64,000 bases of DNA from Pseudomonadota bacterium (GTDB lineage: Bacteria > Pseudomonadota > Gammaproteobacteria > Burkholderiales > Rhodocyclaceae), in the NCBI GenBank assembly GCA_018261895.1, contig JAGTRT010000025.1, positions 1-64,000 on the forward strand, in the 5' to 3' direction. The translations under genes were made by a program, and so were the position numbers. The notes under the pieces are model-generated. The model saw nothing but the letters and a program-made list of their open reading frames with translations, searched no databases and was not told the DNA's origin. Shown here one piece after another: positions 1 through 64,000 of the stretch (within the stretch, counting starts at the first letter, position 1; the number at the start of each line of letters is the position of its first letter).

Positions 1-35
1 GCCGGCGCCGCCCCCGGGGTCGCCTTTTCTTTGGC

Positions 36-65
36 TACTTTCTTTTGGCGAAGCAAAAGAAAGTA
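36..65. repeat. Perfect 11-bp inverted repeat (hairpin)
   Basis: TACTTTCTTTT at 36-46 is the exact reverse complement of AAAAGAAAGTA at 55-65; the flanking G47-C54 pair can extend the stem to 12 bp. Hairpins of this wording recur in intergenic DNA of many proteobacteria (recalled, not checked). The rest of 1-199 holds no gene I can support. Confidence 0.6.
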
Positions 66-199
66 CGCCCGCGCGTCAGGCGCGGAAACCAGCGCTTCAA
101 CAACCAGCACCTGCGCTCCAAGCGCAGAAATCGGCGCATCAGAAAACCCAGCCCGGTGTACAGAGGCTGAAACCCGCGTATCGAAGCGCCGCGCGCCCA

Positions 200-700
200 T
201 CACCCTCGCCTCAATAGCGCCGCCCGCAAATCCGGCGCACTGGTCTTTGCATCAAGCCAGATACCGAAAAACCACCGCGCGAAATCGGCGTCGGCAACTT
301 CGCCGAGCAAACGGCCGTTGAAGTAGAAACGCGCGGAACCGGGCACGTATTCTCCGATGATGAAATCGCCTTCCTTCACGTTGGGGAAGATGCGGGTCAT
401 CTGCTCTCCCCAGCACTTGAGCGCCACCTCATCGGCGCCGAGCGCGCGCATTTCCTTGACGCTGGCGTCGGCAATGGCGGCACCGGCGAGGGTGCGCTTG
501 TAGTCGAGGCGCAGGGCGAGCGGCGGGCGTTGCGGGTCGTCGCCGGCCCACAGCGTGGCTTCGTAGACGAGGAAGCCGAAGCGGCGGAACTGGCCGTTGC
601 CCCAGCGTTTGAGGCCGGCCGTCGGGTCGGTGTTGGCGAAGGCGGCGAACGGCGCGACCGCCAGCGCGAGCAACAGCCGGCGACGGCCGCCCGAGGCCAT
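200..700 (-). CDS. Chalcone isomerase-like periplasmic protein
   Basis: 166 residues. The N-terminus is a clear secretion signal: basic GGRRR, then a hydrophobic stretch, then an Ala-x-Ala-type site near residue 20. The mature part carries a phenylalanine/glycine-rich FYFNGRLLGEV-type stretch and a C-terminal WFFGIWLD segment, as in the bacterial chalcone-isomerase-like family (Chalcone_3), whose members are mostly of unknown function. It is the last gene of a five-gene stress/lipid operon, 67 nt after the CFA-synthase-like gene. The start ATG (698-700) lies at the edge of the 39-bp interspersed repeat and has no strong Shine-Dalgarno sequence. Family assignment is from recognition; enzymatic activity is not implied. 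Confidence 0.75.
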   Translation of the reverse strand: MASGGRRRLLLALAVAPFAAFANTDPTAGLKRWGNGQFRRFGFLVYEATLWAGDDPQRPPLALRLDYKRTLAGAAIADASVKEMRALGADEVALKCWGEQMTRIFPNVKEGDFIIGEYVPGSARFYFNGRLLGEVADADFARWFFGIWLDAKTSAPDLRAALLRRG

Positions 701-738
701 TTCATTTTTGGCCGTTTTTTCCGGTTGACCGTGGGATT
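699..738 (+). repeat. 39-bp interspersed repeat, copy 1
   Basis: Matches the consensus ATTTC-A-ATTTTGGCC, then about 10 variable bases, then GGTTGACCGTGA. Lies between the CFA-synthase-like gene and the chalcone-isomerase-like gene; its left end contributes the start codon of the latter. Confidence 0.85.
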
Positions 739-767
739 CGCTGGTGCGAGCCCCCGGCGCCACCAGA

Positions 768-1952
768 TCAACGATGCGTGAGTTCAAATTGGACGACATC
801 GATATTTCCGGCCAGGAAGCCGGCCTCGCAGTAGCAAAGGTACATGCGCCAGAGTCGGCGGAAGGGCTCGTCGAAACCAAGCTTCTGGATTTCGGGCCAG
901 TTGGCTTCGAAAGCGTGGCGCCATTCGGCCAGGGTCTTGGCGTAGTCCTGGCCGAAGGCGTATTCGTTGCGGACGATCAGCCCCTGTTTGGCCGCCGCCG
1001 CGCGGAAGGCGGCGCGCGAGGGCAGCATGCCGCCGGGGAAGATGTATTGCTGGATGAAATCGGTGCTGCGCCGGTATTCGGGGAAGATGTCGTCGCGGAT
1101 GGTGATGCTCTGGACGACCGCCCTGCCCTCGCTCTTGAGCGCCTTGGCCAGCGTCTTGAAGTAGGTCGGCCACCAGCGTTCGCCGACGGCTTCGAACATT
1201 TCGATGGAGACGACGTGGTCGAACTGTTCGTTGAGATCACGGTAATCCTGCAGGCGCAGATCGGCGCCCGGCACCCGTTTCTGCGCCCATTCAAGCTGGG
1301 CCGGCGAGAGGGTCAGTCCGGTCGTCTGCAAGCCGTCCTGCACGGCCATTTCGGCGAAGCCGCCCCAGCCGCAGCCGATTTCGAGGACGTTCTGGCCGGG
1401 CGCTGCCTTGAGGCAGTTCAGGATGCGGCGGTACTTGGCGTGCTGTGCCGTTTCGAGCGATCCGTCGTCGACCTCGCGGTAGATGGCCGAGGAGTAGCTC
1501 ATGCTCGGGTCCAGCCACAGCTTGTAGAAATCGTTGCCGAGGTCGTAGTGCGCCATGATGTTACGCTTGCTGCCGGCGCGGCTGTTGGCGTTGAGCCAGT
1601 GGCGTACGCGGGCGGCGAGCAGGCTGCGCCACGAGCCATAGACGGCGCGTTTGAGCTGTTCGCGATTGGCTGCCAGCAAGCGCAGCAGTCCGGTCACATC
1701 GGGCGAATCCCATTGGCCGTCGAGATAGCTTTCGGCCAGGCCGATGTCGCCGCGCGCCAGCACCTGGCCGAACATCGCCTCGTCGTGCACGTTGAGCGTG
1801 ACGCCATGTTCGCCGCTGCCAAACAGCGCGCTGGAGCCCCCCGGCAATCGAATTTCGAGCAGTCCGCCCTGCAGTTTTTCCAGCAGTTCGAAGACCAGTC
1901 GGGTGTCGCGCGCCAGTCTTTCGCTGCCGCGCAGGATCATCGTGTTGTTCAT
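768..1952 (-). CDS. cfa: Cyclopropane-fatty-acid synthase family SAM methyltransferase
   Basis: 394 residues, the usual length for the Cfa family. The SAM-binding glycine motif EIGCGWGG is at about residues 191-198, preceded by HYDLGNDFY (about 135-143), a family hallmark. Downstream QQYIFPGG and a late YCEAGF motif also fit. It methylenates or methylates unsaturated acyl chains of membrane phospholipids. Its ATG overlaps the stop of the DUF1365 gene (ATGA), so the two are translationally coupled. In this operon context (DUF1365, FAD oxidase, CFA-like) it may act in specialised fatty-acid modification such as methylated or furan fatty acids rather than plain cyclopropanation; that is inference. 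Confidence 0.88.
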   Translation of the reverse strand: MNNTMILRGSERLARDTRLVFELLEKLQGGLLEIRLPGGSSALFGSGEHGVTLNVHDEAMFGQVLARGDIGLAESYLDGQWDSPDVTGLLRLLAANREQLKRAVYGSWRSLLAARVRHWLNANSRAGSKRNIMAHYDLGNDFYKLWLDPSMSYSSAIYREVDDGSLETAQHAKYRRILNCLKAAPGQNVLEIGCGWGGFAEMAVQDGLQTTGLTLSPAQLEWAQKRVPGADLRLQDYRDLNEQFDHVVSIEMFEAVGERWWPTYFKTLAKALKSEGRAVVQSITIRDDIFPEYRRSTDFIQQYIFPGGMLPSRAAFRAAAAKQGLIVRNEYAFGQDYAKTLAEWRHAFEANWPEIQKLGFDEPFRRLWRMYLCYCEAGFLAGNIDVVQFELTHR

Positions 1953-2710
1953 TTTGTCGGTTCCCGGAGAGGTTGAGGGACGTGGGCGCCGCGGAACGGC
2001 ACCCCTTTGAGCCACAGCTTCAAGGCTTGCCAGTGGATGCGGAACATCACGCCGGCGGTGAGGAAAGGCATTTTCAGGAAGGCGCCGAGCAGGGCCGTGG
2101 TCGACCAGGCCCGGCCCTTGCCGGAAATCGAGGTGAGCAGCAATTCGCCCTCGGCATCGTCGTAGTCGATGCGGGCCAGCGGCACGGGGCGGTCGAGATG
2201 GAAGCGGAAGCGATAGCCGCCCTCGATCTCGTTGAAGGGCGAGACGTGGAATTCCTTGGTCGCGCGCAGCTCCTGCCCGTCCTGCAGGGGTGAACCGTCG
2301 GCGTTGTGCAGCAGGTAGCTGTGATAACCGCCGAAGGTATTGTTCACCTCGGCCAGGATGGCGATCAGCGCGCCCTCGCGATTGCGGCAATACCAGAAGC
2401 TGACCGGATTGAAGACGTAGCCGAAGACGCGCGGGAAGCATTGCAGCGTGATCTCGCCGTCGTCCGGCAGGCCGCGCTGGCGCAACTGGGCCTGGATCCA
2501 GGGCAGGATCGGGCTGCCGTCGCGGGCGCCGTGGTCCTTTTGCCGGAAGCTGAGCACGTTCCAACGGTCAACCGAAAAAATCGGGCAATTTGCAAATGCC
2601 AGCTGGCGGACCGGCAACTGGATGTAGAAGACCGGGTAGACAAAGGCATTGACCGCCGGGCGCAGGCGCCGGTGCATGACGTGACCGAGGAAGAGGCGTG
2701 GGCGGTTCAT
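1949..2710 (-). CDS. DUF1365 family protein
   Basis: 253 residues. It begins with the family pattern LFLGHVMHRRLRP and continues with SF..KDHG near residue 55, FGYVFNPVSFWYC in the middle and a KEFHVSPF motif, all typical of DUF1365. The function is unestablished. The gene is almost always found between an amine-oxidase-like flavoprotein and a CFA-like methyltransferase, as here, suggesting a joint role in fatty-acid modification under photo-oxidative stress. Start ATG at 2708-2710, 7 nt after the stop of the flavoprotein gene. A weak match to the interspersed repeat lies within codons 37-49. Confidence 0.85.
   Translation of the reverse strand: MNRPRLFLGHVMHRRLRPAVNAFVYPVFYIQLPVRQLAFANCPIFSVDRWNVLSFRQKDHGARDGSPILPWIQAQLRQRGLPDDGEITLQCFPRVFGYVFNPVSFWYCRNREGALIAILAEVNNTFGGYHSYLLHNADGSPLQDGQELRATKEFHVSPFNEIEGGYRFRFHLDRPVPLARIDYDDAEGELLLTSISGKGRAWSTTALLGAFLKMPFLTAGVMFRIHWQALKLWLKGVPFRGAHVPQPLREPTK
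2562..2601 (-). repeat. 39-bp interspersed repeat, degenerate copy 2
   Basis: On the minus strand it reads ATTTGCAAATTGCCC, a T-run, then CGGTTGACCGT, about 28 of 34 consensus positions. It falls inside the DUF1365 coding region, where the encoded FSVDRWN is itself family-conserved, so this may be a chance match. Confidence 0.35.
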
Positions 2711-2717
2711 GACAGCC

Positions 2718-4040
2718 TCAGGCCGTTTCCAGGGAACGTTGGGAAACGACCGACGTCTTCTGCCAGGGCGCCTTGACGCCCAGCCCGTTGACCACGCGCA
2801 GCGCCGATTTGAGGCCGTCTTCGTGGAAGCCGTAGCTGCCCCAGGCACCGGCCAGCCAGATGCCATTCTCGCCCTGCACCTGCGCCAGGCGTTGCTGGGC
2901 GGCGATGGCCGGACCGTCGAAAATCGGGTGGGCGTATTCGAATTCGGCCAGCACTTTTGCCGGGTCCGGTTCGCGCGCCGGGTTGAGCGTCACCACCACC
3001 GGCGTCTTGAACGGCAGCGGCTGCAACTTGTTGATCAGGTAGGAAACGCCGACCGGCTGTTCGCCCGGCTCGCCGCGACCAGCAAAGTAATTCCACGCCG
3101 ACCACAGCTTTTCGTCGCGCGGCAGCAGCGCCCGGTCGGTGTGCAGGATGGCCCGGTTCGGCTGATAGCGCACGGCGGAGAGCACGGCGCGCTGCGCATC
3201 GGAGGCCGAGAAGCCAAGAATGGCCTGGGCCTGGTCGCTGTGACAGGCCATGACGACCTGATCGAAGAGATTGCAGCCGGCTTCGTGCGTCACGAGCAAA
3301 CGCTCACCTTCGTGAATGACCGCCTTCACCGGGCAGGCCAGCTTGATCTCGCCGCCGTTGGCGACGATCCGCTCGGCCAGTTTGCGGACGTACTCGCGGC
3401 CGCCGCCCTTCACCGTCCGCCACATCGGGCGGTCGAAGATCTGCAGCAGACCATGGTTCTGGCAGAAGCGAATGAAGGTGGCGAGCGGCATGTCGAGCAT
3501 CTGGCCGGTCGGGCAGGACCAGATGGCCGCCGCCATCGGCAGCAGGTACCAGTCGGAAAAAGCGCTGGAATAACGCCCCTCGGTCAGGAAATCGCAGAGG
3601 CTGCGCTTGCTGTCCGGATGCGACGCCACCCAGGCCGAACTCTCGCGATTGAAACGCAGGATGTCGGAAAGCATGCCCCAGAACTTGCGGTTCACCAGAT
3701 TGCGCTTCTGCCCGAAGACCGTCGCCAGATTGCTGCCGGCCCATTCCAGATCGGGGTTCTCGAGGCTGACGGCAAACGACATCTCGGTTTCGACGCTGTC
3801 GACACCCAGCAAGGCGAACATCGCGATCAGGTTTGGATAGGTCTTTTCGTTGAAGACCAGAAATCCCGTATCGACCGGATGTGTCAGCCCGTCCACCGTC
3901 ACGTCGACGGTGTTGGTGTGGCCGCCAAGATAACTGCCTGCCTCGTACAGCGTCACATCGTGTTCGCTGCTCAGCAGCCAGGCACTGGCCAGTCCGGAAA
4001 TGCCGGCGCCCACTACTGCTATGCGTTTTCTGGATCCCAT
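2718..4040 (-). CDS. FAD-dependent amine-oxidase-like protein
   Basis: 440 residues. The dinucleotide-binding motif VVGAGISG is at about residues 9-16, followed by a typical YEAGSYLGGHTNT FAD loop and a C-terminal WLAGAWGSYGFHEDG FAD-binding segment. The family is NAD(P)-binding Rossmann flavoproteins annotated as amine oxidases. Homologues sit beside DUF1365 and CFA-like genes in light- or singlet-oxygen-induced clusters (from memory), where a role in fatty-acid desaturation or oxidation is suspected. ATG at 4040 is preferred over an upstream ATG at 4070 because GGGAG precedes it and it leaves a 10-nt gap after the glutathione peroxidase gene. Confidence 0.85.
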   Translation of the reverse strand: MGSRKRIAVVGAGISGLASAWLLSSEHDVTLYEAGSYLGGHTNTVDVTVDGLTHPVDTGFLVFNEKTYPNLIAMFALLGVDSVETEMSFAVSLENPDLEWAGSNLATVFGQKRNLVNRKFWGMLSDILRFNRESSAWVASHPDSKRSLCDFLTEGRYSSAFSDWYLLPMAAAIWSCPTGQMLDMPLATFIRFCQNHGLLQIFDRPMWRTVKGGGREYVRKLAERIVANGGEIKLACPVKAVIHEGERLLVTHEAGCNLFDQVVMACHSDQAQAILGFSASDAQRAVLSAVRYQPNRAILHTDRALLPRDEKLWSAWNYFAGRGEPGEQPVGVSYLINKLQPLPFKTPVVVTLNPAREPDPAKVLAEFEYAHPIFDGPAIAAQQRLAQVQGENGIWLAGAWGSYGFHEDGLKSALRVVNGLGVKAPWQKTSVVSQRSLETA

Positions 4041-4050
4041 TCTTGTCTCC

Positions 4051-4611
4051 CTATTTGCCCAGGTATTCATCGATCTTGTTCAGCAGGTCCTTGTCATCCG
4101 GCTTGGTGAAGCTCGTATAGGCAACGACCTGGGTGGCATCCCGATTGATCAGGTATTTGTGAAAATTCCACTTCGGCCGGCTGCCGGTGACCTCGGCCAG
4201 CTTGAGATAAAACGGATGCGCCTTCTTGCCCTTGACCACGGTCTTGCCCGCCATCGGGAACTCGACGCCATAGGTCAGGCGGCAGAACTCGGCGATCTCC
4301 TTCTCGTTGCCCGGCTCCTGCTCGCCAAAGTCGTTGGACGGAAAGCCCAGGACAACCAGCCCCTTGTCCTTCAAGCGCGCATAGAGCTTTTCCAGACCGT
4401 CGTACTGCGATGTGAAGCCGCAATAGCTGGCCGTATTGACGACGAGGACCACCTTGCCGGCGTACTGGCAAAGCGGCATCGGCTTGCCGTCCTGCAGCGT
4501 CGTGAAGGTATGGTTCAACAGCGGAGGGCATTCGCCCGCCGCCGCTGCCGGCAGCGCGCCGGCTGAAACCAGCCCGGCGATACCCAACCAGCGTTTGATC
4601 GAAGAAAGCAT
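4051..4611 (-). CDS. Periplasmic glutathione peroxidase-like protein
   Basis: 186 residues. Signal peptide of about 25 residues ending in AAAA. The mature protein contains the peroxidase motif NTASYCGFT with the peroxidatic Cys at about residue 64 (Cys, not selenocysteine), the second signature FPSNDFGEQEPG, and the late WNFHKYL motif. It reduces hydroperoxides, probably lipid peroxides, using thioredoxin- or glutathione-type reductants; secretion points to envelope protection. First gene of the minus-strand operon; AGGAG precedes the ATG by 7 nt. The promoter and operators lie just upstream. Confidence 0.9.
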   Translation of the reverse strand: MLSSIKRWLGIAGLVSAGALPAAAAGECPPLLNHTFTTLQDGKPMPLCQYAGKVVLVVNTASYCGFTSQYDGLEKLYARLKDKGLVVLGFPSNDFGEQEPGNEKEIAEFCRLTYGVEFPMAGKTVVKGKKAHPFYLKLAEVTGSRPKWNFHKYLINRDATQVVAYTSFTKPDDKDLLNKIDEYLGK

Positions 4612-4628
4612 GTTCAGCTCCTTTTTGA

Positions 4629-4643
4629 TTTGTCCTAGACAAA
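4629..4643. promoter_or_regulatory. Palindromic operator 1 (TTTGTC-N3-GACAAA)
   Basis: Perfect inverted repeat TTTGTCCTAGACAAA, placed just downstream of the predicted -10 of the peroxidase operon and 18 nt before its ATG. A second site matches 14 of 15 bases. Probable binding site of the adjacent MerR-family regulator (inference). Confidence 0.65.
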
Positions 4644-4659
4644 CTGGACGTTTGTTCGT

Positions 4660-4688
4660 AAGATAATGACCAAAGACTCACTTGTCAA
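4660..4688 (-). promoter_or_regulatory. Sigma70 promoter of the peroxidase/lipid operon
   Basis: Reading the minus strand: TTGACA (4683-4688), a 17-bp spacer, then TATCTT (4660-4665). A perfect -35 and a good -10. It is bracketed by the operators at 4629-4643 and 4703-4717, consistent with repression in the dark or uninduced state. Confidence 0.7.
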
Positions 4689-4702
4689 CGGTTTGTCTAA
4701 CA

Positions 4703-4717
4703 TTTGTTTAGGACAAA
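4703..4717. promoter_or_regulatory. Palindromic operator 2
   Basis: The minus-strand reading TTTGTCCTAAACAAA differs from operator 1 at a single base. It ends 2 nt before the regulator's start codon, and a further half site TTTGTCTAA is at 4692-4700. Placement suggests autoregulation as well as control of the divergent operon. Confidence 0.6.
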
Positions 4718-4719
4718 TA

Positions 4720-5625
4720 ATGAAAGCACCGAACTTCAATATCGCCGCCGTCGAACGCGACACCGGCCTGTCAAAAGACGTCCTGCGCATGTGGGAGCGC
4801 CGTTACGGCTTCCCCGTACCCAGTCGCGACAACAATGGAGAACGCTGCTATCCCGCCGAACAGGTAGAGCGGCTACGCCTGATCAAACGCCTGATGGATC
4901 AGGGACACCGGCCGGGGAAGCTGTTTGCCATTCCTCACGATGAACTCAGCGCCCTCGCACCGCGTCGGCCCAGGGCATCCGAACCAGGTCACTCGGTAGA
5001 CAGCGCCGATCTGGAAGAATTGCTCGCGCTGATAAAACAACACGATCTGGCCGGCTATCAGCAGGCCATGCAGCAACGTCTCGCCAGGCAGGGGCTGCAA
5101 CGTTTTGTCCAGGACACGGTGGCGCCACTCACCCAACAAGTTGGCGACAGCTGGGAAGAGGGACGCTTCGAGGTTTTCGAGGAACACCTCTACACCGAAC
5201 TGACCAAGCGCCTGCTGCGTCAGGCCATTTCGACGCTGCCCGGGGGCCCGCGCAGCCCCCGCGTGCTGCTCACCAGCGTTCCGGAAGAACCGCACGTGCT
5301 CGGGCTGCTCATGGTCGAAGCGCTGTTTGCGCTGGAAGGCGCCGAATGCATTCCACTCGGCACGCAAATGCCGCTGCTGGAGATCGGCCGCGCGGCGCAG
5401 GCGCATCAGGCCGACATCGTCGCCCTGTCCTTTTCCGTTGCCTTCCCGCAGCGGCAGATTCCCGGGCTGCTCGAGCAACTACGCATGGTCTTGCCCGCCA
5501 CGACCGCACTGTGGGCCGGCGGAAGCGGCGTCCTGCGCATTCCGCGAACGACGAATGCCGAGCTGATCACGACGCTCGACGACGCCATTGCCGCACTCGC
5601 GGCCTGGCGCGAACAGCACGCCTGA
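4720..5625 (+). CDS. MerR-family regulator with B12-binding photoreceptor domain (CarH/LitR-like)
   Basis: 301 residues. An N-terminal MerR helix-turn-helix (about 7-65; DVLRMWERRYGFP) is followed by a four-helix-type cobalamin-cap region and a B12-binding Rossmann domain (about 180-300). The CarH signature Trp-x9-Glu-His is intact: W145 ... E155 H156. The B12 lower-ligand motif E-x-H-x-x-G is present as EPHVLG with H192. In this family adenosylcobalamin binding drives tetramerisation and DNA binding in the dark, and light breaks the complex. ATG at 4720 is chosen because upstream in-frame codons lie in the promoter. It is divergent from the operon it presumably represses. Light response is inferred from residues, not shown. 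Confidence 0.85.
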   Translation: MKAPNFNIAAVERDTGLSKDVLRMWERRYGFPVPSRDNNGERCYPAEQVERLRLIKRLMDQGHRPGKLFAIPHDELSALAPRRPRASEPGHSVDSADLEELLALIKQHDLAGYQQAMQQRLARQGLQRFVQDTVAPLTQQVGDSWEEGRFEVFEEHLYTELTKRLLRQAISTLPGGPRSPRVLLTSVPEEPHVLGLLMVEALFALEGAECIPLGTQMPLLEIGRAAQAHQADIVALSFSVAFPQRQIPGLLEQLRMVLPATTALWAGGSGVLRIPRTTNAELITTLDDAIAALAAWREQHA

Positions 5626-5645
5626 CATCGGCCACGCCAATAGCA

Positions 5646-5676
5646 CATCGGCGCCGGGAAAACCCCGGCGCCGATG
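5646..5676. terminator. Strong GC hairpin between convergent genes
   Basis: A 13-bp perfect stem (CATCGGCGCCGGG pairing with CCCGGCGCCGATG) with a 5-nt A-rich loop, between the regulator and the convergent alpha-E gene. There is no clear U-tract, so the terminator role is tentative. Confidence 0.5.
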
Positions 5677-5722
5677 GCATTGAACCGCTTGGCATCGGGC
5701 TGTCGCCCGAGGCCGGCAAGGC

Positions 5723-6670
5723 TTAGGCGGCCTCGCCCATCGGCACCAGGAAATCCTTGCTGATGCCGTTGCCAAGCATGTAAATACGATCCATGAAGTC
5801 GCTCAGCCACTCGTGCAGGCCGTGCTCGAGCACATCCTCGATGCGCCCGTAGCGCAACTGGGAATGCAGCATGCCGGCCTGACGCTGGGTTTCGCCGGAA
5901 TGACTGTTGGCGATCAATTCAAGGTTCTTGATGACGCTGTTCAGGCAGAACTGCAGCGAACGCGGCATGTCCTTGTTGAAAATGAGCAGTTCGGCGACGC
6001 GTTCCGGCGTGATGACGTCGCGGTAAACCTTGCGATAGACCTCGAAGGCTGACACCGAGCGGAGCAAGGCGCCCCATTCGTAGAAGTCCGTCGCCCCCTC
6101 GTCGCCTTGCGGACGCAGGACGTGGTATTTGACGTCGAGAATCCGCGCCGTGTTGTCGGCCCGCTCAAGCAGCGTGCCGAGGCGGATGAAGTGGTACGCC
6201 TCGTCCTGCAGCAGCGTCCCCAGCGTCGTGCCACGCGACAGCGAGGAGCGCATCTTGACCCACTCGAAGTAGTCGCTGATGCCGGCATTGAACAGCTGGT
6301 CGAAGGTCTTTTCGCGGGCCTCAAGCCAGGTGGAATTGAGCGTTTCCCACATTTCCGTGGTCAGCGTGCCGCGCACGGCGTGGGCGTTTTCACGGGCCAT
6401 GCGCAGGCAGCTATGGATCGAGGCAAAGTTGTCCGGGTCGCTGACCATGAATTTCAGGACATTTTCCCCGCTGACTTCCGAATACTTCGCGGCGTAGGTC
6501 TCTTCCAGGCTGTTCAGGGCAATGATGGCATGCCAGCTCTGATTGACCGCATCGAGCGATTGCGGAACCAGTGACATCTGGTAGGTGACGTCCAGCAGGC
6601 GGGCGAGGTTCTCGGCACGCTCAATGTAGCGCGACATCCAGAACAGGTGATCGGCAGTTCGACTCAGCAT
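5723..6670 (-). CDS. Alpha-E domain-containing protein (DUF403)
   Basis: 315 residues, all-helical, beginning MLSRTADHLFWMSRYIERAEN, the conserved opening of the alpha-E (DUF403) family. A RADNTARILDVKY repeat-like helix occurs again near residue 175. The function is not established; the family is consistently paired with a circularly permuted ATP-grasp protein, and a role in making a peptide-like product has been proposed from genome context. It lies 3 nt downstream of that ATP-grasp gene and must share its transcript. The transglutaminase-like gene that often completes the trio is not next to it here. Confidence 0.9.
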   Translation of the reverse strand: MLSRTADHLFWMSRYIERAENLARLLDVTYQMSLVPQSLDAVNQSWHAIIALNSLEETYAAKYSEVSGENVLKFMVSDPDNFASIHSCLRMARENAHAVRGTLTTEMWETLNSTWLEAREKTFDQLFNAGISDYFEWVKMRSSLSRGTTLGTLLQDEAYHFIRLGTLLERADNTARILDVKYHVLRPQGDEGATDFYEWGALLRSVSAFEVYRKVYRDVITPERVAELLIFNKDMPRSLQFCLNSVIKNLELIANSHSGETQRQAGMLHSQLRYGRIEDVLEHGLHEWLSDFMDRIYMLGNGISKDFLVPMGEAA

Positions 6671-6673
6671 GGC

Positions 6674-8086
6674 TTAATTCTCCAGAACCCAGGTATCTTT
6701 GGTGCCGCCGCCCTGCGACGAATTGACGACCAGCGAGCCCTTGGTCAGGGCCACGCGGGTCAGGCCGCCGGGCACCATGTCGACGCACTTGCCCGAGGAC
6801 AGCACGAAGGGGCGCAGGTCAAGGTGGCGAGGGGCAATGCCCTCTTCGACGAAAGTCGGGCAGTTCGACAAGGCCAGCGTCGGCTGGGCGATGTAACCGT
6901 TCGGCTTGGCGATCAGCAACTGGCGGAAGTGCTCGATCTGTTCCTTGGTCGAGGCCGGTCCGACCAGCATGCCGTAACCGCCGGCACCGTGGACTTCCTT
7001 GACGACCAGTTCGGGCAGATGGTCGAGCACGTATTTCAGGTCGTCCGGCTTGCGGCACATGTAGGTCGGCACGTTGTTCAGCGTCGGTTCCTCGCCGAGG
7101 TAGAAGCGGATCATGTCCGGCACGTACGGGTAGATCGACTTGTCGTCAGCGACACCGGTCCCGATGGCGTTGGACAGCGTGACGTTGCCGGCCTGGTAGG
7201 CCTTCAGGATGCCAGGCACGCCGAGCGCGGAATCGGGGCGGAAAGCCAGCGGGTCGAGGAAGTCGTCATCGATGCGACGGTAGATGACATCGACGCGGCG
7301 CGGGCCCTGCGTCGTGCGCATGTAAACCACCTCGTCCTTGACGAAGAGATCGCGACCCTCGACCAGTTCGACCCCCATCTGCTGGGCGAGGAAGGTGTGT
7401 TCGAAATAGGCGCTGTTGTAGGCACCCGGGGTGAGGACGACGACGGTCGGGTTCGAGACGCCCTTCGGCGCGACGGCACGCAGCTTTTCAAGCAGCATGT
7501 CCGGGTAGTGCTGGACCGGAGCCACTTTGTGCTTGGCGAACAGTTCGGGGAAGAGGCGCATCATCATCTTGCGGTCTTCCAGCATGTACGAAACGCCCGA
7601 GGGCACGCGCAGGTTATCTTCGAGTACGTAGAACTCGCCTTCGCCGGCGCGGACGATATCAACCCCGGCAATGTGCGCGTAGATGTTGCCCGGCAGGTCG
7701 ACCCCCATCATTTCCGGGCGGAACTGGGCATTGTTGATGACCTGTTCGGCGGGGATCTTGCCGGCCTTGAGGATTTCCTGGTCGTGATAGACATCGTGCA
7801 GGAACATATTCAACGCCTTGACGCGCTGACGCAGGCCGGAGCGCAGTGCTTTCCACTCCGCCGACGGAATGATGCGCGGGATGATGTCGAAGGGAATCAG
7901 GCGCTCCTTGCCTGCTTCCTCGCCATAGACGGCAAAGGTGATGCCCACCCGGTGAAAGGCCAGATCGGCCTCGGCCCGCTTGCGGGCGATACGCTCGGCT
8001 GGCGTCGCCTTGAGCCATGAATCGTAACCCTGGTAATGAGTTCGGACGCCACCGTTGGCGTCCACCATTTCGTTATAGAAATTCAT
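6674..8086 (-). CDS. Circularly permuted type 2 ATP-grasp protein (DUF404/DUF407)
   Basis: 470 residues. The conserved opening FYNEMVDANGGVRTHY and internal VLEDNLRVPSGVSYMLEDR, RRIDDDFLDPLAFRPDS and KEVHGAGGYGMLVGP motifs identify the circularly permuted ATP-grasp family. Such enzymes are predicted to form amide or peptide bonds using ATP; the substrate is unknown. First gene of a two-gene operon with the alpha-E protein. The 200-nt region upstream (8087-8288) contains the thiolase terminator and presumably this operon's promoter; I could not pick out a convincing -35/-10. Confidence 0.9.
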   Translation of the reverse strand: MNFYNEMVDANGGVRTHYQGYDSWLKATPAERIARKRAEADLAFHRVGITFAVYGEEAGKERLIPFDIIPRIIPSAEWKALRSGLRQRVKALNMFLHDVYHDQEILKAGKIPAEQVINNAQFRPEMMGVDLPGNIYAHIAGVDIVRAGEGEFYVLEDNLRVPSGVSYMLEDRKMMMRLFPELFAKHKVAPVQHYPDMLLEKLRAVAPKGVSNPTVVVLTPGAYNSAYFEHTFLAQQMGVELVEGRDLFVKDEVVYMRTTQGPRRVDVIYRRIDDDFLDPLAFRPDSALGVPGILKAYQAGNVTLSNAIGTGVADDKSIYPYVPDMIRFYLGEEPTLNNVPTYMCRKPDDLKYVLDHLPELVVKEVHGAGGYGMLVGPASTKEQIEHFRQLLIAKPNGYIAQPTLALSNCPTFVEEGIAPRHLDLRPFVLSSGKCVDMVPGGLTRVALTKGSLVVNSSQGGGTKDTWVLEN

Positions 8087-8230
8087 ACTGGACTCGTCTC
8101 TGAGGATGCTCTCGGCGCTATTTCAGCAGGTTCCATGCCACGGGGCGAAATCGCACAAAATCAGTGAATTACGATTTCGCACCGCAAGGAGGCGCCCCAA
8201 TACAGTGCAGGCAATTTCAAACTGGTGCAA

Positions 8231-8264
8231 ATAAAAAAACCCACCGGATCGCTCCGGTGGGTTT
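8231..8264 (-). terminator. Rho-independent terminator of the thiolase gene
   Basis: AACCCACCGGA (8238-8248), loop TCGC, then TCCGGTGGGTT (8253-8263). The A-run at 8233-8239 gives a U-tract on the minus strand, directly after the thiolase stop. Confidence 0.85.
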
Positions 8265-8288
8265 CATTTCATGCGAGATGAGCTGTGC

Positions 8289-9470
8289 TTAGACGCGCTC
8301 GAAGATCACGGCAATGCCCTGACCACCACCGATACACATGGTGACGAGACAGTATTTGCCGCCGATGCGGTTCATTTCGTAGATCGCCTTGGTCGCGATG
8401 AAAGCACCGGAACAGCCGACCGGGTGGCCGAGGGCGATGGCGCCGCCGTTCGGGTTGGTCTTGGCCGGATCAAGACCGAGCACCTTGGAAACCGACAGTG
8501 CCTGAGCGGCAAAGGCTTCATTGGACTCGATGACATCCATCTGGTCCAGGGTCAGGCCGGCCTTCTTGAGGGCCAGCTTGGTTGCCGGGATCGGGCCTTC
8601 GCCCATGATGTCGTTCGGCACGCCGGCGACGGCGTAGGAAACCATGCGGGCAATCGGCTTCTGACCGGCAGCGGCGGCCTTGGCAGCGTCAGCCAGGACG
8701 AAGAAGGCGGCGCCGTCGTTGATACCGGAGGCATTGCCGGCGGTGACCGTACCGTCCTTCTTGAAAGCCGGCTTCATCTTGGCCAGCGATTCCATCGTGG
8801 TACCGCGCTTCAGGTGCTCGTCGGTATCGAACACGACATCGCCCTTCTTGGTCTGCTTGACGATCGGCAGGATCTGCGACTTGAAGTGGCCGGCGTCGAT
8901 GGCAGCGGCAGCGCGACGCTGCGACTCAACGGCGAAAGCGTCCTGGTCTTCACGGGAGAAGCCATGCTTGGCCGCCAGGTTTTCGGCAGTGATACCCATG
9001 TGGCCAACGCCAAACGGGTCGGTCAGCACGGCAACCATGGCGTCGATCGCCTTGGCATCGCCCATGCGGGCACCGGAACGCAGTGCCGGCATCAGGTAAG
9101 CAACCTTGGACATGACTTCGACGCCGCCGCCGATACCGTAGTCGCTATCACCCAGCAGGATGTTCTGGGCGGTGGTCACGATACCTTGCAGGCCGGAAGC
9201 GCACAGACGGGAGACCTGCATGGCGACGGAGTCCATCGGCAAGCCAGCCTGGATGGAAGCAACGCGGGAAACATACGCATAGCGGGAATCAACCGGCATC
9301 GTCGTACCGACGGTGACATAGTTGATTTGCGCGGGATCTACGTTCGAGCGGGCAATGGCTTCCTTCATCACGGTGCTGGCCAGATCGCAGGGATCCATGT
9401 CAGCCAAGGAACCACCGAAAGCGCCGATGGGGGAACGGACTGCGCTAAGAACGACTACATCTCTGCTCAT
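8289..9470 (-). CDS. Acetyl-CoA C-acyltransferase (beta-ketothiolase, BktB/PhaA-like)
   Basis: 393 residues, the standard thiolase length. The acylated nucleophile Cys is at residue 90 (SRLCASGLQ); the other active-site blocks are NEAFAAQ, GHPVGCSG and the C-terminal CIGGGQG with the second Cys. It catalyses reversible condensation or cleavage of 3-ketoacyl-CoA, feeding beta-oxidation or polyhydroxyalkanoate synthesis. It is closest in feel to BktB/PhaA biosynthetic thiolases, but the sequence alone does not settle direction or chain length. Good Shine-Dalgarno (AGGAG) before the ATG, and a strong terminator after it. The CobD-like gene lies immediately downstream of its start, upstream in transcription by 22 nt. 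Confidence 0.9.
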   Translation of the reverse strand: MSRDVVVLSAVRSPIGAFGGSLADMDPCDLASTVMKEAIARSNVDPAQINYVTVGTTMPVDSRYAYVSRVASIQAGLPMDSVAMQVSRLCASGLQGIVTTAQNILLGDSDYGIGGGVEVMSKVAYLMPALRSGARMGDAKAIDAMVAVLTDPFGVGHMGITAENLAAKHGFSREDQDAFAVESQRRAAAAIDAGHFKSQILPIVKQTKKGDVVFDTDEHLKRGTTMESLAKMKPAFKKDGTVTAGNASGINDGAAFFVLADAAKAAAAGQKPIARMVSYAVAGVPNDIMGEGPIPATKLALKKAGLTLDQMDVIESNEAFAAQALSVSKVLGLDPAKTNPNGGAIALGHPVGCSGAFIATKAIYEMNRIGGKYCLVTMCIGGGQGIAVIFERV

Positions 9471-9492
9471 GAAAATCTCCTGTAAGAATTAT

Positions 9493-10416
9493 TTAGCCCG
9501 CCAATGAGGCAAGCCCCAACAAAAACAGCAACAACATCCACAACACAGTAGCTCGCCAGACCAGGCCGACGGCACTCTGCATGAAATCCACGTCGGCCGG
9601 ATCACCCAGCCCCAGCTCGGCACGATCCGATACCTCGACGCCATCAACGACCGGCCTGCCCAGTTGTACCCCCAACGCGCCCGCACCCGCGGCAAGCACG
9701 ATGCCCAGATCGCGGTCCGGCCAGTGCGCAGGCTGCGTGCGCCAGCAATAGACCGCATCCTCGAAATCGCCAACGATGGCAAAGGCCGAGGCCGTAGCCC
9801 GCGACGGCAACCAGTCGATCATACCGAAAACCAGCCGGGAAAAAGCGGAAAAATCGGTTTGCTGCACGGGGTCTTCGGCACTCCAGCGCTCGCGGACAAT
9901 CATGGCGAGCCGGTAAAGTAGCGCGCCGGATGGCCCGGGCAGGACGACAAAGCAGAGTACGACGGCAAAGACGTGACGATGTGAGGCAGCCAGCGCCCCT
10001 TCGATGGACAGCCGGGCGATATCCTCGGAGCCAAGGCCGTAGGTCGAAATCCCCTGCCACTCGGCAAGCAGTTGGCGGGCCCGCTCAAGATCGCCCAGGC
10101 GGAGGGCCAGCTGAATTTCGGTGTAGTGGTGACTGAACTGGCGAAAGCCCATTGTCAGGTAAAGCACGCCGACGTTGAGCACCCAGCCGAAGACCGGATT
10201 CAGGGAATAGAGGACGCCGTAGGCAATGGCGACCAGCACCACCGGCGCGAGGACGGCGACGCACCAGGCCAGGACGCCGTGCCGGTAGGCCCCGGCATTG
10301 AAGCGCGACTCGATGTAATCCGCCCAGGCGCCGACAGGGTCGGCGACGATGCGACGGTAATCAAGAGGTTGCAGTTGCTCGAGGAGGAAGACTGCGATGA
10401 GCGAAAGAAGACTCAT
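9493..10416 (-). CDS. CobD/CbiB-family membrane protein
   Basis: 307 residues with several hydrophobic segments (about 40-75, 85-100, 150-175 and a C-terminal one at 285-305). Features such as LQPLDYRR, FRQFSHHYTEI and a SRATASAFAIVGDFEDAVYCWR block are those of the betaproteobacterial CobD/CbiB-like family. True CbiB attaches aminopropanol in cobalamin assembly; these paralogues lie outside cob clusters and their role is unproven. No other cobalamin genes are in this window, although the regulator at 4720-5625 would need adenosylcobalamin. Probably the first gene of a transcript reading into the thiolase. Confidence 0.75.
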   Translation of the reverse strand: MSLLSLIAVFLLEQLQPLDYRRIVADPVGAWADYIESRFNAGAYRHGVLAWCVAVLAPVVLVAIAYGVLYSLNPVFGWVLNVGVLYLTMGFRQFSHHYTEIQLALRLGDLERARQLLAEWQGISTYGLGSEDIARLSIEGALAASHRHVFAVVLCFVVLPGPSGALLYRLAMIVRERWSAEDPVQQTDFSAFSRLVFGMIDWLPSRATASAFAIVGDFEDAVYCWRTQPAHWPDRDLGIVLAAGAGALGVQLGRPVVDGVEVSDRAELGLGDPADVDFMQSAVGLVWRATVLWMLLLFLLGLASLAG

Positions 10417-10480
10417 GGGGTGCCGATGATTGCCGTATTCGGCTTATTTTCATGGTTTAAAGTGCCACGATACCACAAGC

Positions 10481-11077
10481 TCAGGAACCGTGGAGAAGCC
10501 CGAGGCGCTCGCTGAGCGAACGGATCATGCCGGCGGTCGCGCCCCAGATGAAATAGTCGCCATAGGGCATGGCAAAGTACTGGCGAAGCGCCCCCCGGTA
10601 ATGCAGGGCATGCTGCTGGTGATTGGCCGGATCGAGAAGGAAGGCGAGCGGGACTTCGAAGACTTCGGCGACCTCGAAGGGATCGGGCTGAAGGTCGAAC
10701 GGGGGCTGCACGAGCGCGACGACAGGCGTGACCCGGAAGCCGGTCCCGGTCCGGTATTCGGGAAGAAAGCCGAGGATGTCGATCCGTTCGCGCGACAGGC
10801 CGATTTCTTCCTCGGTCTCGCGCAAGGCCGTGTGCGATGGCGAAAGATCCTCCGCCTCGACCCGCCCGCCGGGAAAACTGATCTGCCCGGCGTGGTCCCT
10901 GAGATGGGCCGTGCGCTGGGTGAGCAGGACAGTATGGCCGTCATCGCGCAAAACGATGGGAAACAGGACGGCGGCCGGCGTCAGCGGCTGCTCCTCTGCC
11001 CCATCTTCCTGCACAAAATGCCCGGTCAGCGGCTCGGGCAGGAGGCTGGCCCGCAGGCGCTCCAGATCAACCGTCAT
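10481..11077 (-). CDS. NUDIX CoA pyrophosphatase (NudL-like)
   Basis: 198 residues. The NUDIX region around residues 50-95 reads LLTQRTAHLRDHAGQISFPGG then ALRETEEEIGL. This is the extended UPF0035 signature that marks coenzyme-A diphosphatases. These enzymes hydrolyse CoA and its derivatives to 4'-phosphopantetheine products plus adenosine 3',5'-bisphosphate, for CoA housekeeping. The start ATG overlaps the stop of the small upstream gene by 4 nt (ATGA). Confidence 0.88.
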   Translation of the reverse strand: MTVDLERLRASLLPEPLTGHFVQEDGAEEQPLTPAAVLFPIVLRDDGHTVLLTQRTAHLRDHAGQISFPGGRVEAEDLSPSHTALRETEEEIGLSRERIDILGFLPEYRTGTGFRVTPVVALVQPPFDLQPDPFEVAEVFEVPLAFLLDPANHQQHALHYRGALRQYFAMPYGDYFIWGATAGMIRSLSERLGLLHGS

Positions 11078-11331
11078 GCCGATGGAGAATCTTCCTCGAT
11101 TTCAGCGTTGACCGCAGCCAGCGCATCCTGCAGTGTTTCTTCGGTCAGATCGTTGATGGTGGTTGATACCAGATCGGCCGACTCGACTGCGCTGACCGGC
11201 AAGCGCTTGCTGTCCAGGCTGGCGATCATGACCGCGGCAGCCCCTGCCACGCGCAACAATGCCTGCCGCTCGCCCATCAGCATTTCCAACTCATTGCGCA
11301 AAAGCGCGATTTCCTGATCTCGTTGCGGCAT
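11074..11331 (-). CDS. Small hypothetical protein (85 aa)
   Basis: I do not recognise the family. The first 25 residues are predicted coiled coil (QRDQEIALLRNELEML), followed by a mildly hydrophobic Ala-rich stretch (RVAGAAAVMIASL) and an acidic C-terminus. It overlaps the NUDIX gene by 4 nt (ATGA) and lies 9 nt after the protease gene's predicted upstream neighbour boundary at 11341, so it is cotranscribed. Kept because of tight coupling and good codon usage; function unknown. Confidence 0.65.
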   Translation of the reverse strand: MPQRDQEIALLRNELEMLMGERQALLRVAGAAAVMIASLDSKRLPVSAVESADLVSTTINDLTEETLQDALAAVNAEIEEDSPSA

Positions 11332-11340
11332 TTCTCTCTC

Positions 11341-11967
11341 CTAGAATCTTTTTTTCAGTGTCATGGTACTGCCATCGCGCTGCATTTCCATGCGATTGAG
11401 GAAACTCATGCCGAGCAGCGCAATCGGCATTTCGTTCTGATGAATCAGTGCATCGACGTTGTGCATCGTCACATCACCGATCCGCACGGTATCGATCTTC
11501 ACCTTGCTGACCACGACCTGGCCGTTAGCCGTATTGGAAAGGGCTTTTTCGCCGCGGTTGAAATCGAGGCCGACACGCCGGGCGTCAGAAGCGCCCAGCG
11601 AAATCATGCTGGCACCGGTATCGACCAGAAAGCGGACCGAGGTACCGTTGAGGGTACCCGTCGTGAAGAAATGCCCTTGGGCATCGGCCGTCATGATGAT
11701 CCTGCCCGAGCCATCCCCGCCAGAAACGCCGACGGCATGCTGACCAACGCGCAGCGGGCGTTTCTTGCCACCGATCTCGATCATCACCTGGTCATCCTGA
11801 ATGGACAGCAGCTTGACGCCATCGACCGTTTTGCCAATCGGCACGGCCTGCGGCTCGCTGCCGTTGATCATGAGCATGGCCTTGCTGCCCATGATGCCGG
11901 CAAGCCCGACTTCCTGCGCCATGGCTGCGGCAGGCAATAGTGCGAGCAGCGTAAAATACCGATACAT
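11341..11967 (-). CDS. Retropepsin-like aspartic protease, secreted
   Basis: 208 residues. N-terminal signal peptide (YFTLLALLPAAAMAQ, cleavage near residue 18). The catalytic motif FLVDTGASMISL is near residue 125, and a C-terminal ALLGMSFLNRM block matches the clan AA aspartic protease family common in proteobacteria. Such proteins act as dimers in the periplasm with poorly known substrates. The N-terminal half (VGLAGIMGSKAMLMINGS) is the usual accessory domain. ATG at 11967 is chosen because it opens the signal peptide; the divergent amidotransferase starts only 22 nt away, so the promoters must overlap the coding ends. Confidence 0.85.
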   Translation of the reverse strand: MYRYFTLLALLPAAAMAQEVGLAGIMGSKAMLMINGSEPQAVPIGKTVDGVKLLSIQDDQVMIEIGGKKRPLRVGQHAVGVSGGDGSGRIIMTADAQGHFFTTGTLNGTSVRFLVDTGASMISLGASDARRVGLDFNRGEKALSNTANGQVVVSKVKIDTVRIGDVTMHNVDALIHQNEMPIALLGMSFLNRMEMQRDGSTMTLKKRF

Positions 11968-11989
11968 TTTCCGGGATACCCTTGCCGCC

Positions 11990-12703
11990 ATGCTACCTGT
12001 TGCCATCTTTCGCCACTCCCCGACTGAAGGTCCGGGATATTTTGCCATATTCCTTGAGCAGCACGGCATTCCATGGAAATTGATCGCCATTGACGAAGGC
12101 GAAACCGTGCCGGAATTGGCCGATGGCTTTTCAGGCCTGTGCTTCATGGGCGGACCGATGAGCGTCAATGATCCGCTGCCGTGGATCGAACCGGTTTGCG
12201 CTCTGATTCGCGATGCGGTGGCGAAAAACCTTCCGGTCATCGGGCATTGCCTGGGCGGCCAACTGATGAGCAAGGCGCTGGGCGGACAAGTCACGCGCAA
12301 CCCGGTCAAGGAAATCGGCTGGAGCCAGGCGGGCGGCGAAGATTCGGCCATTGCCAAAAACTGGCTCGGGCCGTTTGCCGGTCGTCCCGGCACCATCTTC
12401 CAGTGGCATGGCGAGACGTTCAGCATTCCGTCCGGCGCCACACGCCTGCTGGCCAACGGTTATTGCGCCAACCAGATGTTCGTGCTCGGCCCCCACCTGG
12501 GCATGCAGTGCCATGTCGAAATGACGCCGGAAATGATCGCCACCTGGTGCGAGCAATGGGCCGATGAAGCGCTGTCGGTAGCCGACCAGCCCAGCGCGCA
12601 GACACCGGAAACCATGCTGGGCGAGATTACCGAGAAGCTGCCGGTCATGCGCCAACTCTCAGAACAACTTTACTCGGTCTGGATCAGGAACCTGGTGCGC
12701 TAA
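11990..12703 (+). CDS. Class I glutamine amidotransferase-like protein
   Basis: 237 residues. Class I amidotransferase fold with nucleophile elbow VIGHCLGGQ (Cys near residue 85), QWHGETF in the middle, and HVEMTPEM providing the His-x-Glu of the triad. It resembles the stand-alone GMP-synthase-like amidotransferases (YfeJ/GuaA-N type) that lack a fused synthase domain. Substrate unknown; members probably hydrolyse glutamine or gamma-glutamyl compounds. ATG at 11990 opens the conserved LPVAIFRHSP strand. Divergent from the aspartic protease gene. Confidence 0.82.
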   Translation: MLPVAIFRHSPTEGPGYFAIFLEQHGIPWKLIAIDEGETVPELADGFSGLCFMGGPMSVNDPLPWIEPVCALIRDAVAKNLPVIGHCLGGQLMSKALGGQVTRNPVKEIGWSQAGGEDSAIAKNWLGPFAGRPGTIFQWHGETFSIPSGATRLLANGYCANQMFVLGPHLGMQCHVEMTPEMIATWCEQWADEALSVADQPSAQTPETMLGEITEKLPVMRQLSEQLYSVWIRNLVR

Positions 12704-12728
12704 ATGAAACATGCAGCTCGCGCTGCCC

Positions 12729-12770
12729 GATTTCGATTTTGGCCGTTTTTTCCGGTTGACCGTCGAATCG
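12729..12770 (+). repeat. 39-bp interspersed repeat, copy 3
   Basis: ATTTCGATTTTGGCC, T-run, CCGGTTGACCGTCGAATC; near-perfect consensus. Sits in the 70-nt gap between the convergent amidotransferase and yajQ genes, ending 4 nt from the yajQ stop. Confidence 0.9.
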
Positions 12771-12773
12771 CGA

Positions 12774-13268
12774 TCAGTCGCGGAAATTGCCGTATTTAAT
12801 CGGAAAATCGGTGATGGCCTTGGTGATGGTCGCGATGCAGGCCTGCAGATCGTCGCGCTTGGCGCCCTGGACACGCACGGTATCGCCCTGGATCGAGGCC
12901 TGAACCTTGAGTTTGCCGTCCTTGATGAGCTTGACGATCTTCTTGGCCAGATCGCTGTCGATGCCGTCCTTGACCTTCATCTCCTGCTTCACCTTGTTGC
13001 CGGAAACGCTGATCACCTTCTGGTGATCGAGGCGCTTGACGCTTTCCTTTTCCTTCTTTTCCATGGCCGGGAACAGCAGGTCCTTGATCTGGTCGAGCTG
13101 GAAATCGGAATCGCCCCACAGGGTGATGACCTTGTCCTTCTCGTTCAGTTCGACCTTGGCGCTGGTGCCCTTGAAGTCATAACGATTGTCGATCTGACGC
13201 GACGTCACGTCGATGGCGTTCTTCAACGCCACCATGTCCGCTTCGGAGGTGAAGTCAAAGCTCGGCAT
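12774..13268 (-). CDS. yajQ: YajQ-family nucleotide-binding protein
   Basis: 164 residues, the normal length for YajQ. Opens with PSFDFTSEADMVALKNA and contains YDFKGTSAKVEL and VQGAKRDDLQACIA, all family-diagnostic. Members bind cyclic di-GMP or other nucleotides and can act as transcriptional co-factors in Xanthomonas and Pseudomonas. ATG at 13268 is preceded by an AGGAG-type site. The 120-nt upstream gap holds a hairpin with a U-tract that reads on the plus strand. Confidence 0.92.
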   Translation of the reverse strand: MPSFDFTSEADMVALKNAIDVTSRQIDNRYDFKGTSAKVELNEKDKVITLWGDSDFQLDQIKDLLFPAMEKKEKESVKRLDHQKVISVSGNKVKQEMKVKDGIDSDLAKKIVKLIKDGKLKVQASIQGDTVRVQGAKRDDLQACIATITKAITDFPIKYGNFRD

Positions 13269-13361
13269 GGAATACTCCTGGATAAAAAGTCCGGCGCGCT
13301 GGCCGTGCAAGGCGCTTGCCCGAAGACAGTACAAAGCGGTACGGCAAGGGCAAGCAACGCC

Positions 13362-13385
13362 GCCCGGCGAAGTGCCGGGCTTTTT
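13362..13385 (+). terminator. Hairpin with plus-strand U-tract
   Basis: GCCCGGC (13362-13368), loop GAAGT, GCCGGGC (13374-13380), then TTTTT. As an intrinsic terminator it points along the plus strand although both flanking genes are on the minus strand. Confidence 0.6.
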
Positions 13386-13390
13386 CCTGA

Positions 13391-13702
13391 TCAGCCGAAG
13401 TGGCAGACGTAGTGATAGGGCTCGTCGCAGGCAATCTCAAAGCTGGAATTGCCCGGCACGTTGAACGACTGGCCGTCGCCATAGGTCTTCCACTCCGCCT
13501 CGCCCTTGAGCTTGACGCGGCAGGAACCGCCGACGCCTTCCATGATTTCCGGCGCGCCGGTATTGAAGGTCAGGCTTGACGGCATGATCACGCCCACCGT
13601 CTTCTTCGTGCCGTCGGCCAGCACGACCGTGTGGCTCACGCACTTGCCATCGAAATAAACATTGGCCTTCTTGACCACTGAAACGTTGTCGTATTGCGAC
13701 AT
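13391..13702 (-). CDS. ppnP: Pyrimidine/purine nucleoside phosphorylase
   Basis: 103 residues, a single cupin barrel. [19 protein letters not shown] and a middle [22 protein letters not shown] block match PpnP (formerly DUF1255/YaiE). The enzyme phosphorolyses a wide range of nucleosides to free base and ribose-1-phosphate for salvage. Its ATG follows directly after the stop of the DUF2788 gene with no gap, so the two share an mRNA. Confidence 0.9.
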
Positions 13703-13927
13703 CTACATTCCCCAGATTTTTTGAATGACGGACTTGGCTATAAAGCCGACCATGCCGAACGCCAGCACGAAGAAGAGGACGAACGTCCCCGTCTTGCCGG
13801 CCTTCGACTTGTAGGCAATCTCGCCAATGATGAACAGCATGTAAAGGATGAAAGCGCCGACGCCCCAGGTCGAGAAAAAATCCGCGATCTGTTCCTCGTT
13901 CAGGCCGAATACGGTGCCCTCGCCCAT
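13703..13927 (-). CDS. DUF2788 small membrane protein
   Basis: 74 residues with two hydrophobic helices (about 22-38 and 48-66) joined by a short basic loop (YKSKAGKTG). The pattern matches the DUF2788 family of small inner-membrane proteins, of unknown function. It sits between argG and ppnP with 3 nt and 0 nt spacing and so is probably part of a transcript running from the arginine genes. Confidence 0.75.
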   Translation of the reverse strand: MGEGTVFGLNEEQIADFFSTWGVGAFILYMLFIIGEIAYKSKAGKTGTFVLFFVLAFGMVGFIAKSVIQKIWGM

Positions 13928-13930
13928 CGA

Positions 13931-15427
13931 TTAAGCCTTCTTCTTCGACGCCGGCTTCTTGGTCGCCGGCTTGGCAGCCTTCGCCGGTGCCTTCTTCACA
14001 GCGGCCTTCGGTGCGGCGGCCTTGGCGGCAACCTTCTTCTCAACCGGTTTAGCCACAGGCTTTGCAGCGGTCTTGGTCACGGCCTTGACGACAGCCTTGG
14101 CGACCGGCTTGGCAACAACCTTGGCCACGACCTTGGCAGCAGGCGCCTTCTTCACGACGGCCTTCTTCTCGGCAGGCTTCTTGGCTGCAGCCGGCTTGCC
14201 GGCTTTTTTCGCAGCCAGGTTGGCCGCGATACGCATGCGCAGCGCATTCAGCTTGATGAACCCGCCAGCGTCACGCTGATCGTAGGCGCCCGCGTCGTCC
14301 TCGAAGGTTGCGATGGTCGAGTCGAAGAGCGAATCGGTCTTCGAATCGCGACCGACGACAATGACGTTGCCCTTGTAAAGCTTCAGGCGGACCGTACCGT
14401 TGACCGTCTGCTGCGTATGGTCGATCAGCACCTGCAACGCCTTGCGCTCCGGGCTCCACCAGTAGCCGTTGTAAACCAGGCTGGCGTAACGCGGCATCAG
14501 GTCGTCCTTGAGGTGGGCGACTTCGCGGTCCAGCGTCACCGACTCGATGGCGCGGTGGGCGCGCAACAGGATCGTTCCGCCCGGGGTTTCATAGCAGCCG
14601 CGCGACTTCATGCCGACGTACCGGTTCTCGACCAGGTCGAGGCGGCCGATACCGTGCTTGCCACCCATCTCGTTGAGCAGGGCCAGCACTTCATGCGCCT
14701 TCAATTTCTTGCCATTGACCGCGACGACATCGCCCTTGGCGAATTCGAGGTCGAGGTACTCGGCCTTGTTCGGTGCCTTTTCCGGCGACACCGTCCAGCG
14801 CCACATCGACTCTTCGGCTTCGGCAGCCGGATCTTCGAGGTGACGACCTTCGTAGGAAATGTGCAACAGGTTGGCGTCCATCGAATACGGGGAGCCGCCC
14901 TTCTTGTGCTTCATGTCGATTTCGATGCCGTGCTTCTCGGCGTAAGCCATCAGCTTCTCGCGCGACATCAGGTCCCATTCGCGCCACGGCGCGATGACCT
15001 TGATGCCCGGCTTCAGCGCATAGGCACCCAGCTCGAAACGAACCTGGTCATTGCCCTTGCCGGTCGCGCCATGACAGATGGCATCGGCACCGGTTTCATT
15101 GACGATCTCGATCAGGCGCTTGGCGATCAGCGGACGGGCGATCGAAGTGCCTAGCAGGTACTCGCCTTCATAAACGGTATTGGCGCGGAACATCGGGAAA
15201 ACGAAGTCGCGGACAAACTCCTCGCGCACATCGTCGATGTAGATGTTCTTGGGCTTGATGCCAGCCTTCAACGCCTTGGTGCGCGCCGGCTCCAGTTCTT
15301 CGCCCTGGCCCAGGTCGGCCGTGAAGGTGACCACTTCGCACTTGTAAACATCCTGCAGCCATTTCAAGATGACCGAGGTATCCAGACCGCCCGAATAGGC
15401 CAGCACAACCTTCTTGATGTCGCTCAT
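13931..15427 (-). CDS. argG: Argininosuccinate synthase with Lys/Ala-rich C-terminal tail
   Basis: 498 residues. Residues 1 to about 404 are a normal type-1 argininosuccinate synthase: the ATP-binding AYSGGLDTS at 10-18, [13 protein letters not shown], and the C-terminal LNALRMRI helix. It joins citrulline and aspartate at the cost of ATP. After about residue 404 the reading frame continues for about 94 residues of almost only Lys, Ala, Pro and Val (repeated AKPVAK/KKAPAK units), resembling a histone-H1-like or AlgP-type nucleic-acid-binding tail (about 13931-14215). Ordinary ArgG proteins end near residue 400-410. The tail is in frame with no stop, so this is a real extension of the predicted protein. 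Third gene of argD-argF-argG. Confidence 0.93.
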
Positions 15428-15460
15428 TTCCGTTCCCTATTTTTCGTTAAACCCTGCCGT

Positions 15461-16381
15461 TCAGCCTTGAATGCGGCCCAACAGCAAATACTCCATCAAC
15501 GCCTTCTGCACATGCAGGCGGTTCTCCGCTTCGTCCCACACCACGGATTGCGGCCCGTCGATAACCTCGGCAGTGACCTCTTCACCGCGATGCGCCGGCA
15601 GACAGTGCATGAACAGCGCGTCCTTGGCCGCCACGCGCATCATGTCGCCATCGACGCACCAATCGGCAAACGCCTTGATTCGCGCTTCGTTTTCCGCCTC
15701 GAAGCCCATCGACGTCCACACGTCGGTGGTCACCAGGTCCGCGCCCCGGCAGGCATCCATCGGGTCTGCAAAGACCGTGAAACGCGCCGGGTCGATCTTG
15801 CCGACGAGGTCGGGATTGATTTCATACCCGGGCGGAGTCGAGACATGCACCTTGAAATCCAGCACTTCGGCCGCCTGCAGCCAGGTATTGCACATATTGT
15901 TGGCATCGCCAACCCAGGCCACCGTCCTGCCCTGAATACAACCGCGATGCTCGATGTAGGTATAGATGTCCGCCAGAATCTGGCAGGGATGATATTCGTT
16001 GGTCAGCCCGTTGATCACCGGTACGCGGGAATTGGCGGCAAAGCGCTCGATGATGTCCTGCTCGAACGTCCGGATCATCACCAGATCGCTCATCCGGGAG
16101 ATCACCTGCGCTGCATCCTCGACCGGCTCGCCACGACCCAACTGCGAATCGCGCGTATTCAGATAGATCGCCGAACCACCTAGTTGCTGAACCCCCGCCT
16201 CAAAAGAAAGCCGCGTCCGTGTGCTCGCCTTCTCGAAAATCATGACCAGCGTCCGGTCGGAAAGCGGCCAGTACTTCTGGTAAGACTTGAACTGGGTCTT
16301 GATCCACCGCGTCCGCTCGAACACATACTCAAGCTCGTCGCGCGTGAAATCCTTGAATTGCAGAAAATGTTTGATTGCCAT
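15461..16381 (-). CDS. argF: Ornithine carbamoyltransferase
   Basis: 306 residues, normal length. The carbamoyl-phosphate loop KASTRTRLSFE, the HPCQ motif and the ornithine loop HCLPAHRGEE are all intact. It makes citrulline from ornithine and carbamoyl phosphate in arginine synthesis. It is 3 nt after argD and 33 nt before argG, forming one operon. Confidence 0.96.
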   Translation of the reverse strand: MAIKHFLQFKDFTRDELEYVFERTRWIKTQFKSYQKYWPLSDRTLVMIFEKASTRTRLSFEAGVQQLGGSAIYLNTRDSQLGRGEPVEDAAQVISRMSDLVMIRTFEQDIIERFAANSRVPVINGLTNEYHPCQILADIYTYIEHRGCIQGRTVAWVGDANNMCNTWLQAAEVLDFKVHVSTPPGYEINPDLVGKIDPARFTVFADPMDACRGADLVTTDVWTSMGFEAENEARIKAFADWCVDGDMMRVAAKDALFMHCLPAHRGEEVTAEVIDGPQSVVWDEAENRLHVQKALMEYLLLGRIQG

Positions 16382-16384
16382 GAT

Positions 16385-17557
16385 TTAGGCCGCCAGAAAT
16401 TCCTTGATTAGAGGTGCGCAGCGCTCGACCAGCTCGCGGGCATCATTTTCACTGAAAATCAGCGGCGGAAGGAAGCGAACCACCTTGTCCGCCGTCACGT
16501 TGATCAGCAGCCCTGCTGCCAGCGCCCTCGTGACCAGTTCGCCGCACGGCCGATCAAGTTCGATGCCGATCATCAGACCATGACCGCGTATGTCGACGAC
16601 CCCAGATACTCCCGCAAGCGCCTGAGCCATGAGCGAACGAATCAAGGCACCGATACGCTCCGCATTGGCCATCAGCCCTTCCTGTTCGATGGTTTCAATC
16701 GTCGTCAGCGCAGCTGTCGCAACCAACGGGTTTCCACCAAAGGTCGAACCGTGATTGCCCGGCCCGAAAAGGCCAGCCGCCTTGCCCCCGGCCATGCAGG
16801 CACCAATCGGCACCCCTGATCCAAGACCCTTGGCCAGGGTCGCGATATCCGGCTGGATACCGGCATGCTGATAACCGAACCACTTGCCCGTGCGCGCCAT
16901 GCCACACTGAACTTCATCGCAGATCAACAACCAGCCATGCTCGTCACACAACTGGCGCAAGGCACGCTGGTACTCGAGCGAAGCCAGATGAATCCCGCCT
17001 TCGCCTTGAATGACCTCCAGCATGACCGCAACAATATTCTGATTGTGCTCGGCCACCGCCTGGACGGCCGACAAATCATCGTAAGGCACCCTTACAAAAC
17101 CGGAAACCAGGGGTTCAAAGCCTGCTTGTGCCTTGCGATTTCCGGTTGCGGAAAGGGTCGCCATCGTCCGGCCATGAAACGCCTTCTCCATGACGATTAC
17201 GGTCGGGTTCTCGATGCCCTTCTTGTGACCAAAGAAACGGGCCAGCTTGATGGCTGCCTCGTTTGCCTCTGCACCGGAGTTCGAGAAAAAAATCTCCTGC
17301 ATGCCGGAGATTTCTGCCAGCTTGTCAGCCAGCAACTCCTGTTCGCGAATGCGATACAAATTGGACGTATGCAGCATGCGGCCGGCTTGCGCGGCGATTG
17401 CCGAAACTAGCCTGGGATGGGCATGGCCGAGCGTTGAAACAGCAATTCCGGACAACGCGTCCAGATAGACCTTGCCCTCAGTATCGGTGATCCGGCTTCC
17501 CTGGCCATGACTAAAGGCCACTGGCAACCGTGCATAGGTATTCATGACATGCGACAT
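16385..17557 (-). CDS. argD: Acetylornithine aminotransferase
   Basis: 390 residues. Class III PLP aminotransferase with SNSGAEANEAAIKLAR, GEGGIHLAS, the DEVQCGMARTGK block and the PLP lysine in LAKGLGSG. It converts N-acetylglutamate semialdehyde to N-acetylornithine. ATG at 17557 (SHVMNTYARLP) is preferred over a more upstream start that would run through the leader hairpin. First gene of argD-argF-argG; a hairpin plus U-tract lies only about 12-40 nt upstream of its start codon and may attenuate it. Confidence 0.92.
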   Translation of the reverse strand: MSHVMNTYARLPVAFSHGQGSRITDTEGKVYLDALSGIAVSTLGHAHPRLVSAIAAQAGRMLHTSNLYRIREQELLADKLAEISGMQEIFFSNSGAEANEAAIKLARFFGHKKGIENPTVIVMEKAFHGRTMATLSATGNRKAQAGFEPLVSGFVRVPYDDLSAVQAVAEHNQNIVAVMLEVIQGEGGIHLASLEYQRALRQLCDEHGWLLICDEVQCGMARTGKWFGYQHAGIQPDIATLAKGLGSGVPIGACMAGGKAAGLFGPGNHGSTFGGNPLVATAALTTIETIEQEGLMANAERIGALIRSLMAQALAGVSGVVDIRGHGLMIGIELDRPCGELVTRALAAGLLINVTADKVVRFLPPLIFSENDARELVERCAPLIKEFLAA

Positions 17558-17568
17558 GAGGCAACCCC

Positions 17569-17598
17569 AAAAAACAAAAACGGCGGCCATTGCCGCCG
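17569..17598 (-). terminator. Intrinsic terminator/attenuator in the argD leader
   Basis: On the minus strand CGGCGGC-AATG-GCCGCCG (17581-17598) is followed by TTTTTGTTTTTT (17569-17580). It sits 12 nt before the argD ATG, with no minus-strand gene upstream that it could serve as a 3' terminator. Confidence 0.7.
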
Positions 17599-17806
17599 GA
17601 ACAATCGCCACCCCAGCAGGCCAAGCAAACCCGAAAGAGAAGCATGAGCGTCGATTTTAGGTCAAAAACAAAGCCTTGTATAGAACGGCAAACCCCGCAA
17701 AACCCAATACCAGCAAGCTCTGCCAGCCGCAATTATGGAAAGGCAGCGGGCTTCTGCTAGAATTCGCTAACGCAAGGTCGTATCGCCAAAAACGCAGAGT
17801 AAAACA

Positions 17807-18106
17807 ATGACAACCCCAGAATCGACCACATTCATCATTGTCGGCCTAACCAAACAGGGAAAAAAATTTCGCCCCAGCGACTGGGCAGAACGCCTTTGCG
17901 GCGTCATGTCTGCCTTTGGCGCTGAACGCAAGATGAAATACTCCCCTTACGTCGGCCCCGGTGACTACAACGGCGAAAAAGCGGTTTTCGTCGACGGCCG
18001 CCTGGGCGAGATCGAGCCAATGGCCTACCGATTCATGCTCAACTTTGCGCAGGACAACGACCTGCAAATCGTAGACGGCGTCTGCTCTCTCGACAAGAAC
18101 AGATAA
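17807..18106 (+). CDS. DUF3579 family protein
   Basis: 99 residues. FIIVGLTKQGKKFRPSDWAERLCGVMSAFG and the KYSPYVGPGDYNGEKAVFVD-type middle section match DUF3579, a compact family of unknown function found mainly in betaproteobacteria. It stands alone, divergent from the argDFG operon, and ends in a bidirectional terminator shared with rpsT. Confidence 0.85.
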   Translation: MTTPESTTFIIVGLTKQGKKFRPSDWAERLCGVMSAFGAERKMKYSPYVGPGDYNGEKAVFVDGRLGEIEPMAYRFMLNFAQDNDLQIVDGVCSLDKNR

Positions 18107-18125
18107 AAGCACAAGCAACAGCAAT

Positions 18126-18154
18126 AAAAAAGGCGCCCGAAGGCGCCATTTTTA
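18126..18154. terminator. Bidirectional terminator between DUF3579 gene and rpsT
   Basis: GGCGCC (18132-18137), loop CGAA, GGCGCC (18142-18147), flanked by an A-run on the left and ATTTTTATTT on the right, so it works for both convergent genes. Confidence 0.85.
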
Positions 18155-18174
18155 TTTGCGCGTCGCGCGCCCGA

Positions 18175-18441
18175 TCAGGCAGCCAAGGCCTTGATCTGAG
18201 CAGACAGACGGCTCTTCGTGCGGGAAGTCTTGTTCTTGTGAACAATCTTCTTGTCAGCAATACGATCAAGCACTGCGACGGACTGCTGGAAAACGCCCTG
18301 AGCGGCGGCTTTATCACCAGCATCGATCGCCTGACGAACACGCTTGATTGCGGTACGCAGGGTCGAACGCAGGCTGGCGTTATGGGAACGCTGCGCGTCA
18401 GCTTGACGGGCGCGCTTGCGGGCTTGTGCGCTGTTGGCCAT
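18175..18441 (-). CDS. rpsT: 30S ribosomal protein S20
   Basis: 88 residues, very basic. [18 protein letters not shown] and [15 protein letters not shown] are diagnostic of S20, which binds 16S rRNA early in 30S assembly. ATG at 18441 gives the standard N-terminus. Monocistronic, with its own promoter at 18475-18503. Confidence 0.96.
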
Positions 18442-18474
18442 GAGATTAATTCCGAAAAAAACATTTAATTCGGT

Positions 18475-18503
18475 ATTGTATTGAAAACCAATCCTCAATA
18501 CAA
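18475..18503 (-). promoter_or_regulatory. rpsT promoter
   Basis: Minus-strand TTGTAT (18498-18503), 17-bp spacer, TACAAT (18475-18480), about 34 nt upstream of the rpsT ATG. Confidence 0.6.
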
Positions 18504-18604
18504 GCACAACCATCTGAATCGTCAATTCCGATTGCCTCCTCGTCAAATTCACACGAAGAACGAACCGCCCGTCTTATAAACACGACCACCGACTCCGCAA
18601 GAAA

Positions 18605-18632
18605 TTGATATTGCTCCAAAACAAAATAGACT
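18605..18632 (+). promoter_or_regulatory. Possible promoter of the minor pilin operon
   Basis: TTGATA (18605-18610), 16-bp spacer, TAGACT (18627-18632) upstream of fimT. Moderate match only; a sigma54 promoter was not seen. Confidence 0.35.
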
Positions 18633-18659
18633 CACTGCATGGAAAAGGAACTTAGAGCC

Positions 18660-19286
18660 ATGACATTTGCAGAACAAAAACTACCAATGCGAAGCAAACA
18701 ATCAGGCGTCACGTTGGTTGAATTAGTCATAGCCATAGCAATATTTGCCATATTGCTTGCTATGGCGGTCCCCAGTTTCGAGAGCTTAATTGCATCAACG
18801 CGCGTATCGACAACAACTAACGACCTTCTGGCCGCATTGGCTCAAGCTCGTTCAGAAGCAATCCGCCGAGGCCAACGAGTCACGATCTGCGCCAGCGCAA
18901 ACGGAGCCCAATGTGCCAATGCGGGTAGCTGGAATCAAGGGTGGATTATTTTTACAGACGGAATTCCGATGGGCTTACCTAATGCAGCCCCCCCCAATGC
19001 CATCGTTGACAACGGAGAGACGATTCTTTCTGTTGCGCCAGCAACTCCGGCAAATATCGCGATTCAGGGCCAGGCCGCAGTTGGTCAATATGTTTCTTTC
19101 GCCTCGAACGGGCAAAGTCGCACCATTGCCAATGCTACTCAAACGGGAACAATTGAAGTCTGTACAACCTCCCAGACCATTAGTGATCTGCGACGAGCAC
19201 GCGATCTGATCATTAGCGCAAGCGGTCAGGTGATCATGCAAAGCCCAACCCTGAATCCCATACCCAACAATTGCCCAAACCCATGA
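18660..19286 (+). CDS. fimT: GspH/FimT family type IV pseudopilin
   Basis: About 208 residues. A class III prepilin signal, SGVTLVELVIAIAIFAILLAMAVP, is cleaved after the Gly, followed by Glu at +5 and a GspH-like head domain. Minor pseudopilins of this type help prime assembly of type IV pili at the inner membrane. ATG 18660 is preceded by GGAA at 9 nt; ATGs at 18639 and 18687 are alternatives. First of six overlapping or tightly spaced genes (fimT-pilV-pilW-pilX-pilY1-pilE). The region is clearly AT-richer than its surroundings. Confidence 0.85.
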   Translation: MTFAEQKLPMRSKQSGVTLVELVIAIAIFAILLAMAVPSFESLIASTRVSTTTNDLLAALAQARSEAIRRGQRVTICASANGAQCANAGSWNQGWIIFTDGIPMGLPNAAPPNAIVDNGETILSVAPATPANIAIQGQAAVGQYVSFASNGQSRTIANATQTGTIEVCTTSQTISDLRRARDLIISASGQVIMQSPTLNPIPNNCPNP

Positions 19287-19738
19287 AACACGAACATTTA
19301 TATTACGCAAGTAATCAGCAGGGCGTCGCTTTGCTGGAGGTTCTTGTCGCCGTCGTGATTCTTGCAGTCGGGTTGTTAGGCATGGCGGGGCTACAGGCTC
19401 GTGCATTGCAGCAAAATCACAGTAGCGTTCAGCGCTCTCAGGCAGTCATCCTCAGTTACTCTATCCTTGACTCTCTTCGCGCAGATCGAGCCAACGCTGT
19501 AGCAGGTGCGTACAACATGGCCAATACATGCGCGGCCCCCGCCCCAACTGGCGCGATTGTTGGTGACACGATAAGCAATTGGTTGACTGCAATCCAAAAT
19601 AGATTTGGTAACAACGGGGCTAGCTGTGGCTTTGTGAATTGCGATATCACTGGTCAGTGCACAGTCAGAATTATCTGGGATGACAGCCGCGCCGGTGGCA
19701 GTCAAGTTGAAACTTTTGAAATTCGATCAAAAATATGA
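19283..19738 (+). CDS. pilV: Type IV pilus modification protein PilV
   Basis: 151 residues. Prepilin signal QQGVALLEVLVAVVILAVGLLGMAGLQ with the Gly cleavage site and Glu at +5, followed by the PilV-typical RALQQNHSSVQRSQA helix. A minor pilin of the priming complex. ATG at 19283 overlaps the fimT stop (ATGA). Two late Cys pairs could form disulfides in the head domain. Confidence 0.87.
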   Translation: MKHEHLYYASNQQGVALLEVLVAVVILAVGLLGMAGLQARALQQNHSSVQRSQAVILSYSILDSLRADRANAVAGAYNMANTCAAPAPTGAIVGDTISNWLTAIQNRFGNNGASCGFVNCDITGQCTVRIIWDDSRAGGSQVETFEIRSKI

Positions 19739-20775
19739 CGATTCATCATCTTCCCCGCCAAAGGGGGTTCACTTTGGTCGAGTTAATGATTGCAATGGCT
19801 TTAGGACTGTTTTTGGTCGGCGCAGCACTTAATGTTGTTTTCGCCAACCGCCAGGCCTTCCAGATTGCAGAAAATCAGTCACGCCTTCAGGAGAACGCCA
19901 GAGCGGCCTTCGAACTTCTTGCCCACGATATCCGAGCAGCAGGAGGAAATCCTTGTGGCGCAAACCGGGTTACGAACAATTTAACCAATAGCGCCGCTCT
20001 TTGGTGGGCCAACTGGGCTGCTGGGCCAATACGTGGATTTGAGAACAGCGCAGCGGGAGACGGAGCTCATGGGATAGTCCCAGTAGGCGCCGCTATGAAT
20101 AACCGCCTTGCAGGGTCCGATGCCATCATCGTGATGAGTGCAAATGCAGGAGAAACCGTCGTAGCAGCCCAGCATAACAGTGGTGCAGCCCCCCCCAGTT
20201 TTCGCGTAACAAATAATCAGCATGGCTTCACCCAAGGCAGCGTTATTTTGGCTTGTGACGAAATGGATGCCGTGATTTTCGAGGCAACAAATATACAACC
20301 TGTTCCTGCAAATACGACCATAGAACATGCTGCGGGTGGAATTGCACCGGGCAACATCCAAGCAAACCTCGGAAAAACCTACGCAAATGGCACTTTTCTC
20401 TCCAGACTCAGAGCATCATTCTGGTATGTTGGTAGCAACGGCCGGGGCAGCAATTCACTGTTCCGCTTAGGCGTTGACGGACAACCGGCGCCGCGCCTTG
20501 ATGAAGTCGTTGAAGGCGTAACGAATATGCAAATCCAGTACATTGAAAGAAATCCCGCAACAGGCCTATTGACGGCGGGCACCTGGATAAATGCAAATCA
20601 AATCGCGTCATGGCCGTTCGTGTTGACATCGCCACGAGTTGAAGCTGTACGCATTCAACTTTCCCTTAGCAGCCGCGATCAGGTTGGCATTGATCCTGCG
20701 ACAGGCAACCCCAAGACGATTGATACAGAACTCAACGAGACAATATATTTGCGTAATCGGGAATACAACCCATGA
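19735..20775 (+). CDS. pilW: Type IV pilus assembly protein PilW
   Basis: 346 residues. Class III signal QRGFTLVELMIAMALGLFLVGAALN, then the PilW-type continuation NRQAFQIAENQSRLQENARAAFELLAHDIRAAG. The long variable C-terminal head is normal for this minor pilin. Start ATG overlaps the pilV stop (ATGA), and its own stop overlaps the pilX start. Confidence 0.88.
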   Translation: MTIHHLPRQRGFTLVELMIAMALGLFLVGAALNVVFANRQAFQIAENQSRLQENARAAFELLAHDIRAAGGNPCGANRVTNNLTNSAALWWANWAAGPIRGFENSAAGDGAHGIVPVGAAMNNRLAGSDAIIVMSANAGETVVAAQHNSGAAPPSFRVTNNQHGFTQGSVILACDEMDAVIFEATNIQPVPANTTIEHAAGGIAPGNIQANLGKTYANGTFLSRLRASFWYVGSNGRGSNSLFRLGVDGQPAPRLDEVVEGVTNMQIQYIERNPATGLLTAGTWINANQIASWPFVLTSPRVEAVRIQLSLSSRDQVGIDPATGNPKTIDTELNETIYLRNREYNP

Positions 20776-21488
20776 TTAACTTTCCAGAGCTTCGCTCGCC
20801 CACTCTAGGCTTGGGCAACCGACAACAAGGCGTTGCACTTGCGATCTCGTTGATTCTTCTTGTTGTATTGTCTTTGGTGGGCTTATCAACCGTCCGCACG
20901 GTGACCCAACAGGAAGGAATGTCATCACAAAGCCATGATCGCAGTTTGGCATACCAATTCGCAGAGGCTGCTCTACGCGAAGGAGAACAACAGGCTCGCA
21001 TTCAGTCCCAGACGGCCAACGCGGCAATCCCCACAGATCAATATATTGCCGATGGAATATGTAATGCTGCTGCAGTAAATCGTTGCGCCAACGGACTCTG
21101 TTCAACACCAGATCCAGACTGTGACCCTCGTTGGCAAAACTCCGCTTTCAATAGCTGGACCACATACACGGGCCTTCCTGCCATCGTAAGCCAAACCGGG
21201 AACATTTTGATTGGTGCAGTAGGAGCCTCCCAGCCACAATACTTTATCGAGATATTGCGCCCAGTTGGAACTGCTGTCTGCACGACACCGGTGGGACCTA
21301 ACTTTGACAGAGACTGTAATCAGAAATTTCCAGACCCTGATAGCTCGCTCCCCTGTTCTGCGGGATATCCGGCTCCTCCCGGCCAACAATATTGCAATTT
21401 CTATCGCTACCGAATTACCGCCCGAGTCCAAATGGCCGGTAGAGCGACAGTAATGCTCCAATCAGTTTTCTCTGTTCAACCTAATTAA
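20772..21488 (+). CDS. pilX: Type IV pilus assembly protein PilX
   Basis: 238 residues. After a short leader, RQQGVALAISLILLVVLSLVGLSTVR is the PilX N-terminal helix, lacking the usual Glu at +5 as many PilX proteins do. RSLAYQFAEAALREGE follows. The head domain contains several Cys residues. It is part of the PilVWXY1E priming and adhesion complex, and overlaps pilW by 4 nt. Confidence 0.86.
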   Translation: MINFPELRSPTLGLGNRQQGVALAISLILLVVLSLVGLSTVRTVTQQEGMSSQSHDRSLAYQFAEAALREGEQQARIQSQTANAAIPTDQYIADGICNAAAVNRCANGLCSTPDPDCDPRWQNSAFNSWTTYTGLPAIVSQTGNILIGAVGASQPQYFIEILRPVGTAVCTTPVGPNFDRDCNQKFPDPDSSLPCSAGYPAPPGQQYCNFYRYRITARVQMAGRATVMLQSVFSVQPN

Positions 21489-21520
21489 CCGGACTTTGCA
21501 TAGAGCACGGAGACCACATC

Positions 21521-24500
21521 ATGACTCGAAATTGCTCCCGCAGCTTCGCCATTCGGCCCATCGCAGCATTCTTGGCCTTGACAATCCTGCATAGCCCTAT
21601 GTCTGTAGCAGCTCTGACGATACCCAATATCCCATTGCAAGCAGTGAATTCAGCTGAACCCAACATCATGATGATTTTGGACGACTCCGGATCGATGCAA
21701 TGGGACTATTTGCCTGACGATATCAATGGGGTAACCAATCCCATCAACTACATCTATCCCACGACAACATCAATTTTCGGCGGATCCTTTTATAACAACG
21801 TAACAGTCGACACAAACACGGCAAATCGTTGGGCAAGAATTTTGCGCTCGTCCGCGCATAACAAAATTTACTATGACCCGACCATCCTCTATCTCCCGTG
21901 GAGCAAGGAAGACGGTTCTCTTTGGTTGCCTGCCGACCCAACGCGCGCTTACCACAATCCGGCCAATCAGGGAGCAGGCTTTCGTAACTTAACTCAGGAT
22001 CTCACTCAGGCTGCGACGTGGCTTGACAATGACTCCGCCTACAGAAATGCAACCAGAACATATTACCCCGCAACTTATTTTAACTATAACGGAGGGGCAA
22101 TTACGGCAGGCACCAGCTATACCAAGGTAGAGATACGATCAACGACCCCGACCTATCCAAAGGCGGCGGCGCGAACTGATTGTAAGACGATTGCAAATCT
22201 TTGCAGCTACCAAGAGGAAATCCAGAATTTTGCAAACTGGTATAGCTATTACCGAGCACGCGTTCTGACCGCTCGGGCTGGTATAGGCCGAGCCTTTGCC
22301 AACCAGGGTTCCAATGTCCGACCGGGATTTTCGACAATCAATGCCACAGGAAATAGCGTAGATGGCGTCACAACCGATACCGTCATTCAAGGCGTTAGAA
22401 AATTCACAGGGACGGACCGCACCAATTTTTTCGCTTATCTATATAACTGGACTATTCCTGCACAGGGGACTCCATTGCGTAAAGCTTTGGATGATGTCGG
22501 GAAATACTACAGCCGCGCCGACACGCGAGGTCCATGGAGCACCACGCCAGGCATTGCAGGTGGTACGGAACTAACATGCCGCCAAAGCTATTCAATCTTA
22601 ATGACCGACGGATATTGGAACGGTGCCGCAGCAAGCACTGCCAATGCCCGGTTAAACAATGACAATACTGCGGGTGATCGCACAGGTCAGGCCATAACCG
22701 GCCCAAATAGCCAAAGTTATCTCTACACGCCTAATTCGCCGTTTAGTGATGCTTGGAGCAATACGCTCGCAGATGTTGCCATGTATTACTGGAAGAACGA
22801 CTTGCGCACCACTCTTGCCAACGAAGTGCCGCCAAACTCAGCAGACCCTGCTTTTTGGCAGCACATGGTTACTTTCGGCGTTGGGCTAGGTGTGTCCGGA
22901 TCTGTTAGTCCAACAGCAGCTTTTGCGGCCATTTCCACTGGCGCCACCATCAATTGGCCGCAACCCACGACAAATCCAGCGCTGTTGGACGATTTGGTTC
23001 ATGCTGCCGTTAATGGACGTGGGGGATTTTTTAGCGCACAAAATCCAACCCAATTCGCAACCGCTTTAACAGACACTCTAAATTCCATTGCGCAACGTAC
23101 GGGTTCTGCGGCATCAATCGCGGCAAACAGTACGCAAATTTCGACAAACACTAAAGTGTTCAATGCTAAGTTTGACAGCAGCAAGTGGTCTGGCGAACTT
23201 GAAGCATTCGCAATTACATCAAGTGGTGTTGCCGCGACACCGACTTGGGTTGCTTCTTCAAATATTCCGTCACCAGCATCACGAAAAATTTTTACCCGAT
23301 CAGGCGGAAGCGTCGTTTCCTTTCAATGGGCAAATTTAACTGCTGCGGACCAAACCTTACTGACAAGCGCCGACGTATTGGACTACGTTCGTGGCGTTCG
23401 TACCAAAGAACAGCAAAATGGTGGGACCCTACGCAACCGAAGCACGGTTCTTGGAGATATTGTCGATTCCTCACCGACCTACGTCACTGATTCAGATATT
23501 GTCCTGGTCGGAGCCAATGATGGAATGCTGCATGCATTTAATGCAACAACAGGTACTGAGTTGTTTGCATACATTCCTAGCGCAGTCATGCCCAAACTCG
23601 TCAATTTGTCCCAGGTTGCATATACACACACCTACTTTGTTGATGGCGATATTGCGGTGTCACCCCAAACACTGACGCCGGCACACAATTATCTAGTTGC
23701 CAGTTTGGGACGTGGCGGAAAAGGTTTGTTTGGCTTAGACGTCGCTTCACCATCTAGCTTTGGCGCCACTAACGTATTGTGGGAATATTTCAGCGCTACT
23801 GACAATGATCTTGGCTACATCATCGGCACTCCAATCATTGCAAAGTTGAACGATGGCACGATTGCCGCAATTGTCGGAAATGGATACAACAGTACGAACG
23901 AAAGCGCAGTACTCTATATATTTGACCTAGCGACAGGCTCACTAATCAAAAAACTGGATACTGGAGTAAGCGGTAACAATGGATTGGCCTCACCTGGAAT
24001 ATTTGATGCTGATAACAATGGGACTGTTGACTACATCTACGCTGGAGATCTCAAGGGAAATGTCTGGAAAATCGATCTTTCCAGTGCGAATCCGACTGCC
24101 TGGGATTTTTCTTTCAAAACAGGCGCAATACCACAACCATTTTACGTTGCGAAAGATCCTTCAAACTCAGTTCAGCCAATCACCGTCCCGATTACGGTAG
24201 TCAAGAATGACGTTTCATCAGATGCAAATTTCGGGAAACGATTTGTAATTTTTGGAACGGGAGCGTATTTCAGAAGTACTGACCCAACTGACGCACAAAT
24301 TCAGACTCTTTACGGCCTAATTGACACAAACGTTCAATTAAGCGGACGCGCTGGATTAACCCAGCGTACCGTAGCCGCAAACGGACTACTTTCCGGCAAA
24401 ACAGTCCGAACTTTTTCTTCGGCTGTAGCTAACGACATGGTCGGAAAATCTGGCTGGTATTTGGACCTGAAAACATCGGCTGGTGTAGCAGAAGGCGAAC

Positions 24501-24868
24501 GAGTTACTACATCTGCAGATGTCTACAACCTTGCGGAGCCAGTCCTGATTTTCAGCTCTGTTATTCCTATCAATGACCCATGCAAACCGGGCGGGAAAGG
24601 CTATGTCAACGCGATTAATCCATATACCGGTGCAAGTCTGACCAATGGTTTTTGGGACATCAACAATGACAACAGTTTTGCCAACGACACCTTGCTGGGT
24701 GCCTTGGTGGGCTCCGTAGACCTGGGTATAGGCATGCCAACCAAAGGGCGCGTCATAGGCGATTTGTTTGGTGCAGGTGGATCGTCCGGTAACGTCACCA
24801 GCATAAAGATCAATACCGGAGCAAAGAAAACCAAGCGCGTTTCTTGGCGCGAAATCACGAGGGATTAA
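21521..24868 (+). CDS. pilY1: PilY1-like pilus tip adhesin/biogenesis protein
   Basis: 1115 residues. Signal peptide (to about residue 30). A von Willebrand A-like domain with MIDAS motif DDSGSMQ (about 54-60) follows, then a C-terminal beta-propeller (from about 650) typical of PilY1. An EF-hand-like calcium loop with D-x-D-x-N-x-T-x-D spacing is near residue 825, followed by YAGDLKGNVWKIDL. PilY1 sits at the pilus tip, opposing PilT retraction in a calcium-dependent way and mediating adhesion and surface sensing. 33 nt after pilX, with GGAG before the ATG. Confidence 0.92.
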   Translation: MTRNCSRSFAIRPIAAFLALTILHSPMSVAALTIPNIPLQAVNSAEPNIMMILDDSGSMQWDYLPDDINGVTNPINYIYPTTTSIFGGSFYNNVTVDTNTANRWARILRSSAHNKIYYDPTILYLPWSKEDGSLWLPADPTRAYHNPANQGAGFRNLTQDLTQAATWLDNDSAYRNATRTYYPATYFNYNGGAITAGTSYTKVEIRSTTPTYPKAAARTDCKTIANLCSYQEEIQNFANWYSYYRARVLTARAGIGRAFANQGSNVRPGFSTINATGNSVDGVTTDTVIQGVRKFTGTDRTNFFAYLYNWTIPAQGTPLRKALDDVGKYYSRADTRGPWSTTPGIAGGTELTCRQSYSILMTDGYWNGAAASTANARLNNDNTAGDRTGQAITGPNSQSYLYTPNSPFSDAWSNTLADVAMYYWKNDLRTTLANEVPPNSADPAFWQHMVTFGVGLGVSGSVSPTAAFAAISTGATINWPQPTTNPALLDDLVHAAVNGRGGFFSAQNPTQFATALTDTLNSIAQRTGSAASIAANSTQISTNTKVFNAKFDSSKWSGELEAFAITSSGVAATPTWVASSNIPSPASRKIFTRSGGSVVSFQWANLTAADQTLLTSADVLDYVRGVRTKEQQNGGTLRNRSTVLGDIVDSSPTYVTDSDIVLVGANDGMLHAFNATTGTELFAYIPSAVMPKLVNLSQVAYTHTYFVDGDIAVSPQTLTPAHNYLVASLGRGGKGLFGLDVASPSSFGATNVLWEYFSATDNDLGYIIGTPIIAKLNDGTIAAIVGNGYNSTNESAVLYIFDLATGSLIKKLDTGVSGNNGLASPGIFDADNNGTVDYIYAGDLKGNVWKIDLSSANPTAWDFSFKTGAIPQPFYVAKDPSNSVQPITVPITVVKNDVSSDANFGKRFVIFGTGAYFRSTDPTDAQIQTLYGLIDTNVQLSGRAGLTQRTVAANGLLSGKTVRTFSSAVANDMVGKSGWYLDLKTSAGVAEGERVTTSADVYNLAEPVLIFSSVIPINDPCKPGGKGYVNAINPYTGASLTNGFWDINNDNSFANDTLLGALVGSVDLGIGMPTKGRVIGDLFGAGGSSGNVTSIKINTGAKKTKRVSWREITRD

Positions 24869-24874
24869 GTGGTG

Positions 24875-25267
24875 ATGAAACGAACACAGACTGGATTCAC
24901 ATTAATTGAATTGATGGTTGTCGTAGCTGTTATTGCAATCATCACAGCAATCGCTTACCCCAGCTATCAAAACTCCATCCGGAGAACCCATCGAATTGCA
25001 GCCTCTGGTTGCATGCTGGAGTTGGGGCAGTTTATGGAGCGCTTCTATTCAACGAACATGATGTACACGAATGCCGTTCTGCCGATAACTCCATGTCAGA
25101 ATGAACTGGCAAATTTCTATCAGTTCCAGTTCAATGCAGCCCCTGCAGCAAATACGTATTCGTTAAATGCAGTACCTATCGGGTCCCAGGCAGCGGATAC
25201 ATGCGGAGTATTAAATGTTGATCAAGCCGGAACTCGTACTCCCAATCTCCCGGAATGCTGGAGGTAG
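24875..25267 (+). CDS. pilE: Type IV pilin PilE-like protein
   Basis: About 130 residues. Prepilin signal QTGFTLIELMVVVAVIAIITAIAYPSYQ with Gly cleavage site and Glu at +5, then the IRRTHRIAASGCMLELGQFMERFY helix of PilE-type minor pilins. The four later Cys suggest disulfide loops. The start is ambiguous: in-frame GTG codons at 24869 and 24872 are better spaced from the GAGG at 24859 than the ATG used here. The stop lies 3 nt from the stop of convergent ispH. Confidence 0.87.
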   Translation: MKRTQTGFTLIELMVVVAVIAIITAIAYPSYQNSIRRTHRIAASGCMLELGQFMERFYSTNMMYTNAVLPITPCQNELANFYQFQFNAAPAANTYSLNAVPIGSQAADTCGVLNVDQAGTRTPNLPECWR

Positions 25268-25270
25268 CTC

Positions 25271-26203
25271 TTATTTAGTATTTGCTACAAGTTCTTTGGG
25301 CAAGGGGAAGGTTACGTTTTCTGTTACCCCCTCAACCTGAAGAACACGGCCGGAGGTAAGGAACTGCAACCTTTCAACCACTTGGGCAACAAGAACGTCC
25401 GGAGCTGATGCCCCTGCTGTTACTCCAATCGCATTCTTGTTTGCCCACAATGCTGGATCCAGTTCATCGGGACCATCTATCAATACTGACGGCACGCCGA
25501 AACTGAGCGCAACCTCGCTCAAGCGGCGAGAATTGGAGCTATTTGCGCTACCTACCACGACGACTACATCACAGCGTTGCGCAAGTACTTTGACGGCATC
25601 CTGTCGATTCTGCGTGGCGTAGCAAATATCGTCCTTTTTTGGGCCACTAACATTTGGGAACCTTGCTTTAAGTGCATTGATGACAATAGACGCGTCATCA
25701 ACCGACAAAGTAGTCTGAGTGACATAGGCAAGGTCTTGCGCTCCCCTGACCTTCAAGTTCAAAACGTCCTCCACCGTTTCGACAAGATACATGCCATTTG
25801 GAGACTGACCCATTGTTCCCTCAACCTCCGGATGGCCTTTGTGGCCGACCATGACCACCTCTTTCTCTTGAGTTCTCATTTTCCCAACTTCGACGTGAAC
25901 CTTAGTCACCAACGGGCAGGTAGCATCGAAGACCTTTAGGCCGCGTTCCTCAGCCTCTTGACGAACAGCCTTGGATACGCCATGAGCGCTGAAAATCACT
26001 GTGCTACCTTGGGGTACGTCACTCAACTGCTCAATAAACACAGCACCCTTTGCACGCAAATCATCGCAGACGAATTTGTTGTGCACAACCTCATGGCGTA
26101 CGTAGATCGGTGCGCCGAACTTTTCCAGGGCGCGTTCGACAATGGCGATGGCGCGTTCTACGCCGGCGCAGAAGCCGCGGGGGTTGGCCAGGATGATTTC
26201 CAT
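25271..26203 (-). CDS. ispH: 4-Hydroxy-3-methylbut-2-enyl diphosphate reductase
   Basis: 310 residues. The three iron-sulfur Cys are in [11 protein letters not shown] (C12), [11 protein letters not shown] and [22 protein letters not shown] and [10 protein letters not shown] bind substrate. It catalyses the last step of the MEP isoprenoid pathway, giving IPP and DMAPP; dxs and ispA of the same pathway are elsewhere in this window. Last gene of ribF-ileS-lspA-fkpB-ispH. Confidence 0.97.
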
Positions 26204-26635
26204 TTACATGATTCCGATAATTTCCACTTCGAAGCGGATCGTTTTTCCGGCCATCGGGTGGTTGAAGTCGAACAAGGCGTGCGTGGCGTCCAACTCGCGC
26301 AAGAAACCGGCAAACGTTCCACCATTCGGTGCGGTGAATTCGACGACGGAATTTTCCTTGAGTTCCATGTCGGCAGGCAGACCGTTTCGGGCGATACGCT
26401 CGACGAGGCGTTCGTTGTGCATGCCAAAGGCCTGAGCCGGCTCGAGTTCGAAGACGAATCGCTCATGCGCAGGCAAGCCGATCAGCACGGACTCCAGCGT
26501 TTCAACCAGTTGCCCACTCCCCATTTGCAGGGTGGCCGGGCTCATGTCAAAGGTCGACAGAAATTCTTCTCCGTCCAGTGCATTGATTCGGTAATGCAAG
26601 GTCAAGAAGCTGTCGGAACGAACGGTTTGGGTCAT
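26204..26635 (-). CDS. fkpB: FKBP-type peptidyl-prolyl isomerase (SlpA-like)
   Basis: 143 residues. SFLTLHYRINALDGEEFLSTF and VLIGLPAHERFVFELEPAQAFG mark the SlyD/SlpA-type FKBP fold with an inserted flap. It assists proline isomerisation. Lies directly between lspA and ispH (0-4 nt gaps), the conserved order in gamma- and betaproteobacteria. Confidence 0.92.
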   Translation of the reverse strand: MTQTVRSDSFLTLHYRINALDGEEFLSTFDMSPATLQMGSGQLVETLESVLIGLPAHERFVFELEPAQAFGMHNERLVERIARNGLPADMELKENSVVEFTAPNGGTFAGFLRELDATHALFDFNHPMAGKTIRFEVEIIGIM

Positions 26636-27114
26636 CTGGAAATCTCTTTTTTGTTGGCTGAAGTCATTTGCTCTATCACGAGCAAAACTGCTCCCAGTGT
26701 GATCGCGGAGTCAGCAACATTGAATGCCGGCCAGTAGTAGCCTGCGGCATGCCATTGAACGAAATCGACCACGGCACCGAAGCGCACCCGATCGATCACA
26801 TTGCCCAAAGCGCCCCCCATCACCAGAGATAGCGCCAAGGACAGGAGTTTTTGCTGGGGATGTTGGCGGAGCATGAAAGCAATCCAGCCGGAAACGCCAA
26901 GGGCGAGCACAGTAAATAACCAGCGCTGCCAACCAGGCTGGTCTGCGAGAAGGCTAAATGCTGCACCCGGATTGAAGGTCAATACCCAGTTCCAGAATGG
27001 CGCAACGTAGATCGTTTCGCCGAAGCGGATATTTTCCAGCACCAGCCACTTGCTGAACTGATCGAGGACGATGACGACTCCGGCCAGTCCATACCAGCGC
27101 CCTGCATTAGGCAT
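26632..27114 (-). CDS. lspA: Lipoprotein signal peptidase
   Basis: 160 residues with four hydrophobic helices. The catalytic aspartates are in [15 protein letters not shown] and FNVADSAI, and the first helix has VLDQFSKW. It removes the signal peptide of diacylglyceryl-modified prolipoproteins in the inner membrane. ATG at 27114 overlaps the end of ileS by 8 nt. Confidence 0.95.
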
Positions 27115-29905
27115 GCGCACGCTCCTCGCCATTACCATGCAGGTTGCTGATGCAACGGCCACACAAGCCTGAATGCGCCGGATTCGCGCCCACATCCTCA
27201 CGAACGTGCCAGCAACGCTCGCACTTCGCATATTCAAGCGGCGTCGCGATTACCTGTTCGCTCTCGTCGTGGATTGTTACGGTCGACGAGCAAATAAGCA
27301 CAAATTTCAAATCCTCACCCAGTGACGACAGGGCATCGAATTTCTCGCCCGCGCAGTGAATTTCGACAGCGGCCTGCAAGGCCGAGCCGATCTTGCCCGC
27401 TTCGCGTTGCGCCTCGAGCGCCTTGGTCACATCGGCGCGAACCGCACGAATCAGAGCCCACTTCGACAGCAGATCGCCCTCACCCGTCTGCGCAGGCAAT
27501 TCGTGCCAGACCTGGAACATCACCGAATCGTCTGCGTTCCCGGTCAATACCTGCCAGACCTCCTCAGCGGTAAATGCCGTGATGGGGGCAAGAAGGCGGA
27601 CGAAGGCCTGGGTGACATGCCATAGCGCCGACTGGGCCGAGCGACGGGCCACCGACTTTGGCGCCGTCGTGTAGAGGCGGTCCTTCAGGATATCGAGATA
27701 GAAACCGCCCAGATCTTCGGAACAGAAGGTCTGCAAGGCCTGGACCACACGATGGAACTCGTAGCGGTCGTAATCAGCGCGGCAACCATCCTGCAGTTCG
27801 CGGGTCAGCGCCAGGGCATAGCGATCGATTTCGAGCCATTGATCAACCGGCAACATGTCCTGAGCGGCGTCGAAATCCGACACGTTGGCCAACAGGAAGC
27901 GCAGGGTGTTACGGATGCGGCGATAGCCTTCGACCACCCGCTTCAGAATTTCGTCGGAAATCGTCAATTCGCCGGAATAATCAGTCGACGCCGTCCACAG
28001 GCGCAGGATATCGGCGCCCATCTTGTCGGAAACCTGCTGCGGGGCAATGACATTGCCCTTGGATTTGGACATCTTGTGGCCCTTGCCATCGACCACAAAG
28101 CCGTGCGTGAGCAAGGCCTTGTAGGGCGCCCGGCCATCGATTGCGCATCCCGAAAGCAGCGACGACTGGAACCAGCCACGATGCTGATCCGAGCCCTCAA
28201 GATAAAGATCGGCCGGATAGCTGTGTTCGGCCGCGTGCGAACCGCGCATGACGTGCCAGTGCGTCGTTCCCGAATCGAACCAGACGTCGAGCGTATCCTT
28301 CATCTTGACGTACTGCTCCGCCTCGGCGCCCAGCAGTTCCGCTGCGTCCAGGCTGAACCAGGCTTCGATACCCGACTTTTCAACGCGCTGGGCGACCTGC
28401 TCGATCAATTCGGCTGTGCGCGGATGCGGCAGTCCGGTTTCCTTGTGCAGGAAGAATGGAATCGGCACCCCCCAATTGCGCTGACGCGACACGCACCAGT
28501 CGGGACGGGTCTTCATCATGGCTTCGAGACGAGCCCGGCCCCACGCCGGGAAGAATTGCGTTTCGTCGACGGCACGCTCGGCGATCCAGCGCAGTGTCGA
28601 CGCGTCTTCATTCGTCTTGTTCTCCATGCCGATGAACCACTGCGTCGTGGCGCGGAAGATGATCGGCGTCTTGTGCCGCCAGCAGTGCGGGTAGCTGTGC
28701 TGAATTTTTTCGTTTTTCAGCAAGCGACCGCGGGACTCCAGTTCCTGCAGTACCAGCGGATTCGCCTCCCAGACAGTCTTGCCGGCCAGATCACCGACCG
28801 ACAGGGCGGGCGTGGTGCTGATGAAACGGCCATCGTTGCCAACAGGGTTATTGACCGGCAGGCCGTATTTCTTGCCGACGTTGTAGTCATCGACGCCATG
28901 CGCCGGTGCGGTATGAACCAGACCGGTACCAGCCTCGGTGGTAACATGCGTGCCACAGATGATCGCCACGTCGCGATTCTGGAACGGATGCTTGAGCAGC
29001 AATTGATCGAGCTTGTCGCCCTTGCACGAGGCAACGATCTCGGCCGCCAGGCCATAGCGTTGCAGGCAGGCTTCAGCCAGTTCATGAACGAGGATCAACG
29101 AACCCTTGGCCGTTTCGTAGAGATCGTACTGAAGTTCGGGATGCACGCTGACGGCCTCATTGGCGGGCAGCGTCCAGGGCGTCGTTGTCCAGATGACGGC
29201 AAAAGCCGGTCCGCGCAGATGGGTGAGGCCGAAGGCATGCGCCAGTTTCTCGGCATGATTCTCGTGCACTTCGAATGCGACATCGATGGCCGGCGACGAC
29301 TTGTCCTCGTATTCGACTTCAGCCTCGGCCAAGGCCGAGCCGCAATCCAGACACCAGTTGACCGGCTTCAGTCCCTGATAGAGATAGCCCTGCTCCATGA
29401 TCTTGCCCAGCGCGCGGATTTCACCGGCCTCGGCGGCGTAGTTCATGGTCAGATAGGGATTGCCCCAGTCACCCAGCACGCCCAGGCGGATGAAGTCCTT
29501 TTTCTGACGCTCAACCTGCTCGGCCGCGTAGGCGCGGGACAATTCGCGAACCTTGTCGCCGGGAATATTCTTGCCGTGCTGCTTTTCGATCTGATGTTCG
29601 ATGGGCAGGCCATGGCAGTCCCAACCGGGCACGTAGGGTGCGTCGAAACCAGACAGCGTTTTCGAGCGGACGATGATGTCCTTGAGCACCTTGTTGACGG
29701 CGTGGCCGATGTGAATATCGCCGTTCGCATAGGGTGGGCCATCGTGCAGCACGAAGCGGGGACGACCGGCACAAACCTCACGGATGCGCTGGTAAAGCTT
29801 TTTCTCCTGCCACTGGGCAACCCACTGCGGCTCGCGCTTGGGCAAATCGCCGCGCATCGGGAAAGCCGTATCCGGCAGGTTCAGGGTATCTTTGTAATCA
29901 GCCAT
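27107..29905 (-). CDS. ileS: Isoleucyl-tRNA synthetase
   Basis: 932 residues, usual length. Class I motifs HIGH ([11 protein letters not shown], about residue 65) and KMSKS (GHKMSKSKG, about residue 600); the editing domain lies between. A C-terminal zinc finger [10 protein letters not shown]...CGRC is complete. Charges tRNA-Ile. Ten nt after ribF. Confidence 0.97.
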
Positions 29906-29914
29906 TTTGCTTGC

Positions 29915-30835
29915 TCACAACTCGAAAAAAGCCCGGGCCGCCGCGGCATCGGCCGCGATCTGCGCCTTGAGGGCGTCAATATTGGGAAAACGTTGCTCGT
30001 CGCGCAACTTATGGACAAAGCGCACCGAGATGTGCGCACCATAAATGTCGCGATCAAAATCGAAAAGATGGACTTCCAGCAAGGGGCGCGTGCCGCCCAC
30101 CGTCGGCCGGATACCCAGATTGGCGACCCCCGGCAGGGGTTTGGCGCCGAGGCCGCTGACCTCTACGGCGAAAACGCCGGTCATCGGCAATGGGTTGTGC
30201 TTGATGCGCAGGTTAGCCGTGGCGAACCCGATCTGGCGCCCGAGCTTCTGGCCGTGCGACACCTGGCCATCGATGATGTAAGGACGACCGAGAAGACGGG
30301 CGGCATGTTCCATGTCACCGGCAAGCAGCGCTCGACGAACGGCCGAACTCGATACCCGCTCGCCATCGGCCAGCACGCTGCCCATGGCTTCCACCGCAAA
30401 TCCCAGACGCTTTCCGGCCTCCTGCAGAAAGCCGAAATCGCCCATGCGTCCCCGACCAAAGCGGAAGTCGTCGCCGATGATCAGGTGTTTGACCCGGCAA
30501 CCACGAACCAGAACCTGTTCAACGAAGTCGCTCGCCGACAAGGCAGCAAACGCGGCATTGAACGGACAGATCATCGTCTGGCGGACCCCGCATTCACCGA
30601 GCAATTCCAGCTTCTCGCGCAAGGTCGTCAGGCGCGCAGGGGCGGATGCCGGCGAAAAGAACTCGCGTGGATGCGGCTCGAAGGTCAGCACAGTCGGCGC
30701 CAGATCGCTGCCCTCGGCCACCTGAACCAGACGCTTGACCAGCGCTGCATGCCCAAGGTGAACGCCATCGAAATTGCCGATGGCGAGCGCAACGGGAGCA
30801 GGAACAGGACGCGAATGTCCGCGAAAGACACGCAT
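29915..30835 (-). CDS. ribF: Bifunctional riboflavin kinase/FMN adenylyltransferase
   Basis: 306 residues. N-terminal adenylyltransferase with GNFDGVHLGH and an SSSAVRRAL block; C-terminal kinase with GRQIGFATANL and GVANLGIRPTVGG. It makes FMN and then FAD. ATG at 30835 is used; a TTG two codons upstream is possible. First gene of the ileS-lspA-fkpB-ispH transcript; a TATAAT box is at 30862-30867 on the minus strand without a clear -35. Confidence 0.95.
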   Translation of the reverse strand: MRVFRGHSRPVPAPVALAIGNFDGVHLGHAALVKRLVQVAEGSDLAPTVLTFEPHPREFFSPASAPARLTTLREKLELLGECGVRQTMICPFNAAFAALSASDFVEQVLVRGCRVKHLIIGDDFRFGRGRMGDFGFLQEAGKRLGFAVEAMGSVLADGERVSSSAVRRALLAGDMEHAARLLGRPYIIDGQVSHGQKLGRQIGFATANLRIKHNPLPMTGVFAVEVSGLGAKPLPGVANLGIRPTVGGTRPLLEVHLFDFDRDIYGAHISVRFVHKLRDEQRFPNIDALKAQIAADAAAARAFFEL

Positions 30836-30998
30836 AGGCAAATTGGCGGGAAAAACGTTGAATTATAACGATTTAAGGCACCCGACGGATACCTAATGAT
30901 TGCATTGCGCCAAGCAAGTCCAAGCGCATGAAAAAACACTAAAACCACATTTTCGCTATACTTAACCAGTTTAACAAAATCGATGCCCAGCCCTATTC

Positions 30999-32036
30999 AT
31001 GCTTGAACTGATCAGCCATGTGGTTCAAATCTCGGCCCGTCGCGACCGAACCGAGATCAACTCAGCCATGGTTGATACTTTGCTGGACTTGTTTCAGCCG
31101 CAAAACCTGACCATCTACCGGTGCTACACGGGCAACAAGAAAACCGTGGTGTTCGCCTGTGCCGGGTACGGGCAGAACGGTCAGTTCCTTCGTAATGCCT
31201 ATCTTCCCGATCACCATTACTGCCATCCGATCGAACGCGACCCCTTGCTTCATCGGTGCCGCAAGGAACTGTCGGCCGTCATCGATTTTCTCGAAGACGG
31301 CACGCACCGTATCGTTTTCCCGGTCATCCGCCTCAACGAGCCAATCTATCTGATCGAACTGACGCTGACCGACGAATTCTCTGCCGATCAACGCGTCACG
31401 CTGATGGGCCTGGTCGAATACTTCGGCAACCACATTTCGCTGCTTGATTACGGCGAAGCGGACACCCTGACCGGCCTGGCCAGTCGCAAGACCTTTGACA
31501 AGCACCTTTTTGAGTTGCTGGGCAAAGCCGCCAGCGATGAAATGCTCAGCGGCCCCGAAAGCCGGCGGCGCGGCACACCCGACAGCAACCATTGGCTGGC
31601 TGTTTGCGACATCGATCACTTCAAGCAGGTCAATGACAATTTCGGCCACCTGATCGGCGATGAAGTGCTGATCATGATGGCGCAGGAAATGCGCCATTCA
31701 TTCCGCTTCGACGATCAACTGTTCCGCTTTGGCGGTGAGGAGTTCGTCGCCCTCCTGCAACCCACCGAGGAAAAGCACGCGTTCGCGACGCTGGAGCGCT
31801 TCCGCACCAACGTCGAGAACCAGATGTTCAGCCGCGTCGGGCGCATCACGGTGAGCGTTGGTTTCAGCGTATTGAAGCCAAACGACACGCCGACGGATGT
31901 CATTGATCGAGCCGACGAGGCGCTTTATTTCGCCAAGCGGAACGGGCGAAACCGGGTCGACTGCTATGAAACGCTGGTGGCCAATGGCGACGTTGCCGCC
32001 AAGGAAATCGCCAAGGGCGAAGTGGAGCTGTTCTGA
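30999..32036 (+). CDS. Diguanylate cyclase (GGDEF domain)
   Basis: 345 residues. The N-terminal about 160 residues form an unassigned sensor region, perhaps GAF-like, without membrane helices. The C-terminal GGDEF domain begins at about DTLTGLASRKTFD and contains the active-site GGEEF at about residue 245. An RxxD inhibitory site (RFDD) sits five residues before it, so product inhibition is expected. Predicted to make cyclic di-GMP in the cytoplasm. Transcribed alone; TATACT at 30957-30962 may be its -10. Confidence 0.9.
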   Translation: MLELISHVVQISARRDRTEINSAMVDTLLDLFQPQNLTIYRCYTGNKKTVVFACAGYGQNGQFLRNAYLPDHHYCHPIERDPLLHRCRKELSAVIDFLEDGTHRIVFPVIRLNEPIYLIELTLTDEFSADQRVTLMGLVEYFGNHISLLDYGEADTLTGLASRKTFDKHLFELLGKAASDEMLSGPESRRRGTPDSNHWLAVCDIDHFKQVNDNFGHLIGDEVLIMMAQEMRHSFRFDDQLFRFGGEEFVALLQPTEEKHAFATLERFRTNVENQMFSRVGRITVSVGFSVLKPNDTPTDVIDRADEALYFAKRNGRNRVDCYETLVANGDVAAKEIAKGEVELF

Positions 32037-32056
32037 CGCTCCACCCCGGTAACGGT

Positions 32057-32097
32057 ATTTCGATTTTGGCCGTTTTTTCCGGTTGACCGTGAGATCG
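32057..32097 (+). repeat. 39-bp interspersed repeat, copy 4
   Basis: ATTTCGATTTTGGCC, T-run, CCGGTTGACCGTGAGATC; near-perfect consensus. It fills most of the 68-nt gap between the convergent diguanylate cyclase and amidase genes. Confidence 0.9.
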
Positions 32098-32104
32098 CAG
32101 ATTC

Positions 32105-33445
32105 CTAGCCGAGCAGCGCCAGTTTGGCCTTCGGTCCGGGCGGATGCTTGATGAAATACTGGCGAATGCCGCGCACGATCGCCCCGGCCAGCTTTTCCTG
32201 ATAGGCATCGTCGTTGAGGCGGCTTTCCTCTTCCGGATTGGAAATGAACGCCGTTTCGATCAGCGCGGACGGAATGTCCGGCGCTTTGAGCACGGCAAAG
32301 CCGGCCTGTTCGACATGGGCCTTGTGCAGCGTGTTGATCGAACCCAGCTCGCCGAGCAGGTATTTGCCGAGTTTCAGGCTGTCGTTGATGGTGCCGGTCT
32401 GCGACAGGTCGAGGAGCGTGCGGGCGAGGAACAGATCCTTGCTGCCGATATTGACGCCGCCGATGAGGTCGGCCTGATTTTCCTTCTGGGCCAGCAGCCG
32501 GGCCTGTGTGCTCGACGCGCCCTTTTCGGACAGCACGAAAACCGACGAACCCTTGGCGTCCGGCTTGATCCAGGCATCGGCGTGAATCGACAGGAAGAGG
32601 TCGGACTGGATGCGCCGGGCCTTCTGGACGCGCATTTGCAGCGGCACGAAGAAATCGGAATCGCGGGTCAGCACGGCGCGCATGTTCGGCTCGGCGTCAA
32701 TGCGCGCCTTGAGGCGACGGGCGACTTCGAGCGTGACGTTCTTTTCGTAGGTGCCGGCCTTGCCAATGGCACCGGGATCTTCGCCGCCGTGGCCGGGATC
32801 GAGCGTGATGGTGACCAGACGGTCGACAATCGGCTTGCCGGATTTCTTGCTGGTCTGGATTTCCGGCGCTTCGATCGGCTTTTCCGGCTTCCTTGCGGCG
32901 TTCTCATCCTGGCGCGCAATCTGGAAATCCTGCTCGTTCTTGAGCGGCTCGACGCCATCCTTGCGGCCTTCGAGCAGCGCCATCATCGGGTCGGGCGGAT
33001 TGACCGGATAGACGTCGAGGACCAGACGACGGCCGTATTCGCCGGCGGGTTCGAGCGTGAAGACCTGCGGATTGACCTTGCCCTTGAGTTCCATGACCAA
33101 GCGAACGACGCCCGGTTTGAAACGACCGGCACGCAGCAGCTTGATGTTGGGGTCGTCGGTCGCCACCTTGCGGGCCAGACTGTCGAGGACGCTGTTGAAC
33201 TCGACGCCTTCGATGTCGACGACGAGGCGATCCGGGTTTTCGACGGTGAAATGGGTGAATTTGAGCGGTGCGTCGTGTTCGAGGGTAACGCGGGTGTAAT
33301 CGGCGGCGGGCCAGATACGGACGGCGAGGACAGACGGCAGCTTGGCCGCGGCGCCGGCCAGCGGCGTAACGGAGAGGATCAGCGAGGCGCCGGCGTAACG
33401 GAGGAGCTGGCGGCGCCCATGGCTGGGATGAGCGTGTTTAGACAT
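32105..33445 (-). CDS. amiC: N-acetylmuramoyl-L-alanine amidase, Tat-exported
   Basis: 446 residues. The N-terminus has a twin-arginine signal (GRRQLLRYAG followed by a hydrophobic stretch to about residue 34), an AMIN domain (about 40-150), a low-complexity linker, and an Amidase_3 domain. Zinc-binding motifs are DPGHGGEDPGA, a following Glu, and SIHADA, with catalytic SALIETAFISN. It cleaves septal peptidoglycan for daughter-cell separation. ATG at 33445 opens the Tat signal; this leaves a 67-nt overlap with the end of tsaE. Confidence 0.94.
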   Translation of the reverse strand: MSKHAHPSHGRRQLLRYAGASLILSVTPLAGAAAKLPSVLAVRIWPAADYTRVTLEHDAPLKFTHFTVENPDRLVVDIEGVEFNSVLDSLARKVATDDPNIKLLRAGRFKPGVVRLVMELKGKVNPQVFTLEPAGEYGRRLVLDVYPVNPPDPMMALLEGRKDGVEPLKNEQDFQIARQDENAARKPEKPIEAPEIQTSKKSGKPIVDRLVTITLDPGHGGEDPGAIGKAGTYEKNVTLEVARRLKARIDAEPNMRAVLTRDSDFFVPLQMRVQKARRIQSDLFLSIHADAWIKPDAKGSSVFVLSEKGASSTQARLLAQKENQADLIGGVNIGSKDLFLARTLLDLSQTGTINDSLKLGKYLLGELGSINTLHKAHVEQAGFAVLKAPDIPSALIETAFISNPEEESRLNDDAYQEKLAGAIVRGIRQYFIKHPPGPKAKLALLG

Positions 33446-33894
33446 GCCTGCCCTTTCGGTGAATCTGCCACGGCTTCGAGGACACGCCCGACACCTGCAT
33501 GATGAATACGCAACCGCAGGTCTGGCGACGGGACGCAGCCAGCAGCCTTCTCCGGCCACTCGACAAGGCAGATTGCAGCGTCATTAAAATATTCATCAAA
33601 GCCCGCATCGAGAAACTCCTCAGGTGACTCGAAACGATAAAAATCAAAGTGATATAAGTATAAGCTCGAAATTACGTAAACTTCAACCAGTGAATAAGTC
33701 GGGCTTTTGACCGGACCGGTGTGACCGAGGGCGCGAATGACGGCTCGCGAAAGCGTCGTTTTGCCCGCCCCGAGGTCACCTTCGAGGAAAATGACCAGTC
33801 CCGGTTGCAGCAATGGCGCCAGTGTCTCGCCCAGATGCTGGGTGGCTGCCTCGTCGGGCAATTCGAAAACGGCGGTAACATCGGGGCTATGCAC
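33379..33894 (-). CDS. tsaE: tRNA threonylcarbamoyladenosine synthesis ATPase
   Basis: 171 residues. Walker A motif GDLGAGKTTLSR near residue 40, then SPTYSLVEVY, HFDFYR and CLVEWPEKA, all TsaE hallmarks. It supports TsaB/TsaD in making t6A of tRNA. The start is taken as GTG at 33892-33894. This makes it overlap the divergent queG start, and its C-terminus runs about 15 residues further than usual, overlapping amiC by 67 nt. Confidence 0.92.
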   Translation of the reverse strand: MHSPDVTAVFELPDEAATQHLGETLAPLLQPGLVIFLEGDLGAGKTTLSRAVIRALGHTGPVKSPTYSLVEVYVISSLYLYHFDFYRFESPEEFLDAGFDEYFNDAAICLVEWPEKAAGCVPSPDLRLRIHHAGVGRVLEAVADSPKGQACLNTLIPAMGAASSSVTPAPR

Positions 33895-34959
33895 GATCAG
33901 GACTCCACGGTGGATTACGCGGCGCTCAAGGAAAAAATCCGCGAGGCCGGCAGGAAACTCGGCTTTGCTGCCGTTGGCGTGGCGCGGGCCGAACCGGGCG
34001 CCGCTGTCGACAAAATGCGGGAATGGCTGGCCGAGGGCTGCCACGGCGAGATGGATTATATGGCCCGCCATGCCGATTTGCGCGCCAACCCGGCGCAACT
34101 GCAACCCGGAACCATCACCGTCATCAGTGCCGTGATCGACTACCTTCCCCACCACGAAACGGCCGAAGGACCAGATCAAGCGGCCATTTCACGCTACGCC
34201 CAGGGGCGTGATTACCACAAGGTCGTGCGCAGCCGCCTGCAAAAGCTGGCCGACGCGATTGCCGCGCAGATCGGGCCGTTCGGCTACCGCGTGTTTTCCG
34301 ACTCGGCGCCGGTCATGGAAGTCGAATTCGCCCGTCAGTCCGGCCTCGGCTGGCGCGGCAAGCACACGCTACTGCTCTCGAAACAAGGATCGTGGCGCTT
34401 TCTCGGCGACATCTACACCGACCTGCCGCTGCCGCCCGACGAACCCATCGAGGAGCACTGCGGCACCTGTACGGCCTGTCTCGACGCCTGCCCGACCGGC
34501 GCCATCGTTGCGCCATACAAGGTCGATGCCCGGCGCTGCATCAGCTACCTGACCATCGAACTGGCCGGGCCGATTCCCGAGGAATTCCGCCCGCTGATCG
34601 GCAACCGGATTTACGGCTGCGACGACTGCCAGACATGCTGCCCGTGGAACCGCTTTGCGCAGACCGGCGACCCGGAATTTGCCCCGCGCCACGGCCTGGA
34701 TACGGCGACCTTGATCGAGCTGTTCAACTGGACGGAAGCGGAATTCGACCGGCGGCTGGCCGGCAACCCGATCCGCCGCATCGGGCATGAACGCTGGCTG
34801 CGCAACATCGCCGTGGCGCTGGGCAACCTGCCCGCCTCGTCCTCGGGCGCAGCGAATCTCACGGTCAACCGGAAAAAAGCGCTAAAAATGAAATCCGACC
34901 ATCCGTCGGCGCTGGTCCGCGAACATGTGGCCTGGGCGCTTGCCCGGCTGGAGGGGTAG
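33889..34959 (+). CDS. queG: Epoxyqueuosine reductase
   Basis: 356 residues. Cobalamin-binding N-terminal part with VEFARQSGLGWRGKHT, then two 4Fe-4S clusters: CGTCTACLDACPTGAI and CDDCQTCCPWNRFA. It reduces epoxyqueuosine to queuosine in tRNA. The C-terminal HEAT-like part is interrupted by about 14 residues (about 322-336, TVNRKKALKMKS) encoded by an in-frame copy of the 39-bp interspersed repeat, just before the conserved VREHVAWAL motif. The ATG overlaps the divergent tsaE start by 6 nt. Confidence 0.94.
   Translation: MHDQDSTVDYAALKEKIREAGRKLGFAAVGVARAEPGAAVDKMREWLAEGCHGEMDYMARHADLRANPAQLQPGTITVISAVIDYLPHHETAEGPDQAAISRYAQGRDYHKVVRSRLQKLADAIAAQIGPFGYRVFSDSAPVMEVEFARQSGLGWRGKHTLLLSKQGSWRFLGDIYTDLPLPPDEPIEEHCGTCTACLDACPTGAIVAPYKVDARRCISYLTIELAGPIPEEFRPLIGNRIYGCDDCQTCCPWNRFAQTGDPEFAPRHGLDTATLIELFNWTEAEFDRRLAGNPIRRIGHERWLRNIAVALGNLPASSSGAANLTVNRKKALKMKSDHPSALVREHVAWALARLEG
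34855..34896 (-). repeat. 39-bp interspersed repeat, copy 5 (inside queG)
   Basis: Reverse complement of the consensus: TCACGGTCAACCGGAAAAAA, 10 variable bases, then ATGAAATC. Translated in frame as part of QueG near its C-terminus. Confidence 0.85.
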
Positions 34960-34968
34960 CCCGGCCGC

Positions 34969-35172
34969 CTATTGGGCCGCGGCTGGCGGCTTATCGCTGC
35001 CCGGCGCGCCTGGCACCGGGCTCTCCATCGCACGATCCGAAACCTCGGCGGCAGGCTTCGCCGCTTCGACAGATGCCGCCGGCGGCCGCAAGTGCCAGCC
35101 GAGAAGGGCGCCAGATGCCGTGGTGGCGGCCACCAGCGCAAGAAGCAGAATGCCTGTTTTCGGGCTTTCCAT
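34969..35172 (-). CDS. Small hypothetical single-pass membrane protein (67 aa)
   Basis: Family not recognised. One hydrophobic helix (GILLLALVAATTASGALLGW, about 7-26) is followed by a Pro/Ala-rich tail, as in small envelope-anchored or lipoprotein-like products; there is no lipobox Cys. It starts 11 nt after the sulfurtransferase stop on the same strand, supporting cotranscription. The Shine-Dalgarno is weak, so the call is moderate. Confidence 0.5.
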   Translation of the reverse strand: MESPKTGILLLALVAATTASGALLGWHLRPPAASVEAAKPAAEVSDRAMESPVPGAPGSDKPPAAAQ

Positions 35173-35183
35173 GGCGTGCCGGA

Positions 35184-36023
35184 TCAGCGTTCGACCGGGC
35201 GACCCGGATCAGCGCACCATTCGCTCCACGAACCGGCATAGAGGCGCGAACCGGGCAGGCCGGCGATTTCCATGGCGACCATGTTGACGCAGGCCGAGAC
35301 GCCCGAGCCGCATTGATGCACGACAAGATCCGCTGGCGAACCGGCCAGAATGCCCAGCCATTCGGCGCGTAGCTCGGCCGCCGGCTTGAAACGCCCGTCC
35401 GGCAGCAGGTTGTCCTTGAAGAAGCGATTGACCGCGCCGGGAATGTGGCCGCCAACCGGATCGATGGTCTCGTTCTCGCCGCGGAAGCGGTCCGGACCGC
35501 GCGCATCGACGAGATGCATGTGTGGCGTCTCGATGCTTTCAAGCACGAAGGCAGCATCGACCAGGCCATCCCGACGCAGCGGGACGAAGGCGCGTGGCGC
35601 CAATGTCGGCAAGACACCGGTCAGCGTGCCACCCGCCGTCTGCCAGGCCTGCAGGCCGCCGTCGAGTAGCGCCACACGGTCATGCCCAAGCCAGCGCAGC
35701 AGCCACCACAAGCGCCCGGCGATCATGCCTTGGGCGTCGTCATAGACCACGACCTGGGTCGTTGCGCCGATGCCGATTTCGCCCAGCCTTTGCGCCAGTT
35801 TTTCCGGATCGGGCAGCGGATGGCGGCCGTTGCAGCCGGTCATCGGCCCGGACAGATCGCGGTCGCAATGCAGGAAGACGGCGCCGGGAATGTGGCTCAC
35901 GGCATAAACACGTTCGCCGTACGCGGTATCAGCCAACTGGTGGCGGACATCGACGACCAGCCAGTCCGGATCGTCGAGATGCGCCTGCAGCGTGGCGACA
36001 TCGACCAGCGTCGTGTAGCTCAT
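35184..36023 (-). CDS. Thiosulfate/3-mercaptopyruvate sulfurtransferase
   Basis: 279 residues, two rhodanese domains. The inactive N-terminal domain contains VVDVRHQLADTAYG and HIPGAVFLH. The active C-terminal domain has catalytic Cys in HQCGSGVSAC, close to the CGSGVTA loop of mercaptopyruvate sulfurtransferases. Transfers sulfane sulfur to cyanide or thiol acceptors. ATG at 36023 is selected over an upstream one because it gives the standard N-terminus 4 nt after the STAS-like gene. Confidence 0.9.
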   Translation of the reverse strand: MSYTTLVDVATLQAHLDDPDWLVVDVRHQLADTAYGERVYAVSHIPGAVFLHCDRDLSGPMTGCNGRHPLPDPEKLAQRLGEIGIGATTQVVVYDDAQGMIAGRLWWLLRWLGHDRVALLDGGLQAWQTAGGTLTGVLPTLAPRAFVPLRRDGLVDAAFVLESIETPHMHLVDARGPDRFRGENETIDPVGGHIPGAVNRFFKDNLLPDGRFKPAAELRAEWLGILAGSPADLVVHQCGSGVSACVNMVAMEIAGLPGSRLYAGSWSEWCADPGRPVER

Positions 36024-36027
36024 GGGA

Positions 36028-36369
36028 TCAGCCCAGCCAGGCCTTGGCTTCGTCGGCGTTATCGAAGACCTCGACATCGGCGTTGACGAAGGTCTGCGAA
36101 ATCCAGGCGCTCCACGTCACCCACTGGCTGTCGGTGACCACGGCAACGCGCTTGAAATCGTTGGCATGGGCCCGCGAGAACTTGATTTCCTCCCAGGCCA
36201 CGTCCAGCGTCAGGCCCGCCATCTGGCTCAGGTCGAAACAAAGATCGACCGGACCTTCGAACTGGACCTTGAAATTGACGACTTCCTCGAATTCCTTGTA
36301 ATCGGCCAAGGTAAATTCGCCGAACACGGCAACGCTGACACGGTTCGGTTGGTGGTCGATGACGATCAT
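36028..36369 (-). CDS. STAS/SEC14-like (SpoIIAA-like) protein
   Basis: 113 residues. The FGEFTLADYKEFEEVV opening, DLSQMAGLTLDVAWEEIKFSR centre and VAVVTDSQWVTWSAWI block match the SpoIIAA-like/STAS family (DUF3478). Function unknown; possibly lipid or partner-protein binding. It is first in a short operon with the sulfurtransferase. Confidence 0.82.
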   Translation of the reverse strand: MIVIDHQPNRVSVAVFGEFTLADYKEFEEVVNFKVQFEGPVDLCFDLSQMAGLTLDVAWEEIKFSRAHANDFKRVAVVTDSQWVTWSAWISQTFVNADVEVFDNADEAKAWLG

Positions 36370-36437
36370 GGTTTTGCTCCGTTGTTGTTTGGGTTCAGTT
36401 TAACGCCAAATCCCTGCCACAGTGGCATCCAGGCGAG

Positions 36438-39110
36438 TCACTGCCGGCACGAATTGCTGCTGGCGTCCTCTTCGCGGCGCGCCTCGTCAGCACCCGGCAA
36501 ACGGTCCAGCACGGCCATCCGCGCTTGCCCGCGCAGGCTCTCCCACTTTTTCTCCTCTGCCTCGCGGCGAACGCTTCGCCGGACATAGCGAAAATCCTTG
36601 CCCAGTTTTTCCTTGCTGGCCAGCACCTCCTTCAGCCAGCGATCCGCCTCTTCAGGGCGCAACGAGCCATGCACCAGATCAAGCAGGACCTCCAGGCGCG
36701 CCCGTTCCGGCTGCCATTGCCGTTGTGTGACTGCCTTTAGTTGCTGTTCAAAAAGTGCCTGTGCCTCTCCATTCCGATGCAGGGCGAGATATGCCCAGGG
36801 CAAGGCCTCCGCACTTTGAATCGAGCCTACAGTAGCGATTGGCGCCTTTTCCAGCCATTGCCTGGCTTCCTCCGGCCGGCCATGAGTCAGGAGAAACCAG
36901 GCATAGGGCTGCATCATCCAGCGCAGGTATTCATTCTCACGCGCCAGATTCGCGCGCAGCAGGCGCTCCGCGCCAACTGTATCGCCGGTGGCATCAATCA
37001 GTCGGGCCAATTCCAGGCGGTCGTTCAACAGCGAATAGTTGTCCTCGGACGCCGGCTGGCGTTCACGGACTTCAATCGCCTGGCGCAGTCTACTGGCCCG
37101 CTTCTCCGGTTGCCGGTATTCCTGCCAGGCGATGGCCTCCAGAACATCCGCCAGGCGCCCCTGTTCAGCCACAGGCAAAGCGGTCAATTCGGGCAACAGG
37201 GCCACGAATTGTTCCTTGCCATCGGCATCCCTGGCGAGACGAGCCAGGGCGATGCGGGTATCGAGTCGATGCAGATGCCCCTCTCCCTCCACCGGCAGTT
37301 TTTCGGACTCGGCCAAGGCCTCGCGAAAGCGCGCTCGTGCCTCTTCGTCACGCTCATTTTCGACAAACCACTGGCCAGCATCGTACAAAACCCGCCAGCG
37401 CGCCGCAGGCGTGGTCGCATTCGCCAATTCCTCCACCCAGTCGGGCGGCGGATTCAACCACTGGTAAACCAGTTCCCCACCCCAGCGCGTCAGCTTATCG
37501 GCACCAGGTGTCCCCCAGAGCAGGCTCAATGGCGAGGCCAGTACCAGCAGGTAAATCGCCACGCCGGCCAGGCTTTCAGTCCATTTGGGCGGACGACCGC
37601 GCAGCCACGGCAAGAGCAGACGCAGCGTCTGCATGCGCAGGGAAAACGCCGGCCAACGCGGCCCCGGAACGGCATGCAGACGACCCAGAATGGCCGCGGC
37701 AGCGCCATCGGCGTCGCTCACCCCAGCCATGCCGCGGAGCAGTGCAACCCGCTGCCAGGCAAATGGCAGGGCCGCCATGAGAATCAGTCCGAGACCGGCG
37801 AGAATCGCGCTTTCGAGGTAATAACCGAACAGGACCAGCGCCAAGGCGCTGAGAAAATGAAAAACCAGCCGCAACCGCGGTCGCCGGGCGAACAGGAAGG
37901 TATCGAGAATCTGGCCGCCGTCGAGCGGCGAAAATGGCAGCAGGTTGAATAGATTCAGGGCGAGCAGGATGCTGCCCGCCTCCATCAGCCACGCTTCTTG
38001 TCCGGGCTCTGCCATCGCCAGACGCAGGCAGACCACCCCCGCCAGCAAACCCGGCAACGGGCCGGCCAGCAACATCACCATCTTTTGCCAGGGGCCGGCA
38101 TCGTCCTTGCGCCCCATGGCAACGGCGCCGAGAAAAGGCAGGACCAGCACGCTCAGTTGCCGGTAACCGAAGGCCCGCATGGCCAGCGCGTGACCTAACT
38201 CATGCACCAGCAGCACGCCGAGCAGCAGTCCGGCAAAGCGCAGCGAATCCATCCAGGCAAAGGCGGCAAATCCCAGCACGAGGCTGAACAGGAACCAGAA
38301 CCACTTGCCCCGCGTCGACATGCCCAGATCGGCCACCAAACGCTCCTGGTAGGCCCAAACCATGCGATCGGCGAGTTGTCGGAGCTCGACCGTTTCTACC
38401 ACTGCCATCGGCGGCAAGGCGGCAACGCGACGATTGCCGGCCAGAACCTGGCGCAGGAAGCGCCAGGCGGCAAGCCAGGTCGGTTGCCAATACTCGCCGA
38501 TCTTGACCATGACACCGCTTCGTTGCCAGTTGTCGATATAGCGGCTGGCAATGTCGAGATCTTCATCGCCCGCTGTCGACAGCAGATCGCCGCCCCCTTC
38601 CGGCAGCCGCTGGCAGTGACGCAGCCAATGCGCTTCCAGACTGTCAGCCAGCGCATCCTCGACATGCAAGTCAGGGGGATGGGGCAATTCCAGATGAACG
38701 ATGCGATTCTCCGTGCGCAGCGTCTGGCCATTGCATACCGAAGTAAAAATGACCGCCACGAGCAGGCCGGGTTCCGGCGCCTCGGAACAACGGATATTCG
38801 CCCGGCAGCCATTGCCCTGATGTCGATAGATGTCCTGCCAGGAATCGGGTGGCTGGCCATTGCGCAGCATGGAAGGAGCGCACAGGGTCTTTTCATACTG
38901 AAAGCCCAGGCCCGCCAACGCCTCGCCCACCGGATCGAGCAGCATCGCCACCCCGGCCGGCATGCCTTCACGTCCCACCACCTCTGCCCGGGCCGGCGCA
39001 AAACGCATGCGCCGCAATTGCAGGATGGCAGCGACGATCCTTGCCCCCTGAACGGCCAGCCACAGCCCGACGGCGGCCAGCAGCATCAGCAACATTCCCT
39101 TGTCGTCCAC
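36438..39110 (-). CDS. M50-type site-2 protease with C-terminal TPR-like domain
   Basis: 890 residues if the GTG at 39110 is used; it has GGAGAGG just upstream, while ATG at 39095 is an alternative. Residues 1 to about 260 are a soluble region after one N-terminal helix. The membrane core holds the zinc motif HELGH at about 303-307 and the third ligand motif SPLDGGQ at about 395-401, diagnostic of M50/S2P intramembrane metalloproteases. Residues about 540-880 are Ala/Glu/Leu-rich helical repeats with TPR character (ARWRVLYDAGQWF, ALPWAYLALHRNGEA). The N-terminal region and the large tail are not part of classical RseP or SpoIVFB. Substrate unknown. Confidence 0.8.
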   Translation of the reverse strand: MDDKGMLLMLLAAVGLWLAVQGARIVAAILQLRRMRFAPARAEVVGREGMPAGVAMLLDPVGEALAGLGFQYEKTLCAPSMLRNGQPPDSWQDIYRHQGNGCRANIRCSEAPEPGLLVAVIFTSVCNGQTLRTENRIVHLELPHPPDLHVEDALADSLEAHWLRHCQRLPEGGGDLLSTAGDEDLDIASRYIDNWQRSGVMVKIGEYWQPTWLAAWRFLRQVLAGNRRVAALPPMAVVETVELRQLADRMVWAYQERLVADLGMSTRGKWFWFLFSLVLGFAAFAWMDSLRFAGLLLGVLLVHELGHALAMRAFGYRQLSVLVLPFLGAVAMGRKDDAGPWQKMVMLLAGPLPGLLAGVVCLRLAMAEPGQEAWLMEAGSILLALNLFNLLPFSPLDGGQILDTFLFARRPRLRLVFHFLSALALVLFGYYLESAILAGLGLILMAALPFAWQRVALLRGMAGVSDADGAAAAILGRLHAVPGPRWPAFSLRMQTLRLLLPWLRGRPPKWTESLAGVAIYLLVLASPLSLLWGTPGADKLTRWGGELVYQWLNPPPDWVEELANATTPAARWRVLYDAGQWFVENERDEEARARFREALAESEKLPVEGEGHLHRLDTRIALARLARDADGKEQFVALLPELTALPVAEQGRLADVLEAIAWQEYRQPEKRASRLRQAIEVRERQPASEDNYSLLNDRLELARLIDATGDTVGAERLLRANLARENEYLRWMMQPYAWFLLTHGRPEEARQWLEKAPIATVGSIQSAEALPWAYLALHRNGEAQALFEQQLKAVTQRQWQPERARLEVLLDLVHGSLRPEEADRWLKEVLASKEKLGKDFRYVRRSVRREAEEKKWESLRGQARMAVLDRLPGADEARREEDASSNSCRQ

Positions 39111-39166
39111 AACCTCTCCCGGCAACAGTTAGCGTATCGGCGGCATTCTAGCCGGATTGGCTGTCT

Positions 39167-39924
39167 TTATGCCGACGTACTGGCTCGGGAAAAATGGCTG
39201 GCGGCAACGCCCGACAGGATGATGAGGGCAATGGCCAGCCACGCCGAGGCATCATGTGTCTCGCCCCAGAAGAGCATGCCGAACAGGCTGGAGAAGATCA
39301 CCGTGCTGTAGGCGAGGGCTGCCGACATCAGCGTCTTGCCCCGCGTGTAGGCCCGCGTCATGGCCAGTTGCGCCACGGTCGCGAAGCCAGCGACACCGAG
39401 CAGAAGCAGACCGCTCCTCAGATCAATCGCGTGAATGTCGCTGAAAACCAGCCAGGCGCCGGCGCCGACCGACGAGACCAGTGAAAAATAGAACACCGTG
39501 CGCATTTCCGGCTCGCCGCGCGCGCCGAGTTCGCGCACGCTGAAATAGGCCATGCCGGCCATGACGCCGGAGCCAAGGCCAATCAGGCCGCCGACCAGCT
39601 GATCGGCATGAAAGGTCGGCTTTAGCAGCAGCACGACGCCGATCAGCCCGAGCACCAGCGCGCCCATGATGCCCTTGCGCAGTTGCATGCCGGCGAAACC
39701 GAGGTAGAGCGCGAGGAAGATGGCCGACGCGTGATCTGCCAGCGCAGATGCGGTGTCGCCAGCGGCACGCCATTCAGGCGAACCAGGCCGAACATCAGGA
39801 TCAGCGAGATGAAGCTGCGGTAAAAGGTGATCTCCACCGCCGAATGGGTCTGCGCGGCAAACTTGACGCAGACGCCCATACAGGCGAACAGGAAACTGGC
39901 GGCGATCATCCACAGGGATTGCAT
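39167..39924 (-). pseudogene. EamA/DMT-family transporter, frameshifted with internal deletion
   Basis: The first about 65 residues (from ATG 39924: MQSLWMIAASFLFACMGVCV, EITFYRSFISLILMFGLVR) and the remainder (FLALYLGFAGMQLRKGIMG through LIILSGVAASHF) belong to one drug/metabolite-transporter protein but lie in different minus-strand frames. The switch is near 39725-39745. By comparison with the family layout, about 35-40 residues covering a third transmembrane helix are also missing at the junction. Ordinary members have about 290 residues and ten helices. Either a decaying gene or an assembly error; low sequence redundancy around the junction favours the former weakly. Confidence 0.75.
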
Positions 39925-40009
39925 GTGTTGGCGACTGGTTGTTAGGTATTAGATATTAGCGGGCAGGAAAAAGGCGGCGGTTTTGATCCCGTCGCCTTCT
40001 CAGCGAGCC

Positions 40010-40050
40010 TTTCACGGTCAACCGGAAAAAAGGCCCAAAATTGAAATGTC
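40010..40050 (-). repeat. 39-bp interspersed repeat, copy 6
   Basis: TTCACGGTCAACCGGAAAAAA, then GGCCCAAAATTGAAATG. Ends right at the stop codon of the Rieske gene. Confidence 0.88.
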
Positions 40051-41185
40051 AGCGCGACTCGATGGCCGACTGCATGATCCGCCGATAGAACTCGTGGAAG
40101 TGCTGCATGCCGTCTTCCATCGGGCTCTGGTACGGACCGACCTCGTTGCGACCATCAGCCAGCAGCGCCTTGCGGCCACGATCCATGCGCTCGCCGATGT
40201 CGTCATCCTCGATGGCGGTTTCCATGTAGGCGGCGCGTTCGGCCTCGATGAACTCGCGCTCGAAATCGACGATTTCCTCGGGGTAGTAGAACTCGACGAC
40301 GTTCATCGTCTTGTCCGGCCCCATCGGGATCAGCGTGGACACGACCAGCACGTGCGGATACCACTCGACCATGATGTTCGGGTAGTAGGTCAGCCAGATG
40401 GCGCCCTGCGGCGGCGTCTCGCCGCGGTCGCCGTAATACTCGCGGACAACCTTCTGCCAGCGGTTGTAGGCAGAGGAGGAAGAATCCTTCATGAGCGAGG
40501 TGATACCAACCTTCTGCACCGAATACCAGTCGCCGAACTGCCAGCTCAGGTCGTCGCAGGTGACGAAGTTGCCGAGGCCCGGGTGATACGGGACGACGTG
40601 GTAGTCCTCGAGATAGACCTCGATGAAGGTCTTCCAGTTGTAATTGCACTCGTGCATCTCGACGTGGTCGAGCTTGTAGCCGGTGAAATCGAGGTCGCGC
40701 GCGACAGTCATGCCGCCGAGGTCGGTGTTGGCCGAACGCGGGCCCTTGAACAACAGGCCGTTCCAGTTTTCCAGCTTGGCCTTGTTCAGGTTCAGGCAGG
40801 GATTCTGCGGAAAATGCGGCGCGCCGATCAGTTGACCGCCCTGGTCGTAGGTCCACCGGTGAATCGGGCAGACCACCGGGCCGTTGAGCGTCCCGGAACC
40901 CTGCAGCATGATCGCCTGGCGGTGACGGCAGACGTTCGACATCTGCCAGATGCCGGCATTCGGCCCCTCGCTGCCGCCGTTGAGCAGCATCTGGCCGTGG
41001 TCCTTCCACTCCAGCGAACGGTAATCCCCGGCGCCCGGCACCATGAGCTGATGGCCAACATAGCCCGGACCGGCATCGAAGATGAGCTTTTTCTCCAGCT
41101 CATGAATCTTCTCGTCGAAATACCAGTCCACCGGCAGTTGGGACACTGCGGGGGCCAACCGGGACACAGTCGCCATGTCGGACAT
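40049..41185 (-). CDS. Rieske non-heme iron oxygenase, alpha subunit-like
   Basis: 378 residues. The Rieske 2Fe-2S motif C-x-H (NVCRHR) and C-x2-H (VCPIHRW) lie at about 83-105. The mononuclear iron facial triad is in EDYHVVPYHPG (about 190-200), preceded by the NYNWKTFIEVY bridge. The family hydroxylates or demethylates aromatic or other substrates with a separate reductase, which is not in this window. The substrate cannot be read from sequence. Start ATG 41185 with GGAG 10 nt before; ATG 41176 is an alternative. Divergent from xseB. Confidence 0.88.
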   Translation of the reverse strand: MSDMATVSRLAPAVSQLPVDWYFDEKIHELEKKLIFDAGPGYVGHQLMVPGAGDYRSLEWKDHGQMLLNGGSEGPNAGIWQMSNVCRHRQAIMLQGSGTLNGPVVCPIHRWTYDQGGQLIGAPHFPQNPCLNLNKAKLENWNGLLFKGPRSANTDLGGMTVARDLDFTGYKLDHVEMHECNYNWKTFIEVYLEDYHVVPYHPGLGNFVTCDDLSWQFGDWYSVQKVGITSLMKDSSSSAYNRWQKVVREYYGDRGETPPQGAIWLTYYPNIMVEWYPHVLVVSTLIPMGPDKTMNVVEFYYPEEIVDFEREFIEAERAAYMETAIEDDDIGERMDRGRKALLADGRNEVGPYQSPMEDGMQHFHEFYRRIMQSAIESR

Positions 41186-41235
41186 TCCAAAGCTCCAGCG
41201 GGGGTTAAAAAGGGGTAAACATTTTACCCCGATAT

Positions 41236-41265
41236 TTGACCGAGCGCCCCTTGATAGAGTATTTT
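41236..41265 (+). promoter_or_regulatory. Promoter of the xseB-ispA-dxs operon
   Basis: TTGACC (41236-41241), 18-bp spacer, TATTTT (41260-41265), 26 nt before the xseB ATG. Confidence 0.55.
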
Positions 41266-41291
41266 CGCGTGTTTCCTTGATCGCCAAAAAC

Positions 41292-41531
41292 ATGGCCACA
41301 AAGCCCATCGCCGACATGAAATTCGAGACGGCACTCGCCGAGCTTGAAAACATCGTCTCCAGCATGGAAGGCGGCAAACTCGAACTGGAAGCCTCCATCG
41401 CCGCCTACAAGCGCGGCATGGAACTCATGAAGCACTGCCAGGCCCAGCTCGCCGACGCCGAAGAACAGATCCGCATCCTCGAAAACGGCGAATTCAAGGA
41501 CGTCGACCGCCAGACGCTGGAGGCTCAGTGA
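41292..41531 (+). CDS. xseB: Exodeoxyribonuclease VII small subunit
   Basis: 79 residues. FETALAELENIVSSMEGGKLELEASIAAYKRGM is the complete XseB signature; the rest is a helical tail. Partners with XseA, which is not in this window, in single-strand exonuclease activity. Start at ATG 41292 gives the standard N-terminus. Its stop overlaps the ispA GTG start (GTGA). Confidence 0.95.
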   Translation: MATKPIADMKFETALAELENIVSSMEGGKLELEASIAAYKRGMELMKHCQAQLADAEEQIRILENGEFKDVDRQTLEAQ

Positions 41532-42421
41532 GCGCCACCCCGTTCGCCGAATGGATGGCCGTCACGCAAGACCGCGCCGAATCCGCCCTCGCCCGTTTCC
41601 TGCCGGCCAGCGACAGCATTCCCGCCCGCCTGCACGACGCCATGCGCTACGCCACGCTCGGCGGCGGCAAGCGTGTCCGTCCGCTGCTCGCCCACGCCGC
41701 CGGCCAATTGACCGGAGCTACGCCGGACAAGCTCGACATCGTCGCCAGCGCCGTCGAAATGATCCACGCCTACTCGCTGGTCCATGACGACCTGCCATGC
41801 ATGGACGACGACGTCCTGCGCCGCGGCCGGCCGACCTGCCACGTCGAATTCGACGAGCCAACCGCCCTGCTCGTCGGCGACAGCCTGCAAACCCTGGCCT
41901 TCGAACTCCTGGCCAGCCAGCCCATCGGCGAACCGAAACAGCAGCTCGAAATGATCGCCCTGCTCGCCCACGCCAGCGGTTCGCGCGGCATGGCCGGCGG
42001 CCAGGCCATCGATTTGGCCTCGGTCGGCAAACCGCTCAACCAGCCAGAGCTGGAGTTGATGCACGCCCTGAAGACCGGCGCCCTGATCCGCGCTGCCGTG
42101 CTGCTTGGCGCCCTGGCCGGCAACCCCCTGTCGGCTGACGAACGCGCCAACCTCGACCGTTTCGCCAAGCGCGCCGGCCTGCTCTTCCAGGTCGTCGACG
42201 ACATTCTCGACTGCACGGCGAGCACCGCCACGCTCGGCAAGACCGCCGGCAAGGACGAAGCCGCCGACAAACCCACCTACGTCAGCCTGCTCGGCCTCGA
42301 AAAGGCCCGCGCCTACGCCGACGAGCTGCGCGCCGACGCCCTCGACGCCCTCTCCATTTTCGGCGAGCGGGCGGCCCGCCTGACCCAGCTGGCCGACTTC
42401 ATCTGCCATCGGCAATTCTGA
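41528..42421 (+). CDS. ispA: Farnesyl diphosphate synthase
   Basis: 297 residues. First Asp-rich motif DDLPCMDDD (about residues 86-94), GGKRVRP substrate site, and second Asp-rich motif DDILD (about 220). It condenses IPP with DMAPP and GPP to give FPP. GTG start overlapping the xseB stop. The xseB-ispA-dxs arrangement is widely conserved. Confidence 0.95.
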
Positions 42422-42422
42422 G

Positions 42423-44276
42423 ATGCCTTACCGCCTACTCGACACCATCAACAGCCCGGCCGACCTGCGCCGGCTGGACCGCAAGCAGTTGCCGCAATTG
42501 GCGACCGAACTGCGCGCCTTCCTCATCGACTCCGTGTCCAAGACGGGCGGCCACCTGTCGTCCAACCTCGGCACCGTCGAGATGACCATCGCCCTGCACG
42601 CCGTCTTCAACACGCCGGACGACCGTCTGGTCTGGGACGTCGGCCACCAGTGCTACGCCCACAAGGTGCTCACCGGGCGTCGCGAGGGCATGAGCACGCT
42701 GCGCATGCACGGCGGCGTCTCCGGTTTTCCCAAGCGCAGCGAGAGCGAATACGACACCTTCGGCGTCGGCCATTCATCGACTTCGATCTCCGCCGCGCTG
42801 GGCATGGCGCTCGCCGCCAAGCACAAGGGTGAAGACCGCAAGACGGTCGCCGTCATCGGCGACGGCGCGATGTCGGCCGGCATGGCTTTCGAGGCGCTCA
42901 ACAACGCCGGCGTCGCCGACGCCGACATGCTGGTCATCCTCAACGACAACGAGATGTCGATCTCGCCGCCGGTCGGCGCGCTCAACAACATCCTGACCCG
43001 CCTGATGTCAGGCAAGACCTACAACGCCGCCCGCGAAGCCGGCCGCCACATGCTCGGCTTCGCCCCACCGCTGCTCGAACTGGCCCGCCGCGCCGAGGAG
43101 CACGTCAAGGGCATGATCGCGCCCGGCACGCTGTTCGAGGAATTCGGCTTCCATTATTACGGCCCGATCGACGGCCATGACCTCGATGCCCTGATCCCGA
43201 CGCTGGAAAACCTCAAGAAGCTCAAGGGCCCGAAGTTCCTGCACGTCATCACCAAGAAGGGCCAGGGCTACAAGCTGGCCGAGGCCGACCCGATCCTCTA
43301 CCACGGCGTCGGCAAATTCGCTGCCTGCGACGGCATCCTGCCCGCCAAGGGCCCGGGCAAGCTGACCTACACGCAGGTTTTCGGCGACTGGCTGTGCGAT
43401 CAGGCCAAGGCCGATTCGCGCCTCGTCGCCATCACCCCGGCCATGCGCGAAGGCTCCGGCATGGTGCGCTTCTCGGCCGAATACGCCGACCGCTATTTCG
43501 ATGTCGGCATCGCCGAACAGCACGCCGTCACGTTCGCCGCCGGCCTGGCCTGCGAAGGCCTGAAGCCAGTCGTCGCCATCTATTCGACCTTCCTGCAGCG
43601 CGGCTACGACCAGCTCGTGCACGACGTGGCCCTGCAGAACCTGCCCGTCGTCTTCGCGGTCGATCGCGGCGGCCTGGTCGGCGCCGACGGCCCGACGCAT
43701 CACGGCACCTTCGACCTCTCCTTCGTCACCTGCATCCCGAACATGGTCGTCATGGCCCCGGCCGACGAAGCCGAATGCCGCCAGATGCTGTCCACTGCCT
43801 ACGCGCTCGATTGCCCGAGCATGGTCCGCTATCCGCGCGGCAGCGGCACGGGTGCGGTACCGGGCACCACGCTCGAAACGCTGCCGGTCGGCAAGGCCGA
43901 CATCCGCCGCCGCGGCAAGGACGTTGCCCTGCTCGCCTTCGGCAGCCTGGTGTCCGCCGCCCTGGCCGCCGGCGAGGAGCTCGATGCCACCGTCGCCAAC
44001 ATGCGCTTCGTCAAACCGCTCGACGTCGAGTTGATTGTTGAACTGGCCGGGAACCATTCGCTGCTGGTCAGCGTCGAAGAGAACGCTGTGATCGGTGGCG
44101 CCGGTTCGGAAATCGAACGTGTCCTCGCAGAACGCGGGATCAACGTGCCGGTCATCCGCCTCGGCCTGCCCGACCGCTTCATCGACCACGGCGAGCAAGG
44201 ACAGCTTCTGGCCGAACTCGGCCTCGACAAGGACGGCATCGTACGTGCAGTACGGGCCCGGACCACCCCACAATAA
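42423..44276 (+). CDS. dxs: 1-Deoxy-D-xylulose-5-phosphate synthase
   Basis: 617 residues, normal length. TPP-binding motif [18 protein letters not shown] at about 150, catalytic-domain [14 protein letters not shown] near 420 and the transketolase C-terminal domain. First committed step of the MEP pathway from pyruvate and glyceraldehyde-3-phosphate. One nt after the ispA stop. Confidence 0.97.
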
Positions 44277-44294
44277 TTCATTGAAGAACAGCCC

Positions 44295-45107
44295 ATGAAC
44301 GCCCCGAACACCCCTATCCCTGATGTCCAGAACTCGGCCGACACGCGCCAGATCGCCATCAACAAGGTCGGCATCAAGTCGATCCGCCATCCGATCAAGG
44401 TCCAGGACAAATCGACCGGCGTCCAGCACACCATCGCCATGTTCAACATGTACGTCGGCCTGCCGCACAACTTCAAGGGCACGCACATGTCGCGCTTCGT
44501 GGAGATCCTGAACAGCCACGAACGCGAAATCTCGGTCGAGAATTTCCCGGTCATGCTGCGCGACATGGTCGCCAAGCTCGAAGCCCAGACCGGCCACATC
44601 GAGATGAACTTCCCGTACTTCATCAACAAGACCGCGCCGATTTCCGGCGTGCAGAGCCTGATGGACTACGACGTCACCTTCATCGGCGACATCTGCAGCG
44701 GCGAAATCGTCACCTCGACCAAGGTCGTCGTCCCGGTGACCAGCCTGTGCCCCTGCTCCAAGAAAATTTCCGAGCGCGGCGCGCACAACCAGCGCTCGCA
44801 CGTCACCGTCACGGCCCGCACCAACGACTTCGTGTGGATCGAGGAAATCGTCCAGCTCGTCGAGCAGGAAGCCTCCTGCGAGCTGTTCGGGCTGCTCAAG
44901 CGTCCGGATGAGAAATACGTCACCGAACGCGCCTACGACAATCCCAAGTTTGTCGAAGACATGGTCCGCGACGTCGCCGCCCGCCTCAACGCCGAGCCGC
45001 GTATCGACGCCTACGTGGTCGAATCCGAGAACTTCGAGTCGATCCACAACCATTCGGCCTACGCGCTGATCGAAAACGACAAGCGGCGCAGCAGCAGCCA
45101 CGGCTGA
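44295..45107 (+). CDS. folE2: GTP cyclohydrolase FolE2
   Basis: 270 residues. The catalytic zinc-site Cys is in [28 protein letters not shown] and the NHSAYAL C-terminal block are family-typical. Converts GTP to 7,8-dihydroneopterin triphosphate for folate or queuosine synthesis; queG of the latter pathway is also in the window. Eighteen nt after dxs, so probably in the same transcript. No Zur-like site seen upstream. Confidence 0.94.
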
Positions 45108-45136
45108 TCGCGCCACGGAAGCCCCGCCATGGGGCT

Positions 45137-45174
45137 TCAACGGTCAACCGGAAATATTGGCCAAAATTGAAATC
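45137..45174 (-). repeat. 39-bp interspersed repeat, copy 7
   Basis: CAACGGTCAACCGGAAATATTGGCCAAAATTGAAATC: both conserved arms are exact, with the middle 10 bases divergent. In the gap between convergent folE2 and rplS. Confidence 0.88.
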
Positions 45175-45177
45175 AAT

Positions 45178-45205
45178 AAAAAAGGGCGCCGAGGCGCCCT
45201 TTTTC
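45178..45205. terminator. Bidirectional terminator, folE2 / rplS
   Basis: AAAAAAGGGCGCC and GGCGCCCTTTTT form a compact hairpin (45184-45199) with A/T runs on both sides, serving the rpsP operon and folE2. Confidence 0.85.
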
Positions 45206-45224
45206 AATGTCGGTAAATCGCTGA

Positions 45225-45608
45225 TCAGGCAGCGGCAACCGGCTTTTCCTTGCGGGTCAGCTTTTCCTTGATACGTGCCGACTTGCCGGAACGTTCGCGG
45301 AGGTAGTACAGCTTGGCGCGGCGAACATCACCACGACGCTTGACTTCGATGGAAGCAACCAGCGGGGAATAAACCTGGAAAGTACGCTCGACGCCTTCAC
45401 CGGAAGAAATCTTGCGAACGATGAACGCGGAGTTCAGACCACGGTTACGCTTGGCGATAACGACGCCTTCGTAAGCCTGCAGACGCTCGCGGTTACCTTC
45501 CTTGACCTTCACTTGCACGACGACGGTGTCGCCCGGTGCGAAGTCAGGAATGGTCTTGCCCAGGCGGGCAATTTCTTCTTGTTCCAGCTGTTGAATCAAG
45601 TTGCTCAT
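45225..45608 (-). CDS. rplS: 50S ribosomal protein L19
   Basis: 127 residues. [40 protein letters not shown] and [18 protein letters not shown] are L19 signatures. L19 lies at the 30S-50S interface. Last gene of rpsP-rimM-trmD-rplS. Confidence 0.97.
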
Positions 45609-45633
45609 GTGAGATCCTCTAATTTATAAAAAC

Positions 45634-46398
45634 TTACTCACCGCATTGCTCCTCTCCGGAAATCTCCGTGAGTAGTTGCGCTTCTTCCGCGGTCAAACTG
45701 CGGTGCGCCAGCAAATCCGGCCGGCGCTTCCGGGTACGCGCCAGCGACTGCTTGAGTCGCCAACGACGAATTCTTTTGTGGTCGCCGGACATCAACACCT
45801 CCGGCACCGCCACCCCCTCATAAACCTCAGGGCGGGTGTAGTGCGGACAATCCAGCAAACCACCGACAAACGAATCTTCCACCGCCGAAGCGGCATCTCC
45901 GAGCACACCCGGCAACTGGCGGACAACGGCATCGATCAACACCATCGCCGGCAACTCGCCACCGGACAGCACAAAATCTCCGATCGACATTTCTTCATCG
46001 ACACAGCGCTCGATCAGACGCTCGTCAATCCCTTCATAACGACCGCAAAGAAGGATCAGCCCTTCATCGCCCGTCGCCAACTGCATCACCCGTTCATGGG
46101 TGAGCGGTGCGCCCTGCGGCGAGAGGTAGATGACCCGGCTTTTCGCCAGCCCCGCCTCACGCTGCTGCACCTTCGCCGCGTTGATCGCCTTCTCCAGCGG
46201 CCCCGGCTGCATCAGCATGCCCGGCCCGCCCCCGAAGGGACGATCATCGACGCGCCGCCAGGTGTTCTCGGCGAAATCGCGAGGATTCCAGCCTTGCCAC
46301 ACCCAGCGCTGCTCTTCCAGCGCCCGGCGCGTAATCCCGCTCTGCGTCACGGCGGCGAACATCTCCGGGAAGATGGTCACGCAGTCGAACCGGATCAC
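45634..46398 (-). CDS. trmD: tRNA (guanine37-N1)-methyltransferase
   Basis: 254 residues. SPOUT knot motifs [16 protein letters not shown] and [11 protein letters not shown] bind [14 protein letters not shown] starts the fold. It methylates G37 of tRNAs with a GG reading to keep frame. GTG at 46398 overlaps the rimM stop (GTGA) and gives the usual N-terminus; an in-frame GTG five codons upstream is less likely. Confidence 0.95.
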
Positions 46399-46907
46399 CA
46401 GTCGCTGCCCCACTCCACGCGGATCAGTCCCGCTTCCTTCTCTACCGACAGCACCACTGCCGAAACAAATGGCAGCAGACGCTCGACCTTGTCGTCACCC
46501 AGCACGCGAAGCACCGAATTGGCGCCAGTTTCAATCAAACCGACCACCTTGCCGATGCGCTCATCTGCCGCATTGACGACCTCCAGACCGATCAGATCGG
46601 CCCAGTAAAACTCATCGCTGTCGGTCGTCGGCAACGCATCGCGCGGCGCCCCGACCAACACCCCCTTCATCGACTCGGCGGCAGAACGGTCTTCAATGCC
46701 ATCCAACAGCACCACCAGACCATCGCCGTGCGCCTTCAAGCGTTTCAGCTTGCATTCGCGCCACGGCTCACCTTCCCGGGACAGCCACCAGACGGGCATT
46801 TCCGCCCAGGCCATCGGATCATCGCCGAAGGGGTACAACCACAGCCAGCCCTGAATCCCGTAAGGGTCGGCCAGCCGACCCAGTACGACGATCTCGTTGC
46901 CAGCCAA
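46395..46907 (-). CDS. rimM: 16S rRNA processing protein RimM
   Basis: 170 residues. N-terminal barrel [20 protein letters not shown] and a PRC-barrel domain [14 protein letters not shown]. It assists maturation of the 30S head with S19. A TTG codon (46905-46907) is the apparent start; no nearer ATG or GTG fits. Nine nt after rpsP, overlapping trmD by 4 nt. Confidence 0.93.
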
Positions 46908-46916
46908 AACTAGAAC

Positions 46917-47171
46917 TTAGGCAGCTTGTTGAGCGGCGTGTTGCTTGACCAGACGGGCAACAGTCGGGGACAGCTGGGCACCGTTCTTCTGCCAGTAAGC
47001 CAAGCGATCGACGGAAACACGCAGAGCTTCAGCATTGCCGGAAGCGACCGGGTTGTAGAAGCCGATACGCTCAACGAAACGGCCGTCGCGACGATTGCGG
47101 GAATCGGTAACAACCATGTTGTAGAACGGACGCTTCTTGGCGCCACCACGGGCAAGACGGATAACAACCAT
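46917..47171 (-). CDS. rpsP: 30S ribosomal protein S16
   Basis: 84 residues. [20 protein letters not shown] and [14 protein letters not shown] are diagnostic. First gene of the rpsP-rimM-trmD-rplS operon with a clear promoter upstream. Confidence 0.97.
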
Positions 47172-47206
47172 TGGAATACTTTCGTTAGCTGGAAAAAAGA
47201 CCGGAG

Positions 47207-47234
47207 ATTATAGCGCTTTATCAAGGAAAAACAA
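47207..47234 (-). promoter_or_regulatory. Promoter of the rpsP-rimM-trmD-rplS operon
   Basis: Minus-strand TTGTTT (47229-47234), 16-bp spacer, perfect TATAAT (47207-47212), 35 nt before the rpsP start. Confidence 0.65.
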
Positions 47235-47325
47235 GCCACTTAGACCATTGAAAATACGATGGGATCAAAGCCTGCTGCCAGACCCCACTGGCAAGAACGC
47301 AAAATTTTGTTATTCTGCAAAAGCC

Positions 47326-48834
47326 ATGCATACCTTCCCGGAGAACTCCTCGTCAGCCCCGCTTGAACCTAATGTCAAGCGCATTCTCGAATGGCTGGCC
47401 CTGGCCCACGGAAGGACCGACGGCGACGATGCCGACCAGTTGTTCCGCCAGCTTTTGCTGCTCAGGGAAGCCGCCGTTCCGAATGCGCAGCGCCTGAAGC
47501 TGCTGGACCTGCTGTTCAATCAGGCGGAACGCATTGCCAATGCCGAACTGCCCCGCCTGCACGAAGTATCGCTCCCCATTTCGCGCAAGCAGCGCCAGCG
47601 CGTTCGTCTCCTGCTGGACGTCCTGGAAACGCTGACACAGGATTATTTCAATACCCTGGCCGAACTGTTCGATCCGGATGGCACAGGATCTTCGCGCGTA
47701 CCGCACACCTCCCTGCGACGTGCCATGCACACCATAGCCTGGCAGGTCCGGATCAGCCATCTGATCGCCGCCCCGACTGCGCCCGGCCTCTGGCAGCAAT
47801 TGCATTCGGCCTATTACACGGCACAGCGCCTCGGCCTCGACGAATTTCCCGGCCCGCAGGGCAGCGCCAACATCCGGCAGATCTACATCGGCATCCTGCT
47901 TGCCGCAACGGCCCAGCCGGCCTCTTTTTCGCCCGCGGAGCTGGAGTTCATCTGCCAGTTCATCCATGACTGCACCCCACCCATTGCGTTGAACGACACT
48001 CCGTCGCTCAACAGCACCGGGGTATTCTGGATTGATCTCGACAAGGACTTCCCGGCCCACGCGCTGATTCGTCGAATTCCGCCAGCCGACGGGCGGATAC
48101 TGTATTTTTCCTGCGACGAGGTTGCCGAACTCGCCCTCAAGATGCGAACCGTCCTTCTGCAGGGAACGCCGGCCCAGACGCTCGGCCTGCCGCCCTTTGC
48201 CGACACCCGTTCCGGACCGAACATTCTGCTGCGCCTCAACCGGCTCTGGGGGCACCCGGCGAAACGTCGTTTTTCGCGTCGCCGCCAGTCCTATCGCGCC
48301 AATCTTTGCTCCGGCCTGGGCAACCTCTGGCATCTGGTCAAGGATCTCAAACTGCCCAACGACCTGAGCGAATGGATGGTGACCAACGAGAGCCCGGACG
48401 GCTACTCGTTGATGCACATGTCGGGACATACCCAGCATCTGCGCGTTGGCGACATCGTAGCGCTGCAGGCCCTCGACGAGCAGGCCGAGTCCGTGCCGAC
48501 CTGGCACGTCTGCATCGTCCGCTGGGCAGTTTCGGAAAACCCGGAACACATCGAACTGGGCCTGCAGATCATCGCCCCCAAGGCAATTGCCGTCGAAATC
48601 ACGCACAGCTATGCGCTGGAAACGATGAGCGTCGCCGGGCTGATGCTGCCACCGACGCCCCCGCTGCGCCCGAACCAGTCACTGGTGCTGCCGGCCGGAT
48701 TGCTGCGCGAAAACACGCGAAAAATCGTCGTAGTGATCGAATCTGACAACCTCGAAGTGCGCGAGGTTCGTGCCACCAGTCTCGACGAGCAGACCAGCGC
48801 GATCGAAATCTTCAGCGTTTTTCCGGACGATTGA
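47326..48834 (+). CDS. Uncharacterised 502-aa protein with PilZ-like C-terminal region
   Basis: No signal or membrane helix. The N-terminal two thirds is helical and Leu/Arg-rich with RLKLLDLLFNQAERIANAELPRL and a later RANLCSGLGNLWHLV block. The C-terminal region (about 365-470) has the order of a small beta barrel: NESPDGYSLMHMSG, LRVGDIVAL, WHVCIVRWAVSEN, LGLQIIAPKAIAV. This resembles PilZ-type cyclic-di-GMP domains, but I do not see a classical RxxxR plus D-x-S-x-x-G pair, so that is tentative. Single gene, divergent from rpsP; its last 23 nt overlap the end of yihY on the opposite strand. Confidence 0.75.
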   Translation: MHTFPENSSSAPLEPNVKRILEWLALAHGRTDGDDADQLFRQLLLLREAAVPNAQRLKLLDLLFNQAERIANAELPRLHEVSLPISRKQRQRVRLLLDVLETLTQDYFNTLAELFDPDGTGSSRVPHTSLRRAMHTIAWQVRISHLIAAPTAPGLWQQLHSAYYTAQRLGLDEFPGPQGSANIRQIYIGILLAATAQPASFSPAELEFICQFIHDCTPPIALNDTPSLNSTGVFWIDLDKDFPAHALIRRIPPADGRILYFSCDEVAELALKMRTVLLQGTPAQTLGLPPFADTRSGPNILLRLNRLWGHPAKRRFSRRRQSYRANLCSGLGNLWHLVKDLKLPNDLSEWMVTNESPDGYSLMHMSGHTQHLRVGDIVALQALDEQAESVPTWHVCIVRWAVSENPEHIELGLQIIAPKAIAVEITHSYALETMSVAGLMLPPTPPLRPNQSLVLPAGLLRENTRKIVVVIESDNLEVREVRATSLDEQTSAIEIFSVFPDD

Positions 48835-49645
48835 CACTGGCGGCAATCAATCCGCCAAACAGCACCACCGCCCAGGACAGGTGCAACCAGACCAGGAAAA
48901 CCGGAAACGCCGCAAAAGCACCGTAAATGCTTTTCAGCATGGCCGAACTGACCAGAAAGATCTCGAAGAATTTCTGCATCCCCGAGAACGCCAGCGTGGC
49001 AAAGATGCCACCTGTCAGTGCTGAGAGGCGCGTCACCTTGGCGTTCGGCACGGCGTAATACAAAAACGAGAAGAACAGGCCGAGCAGAATGACAGCCACT
49101 GCCTTCAGTGCAAAGCGACGGAACCACATCGGCTCGTCAAACCAGCCCAGCGAGGTGGTTACGGCAAACGACATCGCACCCGCCACGGCGCCGAGCACGA
49201 ACGGCCAGACAGCCATCACGAAGGCGTATAGGCGCAACCTGGCCAGCCACGGACGCGGCTCGACCTGCCAGAGGTGATTGAAGGCGCGCTCGATGGTGTG
49301 CATCAGCATGAACGCCGTCACGCTCAGCACCGCAATACCGGCCAGCGTCAGACTCTGCGCCTTGTGCGAGAACTTGCCGATATTCCCGGCAATCGCCACC
49401 GCGGCACCCGGCGGCAGCAGCGCTTCGCGGATCAGCAGGTCCAGCCGCGCGACCAGGGTATCGAGATAAGGCACCGCATCGGCCACCGACAACACGACTG
49501 CAACCAGCGGCACCAGCGCCATCAGGGTCGTGAAGGCCAGCGCCGAACTGGTCTGCATCATGTTCTCGCTATGGAAGCGCCGGAATATGCCGGACGCCTT
49601 GGCGGGCTTGAGGCGGTTGCGACGAGAACGGGAGTGGTTTTGCAT
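48812..49645 (-). CDS. YihY-family inner membrane protein
   Basis: 277 residues with six hydrophobic helices. ALAFTTLMALVPLVAV, the MHTIERAFNHLWQV centre and FPVFLVWLHLSWAVVLFGG near the end are hallmarks of the YihY/virulence factor BrkB family (once mis-called RNase BN). Function unresolved. ATG at 49645 follows a short basic lead. Its 3' end overlaps the convergent 502-aa gene by 23 nt. Confidence 0.9.
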   Translation of the reverse strand: MQNHSRSRRNRLKPAKASGIFRRFHSENMMQTSSALAFTTLMALVPLVAVVLSVADAVPYLDTLVARLDLLIREALLPPGAAVAIAGNIGKFSHKAQSLTLAGIAVLSVTAFMLMHTIERAFNHLWQVEPRPWLARLRLYAFVMAVWPFVLGAVAGAMSFAVTTSLGWFDEPMWFRRFALKAVAVILLGLFFSFLYYAVPNAKVTRLSALTGGIFATLAFSGMQKFFEIFLVSSAMLKSIYGAFAAFPVFLVWLHLSWAVVLFGGLIAASVNRPEKR

Positions 49646-49666
49646 GGGGCCGTATAATAGCCGACC

Positions 49667-50257
49667 ATGCAAGACATTCTCGTCCTCTATTACAGCCACC
49701 GCGGCTCAGTTCGCGCTCTGGCCGAACGCATTGCAGCCGGTATCGAGTCGGTCCCCGGCATGCAGGCTCGCCTGCGTACCGTGCCCCGCATTTCCGCAAC
49801 CTGTGAAGCGACCGAACCGGCAATTCCGGACGCCGGCGCCCCCTACGTCGAACTGGCCGACCTCGCGGAATGCGTCGGTCTGGCGCTCGGCAGCCCGGTT
49901 CGCTTTGGCAATATGGCAGCCCCCATGAAGTATTTCTGGGACGGCACCATCGCCGCCTGGCAGAACGGCACACTGGCGGGCAAGCCGGCCTGTGTCTTCA
50001 CGTCCAGCGGCAGTCTGCACGGCGGCAATGAAAGCACCCTGCTGAGCATGATGCTGCCCCTGCTGCACCATGGCATGCTGCTCATGGGCTTGCCCTTCAC
50101 CGAACCTGAGCTATCGACCACAAACGCTGGCGGCACGCCTTATGGTGCGAGCCACATTGCGGGTGCAAACGGTAATCCGACGCTGACCGAAGCCGAGAGT
50201 CGCCTGGCTTTCCTGCAGGGACAACGCATTTCAAATTTGGCCAAAAAATTGAGTTGA
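49667..50257 (+). CDS. WrbA-like NAD(P)H:quinone oxidoreductase (flavodoxin fold)
   Basis: 196 residues. FMN phosphate loop ILVLYYSHRGSVRALAE, the YVELADLAECVGLALGSPVRFGNMAAPMK segment and the HGGNESTLLSM block fit the WrbA/NQO IV family, which reduces quinones by two electrons with bound FMN. ATG at 49667 is preceded by the yihY start region in the opposite direction. The end is encoded by interspersed repeat copy 8, and its TGA overlaps the TTG of the next gene. Confidence 0.88.
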   Translation: MQDILVLYYSHRGSVRALAERIAAGIESVPGMQARLRTVPRISATCEATEPAIPDAGAPYVELADLAECVGLALGSPVRFGNMAAPMKYFWDGTIAAWQNGTLAGKPACVFTSSGSLHGGNESTLLSMMLPLLHHGMLLMGLPFTEPELSTTNAGGTPYGASHIAGANGNPTLTEAESRLAFLQGQRISNLAKKLS

Positions 50258-50268
50258 CCGTGAAATCC
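50229..50268 (+). repeat. 39-bp interspersed repeat, copy 8
   Basis: ATTTCAAATTTGGCC, divergent middle AAAAAATTGA, then GTTGACCGTGAAATCC. It spans the stop of the WrbA-like gene and supplies the TTG start of the DUF2069 gene. Confidence 0.82.
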
Positions 50269-50631
50269 GCCACCCGCTATCAAATTGCCGCCAGTACCTG
50301 CCTCATCGCCCTGATTTTCCTTTGCCTGGCCTGGGAAGGCTGGCTGGCGCCGCTTCGGCCGGGCGGATCATGGATGGTGCTGAAAGGTGCCTTGCTCCTG
50401 ATCCCGCTGTTCGGCATCCTGCGCGGCAAGCGCTATACCTACAAGTGGCTGTCACTGTTCATCCAGTTTTACCTGATGGAAGGGCTGCTTCGCGCGACCA
50501 GCGACCATGGCCTGATCCAGCAACTGGCCATCGCCGAAACCATCCTGGCCGGTGCACTTTTCGCACTGACCATCCTGTTCGTCCGCGCCACTCGCGGACC
50601 CAAAATAGAAAAAGCCGCCCAGCCAGGCTGA
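50254..50631 (+). CDS. DUF2069 membrane protein
   Basis: 125 residues, four hydrophobic helices. LCLAWEGWLAP, LLIPLFGILRGKRYTYKWLSLFIQFY and the acidic SDHG loop match DUF2069, small inner-membrane proteins of unknown function usually next to a WrbA-like gene, as here. The start appears to be TTG at 50254, overlapping the upstream stop and lying in the interspersed repeat. The terminator at 50609-50642 overlaps its last codons. Confidence 0.82.
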   Translation: MTVKSATRYQIAASTCLIALIFLCLAWEGWLAPLRPGGSWMVLKGALLLIPLFGILRGKRYTYKWLSLFIQFYLMEGLLRATSDHGLIQQLAIAETILAGALFALTILFVRATRGPKIEKAAQPG

Positions 50632-50642
50632 GGCGGCTTTTT
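50609..50642. terminator. Bidirectional terminator, DUF2069 / leuA
   Basis: AAAAAGCCGCC (50609-50619) and GGCGGCTTTTT (50632-50642) form an 11-bp stem with U-tracts for both strands. Confidence 0.88.
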
Positions 50643-50659
50643 GCCAATTGCGGGGGCGA

Positions 50660-52201
50660 TCAGACGTCGCCTTGCGCCTTCACCTTGTCGAGCGTCGAGT
50701 GCAGCTTGTTCAGGGCATTCAGGTATGAACGCGCGGAGGCAATGACGATATCCGTGTCAGCACCGTTGCCATTGACCACGCGATCCCCCTTGGCCAGTCG
50801 CGTCGTCACTTCGCCCTGCGCATCCGTCCCGGTCGTGATGGCATTGACCGAATAGAGCAACAATTCGGCCCCGCTATTCACAATGCTCTCGATGGCCTTG
50901 AAGGTCGCATCGACCGGACCGCCACCACCCGCCTCGCCTTTTTGTTCGACACCACCAACGCTGAGGATGACCTTGGCGTGCGGCATCTCCCCCGTCTCTG
51001 AACACACATGCGAATAGAGCAGCTTGAAATGTTCCTGCTCGGGCGTCACCACCTCGTCAGAAACCAGCGCGTGCAAATCCTCATCGAAAATCTCGTGCTT
51101 GCGATCGGCCAGTTCCTTGAAGCGGGCAAACGCAGCATTGACCGCCTCGTCGCTTTCCAGCTCGATACCCAGCTCCTGCAAGCGGCTCTTGAACGCATTG
51201 CGCCCGGAATGCTTGCCGAGAACCAGCTTGTTCTGTGACCAGCCCACGTCCTGCGCCCGCATGATCTCGTAGGTTTCGCGATGCTTCAGCACGCCATCCT
51301 GGTGAATGCCAGATTCATGCGCGAAGGCATTGGCACCCACCACAGCCTTGTTGGGCTGCACCGGATAGCCGGTAATCTGCGAAATGAGCTTGGAGGCCGG
51401 CACGATCTGGGTCGTATCGATGCGCGTTTCAAGCTGGAAAATATCCGGACGGGTACGCACCGCCATGACGATTTCCTCAAGCGCCGCATTGCCGGCACGC
51501 TCGCCGAGACCATTGATCGTGCATTCGACCTGACGCGCCCCGGCCAGCACGGCCGCCAGGGAATTGGAAACGGCCAAACCGAGGTCGTTGTGGCAATGCA
51601 CGGACCAGACAACCTTATCCGAATTCGGCACACGTTCGATCAACTGGCGCATGGTCTCGGCGTACTGGAACGGAATGGCGTAACCAACGGTGTCCGGCAC
51701 ATTGATGGTCTTGGCACCAGCCTTGATGACCGCCTCAAAAATCCGGCAGAGAAAATCGATTTCCGAACGACCGGCATCCTCGGCCGAAAACTCGATATCG
51801 TCGGTAAACTGCCGCGCCCAACCAATCGACTTGACCGCCTGTTCGACCACTTGATCCGGCGACATGCGCAGCTTCTTCTCCATGTGGATGGGCGAAGTCG
51901 CGATAAAGGTGTGAATACGGCCCGACTTCGCCGGCTTGATCGCCTCGCCTGCCCGGCCAATGTCATTTTCGTTGGCACGCGCCAGCGAGCAGATCGTCGA
52001 ATCCTTGATGGCGTGAGCGATGGCCTGAATGGATTCGAAATCCCCCGGCGAAGCCGCGGCAAAACCTGCCTCGATGACATCGACCCGCATCTTTTCCAGT
52101 TGCCTGGCCACGCGGATCTTTTCTTCACGCGTCATCGAAGCGCCCGGGCTTTGCTCGCCGTCGCGCAAGGTCGTATCAAAAATAACCAGATGCTGTTTCA
52201 T
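50660..52201 (-). CDS. leuA: 2-Isopropylmalate synthase
   Basis: 513 residues. Metal/substrate motif [13 protein letters not shown] at the N-terminus, [13 protein letters not shown], and a full C-terminal leucine-responsive regulatory domain. First committed step of leucine synthesis from 2-ketoisovalerate and acetyl-CoA. ATG at 52201 has GGAG at 5 nt; a GTG two codons upstream is less well placed. Last gene of ilvB-ilvN-ilvC-pssA-leuA. Confidence 0.96.
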
Positions 52202-52213
52202 ATCCACTCCGAA

Positions 52214-52966
52214 CTACACGGACTTGCGTTTGAACAGGCCGATAGCAGCCTGAACATAGCCCGACAAACCATAGATGACGAAGAATGCAAACAAGGCGAT
52301 TTCCGGGCTATACGCTACCAGCGCAAAACCCAGGGCGATGGCTGCAATCACAAAGAAGGGCACACTCTTCTTCAGATTGATGTCCTTGAAGCTGTAGAAG
52401 CGAATATTCGACACCATCGTCACGCCGGCAAAAATGGTCAGCACGCAGGCCAGCCAGCGCACATCACTGCCAGCCACGCCCGTCTCGATCATGACCCAGA
52501 CCAGGCCGGCGACCAGCGCCGCCGCAGCCGGCGAAGGCAGGCCCTGGAAATAGCGCTTGTCCATTACTTCCAGCGTGGTATTGAAGCGCGCCAAGCGCAG
52601 GGCAGCACCCGCACAGTAAATAAAGGCGGCGATCCAGCCCAGACGCCCCAGATCGCGTAACGCCCATTCGTACATCACGAGCGCTGGTGCCGCACCGAAA
52701 CTGACCATGTCGGACAGCGAATCATATTCGGCGCCAAAGGCCGATTGCGTATTGGTTAGTCGCGCCACACGGCCATCGAGTCCATCAAGGACCATGGCAA
52801 TGAAAATGGCCATCGCAGCCCGGGCAAAATCACCCTGCATCGCCTGAACGATGGCAAAAAAGCCGGCAAACAGGGCCGCCGTAGTGAACAAATTGGGCAG
52901 GAGATAAATACCGCGCCGTTTCACTTCAGGATTGAACAGCGATTTACGGGGTTTGAGTTCAGTCAT
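52214..52966 (-). CDS. pssA: CDP-diacylglycerol-serine O-phosphatidyltransferase
   Basis: 250 residues, about seven hydrophobic segments. The CDP-alcohol phosphotransferase motif D-G-x2-D-G-x2-A-R ... G-x3-D-x3-D is present as DGLDGRVARL...GAEYDSLSD. Makes phosphatidylserine, precursor of phosphatidylethanolamine. In betaproteobacteria it commonly lies between ilvC and leuA, as here. Confidence 0.95.
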   Translation of the reverse strand: MTELKPRKSLFNPEVKRRGIYLLPNLFTTAALFAGFFAIVQAMQGDFARAAMAIFIAMVLDGLDGRVARLTNTQSAFGAEYDSLSDMVSFGAAPALVMYEWALRDLGRLGWIAAFIYCAGAALRLARFNTTLEVMDKRYFQGLPSPAAAALVAGLVWVMIETGVAGSDVRWLACVLTIFAGVTMVSNIRFYSFKDINLKKSVPFFVIAAIALGFALVAYSPEIALFAFFVIYGLSGYVQAAIGLFKRKSV

Positions 52967-53033
52967 GGGTCACATATCAACAGGCAATCCGAAAAGGATA
53001 CACCCGGAAAGCATCAAAATCCGCAAACAACAA

Positions 53034-53059
53034 GGGCGGTGAGGTCACCCACACCGCCC
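53034..53059. terminator. Hairpin downstream of ilvC
   Basis: GGGCGGTG (53034-53041) pairs with CACCGCCC (53052-53059), loop of 10 nt, no strong U-tract; may attenuate readthrough from ilvC into pssA. Confidence 0.45.
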
Positions 53060-53067
53060 AAAGCGAA

Positions 53068-53134
53068 GACGAGGCTAGGCGCAAGAGCGCAGACAGTACG
53101 TTAGTACGGCAAGCGATTGCAACGACGCCTCGTC
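53068..53134. repeat. Hairpin element between ilvC and pssA
   Basis: GACGAGGC (53068-53075) is the reverse complement of GCCTCGTC (53127-53134), enclosing about 50 nt with a small GTAC-GTTA-GTAC hairpin at its centre (53096-53107). The architecture is that of a short REP-like intergenic element; only one copy is in the window. Confidence 0.4.
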
Positions 53135-53152
53135 GAGCCAGCGACCTGCCAA

Positions 53153-54578
<1,426 letters not shown>

Positions 54579-54596
54579 AGTTTTTCCTCTCCCCGC

Positions 54597-56297
54597 TTAC
54601 AGATCTTCAGCGAGGATCATTTCAGTCAGCCCCTTGCCAGCCGCCACCATCGGGAAGACGTTAGCGCCCGGATCGATGATGAAGTCCATGAAGACCAGAT
54701 CATCCTTGTGCTCGGTGAAGGCCTTGCGCAAGGCCGGCTCGACATCTTCCGGCTTTTCGATCTTCATGCCGACGTGCCCGTAGGCTTCAGCCAGCTTGAC
54801 GAAATCGGGCAGTGAGGTCACATAAGACTGCGAATAGCGCTTGGAATAGAACATTTCCTGCCACTGACGGACCATGCCCAGCATGCCGTTGTTCAGGTTG
54901 ATGATCTTGATCGGGAAACCGTACTGTTTGCAGGTCGACAGTTCCTGGATGCACATCTGGATCGAGCCTTCGCCCGTCACACAAGCCACCTGCGCATCCG
55001 GGTTGGCCATCAGCACGCCCATGCCGTACGGCAGGCCAACGCCCATGGTGCCCAGACCACCGGAGTTGATCCAGCGGCGCGGCTTGTCGAACTTGTAATA
55101 TTGCGCGGCAAACATCTGGTGCTGGCCGACGTCCGAAGTAATGAAGGCATTGCCGCCAGTCACTTCGTAGAGTTTTTCCATCACAAACTGCGGCATGATG
55201 TGTTCGGACTGTTTGTAACGCAACGAATCACGGCCACGCCACTCGTCAATCTGCTTCCACCAGTTGGCCACTTCAGGATCGGTCTTGAAACCGCCATCCA
55301 TCAGTTTGATGATTTCTTCCAATACATCCGGCACATTGCCGACGATGGGTACATCGACCTTCACGCGCTTGGAAATCGACGAAGGGTCGATATCGATATG
55401 GATGACGCGACGCTTCTCTTCACCGAAATGTTCCGGATTACCAATCACGCGATCGTCAAAACGTGCGCCGATCGCCAGAATCACGTCGGCAAAATGCATT
55501 GCGTTATTGGCCTCAAAGGTGCCATGCATACCCAGCATGCCAATGAATTGCTTATCCGTCGCCGGATAGCCACCCAAGCCCATCAGGGTGTTGGTGACGG
55601 GGAAATTCAGTTTATGCGCCAGCTTGGTCAACTGCTCGGCCGCATCCGACAGGATGACACCGCCGCCCGTGTAGATCACCGGGCGCTTAGCCTCCTGCAG
55701 AATCTGGACAGCCTTCTTGATCTGACCAAGATGCCCCTTGACCACGGGGTTGTAGGAGCGCATCTGAATGGTCTTCGGATAGTCGAACTCGCACATCTGG
55801 GCGGTAATATCCTTGGGGATATCGACCACCACCGGACCCGGACGGCCGGTCGAGGCAATGTGGAACGCCTTCTTGATGGTAACAGCCAGATCCTTGACGT
55901 CCTTGACCAGGAAATTGTGCTTAACGCACGGCCGTGTGATGCCGACCGTATCGCACTCCTGGAAAGCATCCTGCCCGATATAGAACGAAGGAACCTGGCC
56001 GGTCAGGACGACCATCGGAATGGAGTCCATGTAAGCTGTAGCAATACCGGTCACGGTATTGGTCACACCTGGCCCGGAAGTCACCAAGGCCACGCCGACC
56101 CGCTGCGATGACCGCGAATAGGCGTCGGCCGCGTGTACGGCTGCCTGTTCGTGACGAACCAGAATGTGTTTGACCTGATCCTGCTTGAAAAGGGCATCGT
56201 AAATGTGCAAAACGGAACCGCCGGGGTATCCGAAAACACAATCGACCTTTTCTTCTTGCAGGCACCTGATTACAATTTCTGCACCGCTGATCATCAT
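54597..56297 (-). CDS. ilvB: Acetolactate synthase large subunit
   Basis: 566 residues. VFGYPGGSVLHIYDAL, RHEQAAVHAADAYSR (activating Glu), the central FAD-binding domain with ARFDDRVIGN, and the TPP motif GEGSIQMCIQELSTC...NNGMLGMV. Makes acetolactate or acetohydroxybutyrate from pyruvate. First gene of ilvB-ilvN-ilvC-pssA-leuA. A second ATG one codon in is equally possible. Confidence 0.96.
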   Translation of the reverse strand: MMISGAEIVIRCLQEEKVDCVFGYPGGSVLHIYDALFKQDQVKHILVRHEQAAVHAADAYSRSSQRVGVALVTSGPGVTNTVTGIATAYMDSIPMVVLTGQVPSFYIGQDAFQECDTVGITRPCVKHNFLVKDVKDLAVTIKKAFHIASTGRPGPVVVDIPKDITAQMCEFDYPKTIQMRSYNPVVKGHLGQIKKAVQILQEAKRPVIYTGGGVILSDAAEQLTKLAHKLNFPVTNTLMGLGGYPATDKQFIGMLGMHGTFEANNAMHFADVILAIGARFDDRVIGNPEHFGEEKRRVIHIDIDPSSISKRVKVDVPIVGNVPDVLEEIIKLMDGGFKTDPEVANWWKQIDEWRGRDSLRYKQSEHIMPQFVMEKLYEVTGGNAFITSDVGQHQMFAAQYYKFDKPRRWINSGGLGTMGVGLPYGMGVLMANPDAQVACVTGEGSIQMCIQELSTCKQYGFPIKIINLNNGMLGMVRQWQEMFYSKRYSQSYVTSLPDFVKLAEAYGHVGMKIEKPEDVEPALRKAFTEHKDDLVFMDFIIDPGANVFPMVAAGKGLTEMILAEDL

Positions 56298-56335
56298 TCT
56301 TGAGCCTAAAAAAAGCTATCGCGTAAAAGGGCGTA

Positions 56336-56364
56336 ACCTTAATCGACCGACCATTTTCGGTCAA
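56336..56364 (-). promoter_or_regulatory. Promoter of the ilvB operon
   Basis: Minus-strand TTGACC (56359-56364), 17-bp spacer, TAAGGT (56336-56341), about 40 nt before the ilvB ATG; good -35, weak -10. Confidence 0.5.
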
Positions 56365-56373
56365 GGTTTCCCG

Positions 56374-56979
56374 GTGTATCCCTATAATGCTCAAGATCTT
56401 TCGGAAGAGACGACCCTGTCATCACCCCAACAACTTTCCAGTTTTCTCGAATCCGTTGAACGCCGCGCATTCAAGCAAGCGATGTTTGCGGTACACGACG
56501 AAGACGCCGCCTTGGACATCGTTCAGGATTCGATGCTCAAACTGGCGGAAAAGTACGGCGATCGCCCCGACGAAGAGTATCCGATGCTCTTCCAGAGGAT
56601 ATTGCAGAACACCATCCGCGACTACTACCGCCGAAGCAAGGTCCGCTCGATGTGGACGACGCTGCTCTCCGCTTTTTCCCCTGACGATGACGAAGACCAC
56701 GATCCACTGGAAACCCTGGCTGCCGATGAAGACGATGCCGGCCCCAAAACCCCAGAAAGCAAACTACAGCAGGCCCAAACGCTCAATTTGATCGAAGAGG
56801 AAATAAAAAAGCTGCCCGCACGTCAACGGGAAGCCTTCCTCATGCGTTATTGGGAGGACATGGACGTCGCAGAGACCGCTGCGGCGATGGGCTGCTCAGA
56901 AGGCAGCGTCAAAACCCATTGCTCGCGTGCCACCAACGCGCTTGCAGCCGCCCTGTCGGCAAAAGGGATAAAGCTATGA
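56374..56979 (+). CDS. ECF-like RNA polymerase sigma factor
   Basis: About 201 residues. Sigma region 2 is VERRAFKQAMFAVHDEDAALDIVQDSMLKLAEKY with RILQNTIRDYYRR; an acidic linker (DDDEDHDPLETLAADEDDAG) follows; region 4 is LPARQREAFLMRYWEDMDVAETAAAMGCSEGSVKTH. The GTG at 56374 is chosen for an AAGG site 7 nt upstream; no in-frame ATG exists before 56482, which would cut into region 2. Its stop overlaps the DUF3619 gene (ATGA). Divergent from ilvB. Confidence 0.87.
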   Translation: MYPYNAQDLSEETTLSSPQQLSSFLESVERRAFKQAMFAVHDEDAALDIVQDSMLKLAEKYGDRPDEEYPMLFQRILQNTIRDYYRRSKVRSMWTTLLSAFSPDDDEDHDPLETLAADEDDAGPKTPESKLQQAQTLNLIEEEIKKLPARQREAFLMRYWEDMDVAETAAAMGCSEGSVKTHCSRATNALAAALSAKGIKL

Positions 56980-57359
56980 ACGAAGAACGTTACGCATATC
57001 GGATTCGGCAAACGCTGAACCAGGGATTACCGGAGATATCTGCTGCTGCCTCGAGACGGCTGGAAGCTGCACGCCATCATGCGCTGGCGCACCAGAGACA
57101 GGTTGCGCCACAAGCTGTTGTCGCAGGGGCAGCCTCGTACGCAGTCAGAACCAGCCCTTATGCCCCATACCTGAAGCAGCTGCTTGCGGTGGCAGCCCTG
57201 CTGCTCGGTATGTGGATTTCGTTTTACTGGCACAGCATGGAATATGTTGCCGAACTAGAGGAAGTCGATAGCGCCTTGCTAACCGATGACCTTCCGCCCG
57301 ATGCCTTTCTGGATAACGATTTCTTCGAATGGTTAAAAGACGACTCCTCGGAGGAATAG
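56976..57359 (+). CDS. DUF3619 single-pass membrane protein
   Basis: 127 residues. Cytoplasmic N-terminal helix (RIRQTLNQGLPEISAAASRRLEAARHHAL), one membrane helix (about 70-87, LLAVAALLLGMWISFYW), and a very acidic C-terminus. Matches the DUF3619 family always found downstream of this sigma factor. The topology and position suggest an anti-sigma or membrane tether role, unproven. Overlaps the sigma gene by 4 nt and DUF3106 by 31 nt. Confidence 0.82.
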   Translation: MNEERYAYRIRQTLNQGLPEISAAASRRLEAARHHALAHQRQVAPQAVVAGAASYAVRTSPYAPYLKQLLAVAALLLGMWISFYWHSMEYVAELEEVDSALLTDDLPPDAFLDNDFFEWLKDDSSEE

Positions 57360-57877
57360 CGCTCTCATTTGCACTGACCACAGTGATCGCCGTCGAACCA
57401 CCGACAACGGCGATACTTGGTACGCCCCCACAACCGGGATGGATCCAGTTAACAAACCAGCAAAAAGAAGTTCTTGCCCCGCTCGCCAAGGATTGGGACA
57501 AGATGGAGAACATCCAGAAGAAAAAATGGCTGGGTATCGCTGATCGCTACCCCAGGCTGCAACAGGTCGATCAGCAACGCATGCAGGACAGAATGCGTGA
57601 ATGGGCGAGTCTGACGCCAGAACAACGGGCCAAGATCAGAAGTTCTTACAAGGACTTCAACCAGCTTCCGCCTGAACAGAAGCAGGTTGTAAAGCAAAAA
57701 TGGGACGCCTACTCGAACCTTCCGCCAGAGCAACAGCAGCGCCTGCGTGAAGGCGGAAAGTCCTCCAAACTACTGACAGCGGCGCCTGCAGAAAACGGGA
57801 CCACCACCACAGGACCTGGCACAGCAGACGGCCCGGCAGTTGTGACGCCCATCATCACAGAATCCACAAAGCACTAA
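57329..57877 (+). CDS. DUF3106 secreted protein
   Basis: 182 residues. Signal peptide to about residue 22, then GWIQLTNQQKEVLAPLAKDWDKM and repeated short helices with PEQ units (LTPEQRAKIR, LPPEQKQVV, LPPEQQQRL), the DUF3106 pattern, and a low-complexity Thr/Pro-rich tail. The Leu-x-Pro-Glu-Gln helices resemble CpxP/Spy-type periplasmic proteins; function unknown. Overlaps DUF3619 by 31 nt and abuts the RDD gene. Confidence 0.85.
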   Translation: MVKRRLLGGIALSFALTTVIAVEPPTTAILGTPPQPGWIQLTNQQKEVLAPLAKDWDKMENIQKKKWLGIADRYPRLQQVDQQRMQDRMREWASLTPEQRAKIRSSYKDFNQLPPEQKQVVKQKWDAYSNLPPEQQQRLREGGKSSKLLTAAPAENGTTTTGPGTADGPAVVTPIITESTKH

Positions 57878-58290
57878 TGCTCACCCCACTCCCCGGCATC
57901 AGACGACGTCTGGTGTGCATGCTGTACGAAAGTCTCGTCGTATTTTCAATCCTGCTGATCGGCTTTCTGCTGCCGCAGATTGTCTTATCCGGATTCCAGT
58001 TCTCGCCGTCGCCGCGAATACTATGGCTGCATGTATTGCTGCTGCTGCTGTTCTACTTTGTCTGGTGCTGGATAAACGGCGGGCAAACATTGCCCATGAA
58101 AACCTGGAAACTGCGAGTAGCCAATTCCGATGGCGCGGCACTCCGCCCTCTGCAAGCAGTATTGCGCTACTTTGCGGCCTGGCCGAGCATTTTGCTGTTT
58201 GGTCTGGGTATCGCCTGGGCCCTGATCGACAAGGATGGCCAGTTTCTGCACGACAGGATTGCGGGCACAAGAATTGTCAGCGCGAACTGA
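57877..58290 (+). CDS. RDD-family membrane protein
   Basis: 137 residues, three hydrophobic helices. GIRRRLVCMLYESLVVF opens the RDD domain, and GGQTLPMKTWKLRVANSDGAA and DKDGQFLHDRIAGTRIV close it, as in RDD proteins. Transport function has been suggested for some members. Last of the sigma-DUF3619-DUF3106-RDD unit, with an A overlapping the preceding stop. Its stop abuts the stop of convergent lptG. Confidence 0.85.
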   Translation: MLTPLPGIRRRLVCMLYESLVVFSILLIGFLLPQIVLSGFQFSPSPRILWLHVLLLLLFYFVWCWINGGQTLPMKTWKLRVANSDGAALRPLQAVLRYFAAWPSILLFGLGIAWALIDKDGQFLHDRIAGTRIVSAN

Positions 58291-59376
58291 CTAGCGCCGC
58301 TCAACCCACCAAAGCATGCCCATCGCCATGAAGAGGAAAAGCACGGCAGGCGCTGTTGCGCTGGCAAACGGAGGCCAGGAGTTGATCACGCCGAGATTCG
58401 AGAAGAGGCCGTTGAGGGCATAAAAAACGATGCCCAGCATGACGCCCGCAAAAATCTTCAGACTGACGCCGCCGACACGGTCATGGGAGTAGCTGAAGGG
58501 TAGCGCCAATGCAACCATCACCAGCGCTGCCAGGGGATAAACCAGTTTCTTCCAGAGCGCGATTTGGTAACGCTCGGCCTTTTGCTTGTTCTCGACCAAA
58601 TGCTGGGTGTAATTGAACAAGCCGAAAAGTGACATCTTTTCCGGAGCAACAGTCAAGACGGCCAGCAGGTCGGGGTTAACCGCAGAATGCCAGTCAAGGG
58701 TTTCGCTTGATTCGACACGAGCGGTATCGCCTTCCAGTACGGTTCTGACGACATCTTTTAATTGCCAGTGGTCCGGCAGATGGAATTGGGCCTCTTGGGC
58801 ATCGGTTACCGACTCCAGCGAATTTTCCGGAGTGAATCGATAAATTCTTACCCCTTCCAGGGTGGCATCCGGATTCGCCTTGCGGATATTGATAAAACTG
58901 CGCCCATCCTTGATCCACAATCCACTCTCGAGGCCACTGCGCGCAATCACTTTGCTCAACGCCTTTGCCTTGACCTCTTGAGCAAGCCGCTCACTGAATG
59001 GCACCAGCACCTCGCCAAAAACAAAGGTCAGCAGGGCCAGCAGCGCAGCTGCACGAAACAGCGTCATCAACAAGTCGGATGTTGCCAACCCCGACGCGCG
59101 CAACACCGTCAACTCGGAATGCCTGGCCAATGTCGACAGCGCATACAAGGTACCGATCAGTGCAGCAATCGGAATCAACTCGTACACGAGTCCGGGCAAG
59201 CCAAGTGCCACAAAGAGCGCGGCGCGCCCTGCGGTGTAATCTGCCCGCCCCACGTTCCGTAGTTCGTCAATGAAGTTGAAAAAGCTGAACAGCGCCAGAA
59301 AGGCGAGCAAAACCAGAAGAATGGCGGCAAGGACCTCGCGCATCAAATAGCGCTGGTGCGTATTGATCCTAAACAC
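58291..59376 (-). CDS. lptG: LPS export permease LptG
   Basis: 361 residues. YjgP/YjgQ fold: helices at about 15-35, 60-80, 100-125 flank a periplasmic beta-jellyroll, then three C-terminal helices. LMREVLAAILLVLLAFLALFSFFNFIDEL and VLRASGLATSDLLMTL are typical. Works with LptF and LptB2 to extract lipopolysaccharide. GTG at 59376 overlaps the lptF stop by 8 nt. Confidence 0.93.
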   Translation of the reverse strand: MFRINTHQRYLMREVLAAILLVLLAFLALFSFFNFIDELRNVGRADYTAGRAALFVALGLPGLVYELIPIAALIGTLYALSTLARHSELTVLRASGLATSDLLMTLFRAAALLALLTFVFGEVLVPFSERLAQEVKAKALSKVIARSGLESGLWIKDGRSFINIRKANPDATLEGVRIYRFTPENSLESVTDAQEAQFHLPDHWQLKDVVRTVLEGDTARVESSETLDWHSAVNPDLLAVLTVAPEKMSLFGLFNYTQHLVENKQKAERYQIALWKKLVYPLAALVMVALALPFSYSHDRVGGVSLKIFAGVMLGIVFYALNGLFSNLGVINSWPPFASATAPAVLFLFMAMGMLWWVERR

Positions 59377-60454
59377 AGGATTTCCCTTGCCACGGCATGC
59401 GTACGGCAATACGTCGGTAAAACAGCAGCACAAGCGGAACCAGCATGACAGCGTGAATGGCCCACACCCCGATCCAGAACGACAATTTTCCCTGAGCCAC
59501 CCAAGCCTGGGCTACCCACAGCAAATTGCTGTAGATCGCATAAATCAGGACGGCGATCAACATGTTTGCCGAACGACCAGCACGAGGATTGACGTAAGAA
59601 AGCGGAATTGCCAGCATGGCCAGAACCAGCGCCGACACGGGGATTCCAATGCGCCAGAGGAGTTCGCCCCGCGCCTTGTTGCTATCGTCCAGCAGCAGAT
59701 CAGGCATCGACATCCGGTTGGGTAGCGCTTCCGTCGGCTTTGCCACCGCATCCTCCGTACGAATGCGATACCGCTCAAACTCCATCACCCGGAACTCAGG
59801 GGTTCCAGGCTCGACTTCATATCGGCGCCCGTTCTTCAAGACCACAAAGCGATCGCCATTTTCGGCAAACTCCTGATACCCCTGATCGGAGACCACCACG
59901 CCCAGTTTCCCATCCTGAACGCTGGTTACGAAGATATTCCCCAAGAGCGCCTCGCCTTCGGTCACGGCCTCGACGAAGAAAACTCGCTTGCCTGCTTTCG
60001 ACTCCTGAAAGATGCCGGGAGAGACCTGAGATATGTCACTTCTGGCCGAAAGCAGCTGACGATACTGAGCGGTGTTGAAATTGGCCCACGGCGACAAGAA
60101 GCCGGCCAGCAATGCAATGACCAGCACAAACGGCAAGGCGAATACCAGCACAGGTCGCAGCCAGGCTGTCAGTGGCATCCCGCAGGAAAACCAGACCACC
60201 ATTTCGGAATCGCGATACGCACGCGACAGGCTCAGCAGAATTGACACGAAGAGCATCAGGCTCAGCACGAGCGGCATCAGATTCAGCAAGGCAAAGCCAA
60301 GGAGAGAGGCAACTGCTTCAGGCGCAATGCGACCGCCGACTGCCTCTTTGAGGAGACGGATCAACAATATGGAAGCCAGGATCGCCAACAGTGCAACGCT
60401 GATGCCAGCAGCCGCCTGAGCAAACTCACGCCGTGCGGCACGTTCGAATATCAT
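59369..60454 (-). CDS. lptF: LPS export permease LptF
   Basis: 361 residues. MIFERAARREFAQAAAGIS, a SEMVVWFSCGMPLTAWLRPVL cytoplasmic coupling region, periplasmic jellyroll and C-terminal helices with IPLSYVNPRAGRS. Partner of LptG. ATG at 60454 gives the conserved N-terminus; divergent from pepA as in many proteobacteria. Confidence 0.94.
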   Translation of the reverse strand: MIFERAARREFAQAAAGISVALLAILASILLIRLLKEAVGGRIAPEAVASLLGFALLNLMPLVLSLMLFVSILLSLSRAYRDSEMVVWFSCGMPLTAWLRPVLVFALPFVLVIALLAGFLSPWANFNTAQYRQLLSARSDISQVSPGIFQESKAGKRVFFVEAVTEGEALLGNIFVTSVQDGKLGVVVSDQGYQEFAENGDRFVVLKNGRRYEVEPGTPEFRVMEFERYRIRTEDAVAKPTEALPNRMSMPDLLLDDSNKARGELLWRIGIPVSALVLAMLAIPLSYVNPRAGRSANMLIAVLIYAIYSNLLWVAQAWVAQGKLSFWIGVWAIHAVMLVPLVLLFYRRIAVRMPWQGKSCV

Positions 60455-60526
60455 GCTTTGACGAAACCGAAAAAAATGCGAGGATAATCCCTCAGAAACC
60501 GACATTTCCTTGACCAGGAGCAGCTT

Positions 60527-62023
60527 GTGGAATTTAGCATAAAAAGTGGCAGCCCGGAGAAACAGCGCAGCGCCTGTGTCGTTGTTGGCGTGTTCGAATC
60601 ACGAAAACTGACGCTTCCGGCAGAGCTGCTGGACAAGGCATCCGGCGGCCACATTGCCGACATCATTCGGCGCGGCGACATGGAGGGCAAGTCCGGGAGC
60701 ACGCTCCTGCTGCACAACGTGCCCGGTACATTGTGCGACCGCATTCTGCTTGTCGGACTTGGCAAGGAAAAGGATTTCCGGGAAAAGGAATTCACCGGGG
60801 CGATAGGCACCACGGTCAAAGTGCTCAATGAAACCGGGGCTTTCGACGCCTCCATTTTCCTGACCGAGCTCGCCGTCAAGAAACGCAGCATTGGATGGCG
60901 AATTCGCCAGGCGACACTGGTCGCGCTGGATTCGACGTACAAGTTCGAGCAATTCAAGAGCAAGAAGGAAGACATTCGCAGACCGCTTCGCAAACTGACC
61001 TTCTGCGTCGAGCGGCGCAATGAACTGGCGCCCGCGGAAGAAGCATTAAGCCAGGGCCTGTCCATAGCCGAAGGCGTGGCATTGGCCAAGAATCTGGGCA
61101 ACATGCCCCCCAACGTCTGCCACCCGACCTATCTAGCCGAACAGGCACTTGCCATGGCCAAGGAATTCAAGCTGGGCTGCGAGATTCTGGAACAGGCCGA
61201 CATGGAAAAACTGGGCATGCATTCCTTGCTAGCCGTTGCCCAAGGTTCGCATCAGGCGCCAAAGTTGATCGTTCTCAGCCACAAAGGCGGCAAATCGTCC
61301 GAAAAACCAATCGTTTTGGTTGGCAAGGGCATCACCTTTGACACAGGCGGCATATCACTGAAGCCCGGCGCTGAAATGGATGAAATGAAATACGACATGT
61401 GTGGTGCCGCCAGTGTGCTGGGTGCCATGCATGCCGTTGCCCGCATGGCCCTGCCGATCAATCTGACCGTCGTCGTACCGGCGACCGAAAACATGCCGGA
61501 TGGCAAGGCAACGCGCCCCGGGGACATCGTGACCTCGATGTCCGGACAAACCATCGAAATCCTCAACACCGATGCCGAAGGGCGGCTGATCCTCTGCGAT
61601 GCGCTGACCTACGCCGAACGCTTTGACCCGGACACGGTGATCGATGTCGCCACATTGACCGGCGCCTGCGTTGTGGCTCTGGGCAGCGTGGCGACCGGCC
61701 TGTTTGCCAACAAGGATTCCCTGGCCCGCGAACTTATCGACGCTGGCGACGAAGCCTATGACAGAGCCTGGCACATGCCACTTTGGGACGACTACCAGGA
61801 GTTGCTCAAGAGCCCGTTCGCCGACATGGCCAATATCGGCGGTCGCTGGGGCGGGGCCATTTCCGCGGCCTGCTTCCTGTCGCGCTTCACCAAAAAATTC
61901 GACTGGGCCCACTTGGACATCGCCGGTACGGCCTGGAAATCCGGATCGAGCAAAGGCGCCACGGGCCGCCCGGTGCCACTGCTGACGCATTACCTGTTGC
62001 AACGCGCAGGCAAGCTCAATTGA
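60527..62023 (+). CDS. pepA: Leucyl aminopeptidase (M17)
   Basis: 498 residues. The M17 signature NTDAEGRL and the metal-binding VGKGITFDTGGISLKPG and KYDMCGAASVLG blocks are complete. Two-metal hexameric peptidase; in some bacteria also a DNA-binding factor for Xer recombination. GTG start with AGGAG at 8 nt. Its stop overlaps the holC TTG. Confidence 0.95.
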   Translation: MEFSIKSGSPEKQRSACVVVGVFESRKLTLPAELLDKASGGHIADIIRRGDMEGKSGSTLLLHNVPGTLCDRILLVGLGKEKDFREKEFTGAIGTTVKVLNETGAFDASIFLTELAVKKRSIGWRIRQATLVALDSTYKFEQFKSKKEDIRRPLRKLTFCVERRNELAPAEEALSQGLSIAEGVALAKNLGNMPPNVCHPTYLAEQALAMAKEFKLGCEILEQADMEKLGMHSLLAVAQGSHQAPKLIVLSHKGGKSSEKPIVLVGKGITFDTGGISLKPGAEMDEMKYDMCGAASVLGAMHAVARMALPINLTVVVPATENMPDGKATRPGDIVTSMSGQTIEILNTDAEGRLILCDALTYAERFDPDTVIDVATLTGACVVALGSVATGLFANKDSLARELIDAGDEAYDRAWHMPLWDDYQELLKSPFADMANIGGRWGGAISAACFLSRFTKKFDWAHLDIAGTAWKSGSSKGATGRPVPLLTHYLLQRAGKLN

Positions 62024-62442
62024 CCCAGGTTTTTTTCTACCACGGGGCATCCGACAAGGTTGCCGCGGCTTGCGCGCTGCTCAGTGGTGCCTACGCCAAG
62101 AAAAAACCGGTGCTGGTATATGCCACCGACGATTCGGTGGCGAGCAATATCGACCGCAGCCTCTGGACTCACGCGGCGCTGAGCTTTGTGCCTCACTGCC
62201 GCGCCGGGTCAGCCATTGCGGCCGAAACGCCCATCGTCATCACCGGCAACCTGGAAGCAATTCCTCAGGATGAGCGCCTGATGAACCTGAGCCAGGAAAT
62301 ACCCCCGGGCTTTTCGCGGTTCGAGAGCCTGATTGAGGTAGTTGGACAGGATGAAGACGATCGTCTGGCCGCCAGGGACAGGGTCAAGTTTTACAAGGAT
62401 CGTGGTTACGAGGTCCGTTATTTCGACCTCAGTGATCGCTAA
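62020..62442 (+). CDS. holC: DNA polymerase III chi subunit
   Basis: 140 residues. TQVFFYHGASDKVAAACALL and RSLWTHAALSFVPHCRAG are the HolC signature. It links the clamp loader to SSB. TTG start overlaps the pepA stop (TTGA); pepA-holC is a conserved pair. Confidence 0.9.
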   Translation: MTQVFFYHGASDKVAAACALLSGAYAKKKPVLVYATDDSVASNIDRSLWTHAALSFVPHCRAGSAIAAETPIVITGNLEAIPQDERLMNLSQEIPPGFSRFESLIEVVGQDEDDRLAARDRVKFYKDRGYEVRYFDLSDR

Positions 62443-62451
62443 GGAACACCG

Positions 62452-62829
62452 TTGACCAGCCCCATCATTGCCCGAGCCGATGCCCTGATGCATCGTCGAC
62501 GCCAGAACGAGAACGACATCGACGACATTCCGGTGCTGACCGACAGCGTCGACCAGATGGACGACATTCCGGTTCTGATCGAGGTCGAGACGCCACCGGA
62601 AATGGAGACTCCAGGCGATCCTGAAGAAGCAGTTGAGGAGCCTGTTTCCGATTATGCCGAAGAGGAAGTCCCTGAAGACGACGCGGACGACCATGCCGAG
62701 TTGCGCGAACAAATCATTCGAGACCTGACGAGCCGCATCGAAGAACGCATCAAGGCAGCGCTACCCGAGATTCTCAGTTCGACCATCAGGGAGTATCTGG
62801 CTGAGCACGAGCAAGCCTCCGACAGTTAG
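62452..62829 (+). CDS. Acidic hypothetical protein (125 aa) with DIPVL repeats
   Basis: Not a recognised domain. Two short repeats DDIPVL at about residues 24-29 and 37-42 are followed by a strongly acidic stretch (residues about 45-82, Glu/Asp/Pro-rich) and a C-terminal amphipathic helix (LREQIIRDLTSRIEERIKAALPEIL). TTG start at 62452 has AAGGA at 7 nt. It follows holC closely and is probably cotranscribed with pepA-holC. It may be a protein-interaction adaptor; function unknown. Confidence 0.65.
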   Translation: MTSPIIARADALMHRRRQNENDIDDIPVLTDSVDQMDDIPVLIEVETPPEMETPGDPEEAVEEPVSDYAEEEVPEDDADDHAELREQIIRDLTSRIEERIKAALPEILSSTIREYLAEHEQASDS

Positions 62830-62870
62830 ACTGCATCCCATCGCGGCCTCGAGGCCGCTTCAGAATCCCC

Positions 62871-64000
62871 ATGACCCCCAGCAACTCCCTCGATTCAGAT
62901 TCCGCGGCGCGCGCCCGTTTTCCGTTTACGCTGACCGGCGTATTCCTCATCGTCGCCCTCTATACGTCGGTACACGCGCTGACCCGCCTGTTTGCCTCCG
63001 GCAATCTCGGCGAAGACGATCCGCTCGACAATCTGCTCATCCAGACACTGGCGCCAGGCTATAGCGTCCACCAGGGTCCGCTCTATGACTGGGCTCTGTG
63101 GGCCATTCAGCAATTTGCCGGCACGGGGCTCTCCGGCTTCCTGTTCCTGAAATACGGCCTGCTGGTGCTGATGGCGGGCTGTCTCTTCCATATCACCTGG
63201 CAGCTTACCCGGAGCGCCTTGTGGGCCTTTATCGCCGTCGAATCGATGGCCACGGTCTACCAGATTTTCTGGCGATTTCACGAAGGCTTCACCCACCGGG
63301 TCGGCGCCATGGCCCTGGCCGTGGCGACGGTGTGGGCACTCCTTCGACTCATTGACCAACCCGGTCGAGGCAAGGCGCTCGTGCTCGCCATCCTCATCGG
63401 CCTTGGTTTGTTGACCGAGCACATCTACGTCTTTGCCCTCCTTGCCGCGCTGACCGCGGCGTGGATACAGCCACCGGCTCGCCAGACCGTTTTTTCCATG
63501 GGAACATTGCTCTGGCTGCCCGTCACCCTGCTCATAGTCCTGCCCTACGCATCCTGGCTGCTTGCGGAACCGCATCGCCTGAGCGAACTGCAAACCAGCC
63601 TGTTCCCCGAGGTGCCCGCCCATACCCTCGCAGGCATGGCCGCCGGAGTGCGCGATGCGCTGACCTTCCCCCTGCTTGTTCTCTCGCCTTACATCGTCGT
63701 CCTGCCCATGGTTTTCCCGGCGATCTTCCGGACGATATTCCGGGAATCGGCTCTACGGTCCAAAACGCCTGATGCCTTCGACCCCAAACTTTTTCTGTTC
63801 CACATCCTGCTCATCCAGTTGGCCGGCCTGATCATCTTCAACGGACTGCTATACACCCGCGCCAACTACGCGGTGCACAGCATTTTGCCGATGATGGTCA
63901 TCGCCATTCCCTGGCTCACCGCCAAGGCGCTCGAGACGAAGCCGAGCGCAAAGCGGGTGAAAGTCTTCATGGCCGTCTTGCTGGCGTTCACAATCACTGC
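62871..64000 (+). CDS. GT39/ArnT-like integral membrane glycosyltransferase, partial at 3' end
   Basis: At least 376 residues, open to the end of the window. After a short N-tail, a first helix (FLIVALYTSVHALTR) is followed by the GEDDPLDN acidic motif and GYSVHQGPLYDW, the layout of GT-C glycosyltransferases of the PMT/ArnT type, where the Asp pair is catalytic. Eight or more further hydrophobic segments follow (LLVLMAGCLF, LALAVATVWALL, WLPVTLLIVLPYASWLL and others). Probably transfers a sugar from a polyprenyl carrier on the periplasmic side. ATG at 62871, 42 nt after the acidic protein. Confidence 0.75.
   Translation, partial: MTPSNSLDSDSAARARFPFTLTGVFLIVALYTSVHALTRLFASGNLGEDDPLDNLLIQTLAPGYSVHQGPLYDWALWAIQQFAGTGLSGFLFLKYGLLVLMAGCLFHITWQLTRSALWAFIAVESMATVYQIFWRFHEGFTHRVGAMALAVATVWALLRLIDQPGRGKALVLAILIGLGLLTEHIYVFALLAALTAAWIQPPARQTVFSMGTLLWLPVTLLIVLPYASWLLAEPHRLSELQTSLFPEVPAHTLAGMAAGVRDALTFPLLVLSPYIVVLPMVFPAIFRTIFRESALRSKTPDAFDPKLFLFHILLIQLAGLIIFNGLLYTRANYAVHSILPMMVIAIPWLTAKALETKPSAKRVKVFMAVLLAFTIT

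Follow-up and report, generated by a model that had tools for sequence, protein, structure and literature searches.

What is the short sequence that recurs on both strands of this DNA, and what could keep it there? The window analysed here, a 64,000-nucleotide stretch of the genome of a Rhodocyclaceae bacterium near Azonexus/Dechloromonas, had been described in a first-pass annotation as carrying seven clear copies and one doubtful copy of a 39-bp element, taken to be either a small mobile or REP-like element or a dispersed protein-binding site. The repeated word was found to be 42 bp long and to hold about 54 bits of information, a value that is partly inflated because the copies were picked by pattern. 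Four hundred twenty-three copies with up to two mismatches are present in the 3.3-Mb draft genome and 0 in a reversed control. A profile trained on 122 copies from the same 864 kb that it then scored, 400 kb of which were stretches of genome G002 chosen around matches, identified 157 matches of at least 14 bits in this sample and 0 in the same DNA reversed. In 464 kb of the own genome, 77 sites reach this 14-bit threshold (roughly one every 6 kb), and the overall density is one per about 6–8 kb. An exact pattern that combined both arms of the original description proved too strict and had 0 matches.

All seven claimed copies are present in the window, shifted by a few bases, with profile scores of 42.7–66.7 bits. 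Four of them lie in gaps between convergent genes: 12729–12770 (plus strand, 64.8 bits), 32056–32097 (plus, 64.2 bits), 40007–40048 (minus, 65.7 bits) and 45133–45174 (minus, 65.2 bits), the last between a folE2-like gene and the gene for ribosomal protein L19. Two others overlap the final 100 bp of a gene: the copy at 34854–34895 (minus, 57.8 bits) falls in the 3′ end of one resembling queG, and that at 50227–50268 (plus, 42.7 bits) spans the stop codon of one that is FMN-reductase-like. The remaining copy, at 698–739 (plus, 66.7 bits), is within a predicted minus-strand gene. The proposed location, nearly always in a gap at a gene 3′ end, is only partly borne out; in the larger own-genome sample, of the 70 sites that score 30 bits or more, 41 are inside predicted genes. 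The doubtful copy near 2562–2601 is real but degenerate (2557–2598, minus, 39.4 bits), and a weak ninth copy is located within a gene at 27272–27313 (minus, 23.5 bits). The copies at 34854 and 40007 are common to genome G100, which has degenerate forms of those at 45133 and 50227.

The supposedly variable 10-base middle belongs to the word. It reads nWWWTTTCC, and the three W columns, which the search pattern had left open, hold almost only A or T; since R and S were each preset at one column of the pattern, only its N columns are independent evidence. The constant right part is GGTTGACCGT. Past this part, the one nearly fixed position is an A four bases further along (GRnA), so that neither the GAAAT end nor the inverted repeat at the termini reported earlier is general among the copies. 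The resulting layout is a core, a W tract, about 5 bp and a second W tract. Perfect cores outnumber near misses: the core CGGTTGACCGT was found 52 times intact and 33 times with one mismatch in the own genome (reversed control, 0 and 22), and the corresponding counts in G002 are 81 and 40 (reversed control, 2 and 31). In a literature search with GGTTGACCGT as text, the titles among the matches listed were unrelated, and a search for Dechloromonas together with ‘interspersed repeat’ found none.

Word density per kb is 1.87 in convergent gaps, 0.94 in tandem gaps, 0.24 in divergent gaps and 0.10 in coding DNA, based on gene calls from our own hexamer scorer, in which gene starts are approximate. 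The two strands are used evenly, with no overall orientation bias (215/208 in the own genome, 175/178 in G002 and 189/178 in G085). A local lean was found in sampled stretches of G085 at the switch of GC skew, with 13 plus to 6 minus copies below it and 27 minus to 10 plus above it, fading further from the switch. In the own genome the copies are more evenly spaced than expected at random (CV 0.74 vs 0.94, P 0.015); in G002 (P 0.13) and G100 (P 0.68) the difference is not significant. Gaps below 500 bp are not enriched (1 vs 4.8 expected in the own genome, 3 vs 3.7 in G002), and two overlapping pairs in opposite orientation were observed.

Word sites are mostly common to different species. Identical positions, which the first-pass annotation had named as a pointer to function if found across distant genera, do occur among species of the genus. 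Four sites are absent from one genome, which has 36–45 bp of other sequence at the position and no gap; two of the four are weak (17.8 and 23.0 bits). The gene recG carries the word in 14 of 27 readable species and is word-free in the other 13. Nine of the 14 have a recG of the same length as the word-free species, so the word was gained there without length change, and the others are longer by 18 bp (four species) or 9 bp (one species). The word-rich genomes G005 and G083 have no word in recG, and at window site 34854 L031 has 29 bp in place of 42. In the cases examined, the origin of the word is by substitution, not insertion. All 26 orthologous copy pairs share orientation, and in them core cells differ in 6 of 260 cases and other cells in 138 of 832, a comparison that favours a fixed core because pairs were chosen where both copies score. 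Its strength as a DNA word is such that parts of RecG and an ABC-ATPase-like protein have been rewritten by it.

The words of congeners are related but different. The own dialect is CCGGTTGACCGTG, G061 and G011 have CACGGTCGACCGTG with arms, and G029 has a GCGGTCGACCGCAGC-like form; the core is palindromic in these three genomes and one congener word is a long palindrome. The inner arm bases are complementary in 69 of 98 cases in G011 (shuffle mean 42.9, maximum 58) and in 107 of 196 in G061 (shuffle mean 81.0, maximum 99); our guess is that template-switch correction of palindromes may be responsible. With a stricter filter that loses weak matches, the own-type model has no match in 8 of 76 genomes of the genus and matches 8 of 146 genomes outside it, with 1 to 3 matches each. 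No comparable word was found within 200 kb of G066.

As to what maintains the word, the leading explanation, which we consider about as likely as not, is that it is an uptake-signal-like sequence; from these comparisons it resembles a tag for self-recognition in DNA uptake more than a jumping element. Such a word would tag incoming DNA and be read by a pilus-based transformation machinery, and tagged DNA of the same lineage would recombine in preferentially. Copies would arise through point mutation at near-matches, uptake bias (molecular drive) would fix them wherever the surrounding sequence permits, and spelling and receptor would change together, giving rise to species dialects. We infer that some protein reads the word; it would sit in the uptake machinery, these bacteria would be, or have been, naturally transformable, and uptake bias would be the force keeping the word.

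Known uptake signals (USS and DUS) offer a standard of comparison. PMC1626085 describes them as free of orientation bias, more frequent in non-coding DNA with many coding copies, somewhat regularly spaced, present in some close opposite pairs and rich in perfect cores; it also includes a test of insertion against in-place origin, and presents the Haemophilus core as having a pair of AT tracts to one side and the DUS as a 10-mer without flanking motifs. DUS dialects exist in the Neisseriaceae (PMC3630211). Like the USS of Pasteurellaceae (Haemophilus influenzae), the word has a core flanked on one side by two A/T tracts, uses both strands, occupies coding and non-coding DNA, arises in place, shows an excess of perfect cores and varies between subclades. 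It differs in its core sequence, its family, its length and information (42 bp and about 54 bits, compared to a 9-bp core plus AT tracts), and its density, USS being close to one per kb; its own role in uptake is putative. With the DUS it shares dialects around a common short core, a strong consensus and a ComP-type minor pilin, encoded here within the window, while one of its dialect groups is a long palindrome, unlike DUS. The perfect-core excess, strand balance, non-coding preference with many coding copies, in-place origin, regular own-genome spacing, core with W tracts, and dialects may all be counted in favour of an uptake signal, as may the core fixed in orthologous pairs and the oppositely oriented close pairs, which exist though they are not enriched. 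The absence of any copy from a 20-kb stretch of G085 with TniB/TniQ genes between two comEC pieces was counted on the same side.

The competence genes themselves give a mixed picture. A minor pilin with a ComP_DUS domain (PF16732, 1.8e-21) is encoded at 24869–25267 (plus strand), where it closes a GspH/PilW/PilX/PilY1-type cluster (18639–24868); it is a candidate receptor only. ComP_DUS is present in 70 of 76 congeners with or without the word, does not correlate with word-bearing species, and its score does not follow dialect. ComEC-family matches above the curated cut-off occur in 68 of 76 congeners, but the model also matches 12 of 14 control genomes; the word-free genomes G079, G004, G001, G094 and G012 have the gene whole, and in the word-rich G085, G002 and G005 it is split. 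The presence of both genes was counted for an uptake signal, and the lack of a link between either and the word against it. Searches under the names Dechloromonas and Rhodocyclaceae, judged in part by titles and abstract starts, found no competence or uptake-sequence report. Also counted against are a density not close to one per kb, the lack of enrichment of close pairs, and an information content far above what uptake should need. The same applies to the recG length gains, the word-free recG of G005 and G083, the 29-bp L031 site, the complementary palindrome arms of G011/G061, which are not predicted for an uptake tag, and the unexplained strand lean that flanks the G085 skew switch. If the word is an uptake signal, one more family has evolved self-recognising transformation, and a large genus with several dialects and apparently word-free species becomes available for testing how such signals originate and turn over. 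Somewhat more tentatively, we suggest a third, independent origin of uptake signals outside Neisseriaceae/Pasteurellaceae, the words being several-fold longer than those known, the dialects running from an asymmetric word of core plus A/T tracts to a long palindrome, and stretches of conserved proteins, RecG among them, being overwritten.

The main rival, possible but clearly less probable, is that the copies are bound inside the cell by a chromosome-associated protein that varies between lineages and acts as a nucleoid organiser, or as a roadblock or insulator where genes converge; several hundred sites would be kept by selection, and the specificity of the protein would shift between species. 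The dispersed protein-binding site of the first-pass annotation fits what the sequences suggest, namely A/T-limited open columns, a nearly fixed core (also in orthologous pairs) and species-specific spelling. Enrichment between convergent genes with low density between divergent ones, the strand lean around the G085 skew switch, and the palindromic cores of G061, G011 and G029, which would suit a dimer, point the same way. Sites of the matS, parS and KOPS type have a cognate protein and a regional or polar distribution; as to distribution, the word shows only the partial lean around the skew switch of G085. The rewriting of conserved proteins such as RecG argues against binding sites, as do the genus members that seem to be without the word (8 of 76, and 200 kb of G066), and hundreds of sites re-spelled in concert would be hard to achieve. 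Perfect cores exceed one-mismatch cores, unlike regulatory sites (PMC1626085). If the copies do bind a chromosomal protein, the re-spelling of hundreds of 42-bp sites between close species would be unusual.

Spread by transposition, as a REP-like or MITE-like element, is improbable. REP/RAYT elements occur in hundreds of copies near gene 3′ ends with species-specific spelling, as does the word, and the palindromes of G061 and G011 could form hairpins. A Y1/RAYT transposase (PF01797) was found in copy-rich G033 and in 15 of 36 congeners, but not in the other five of six searched genomes with at least 40 copies (G000, G003 and G028, 74–85% complete; G002 and G005, 99–100%). Many copies are coding and no insertion footprint was seen: the four replaced sites lack a 42-bp gap, no empty site was seen, the orthologous pairs keep their orientation and the recG word originated in place. 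A/T-only columns are likewise not expected from neutral decay. The mobile-element proposal of the first-pass annotation is not supported.

Least probable of all is an RNA-level signal, a transcription terminator or mRNA 3′-end hairpin, since its convergent and gene 3′-end placement and the compensating arms of G061 and G011 are opposed by 21 sense and 20 antisense copies within own genes (though antisense prevails in G002, 20 to 10, and G085, 8 to 1), by copies deep within long genes, by many palindromes whose stem follows T and precedes A, the wrong polarity for a terminator (some have the right one), and by an Rfam scan of the window without a match at gathering scores. A gene-oriented intrinsic terminator, with a G+C stem and then a T run, was rejected on the same sense/antisense balance and mixed stem polarity.

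Two further observations concern the surroundings of the copies. Several of the synteny breaks between the own genome and G002, and between G002 and G085, carry a copy at the break, and most are without one. Seven viral contigs contain a 16-mer of the core, and two of the seven have scoring copies.

All seven clear copies of the 39-bp interspersed element reported by the first-pass annotation were located in the window by pattern search, and profile analysis showed its doubtful copy to be a degenerate one and added a ninth, weak copy. The source genome (G000) is a draft of 3.30 Mb in 93 contigs, 85% complete, in which the window is contig C35. The dxs protein matches that of the Rhodocyclaceae MAG OU015322.1 at 94% identity and that of an Azonexus MAG at 83%; from the titles of the dxs matches, we take the genome to be probably close to Azonexus/Dechloromonas. 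A half-site search with ≤2 mismatches found 298 places (153 and 145 by strand; reversed control, 1), and the full-spacing pattern found 423 (215 and 208; reversed control, 0). A profile built from 122 copies identified 157 sites of ≥14 bits in 464 kb of G000 and 400 kb of the related genome G002, and none in reversed DNA; its training copies were drawn from the DNA scanned, the G002 stretches were picked around hits, and the G000 DNA consisted of contiguous parts of four hit-bearing contigs and the window.

Aligned copies from both genomes define a 42-bp word with sharp edges, nATTTCRAWTTTGGSCnWWWTTTCCGGTTGACCGTGRnAnnC, holding 1.278 bits per position across 42 positions; its R and S columns were prescribed by the search pattern and are not independent evidence. 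Alignment columns 17 and 18, which the pattern left open, are A or T in 69/69 G000 and 71/71 G002 copies, and the preceding column is C or G in 1% and 11% of copies, respectively. Next to the nearly fixed core are two A/T tracts, separated by roughly one helical turn. Columns limited to A or T would fit a putative protein that reads groove shape, and we infer that decaying copies of a master would not produce them. PMC7811141 describes a core that has rigid, bent AT tracts. Perfect cores outnumber those with one mismatch in G000 (52 vs 33; control 0 and 22) and in G002 (81 vs 40; control 2 and 31).

At the sites compared, the word does not look like an insertion. Over 159 kb aligned at 84% identity, 16 of 24 sites are common to G000 and G002; inspected by eye, five of the eight unshared sites are matched in the other genome by a relative that is degenerate or longer, and three have none. 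G002 and the related genome G085 share 7/9 sites (one longer relative, one none), and sharing is complete between G000 and G100 (4/4) and between G011 and G061 (4/4). At the four truly absent sites of the first two comparisons (scores 47.7, 43.9, 23.0 and 17.8), the 42 bp are replaced in the other genome by 36–45 bp of other sequence, with nearly identical flanks at two; the stretch L031 has 29 bp at the window site 34854. In recG, sampled in 30 species of which 27 were readable (G073, G069 and G022 were left out), the word occupies identical codons in 14, at 29–57 bits; nine of these genes equal the word-free ones in length, four are 18 bp longer and one 9 bp longer. The other 13 score below 0, word-rich G005 and G083 among them. 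Identity between G085 and G005 is 0.61 in the word segment and 0.85–0.87 in its flanks; two word-free pairs are 0.81 and 0.88 identical over this segment. The Y1/RAYT-type transposase domain PF01797 is present in copy-rich G033 and in 15/36 congeners, and a genome search found none in G000, G002, G003, G005 and G028. With replaced sequence at absent sites and no PF01797 in these five copy-rich genomes, the mobile or REP-like element of the first-pass annotation is not upheld.

Orthologous copies keep the same relative orientation in 26/26 pairs (26 of 27 shared sites, one lost to score limits; G002 enters two comparisons). Their ten core columns differ in 6/260 cells and the other columns in 138/832, a comparison biased toward a fixed core by the requirement that both copies score. 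The columns immediately right of the core vary most; G000 copies favour A or G there, those of G002 mostly G.

Placement was assessed with our own gene caller at 70 G000 sites of ≥30 bits and 96 G002 sites. In G000, 41 sites lie within genes and 15, 10 and 4 in tandem, convergent and divergent gaps; densities per kb are 0.10 (coding), 0.94 (tandem), 1.87 (convergent) and 0.24 (divergent), and in G002 0.05, 1.25, 3.39 and 0.53. Of the copies in tandem gaps, 12/15 in G000 and 27/39 in G002 have their core centre within 60 bp of the upstream stop. Intragenic copies are even by strand in G000 (21 sense vs 20 antisense) and uneven in G002 (10 vs 20) and G085 (1 vs 8). Genes with deep copies presumably encode RecG, SelB, MnmG, a P-type ATPase and CobQ.

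Strand balance, an excess of perfect cores, origin in place and a non-coding preference with many coding copies are shared with the uptake sequences USS and DUS, as portrayed in PMC1626085. Unlike these, the word occurs about once per 6–8 kb, and its length does not fit. Regular spacing is confined to G000 (P 0.015), which shows no enrichment of close pairs (1 gap <500 bp vs 4.8 expected). The chances that the word works like a DUS are about even; it is not classed as one because its density differs and any role in uptake is putative. Among the genes of the window is one for a ComP_DUS minor pilin (24869–25267), which is only a lead since the domain occurs in 70/76 congeners with or without the word. 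ComEC is above cut-off in 68/76 congeners (75/76 at E 0.001), and its model also matches 12/14 control genomes.

Spellings vary across the genus. The G000-type model (E 0.01) matches at least once in 68/76 genomes, at least 85 times in 15/76 and not at all in 8/76; outside the genus it matches 8/146 genomes, 1–3 times each. Instead of this word, G061 and G011 have a palindrome with CACGGTCGACCGTG at its centre, flanked on either side by A/T tracts. Among 150 genomes sampled in the family, YACGGTCGACCGTR occurs at 240 places in G061 and at 1 or 2 in six others, four of the same genus. k-mer counts recover the G000 word in G085, G000 and G100, the palindrome in G061 and, in G029, words resembling GCGGTCGACCGCAGC; for the 200 kb of G066 covered they yielded no comparable word. 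DUS dialects are described in PMC3630211. Inner arm bases of the G011 and G061 palindromes are complementary beyond shuffles, which a protein reading the site does not, in our view, explain by itself; our guess is hairpin-templated correction. On G085 contig C1, sampled strong copies number 13 + vs 6 − below the GC-skew switch (near 2.4 Mb) and 27 − vs 10 + just above it (2.4–3.0 Mb), and the lean is gone further away (21 vs 19). The putative role in uptake explains neither this lean nor the arm compensation.

A CTCCGCCTCT-type short repeat occurs 14–16 times in 200 kb of G061 (stretches L155–L164). At two different loci (L097:7354-7431 and L128:7931-8008), two oppositely oriented copies of the word, their cores turned toward each other, have 6 bp in common and form a 78-bp near-palindrome with an identical 36-bp offset. 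Longer relatives (G000 C11 ~45679–45737; G085 C1 ~328244–328303) hold about 18 extra bases mid-word containing TTTCACGTAG, which we take to be parS-half-like. The viral contigs L291 and L292 (IMG/VR) carry two scoring copies each (28–54 bits), which may be prophage or host carry-over. In several congeners comEC (TIGR00361) consists of collinear pieces tens of kb apart (G085:C1:2720194-2765330; G002:C33:109264-144789; also G060, G089, G067, G005, G099 and G017), with breaks recurring near model positions 145–166 and 590. In G085, 20 kb between the pieces contain TniB, TniQ, ThiF/JAB-domain and WYL genes, as if comEC served in such genomes as a landing place of Tn7-like islands.
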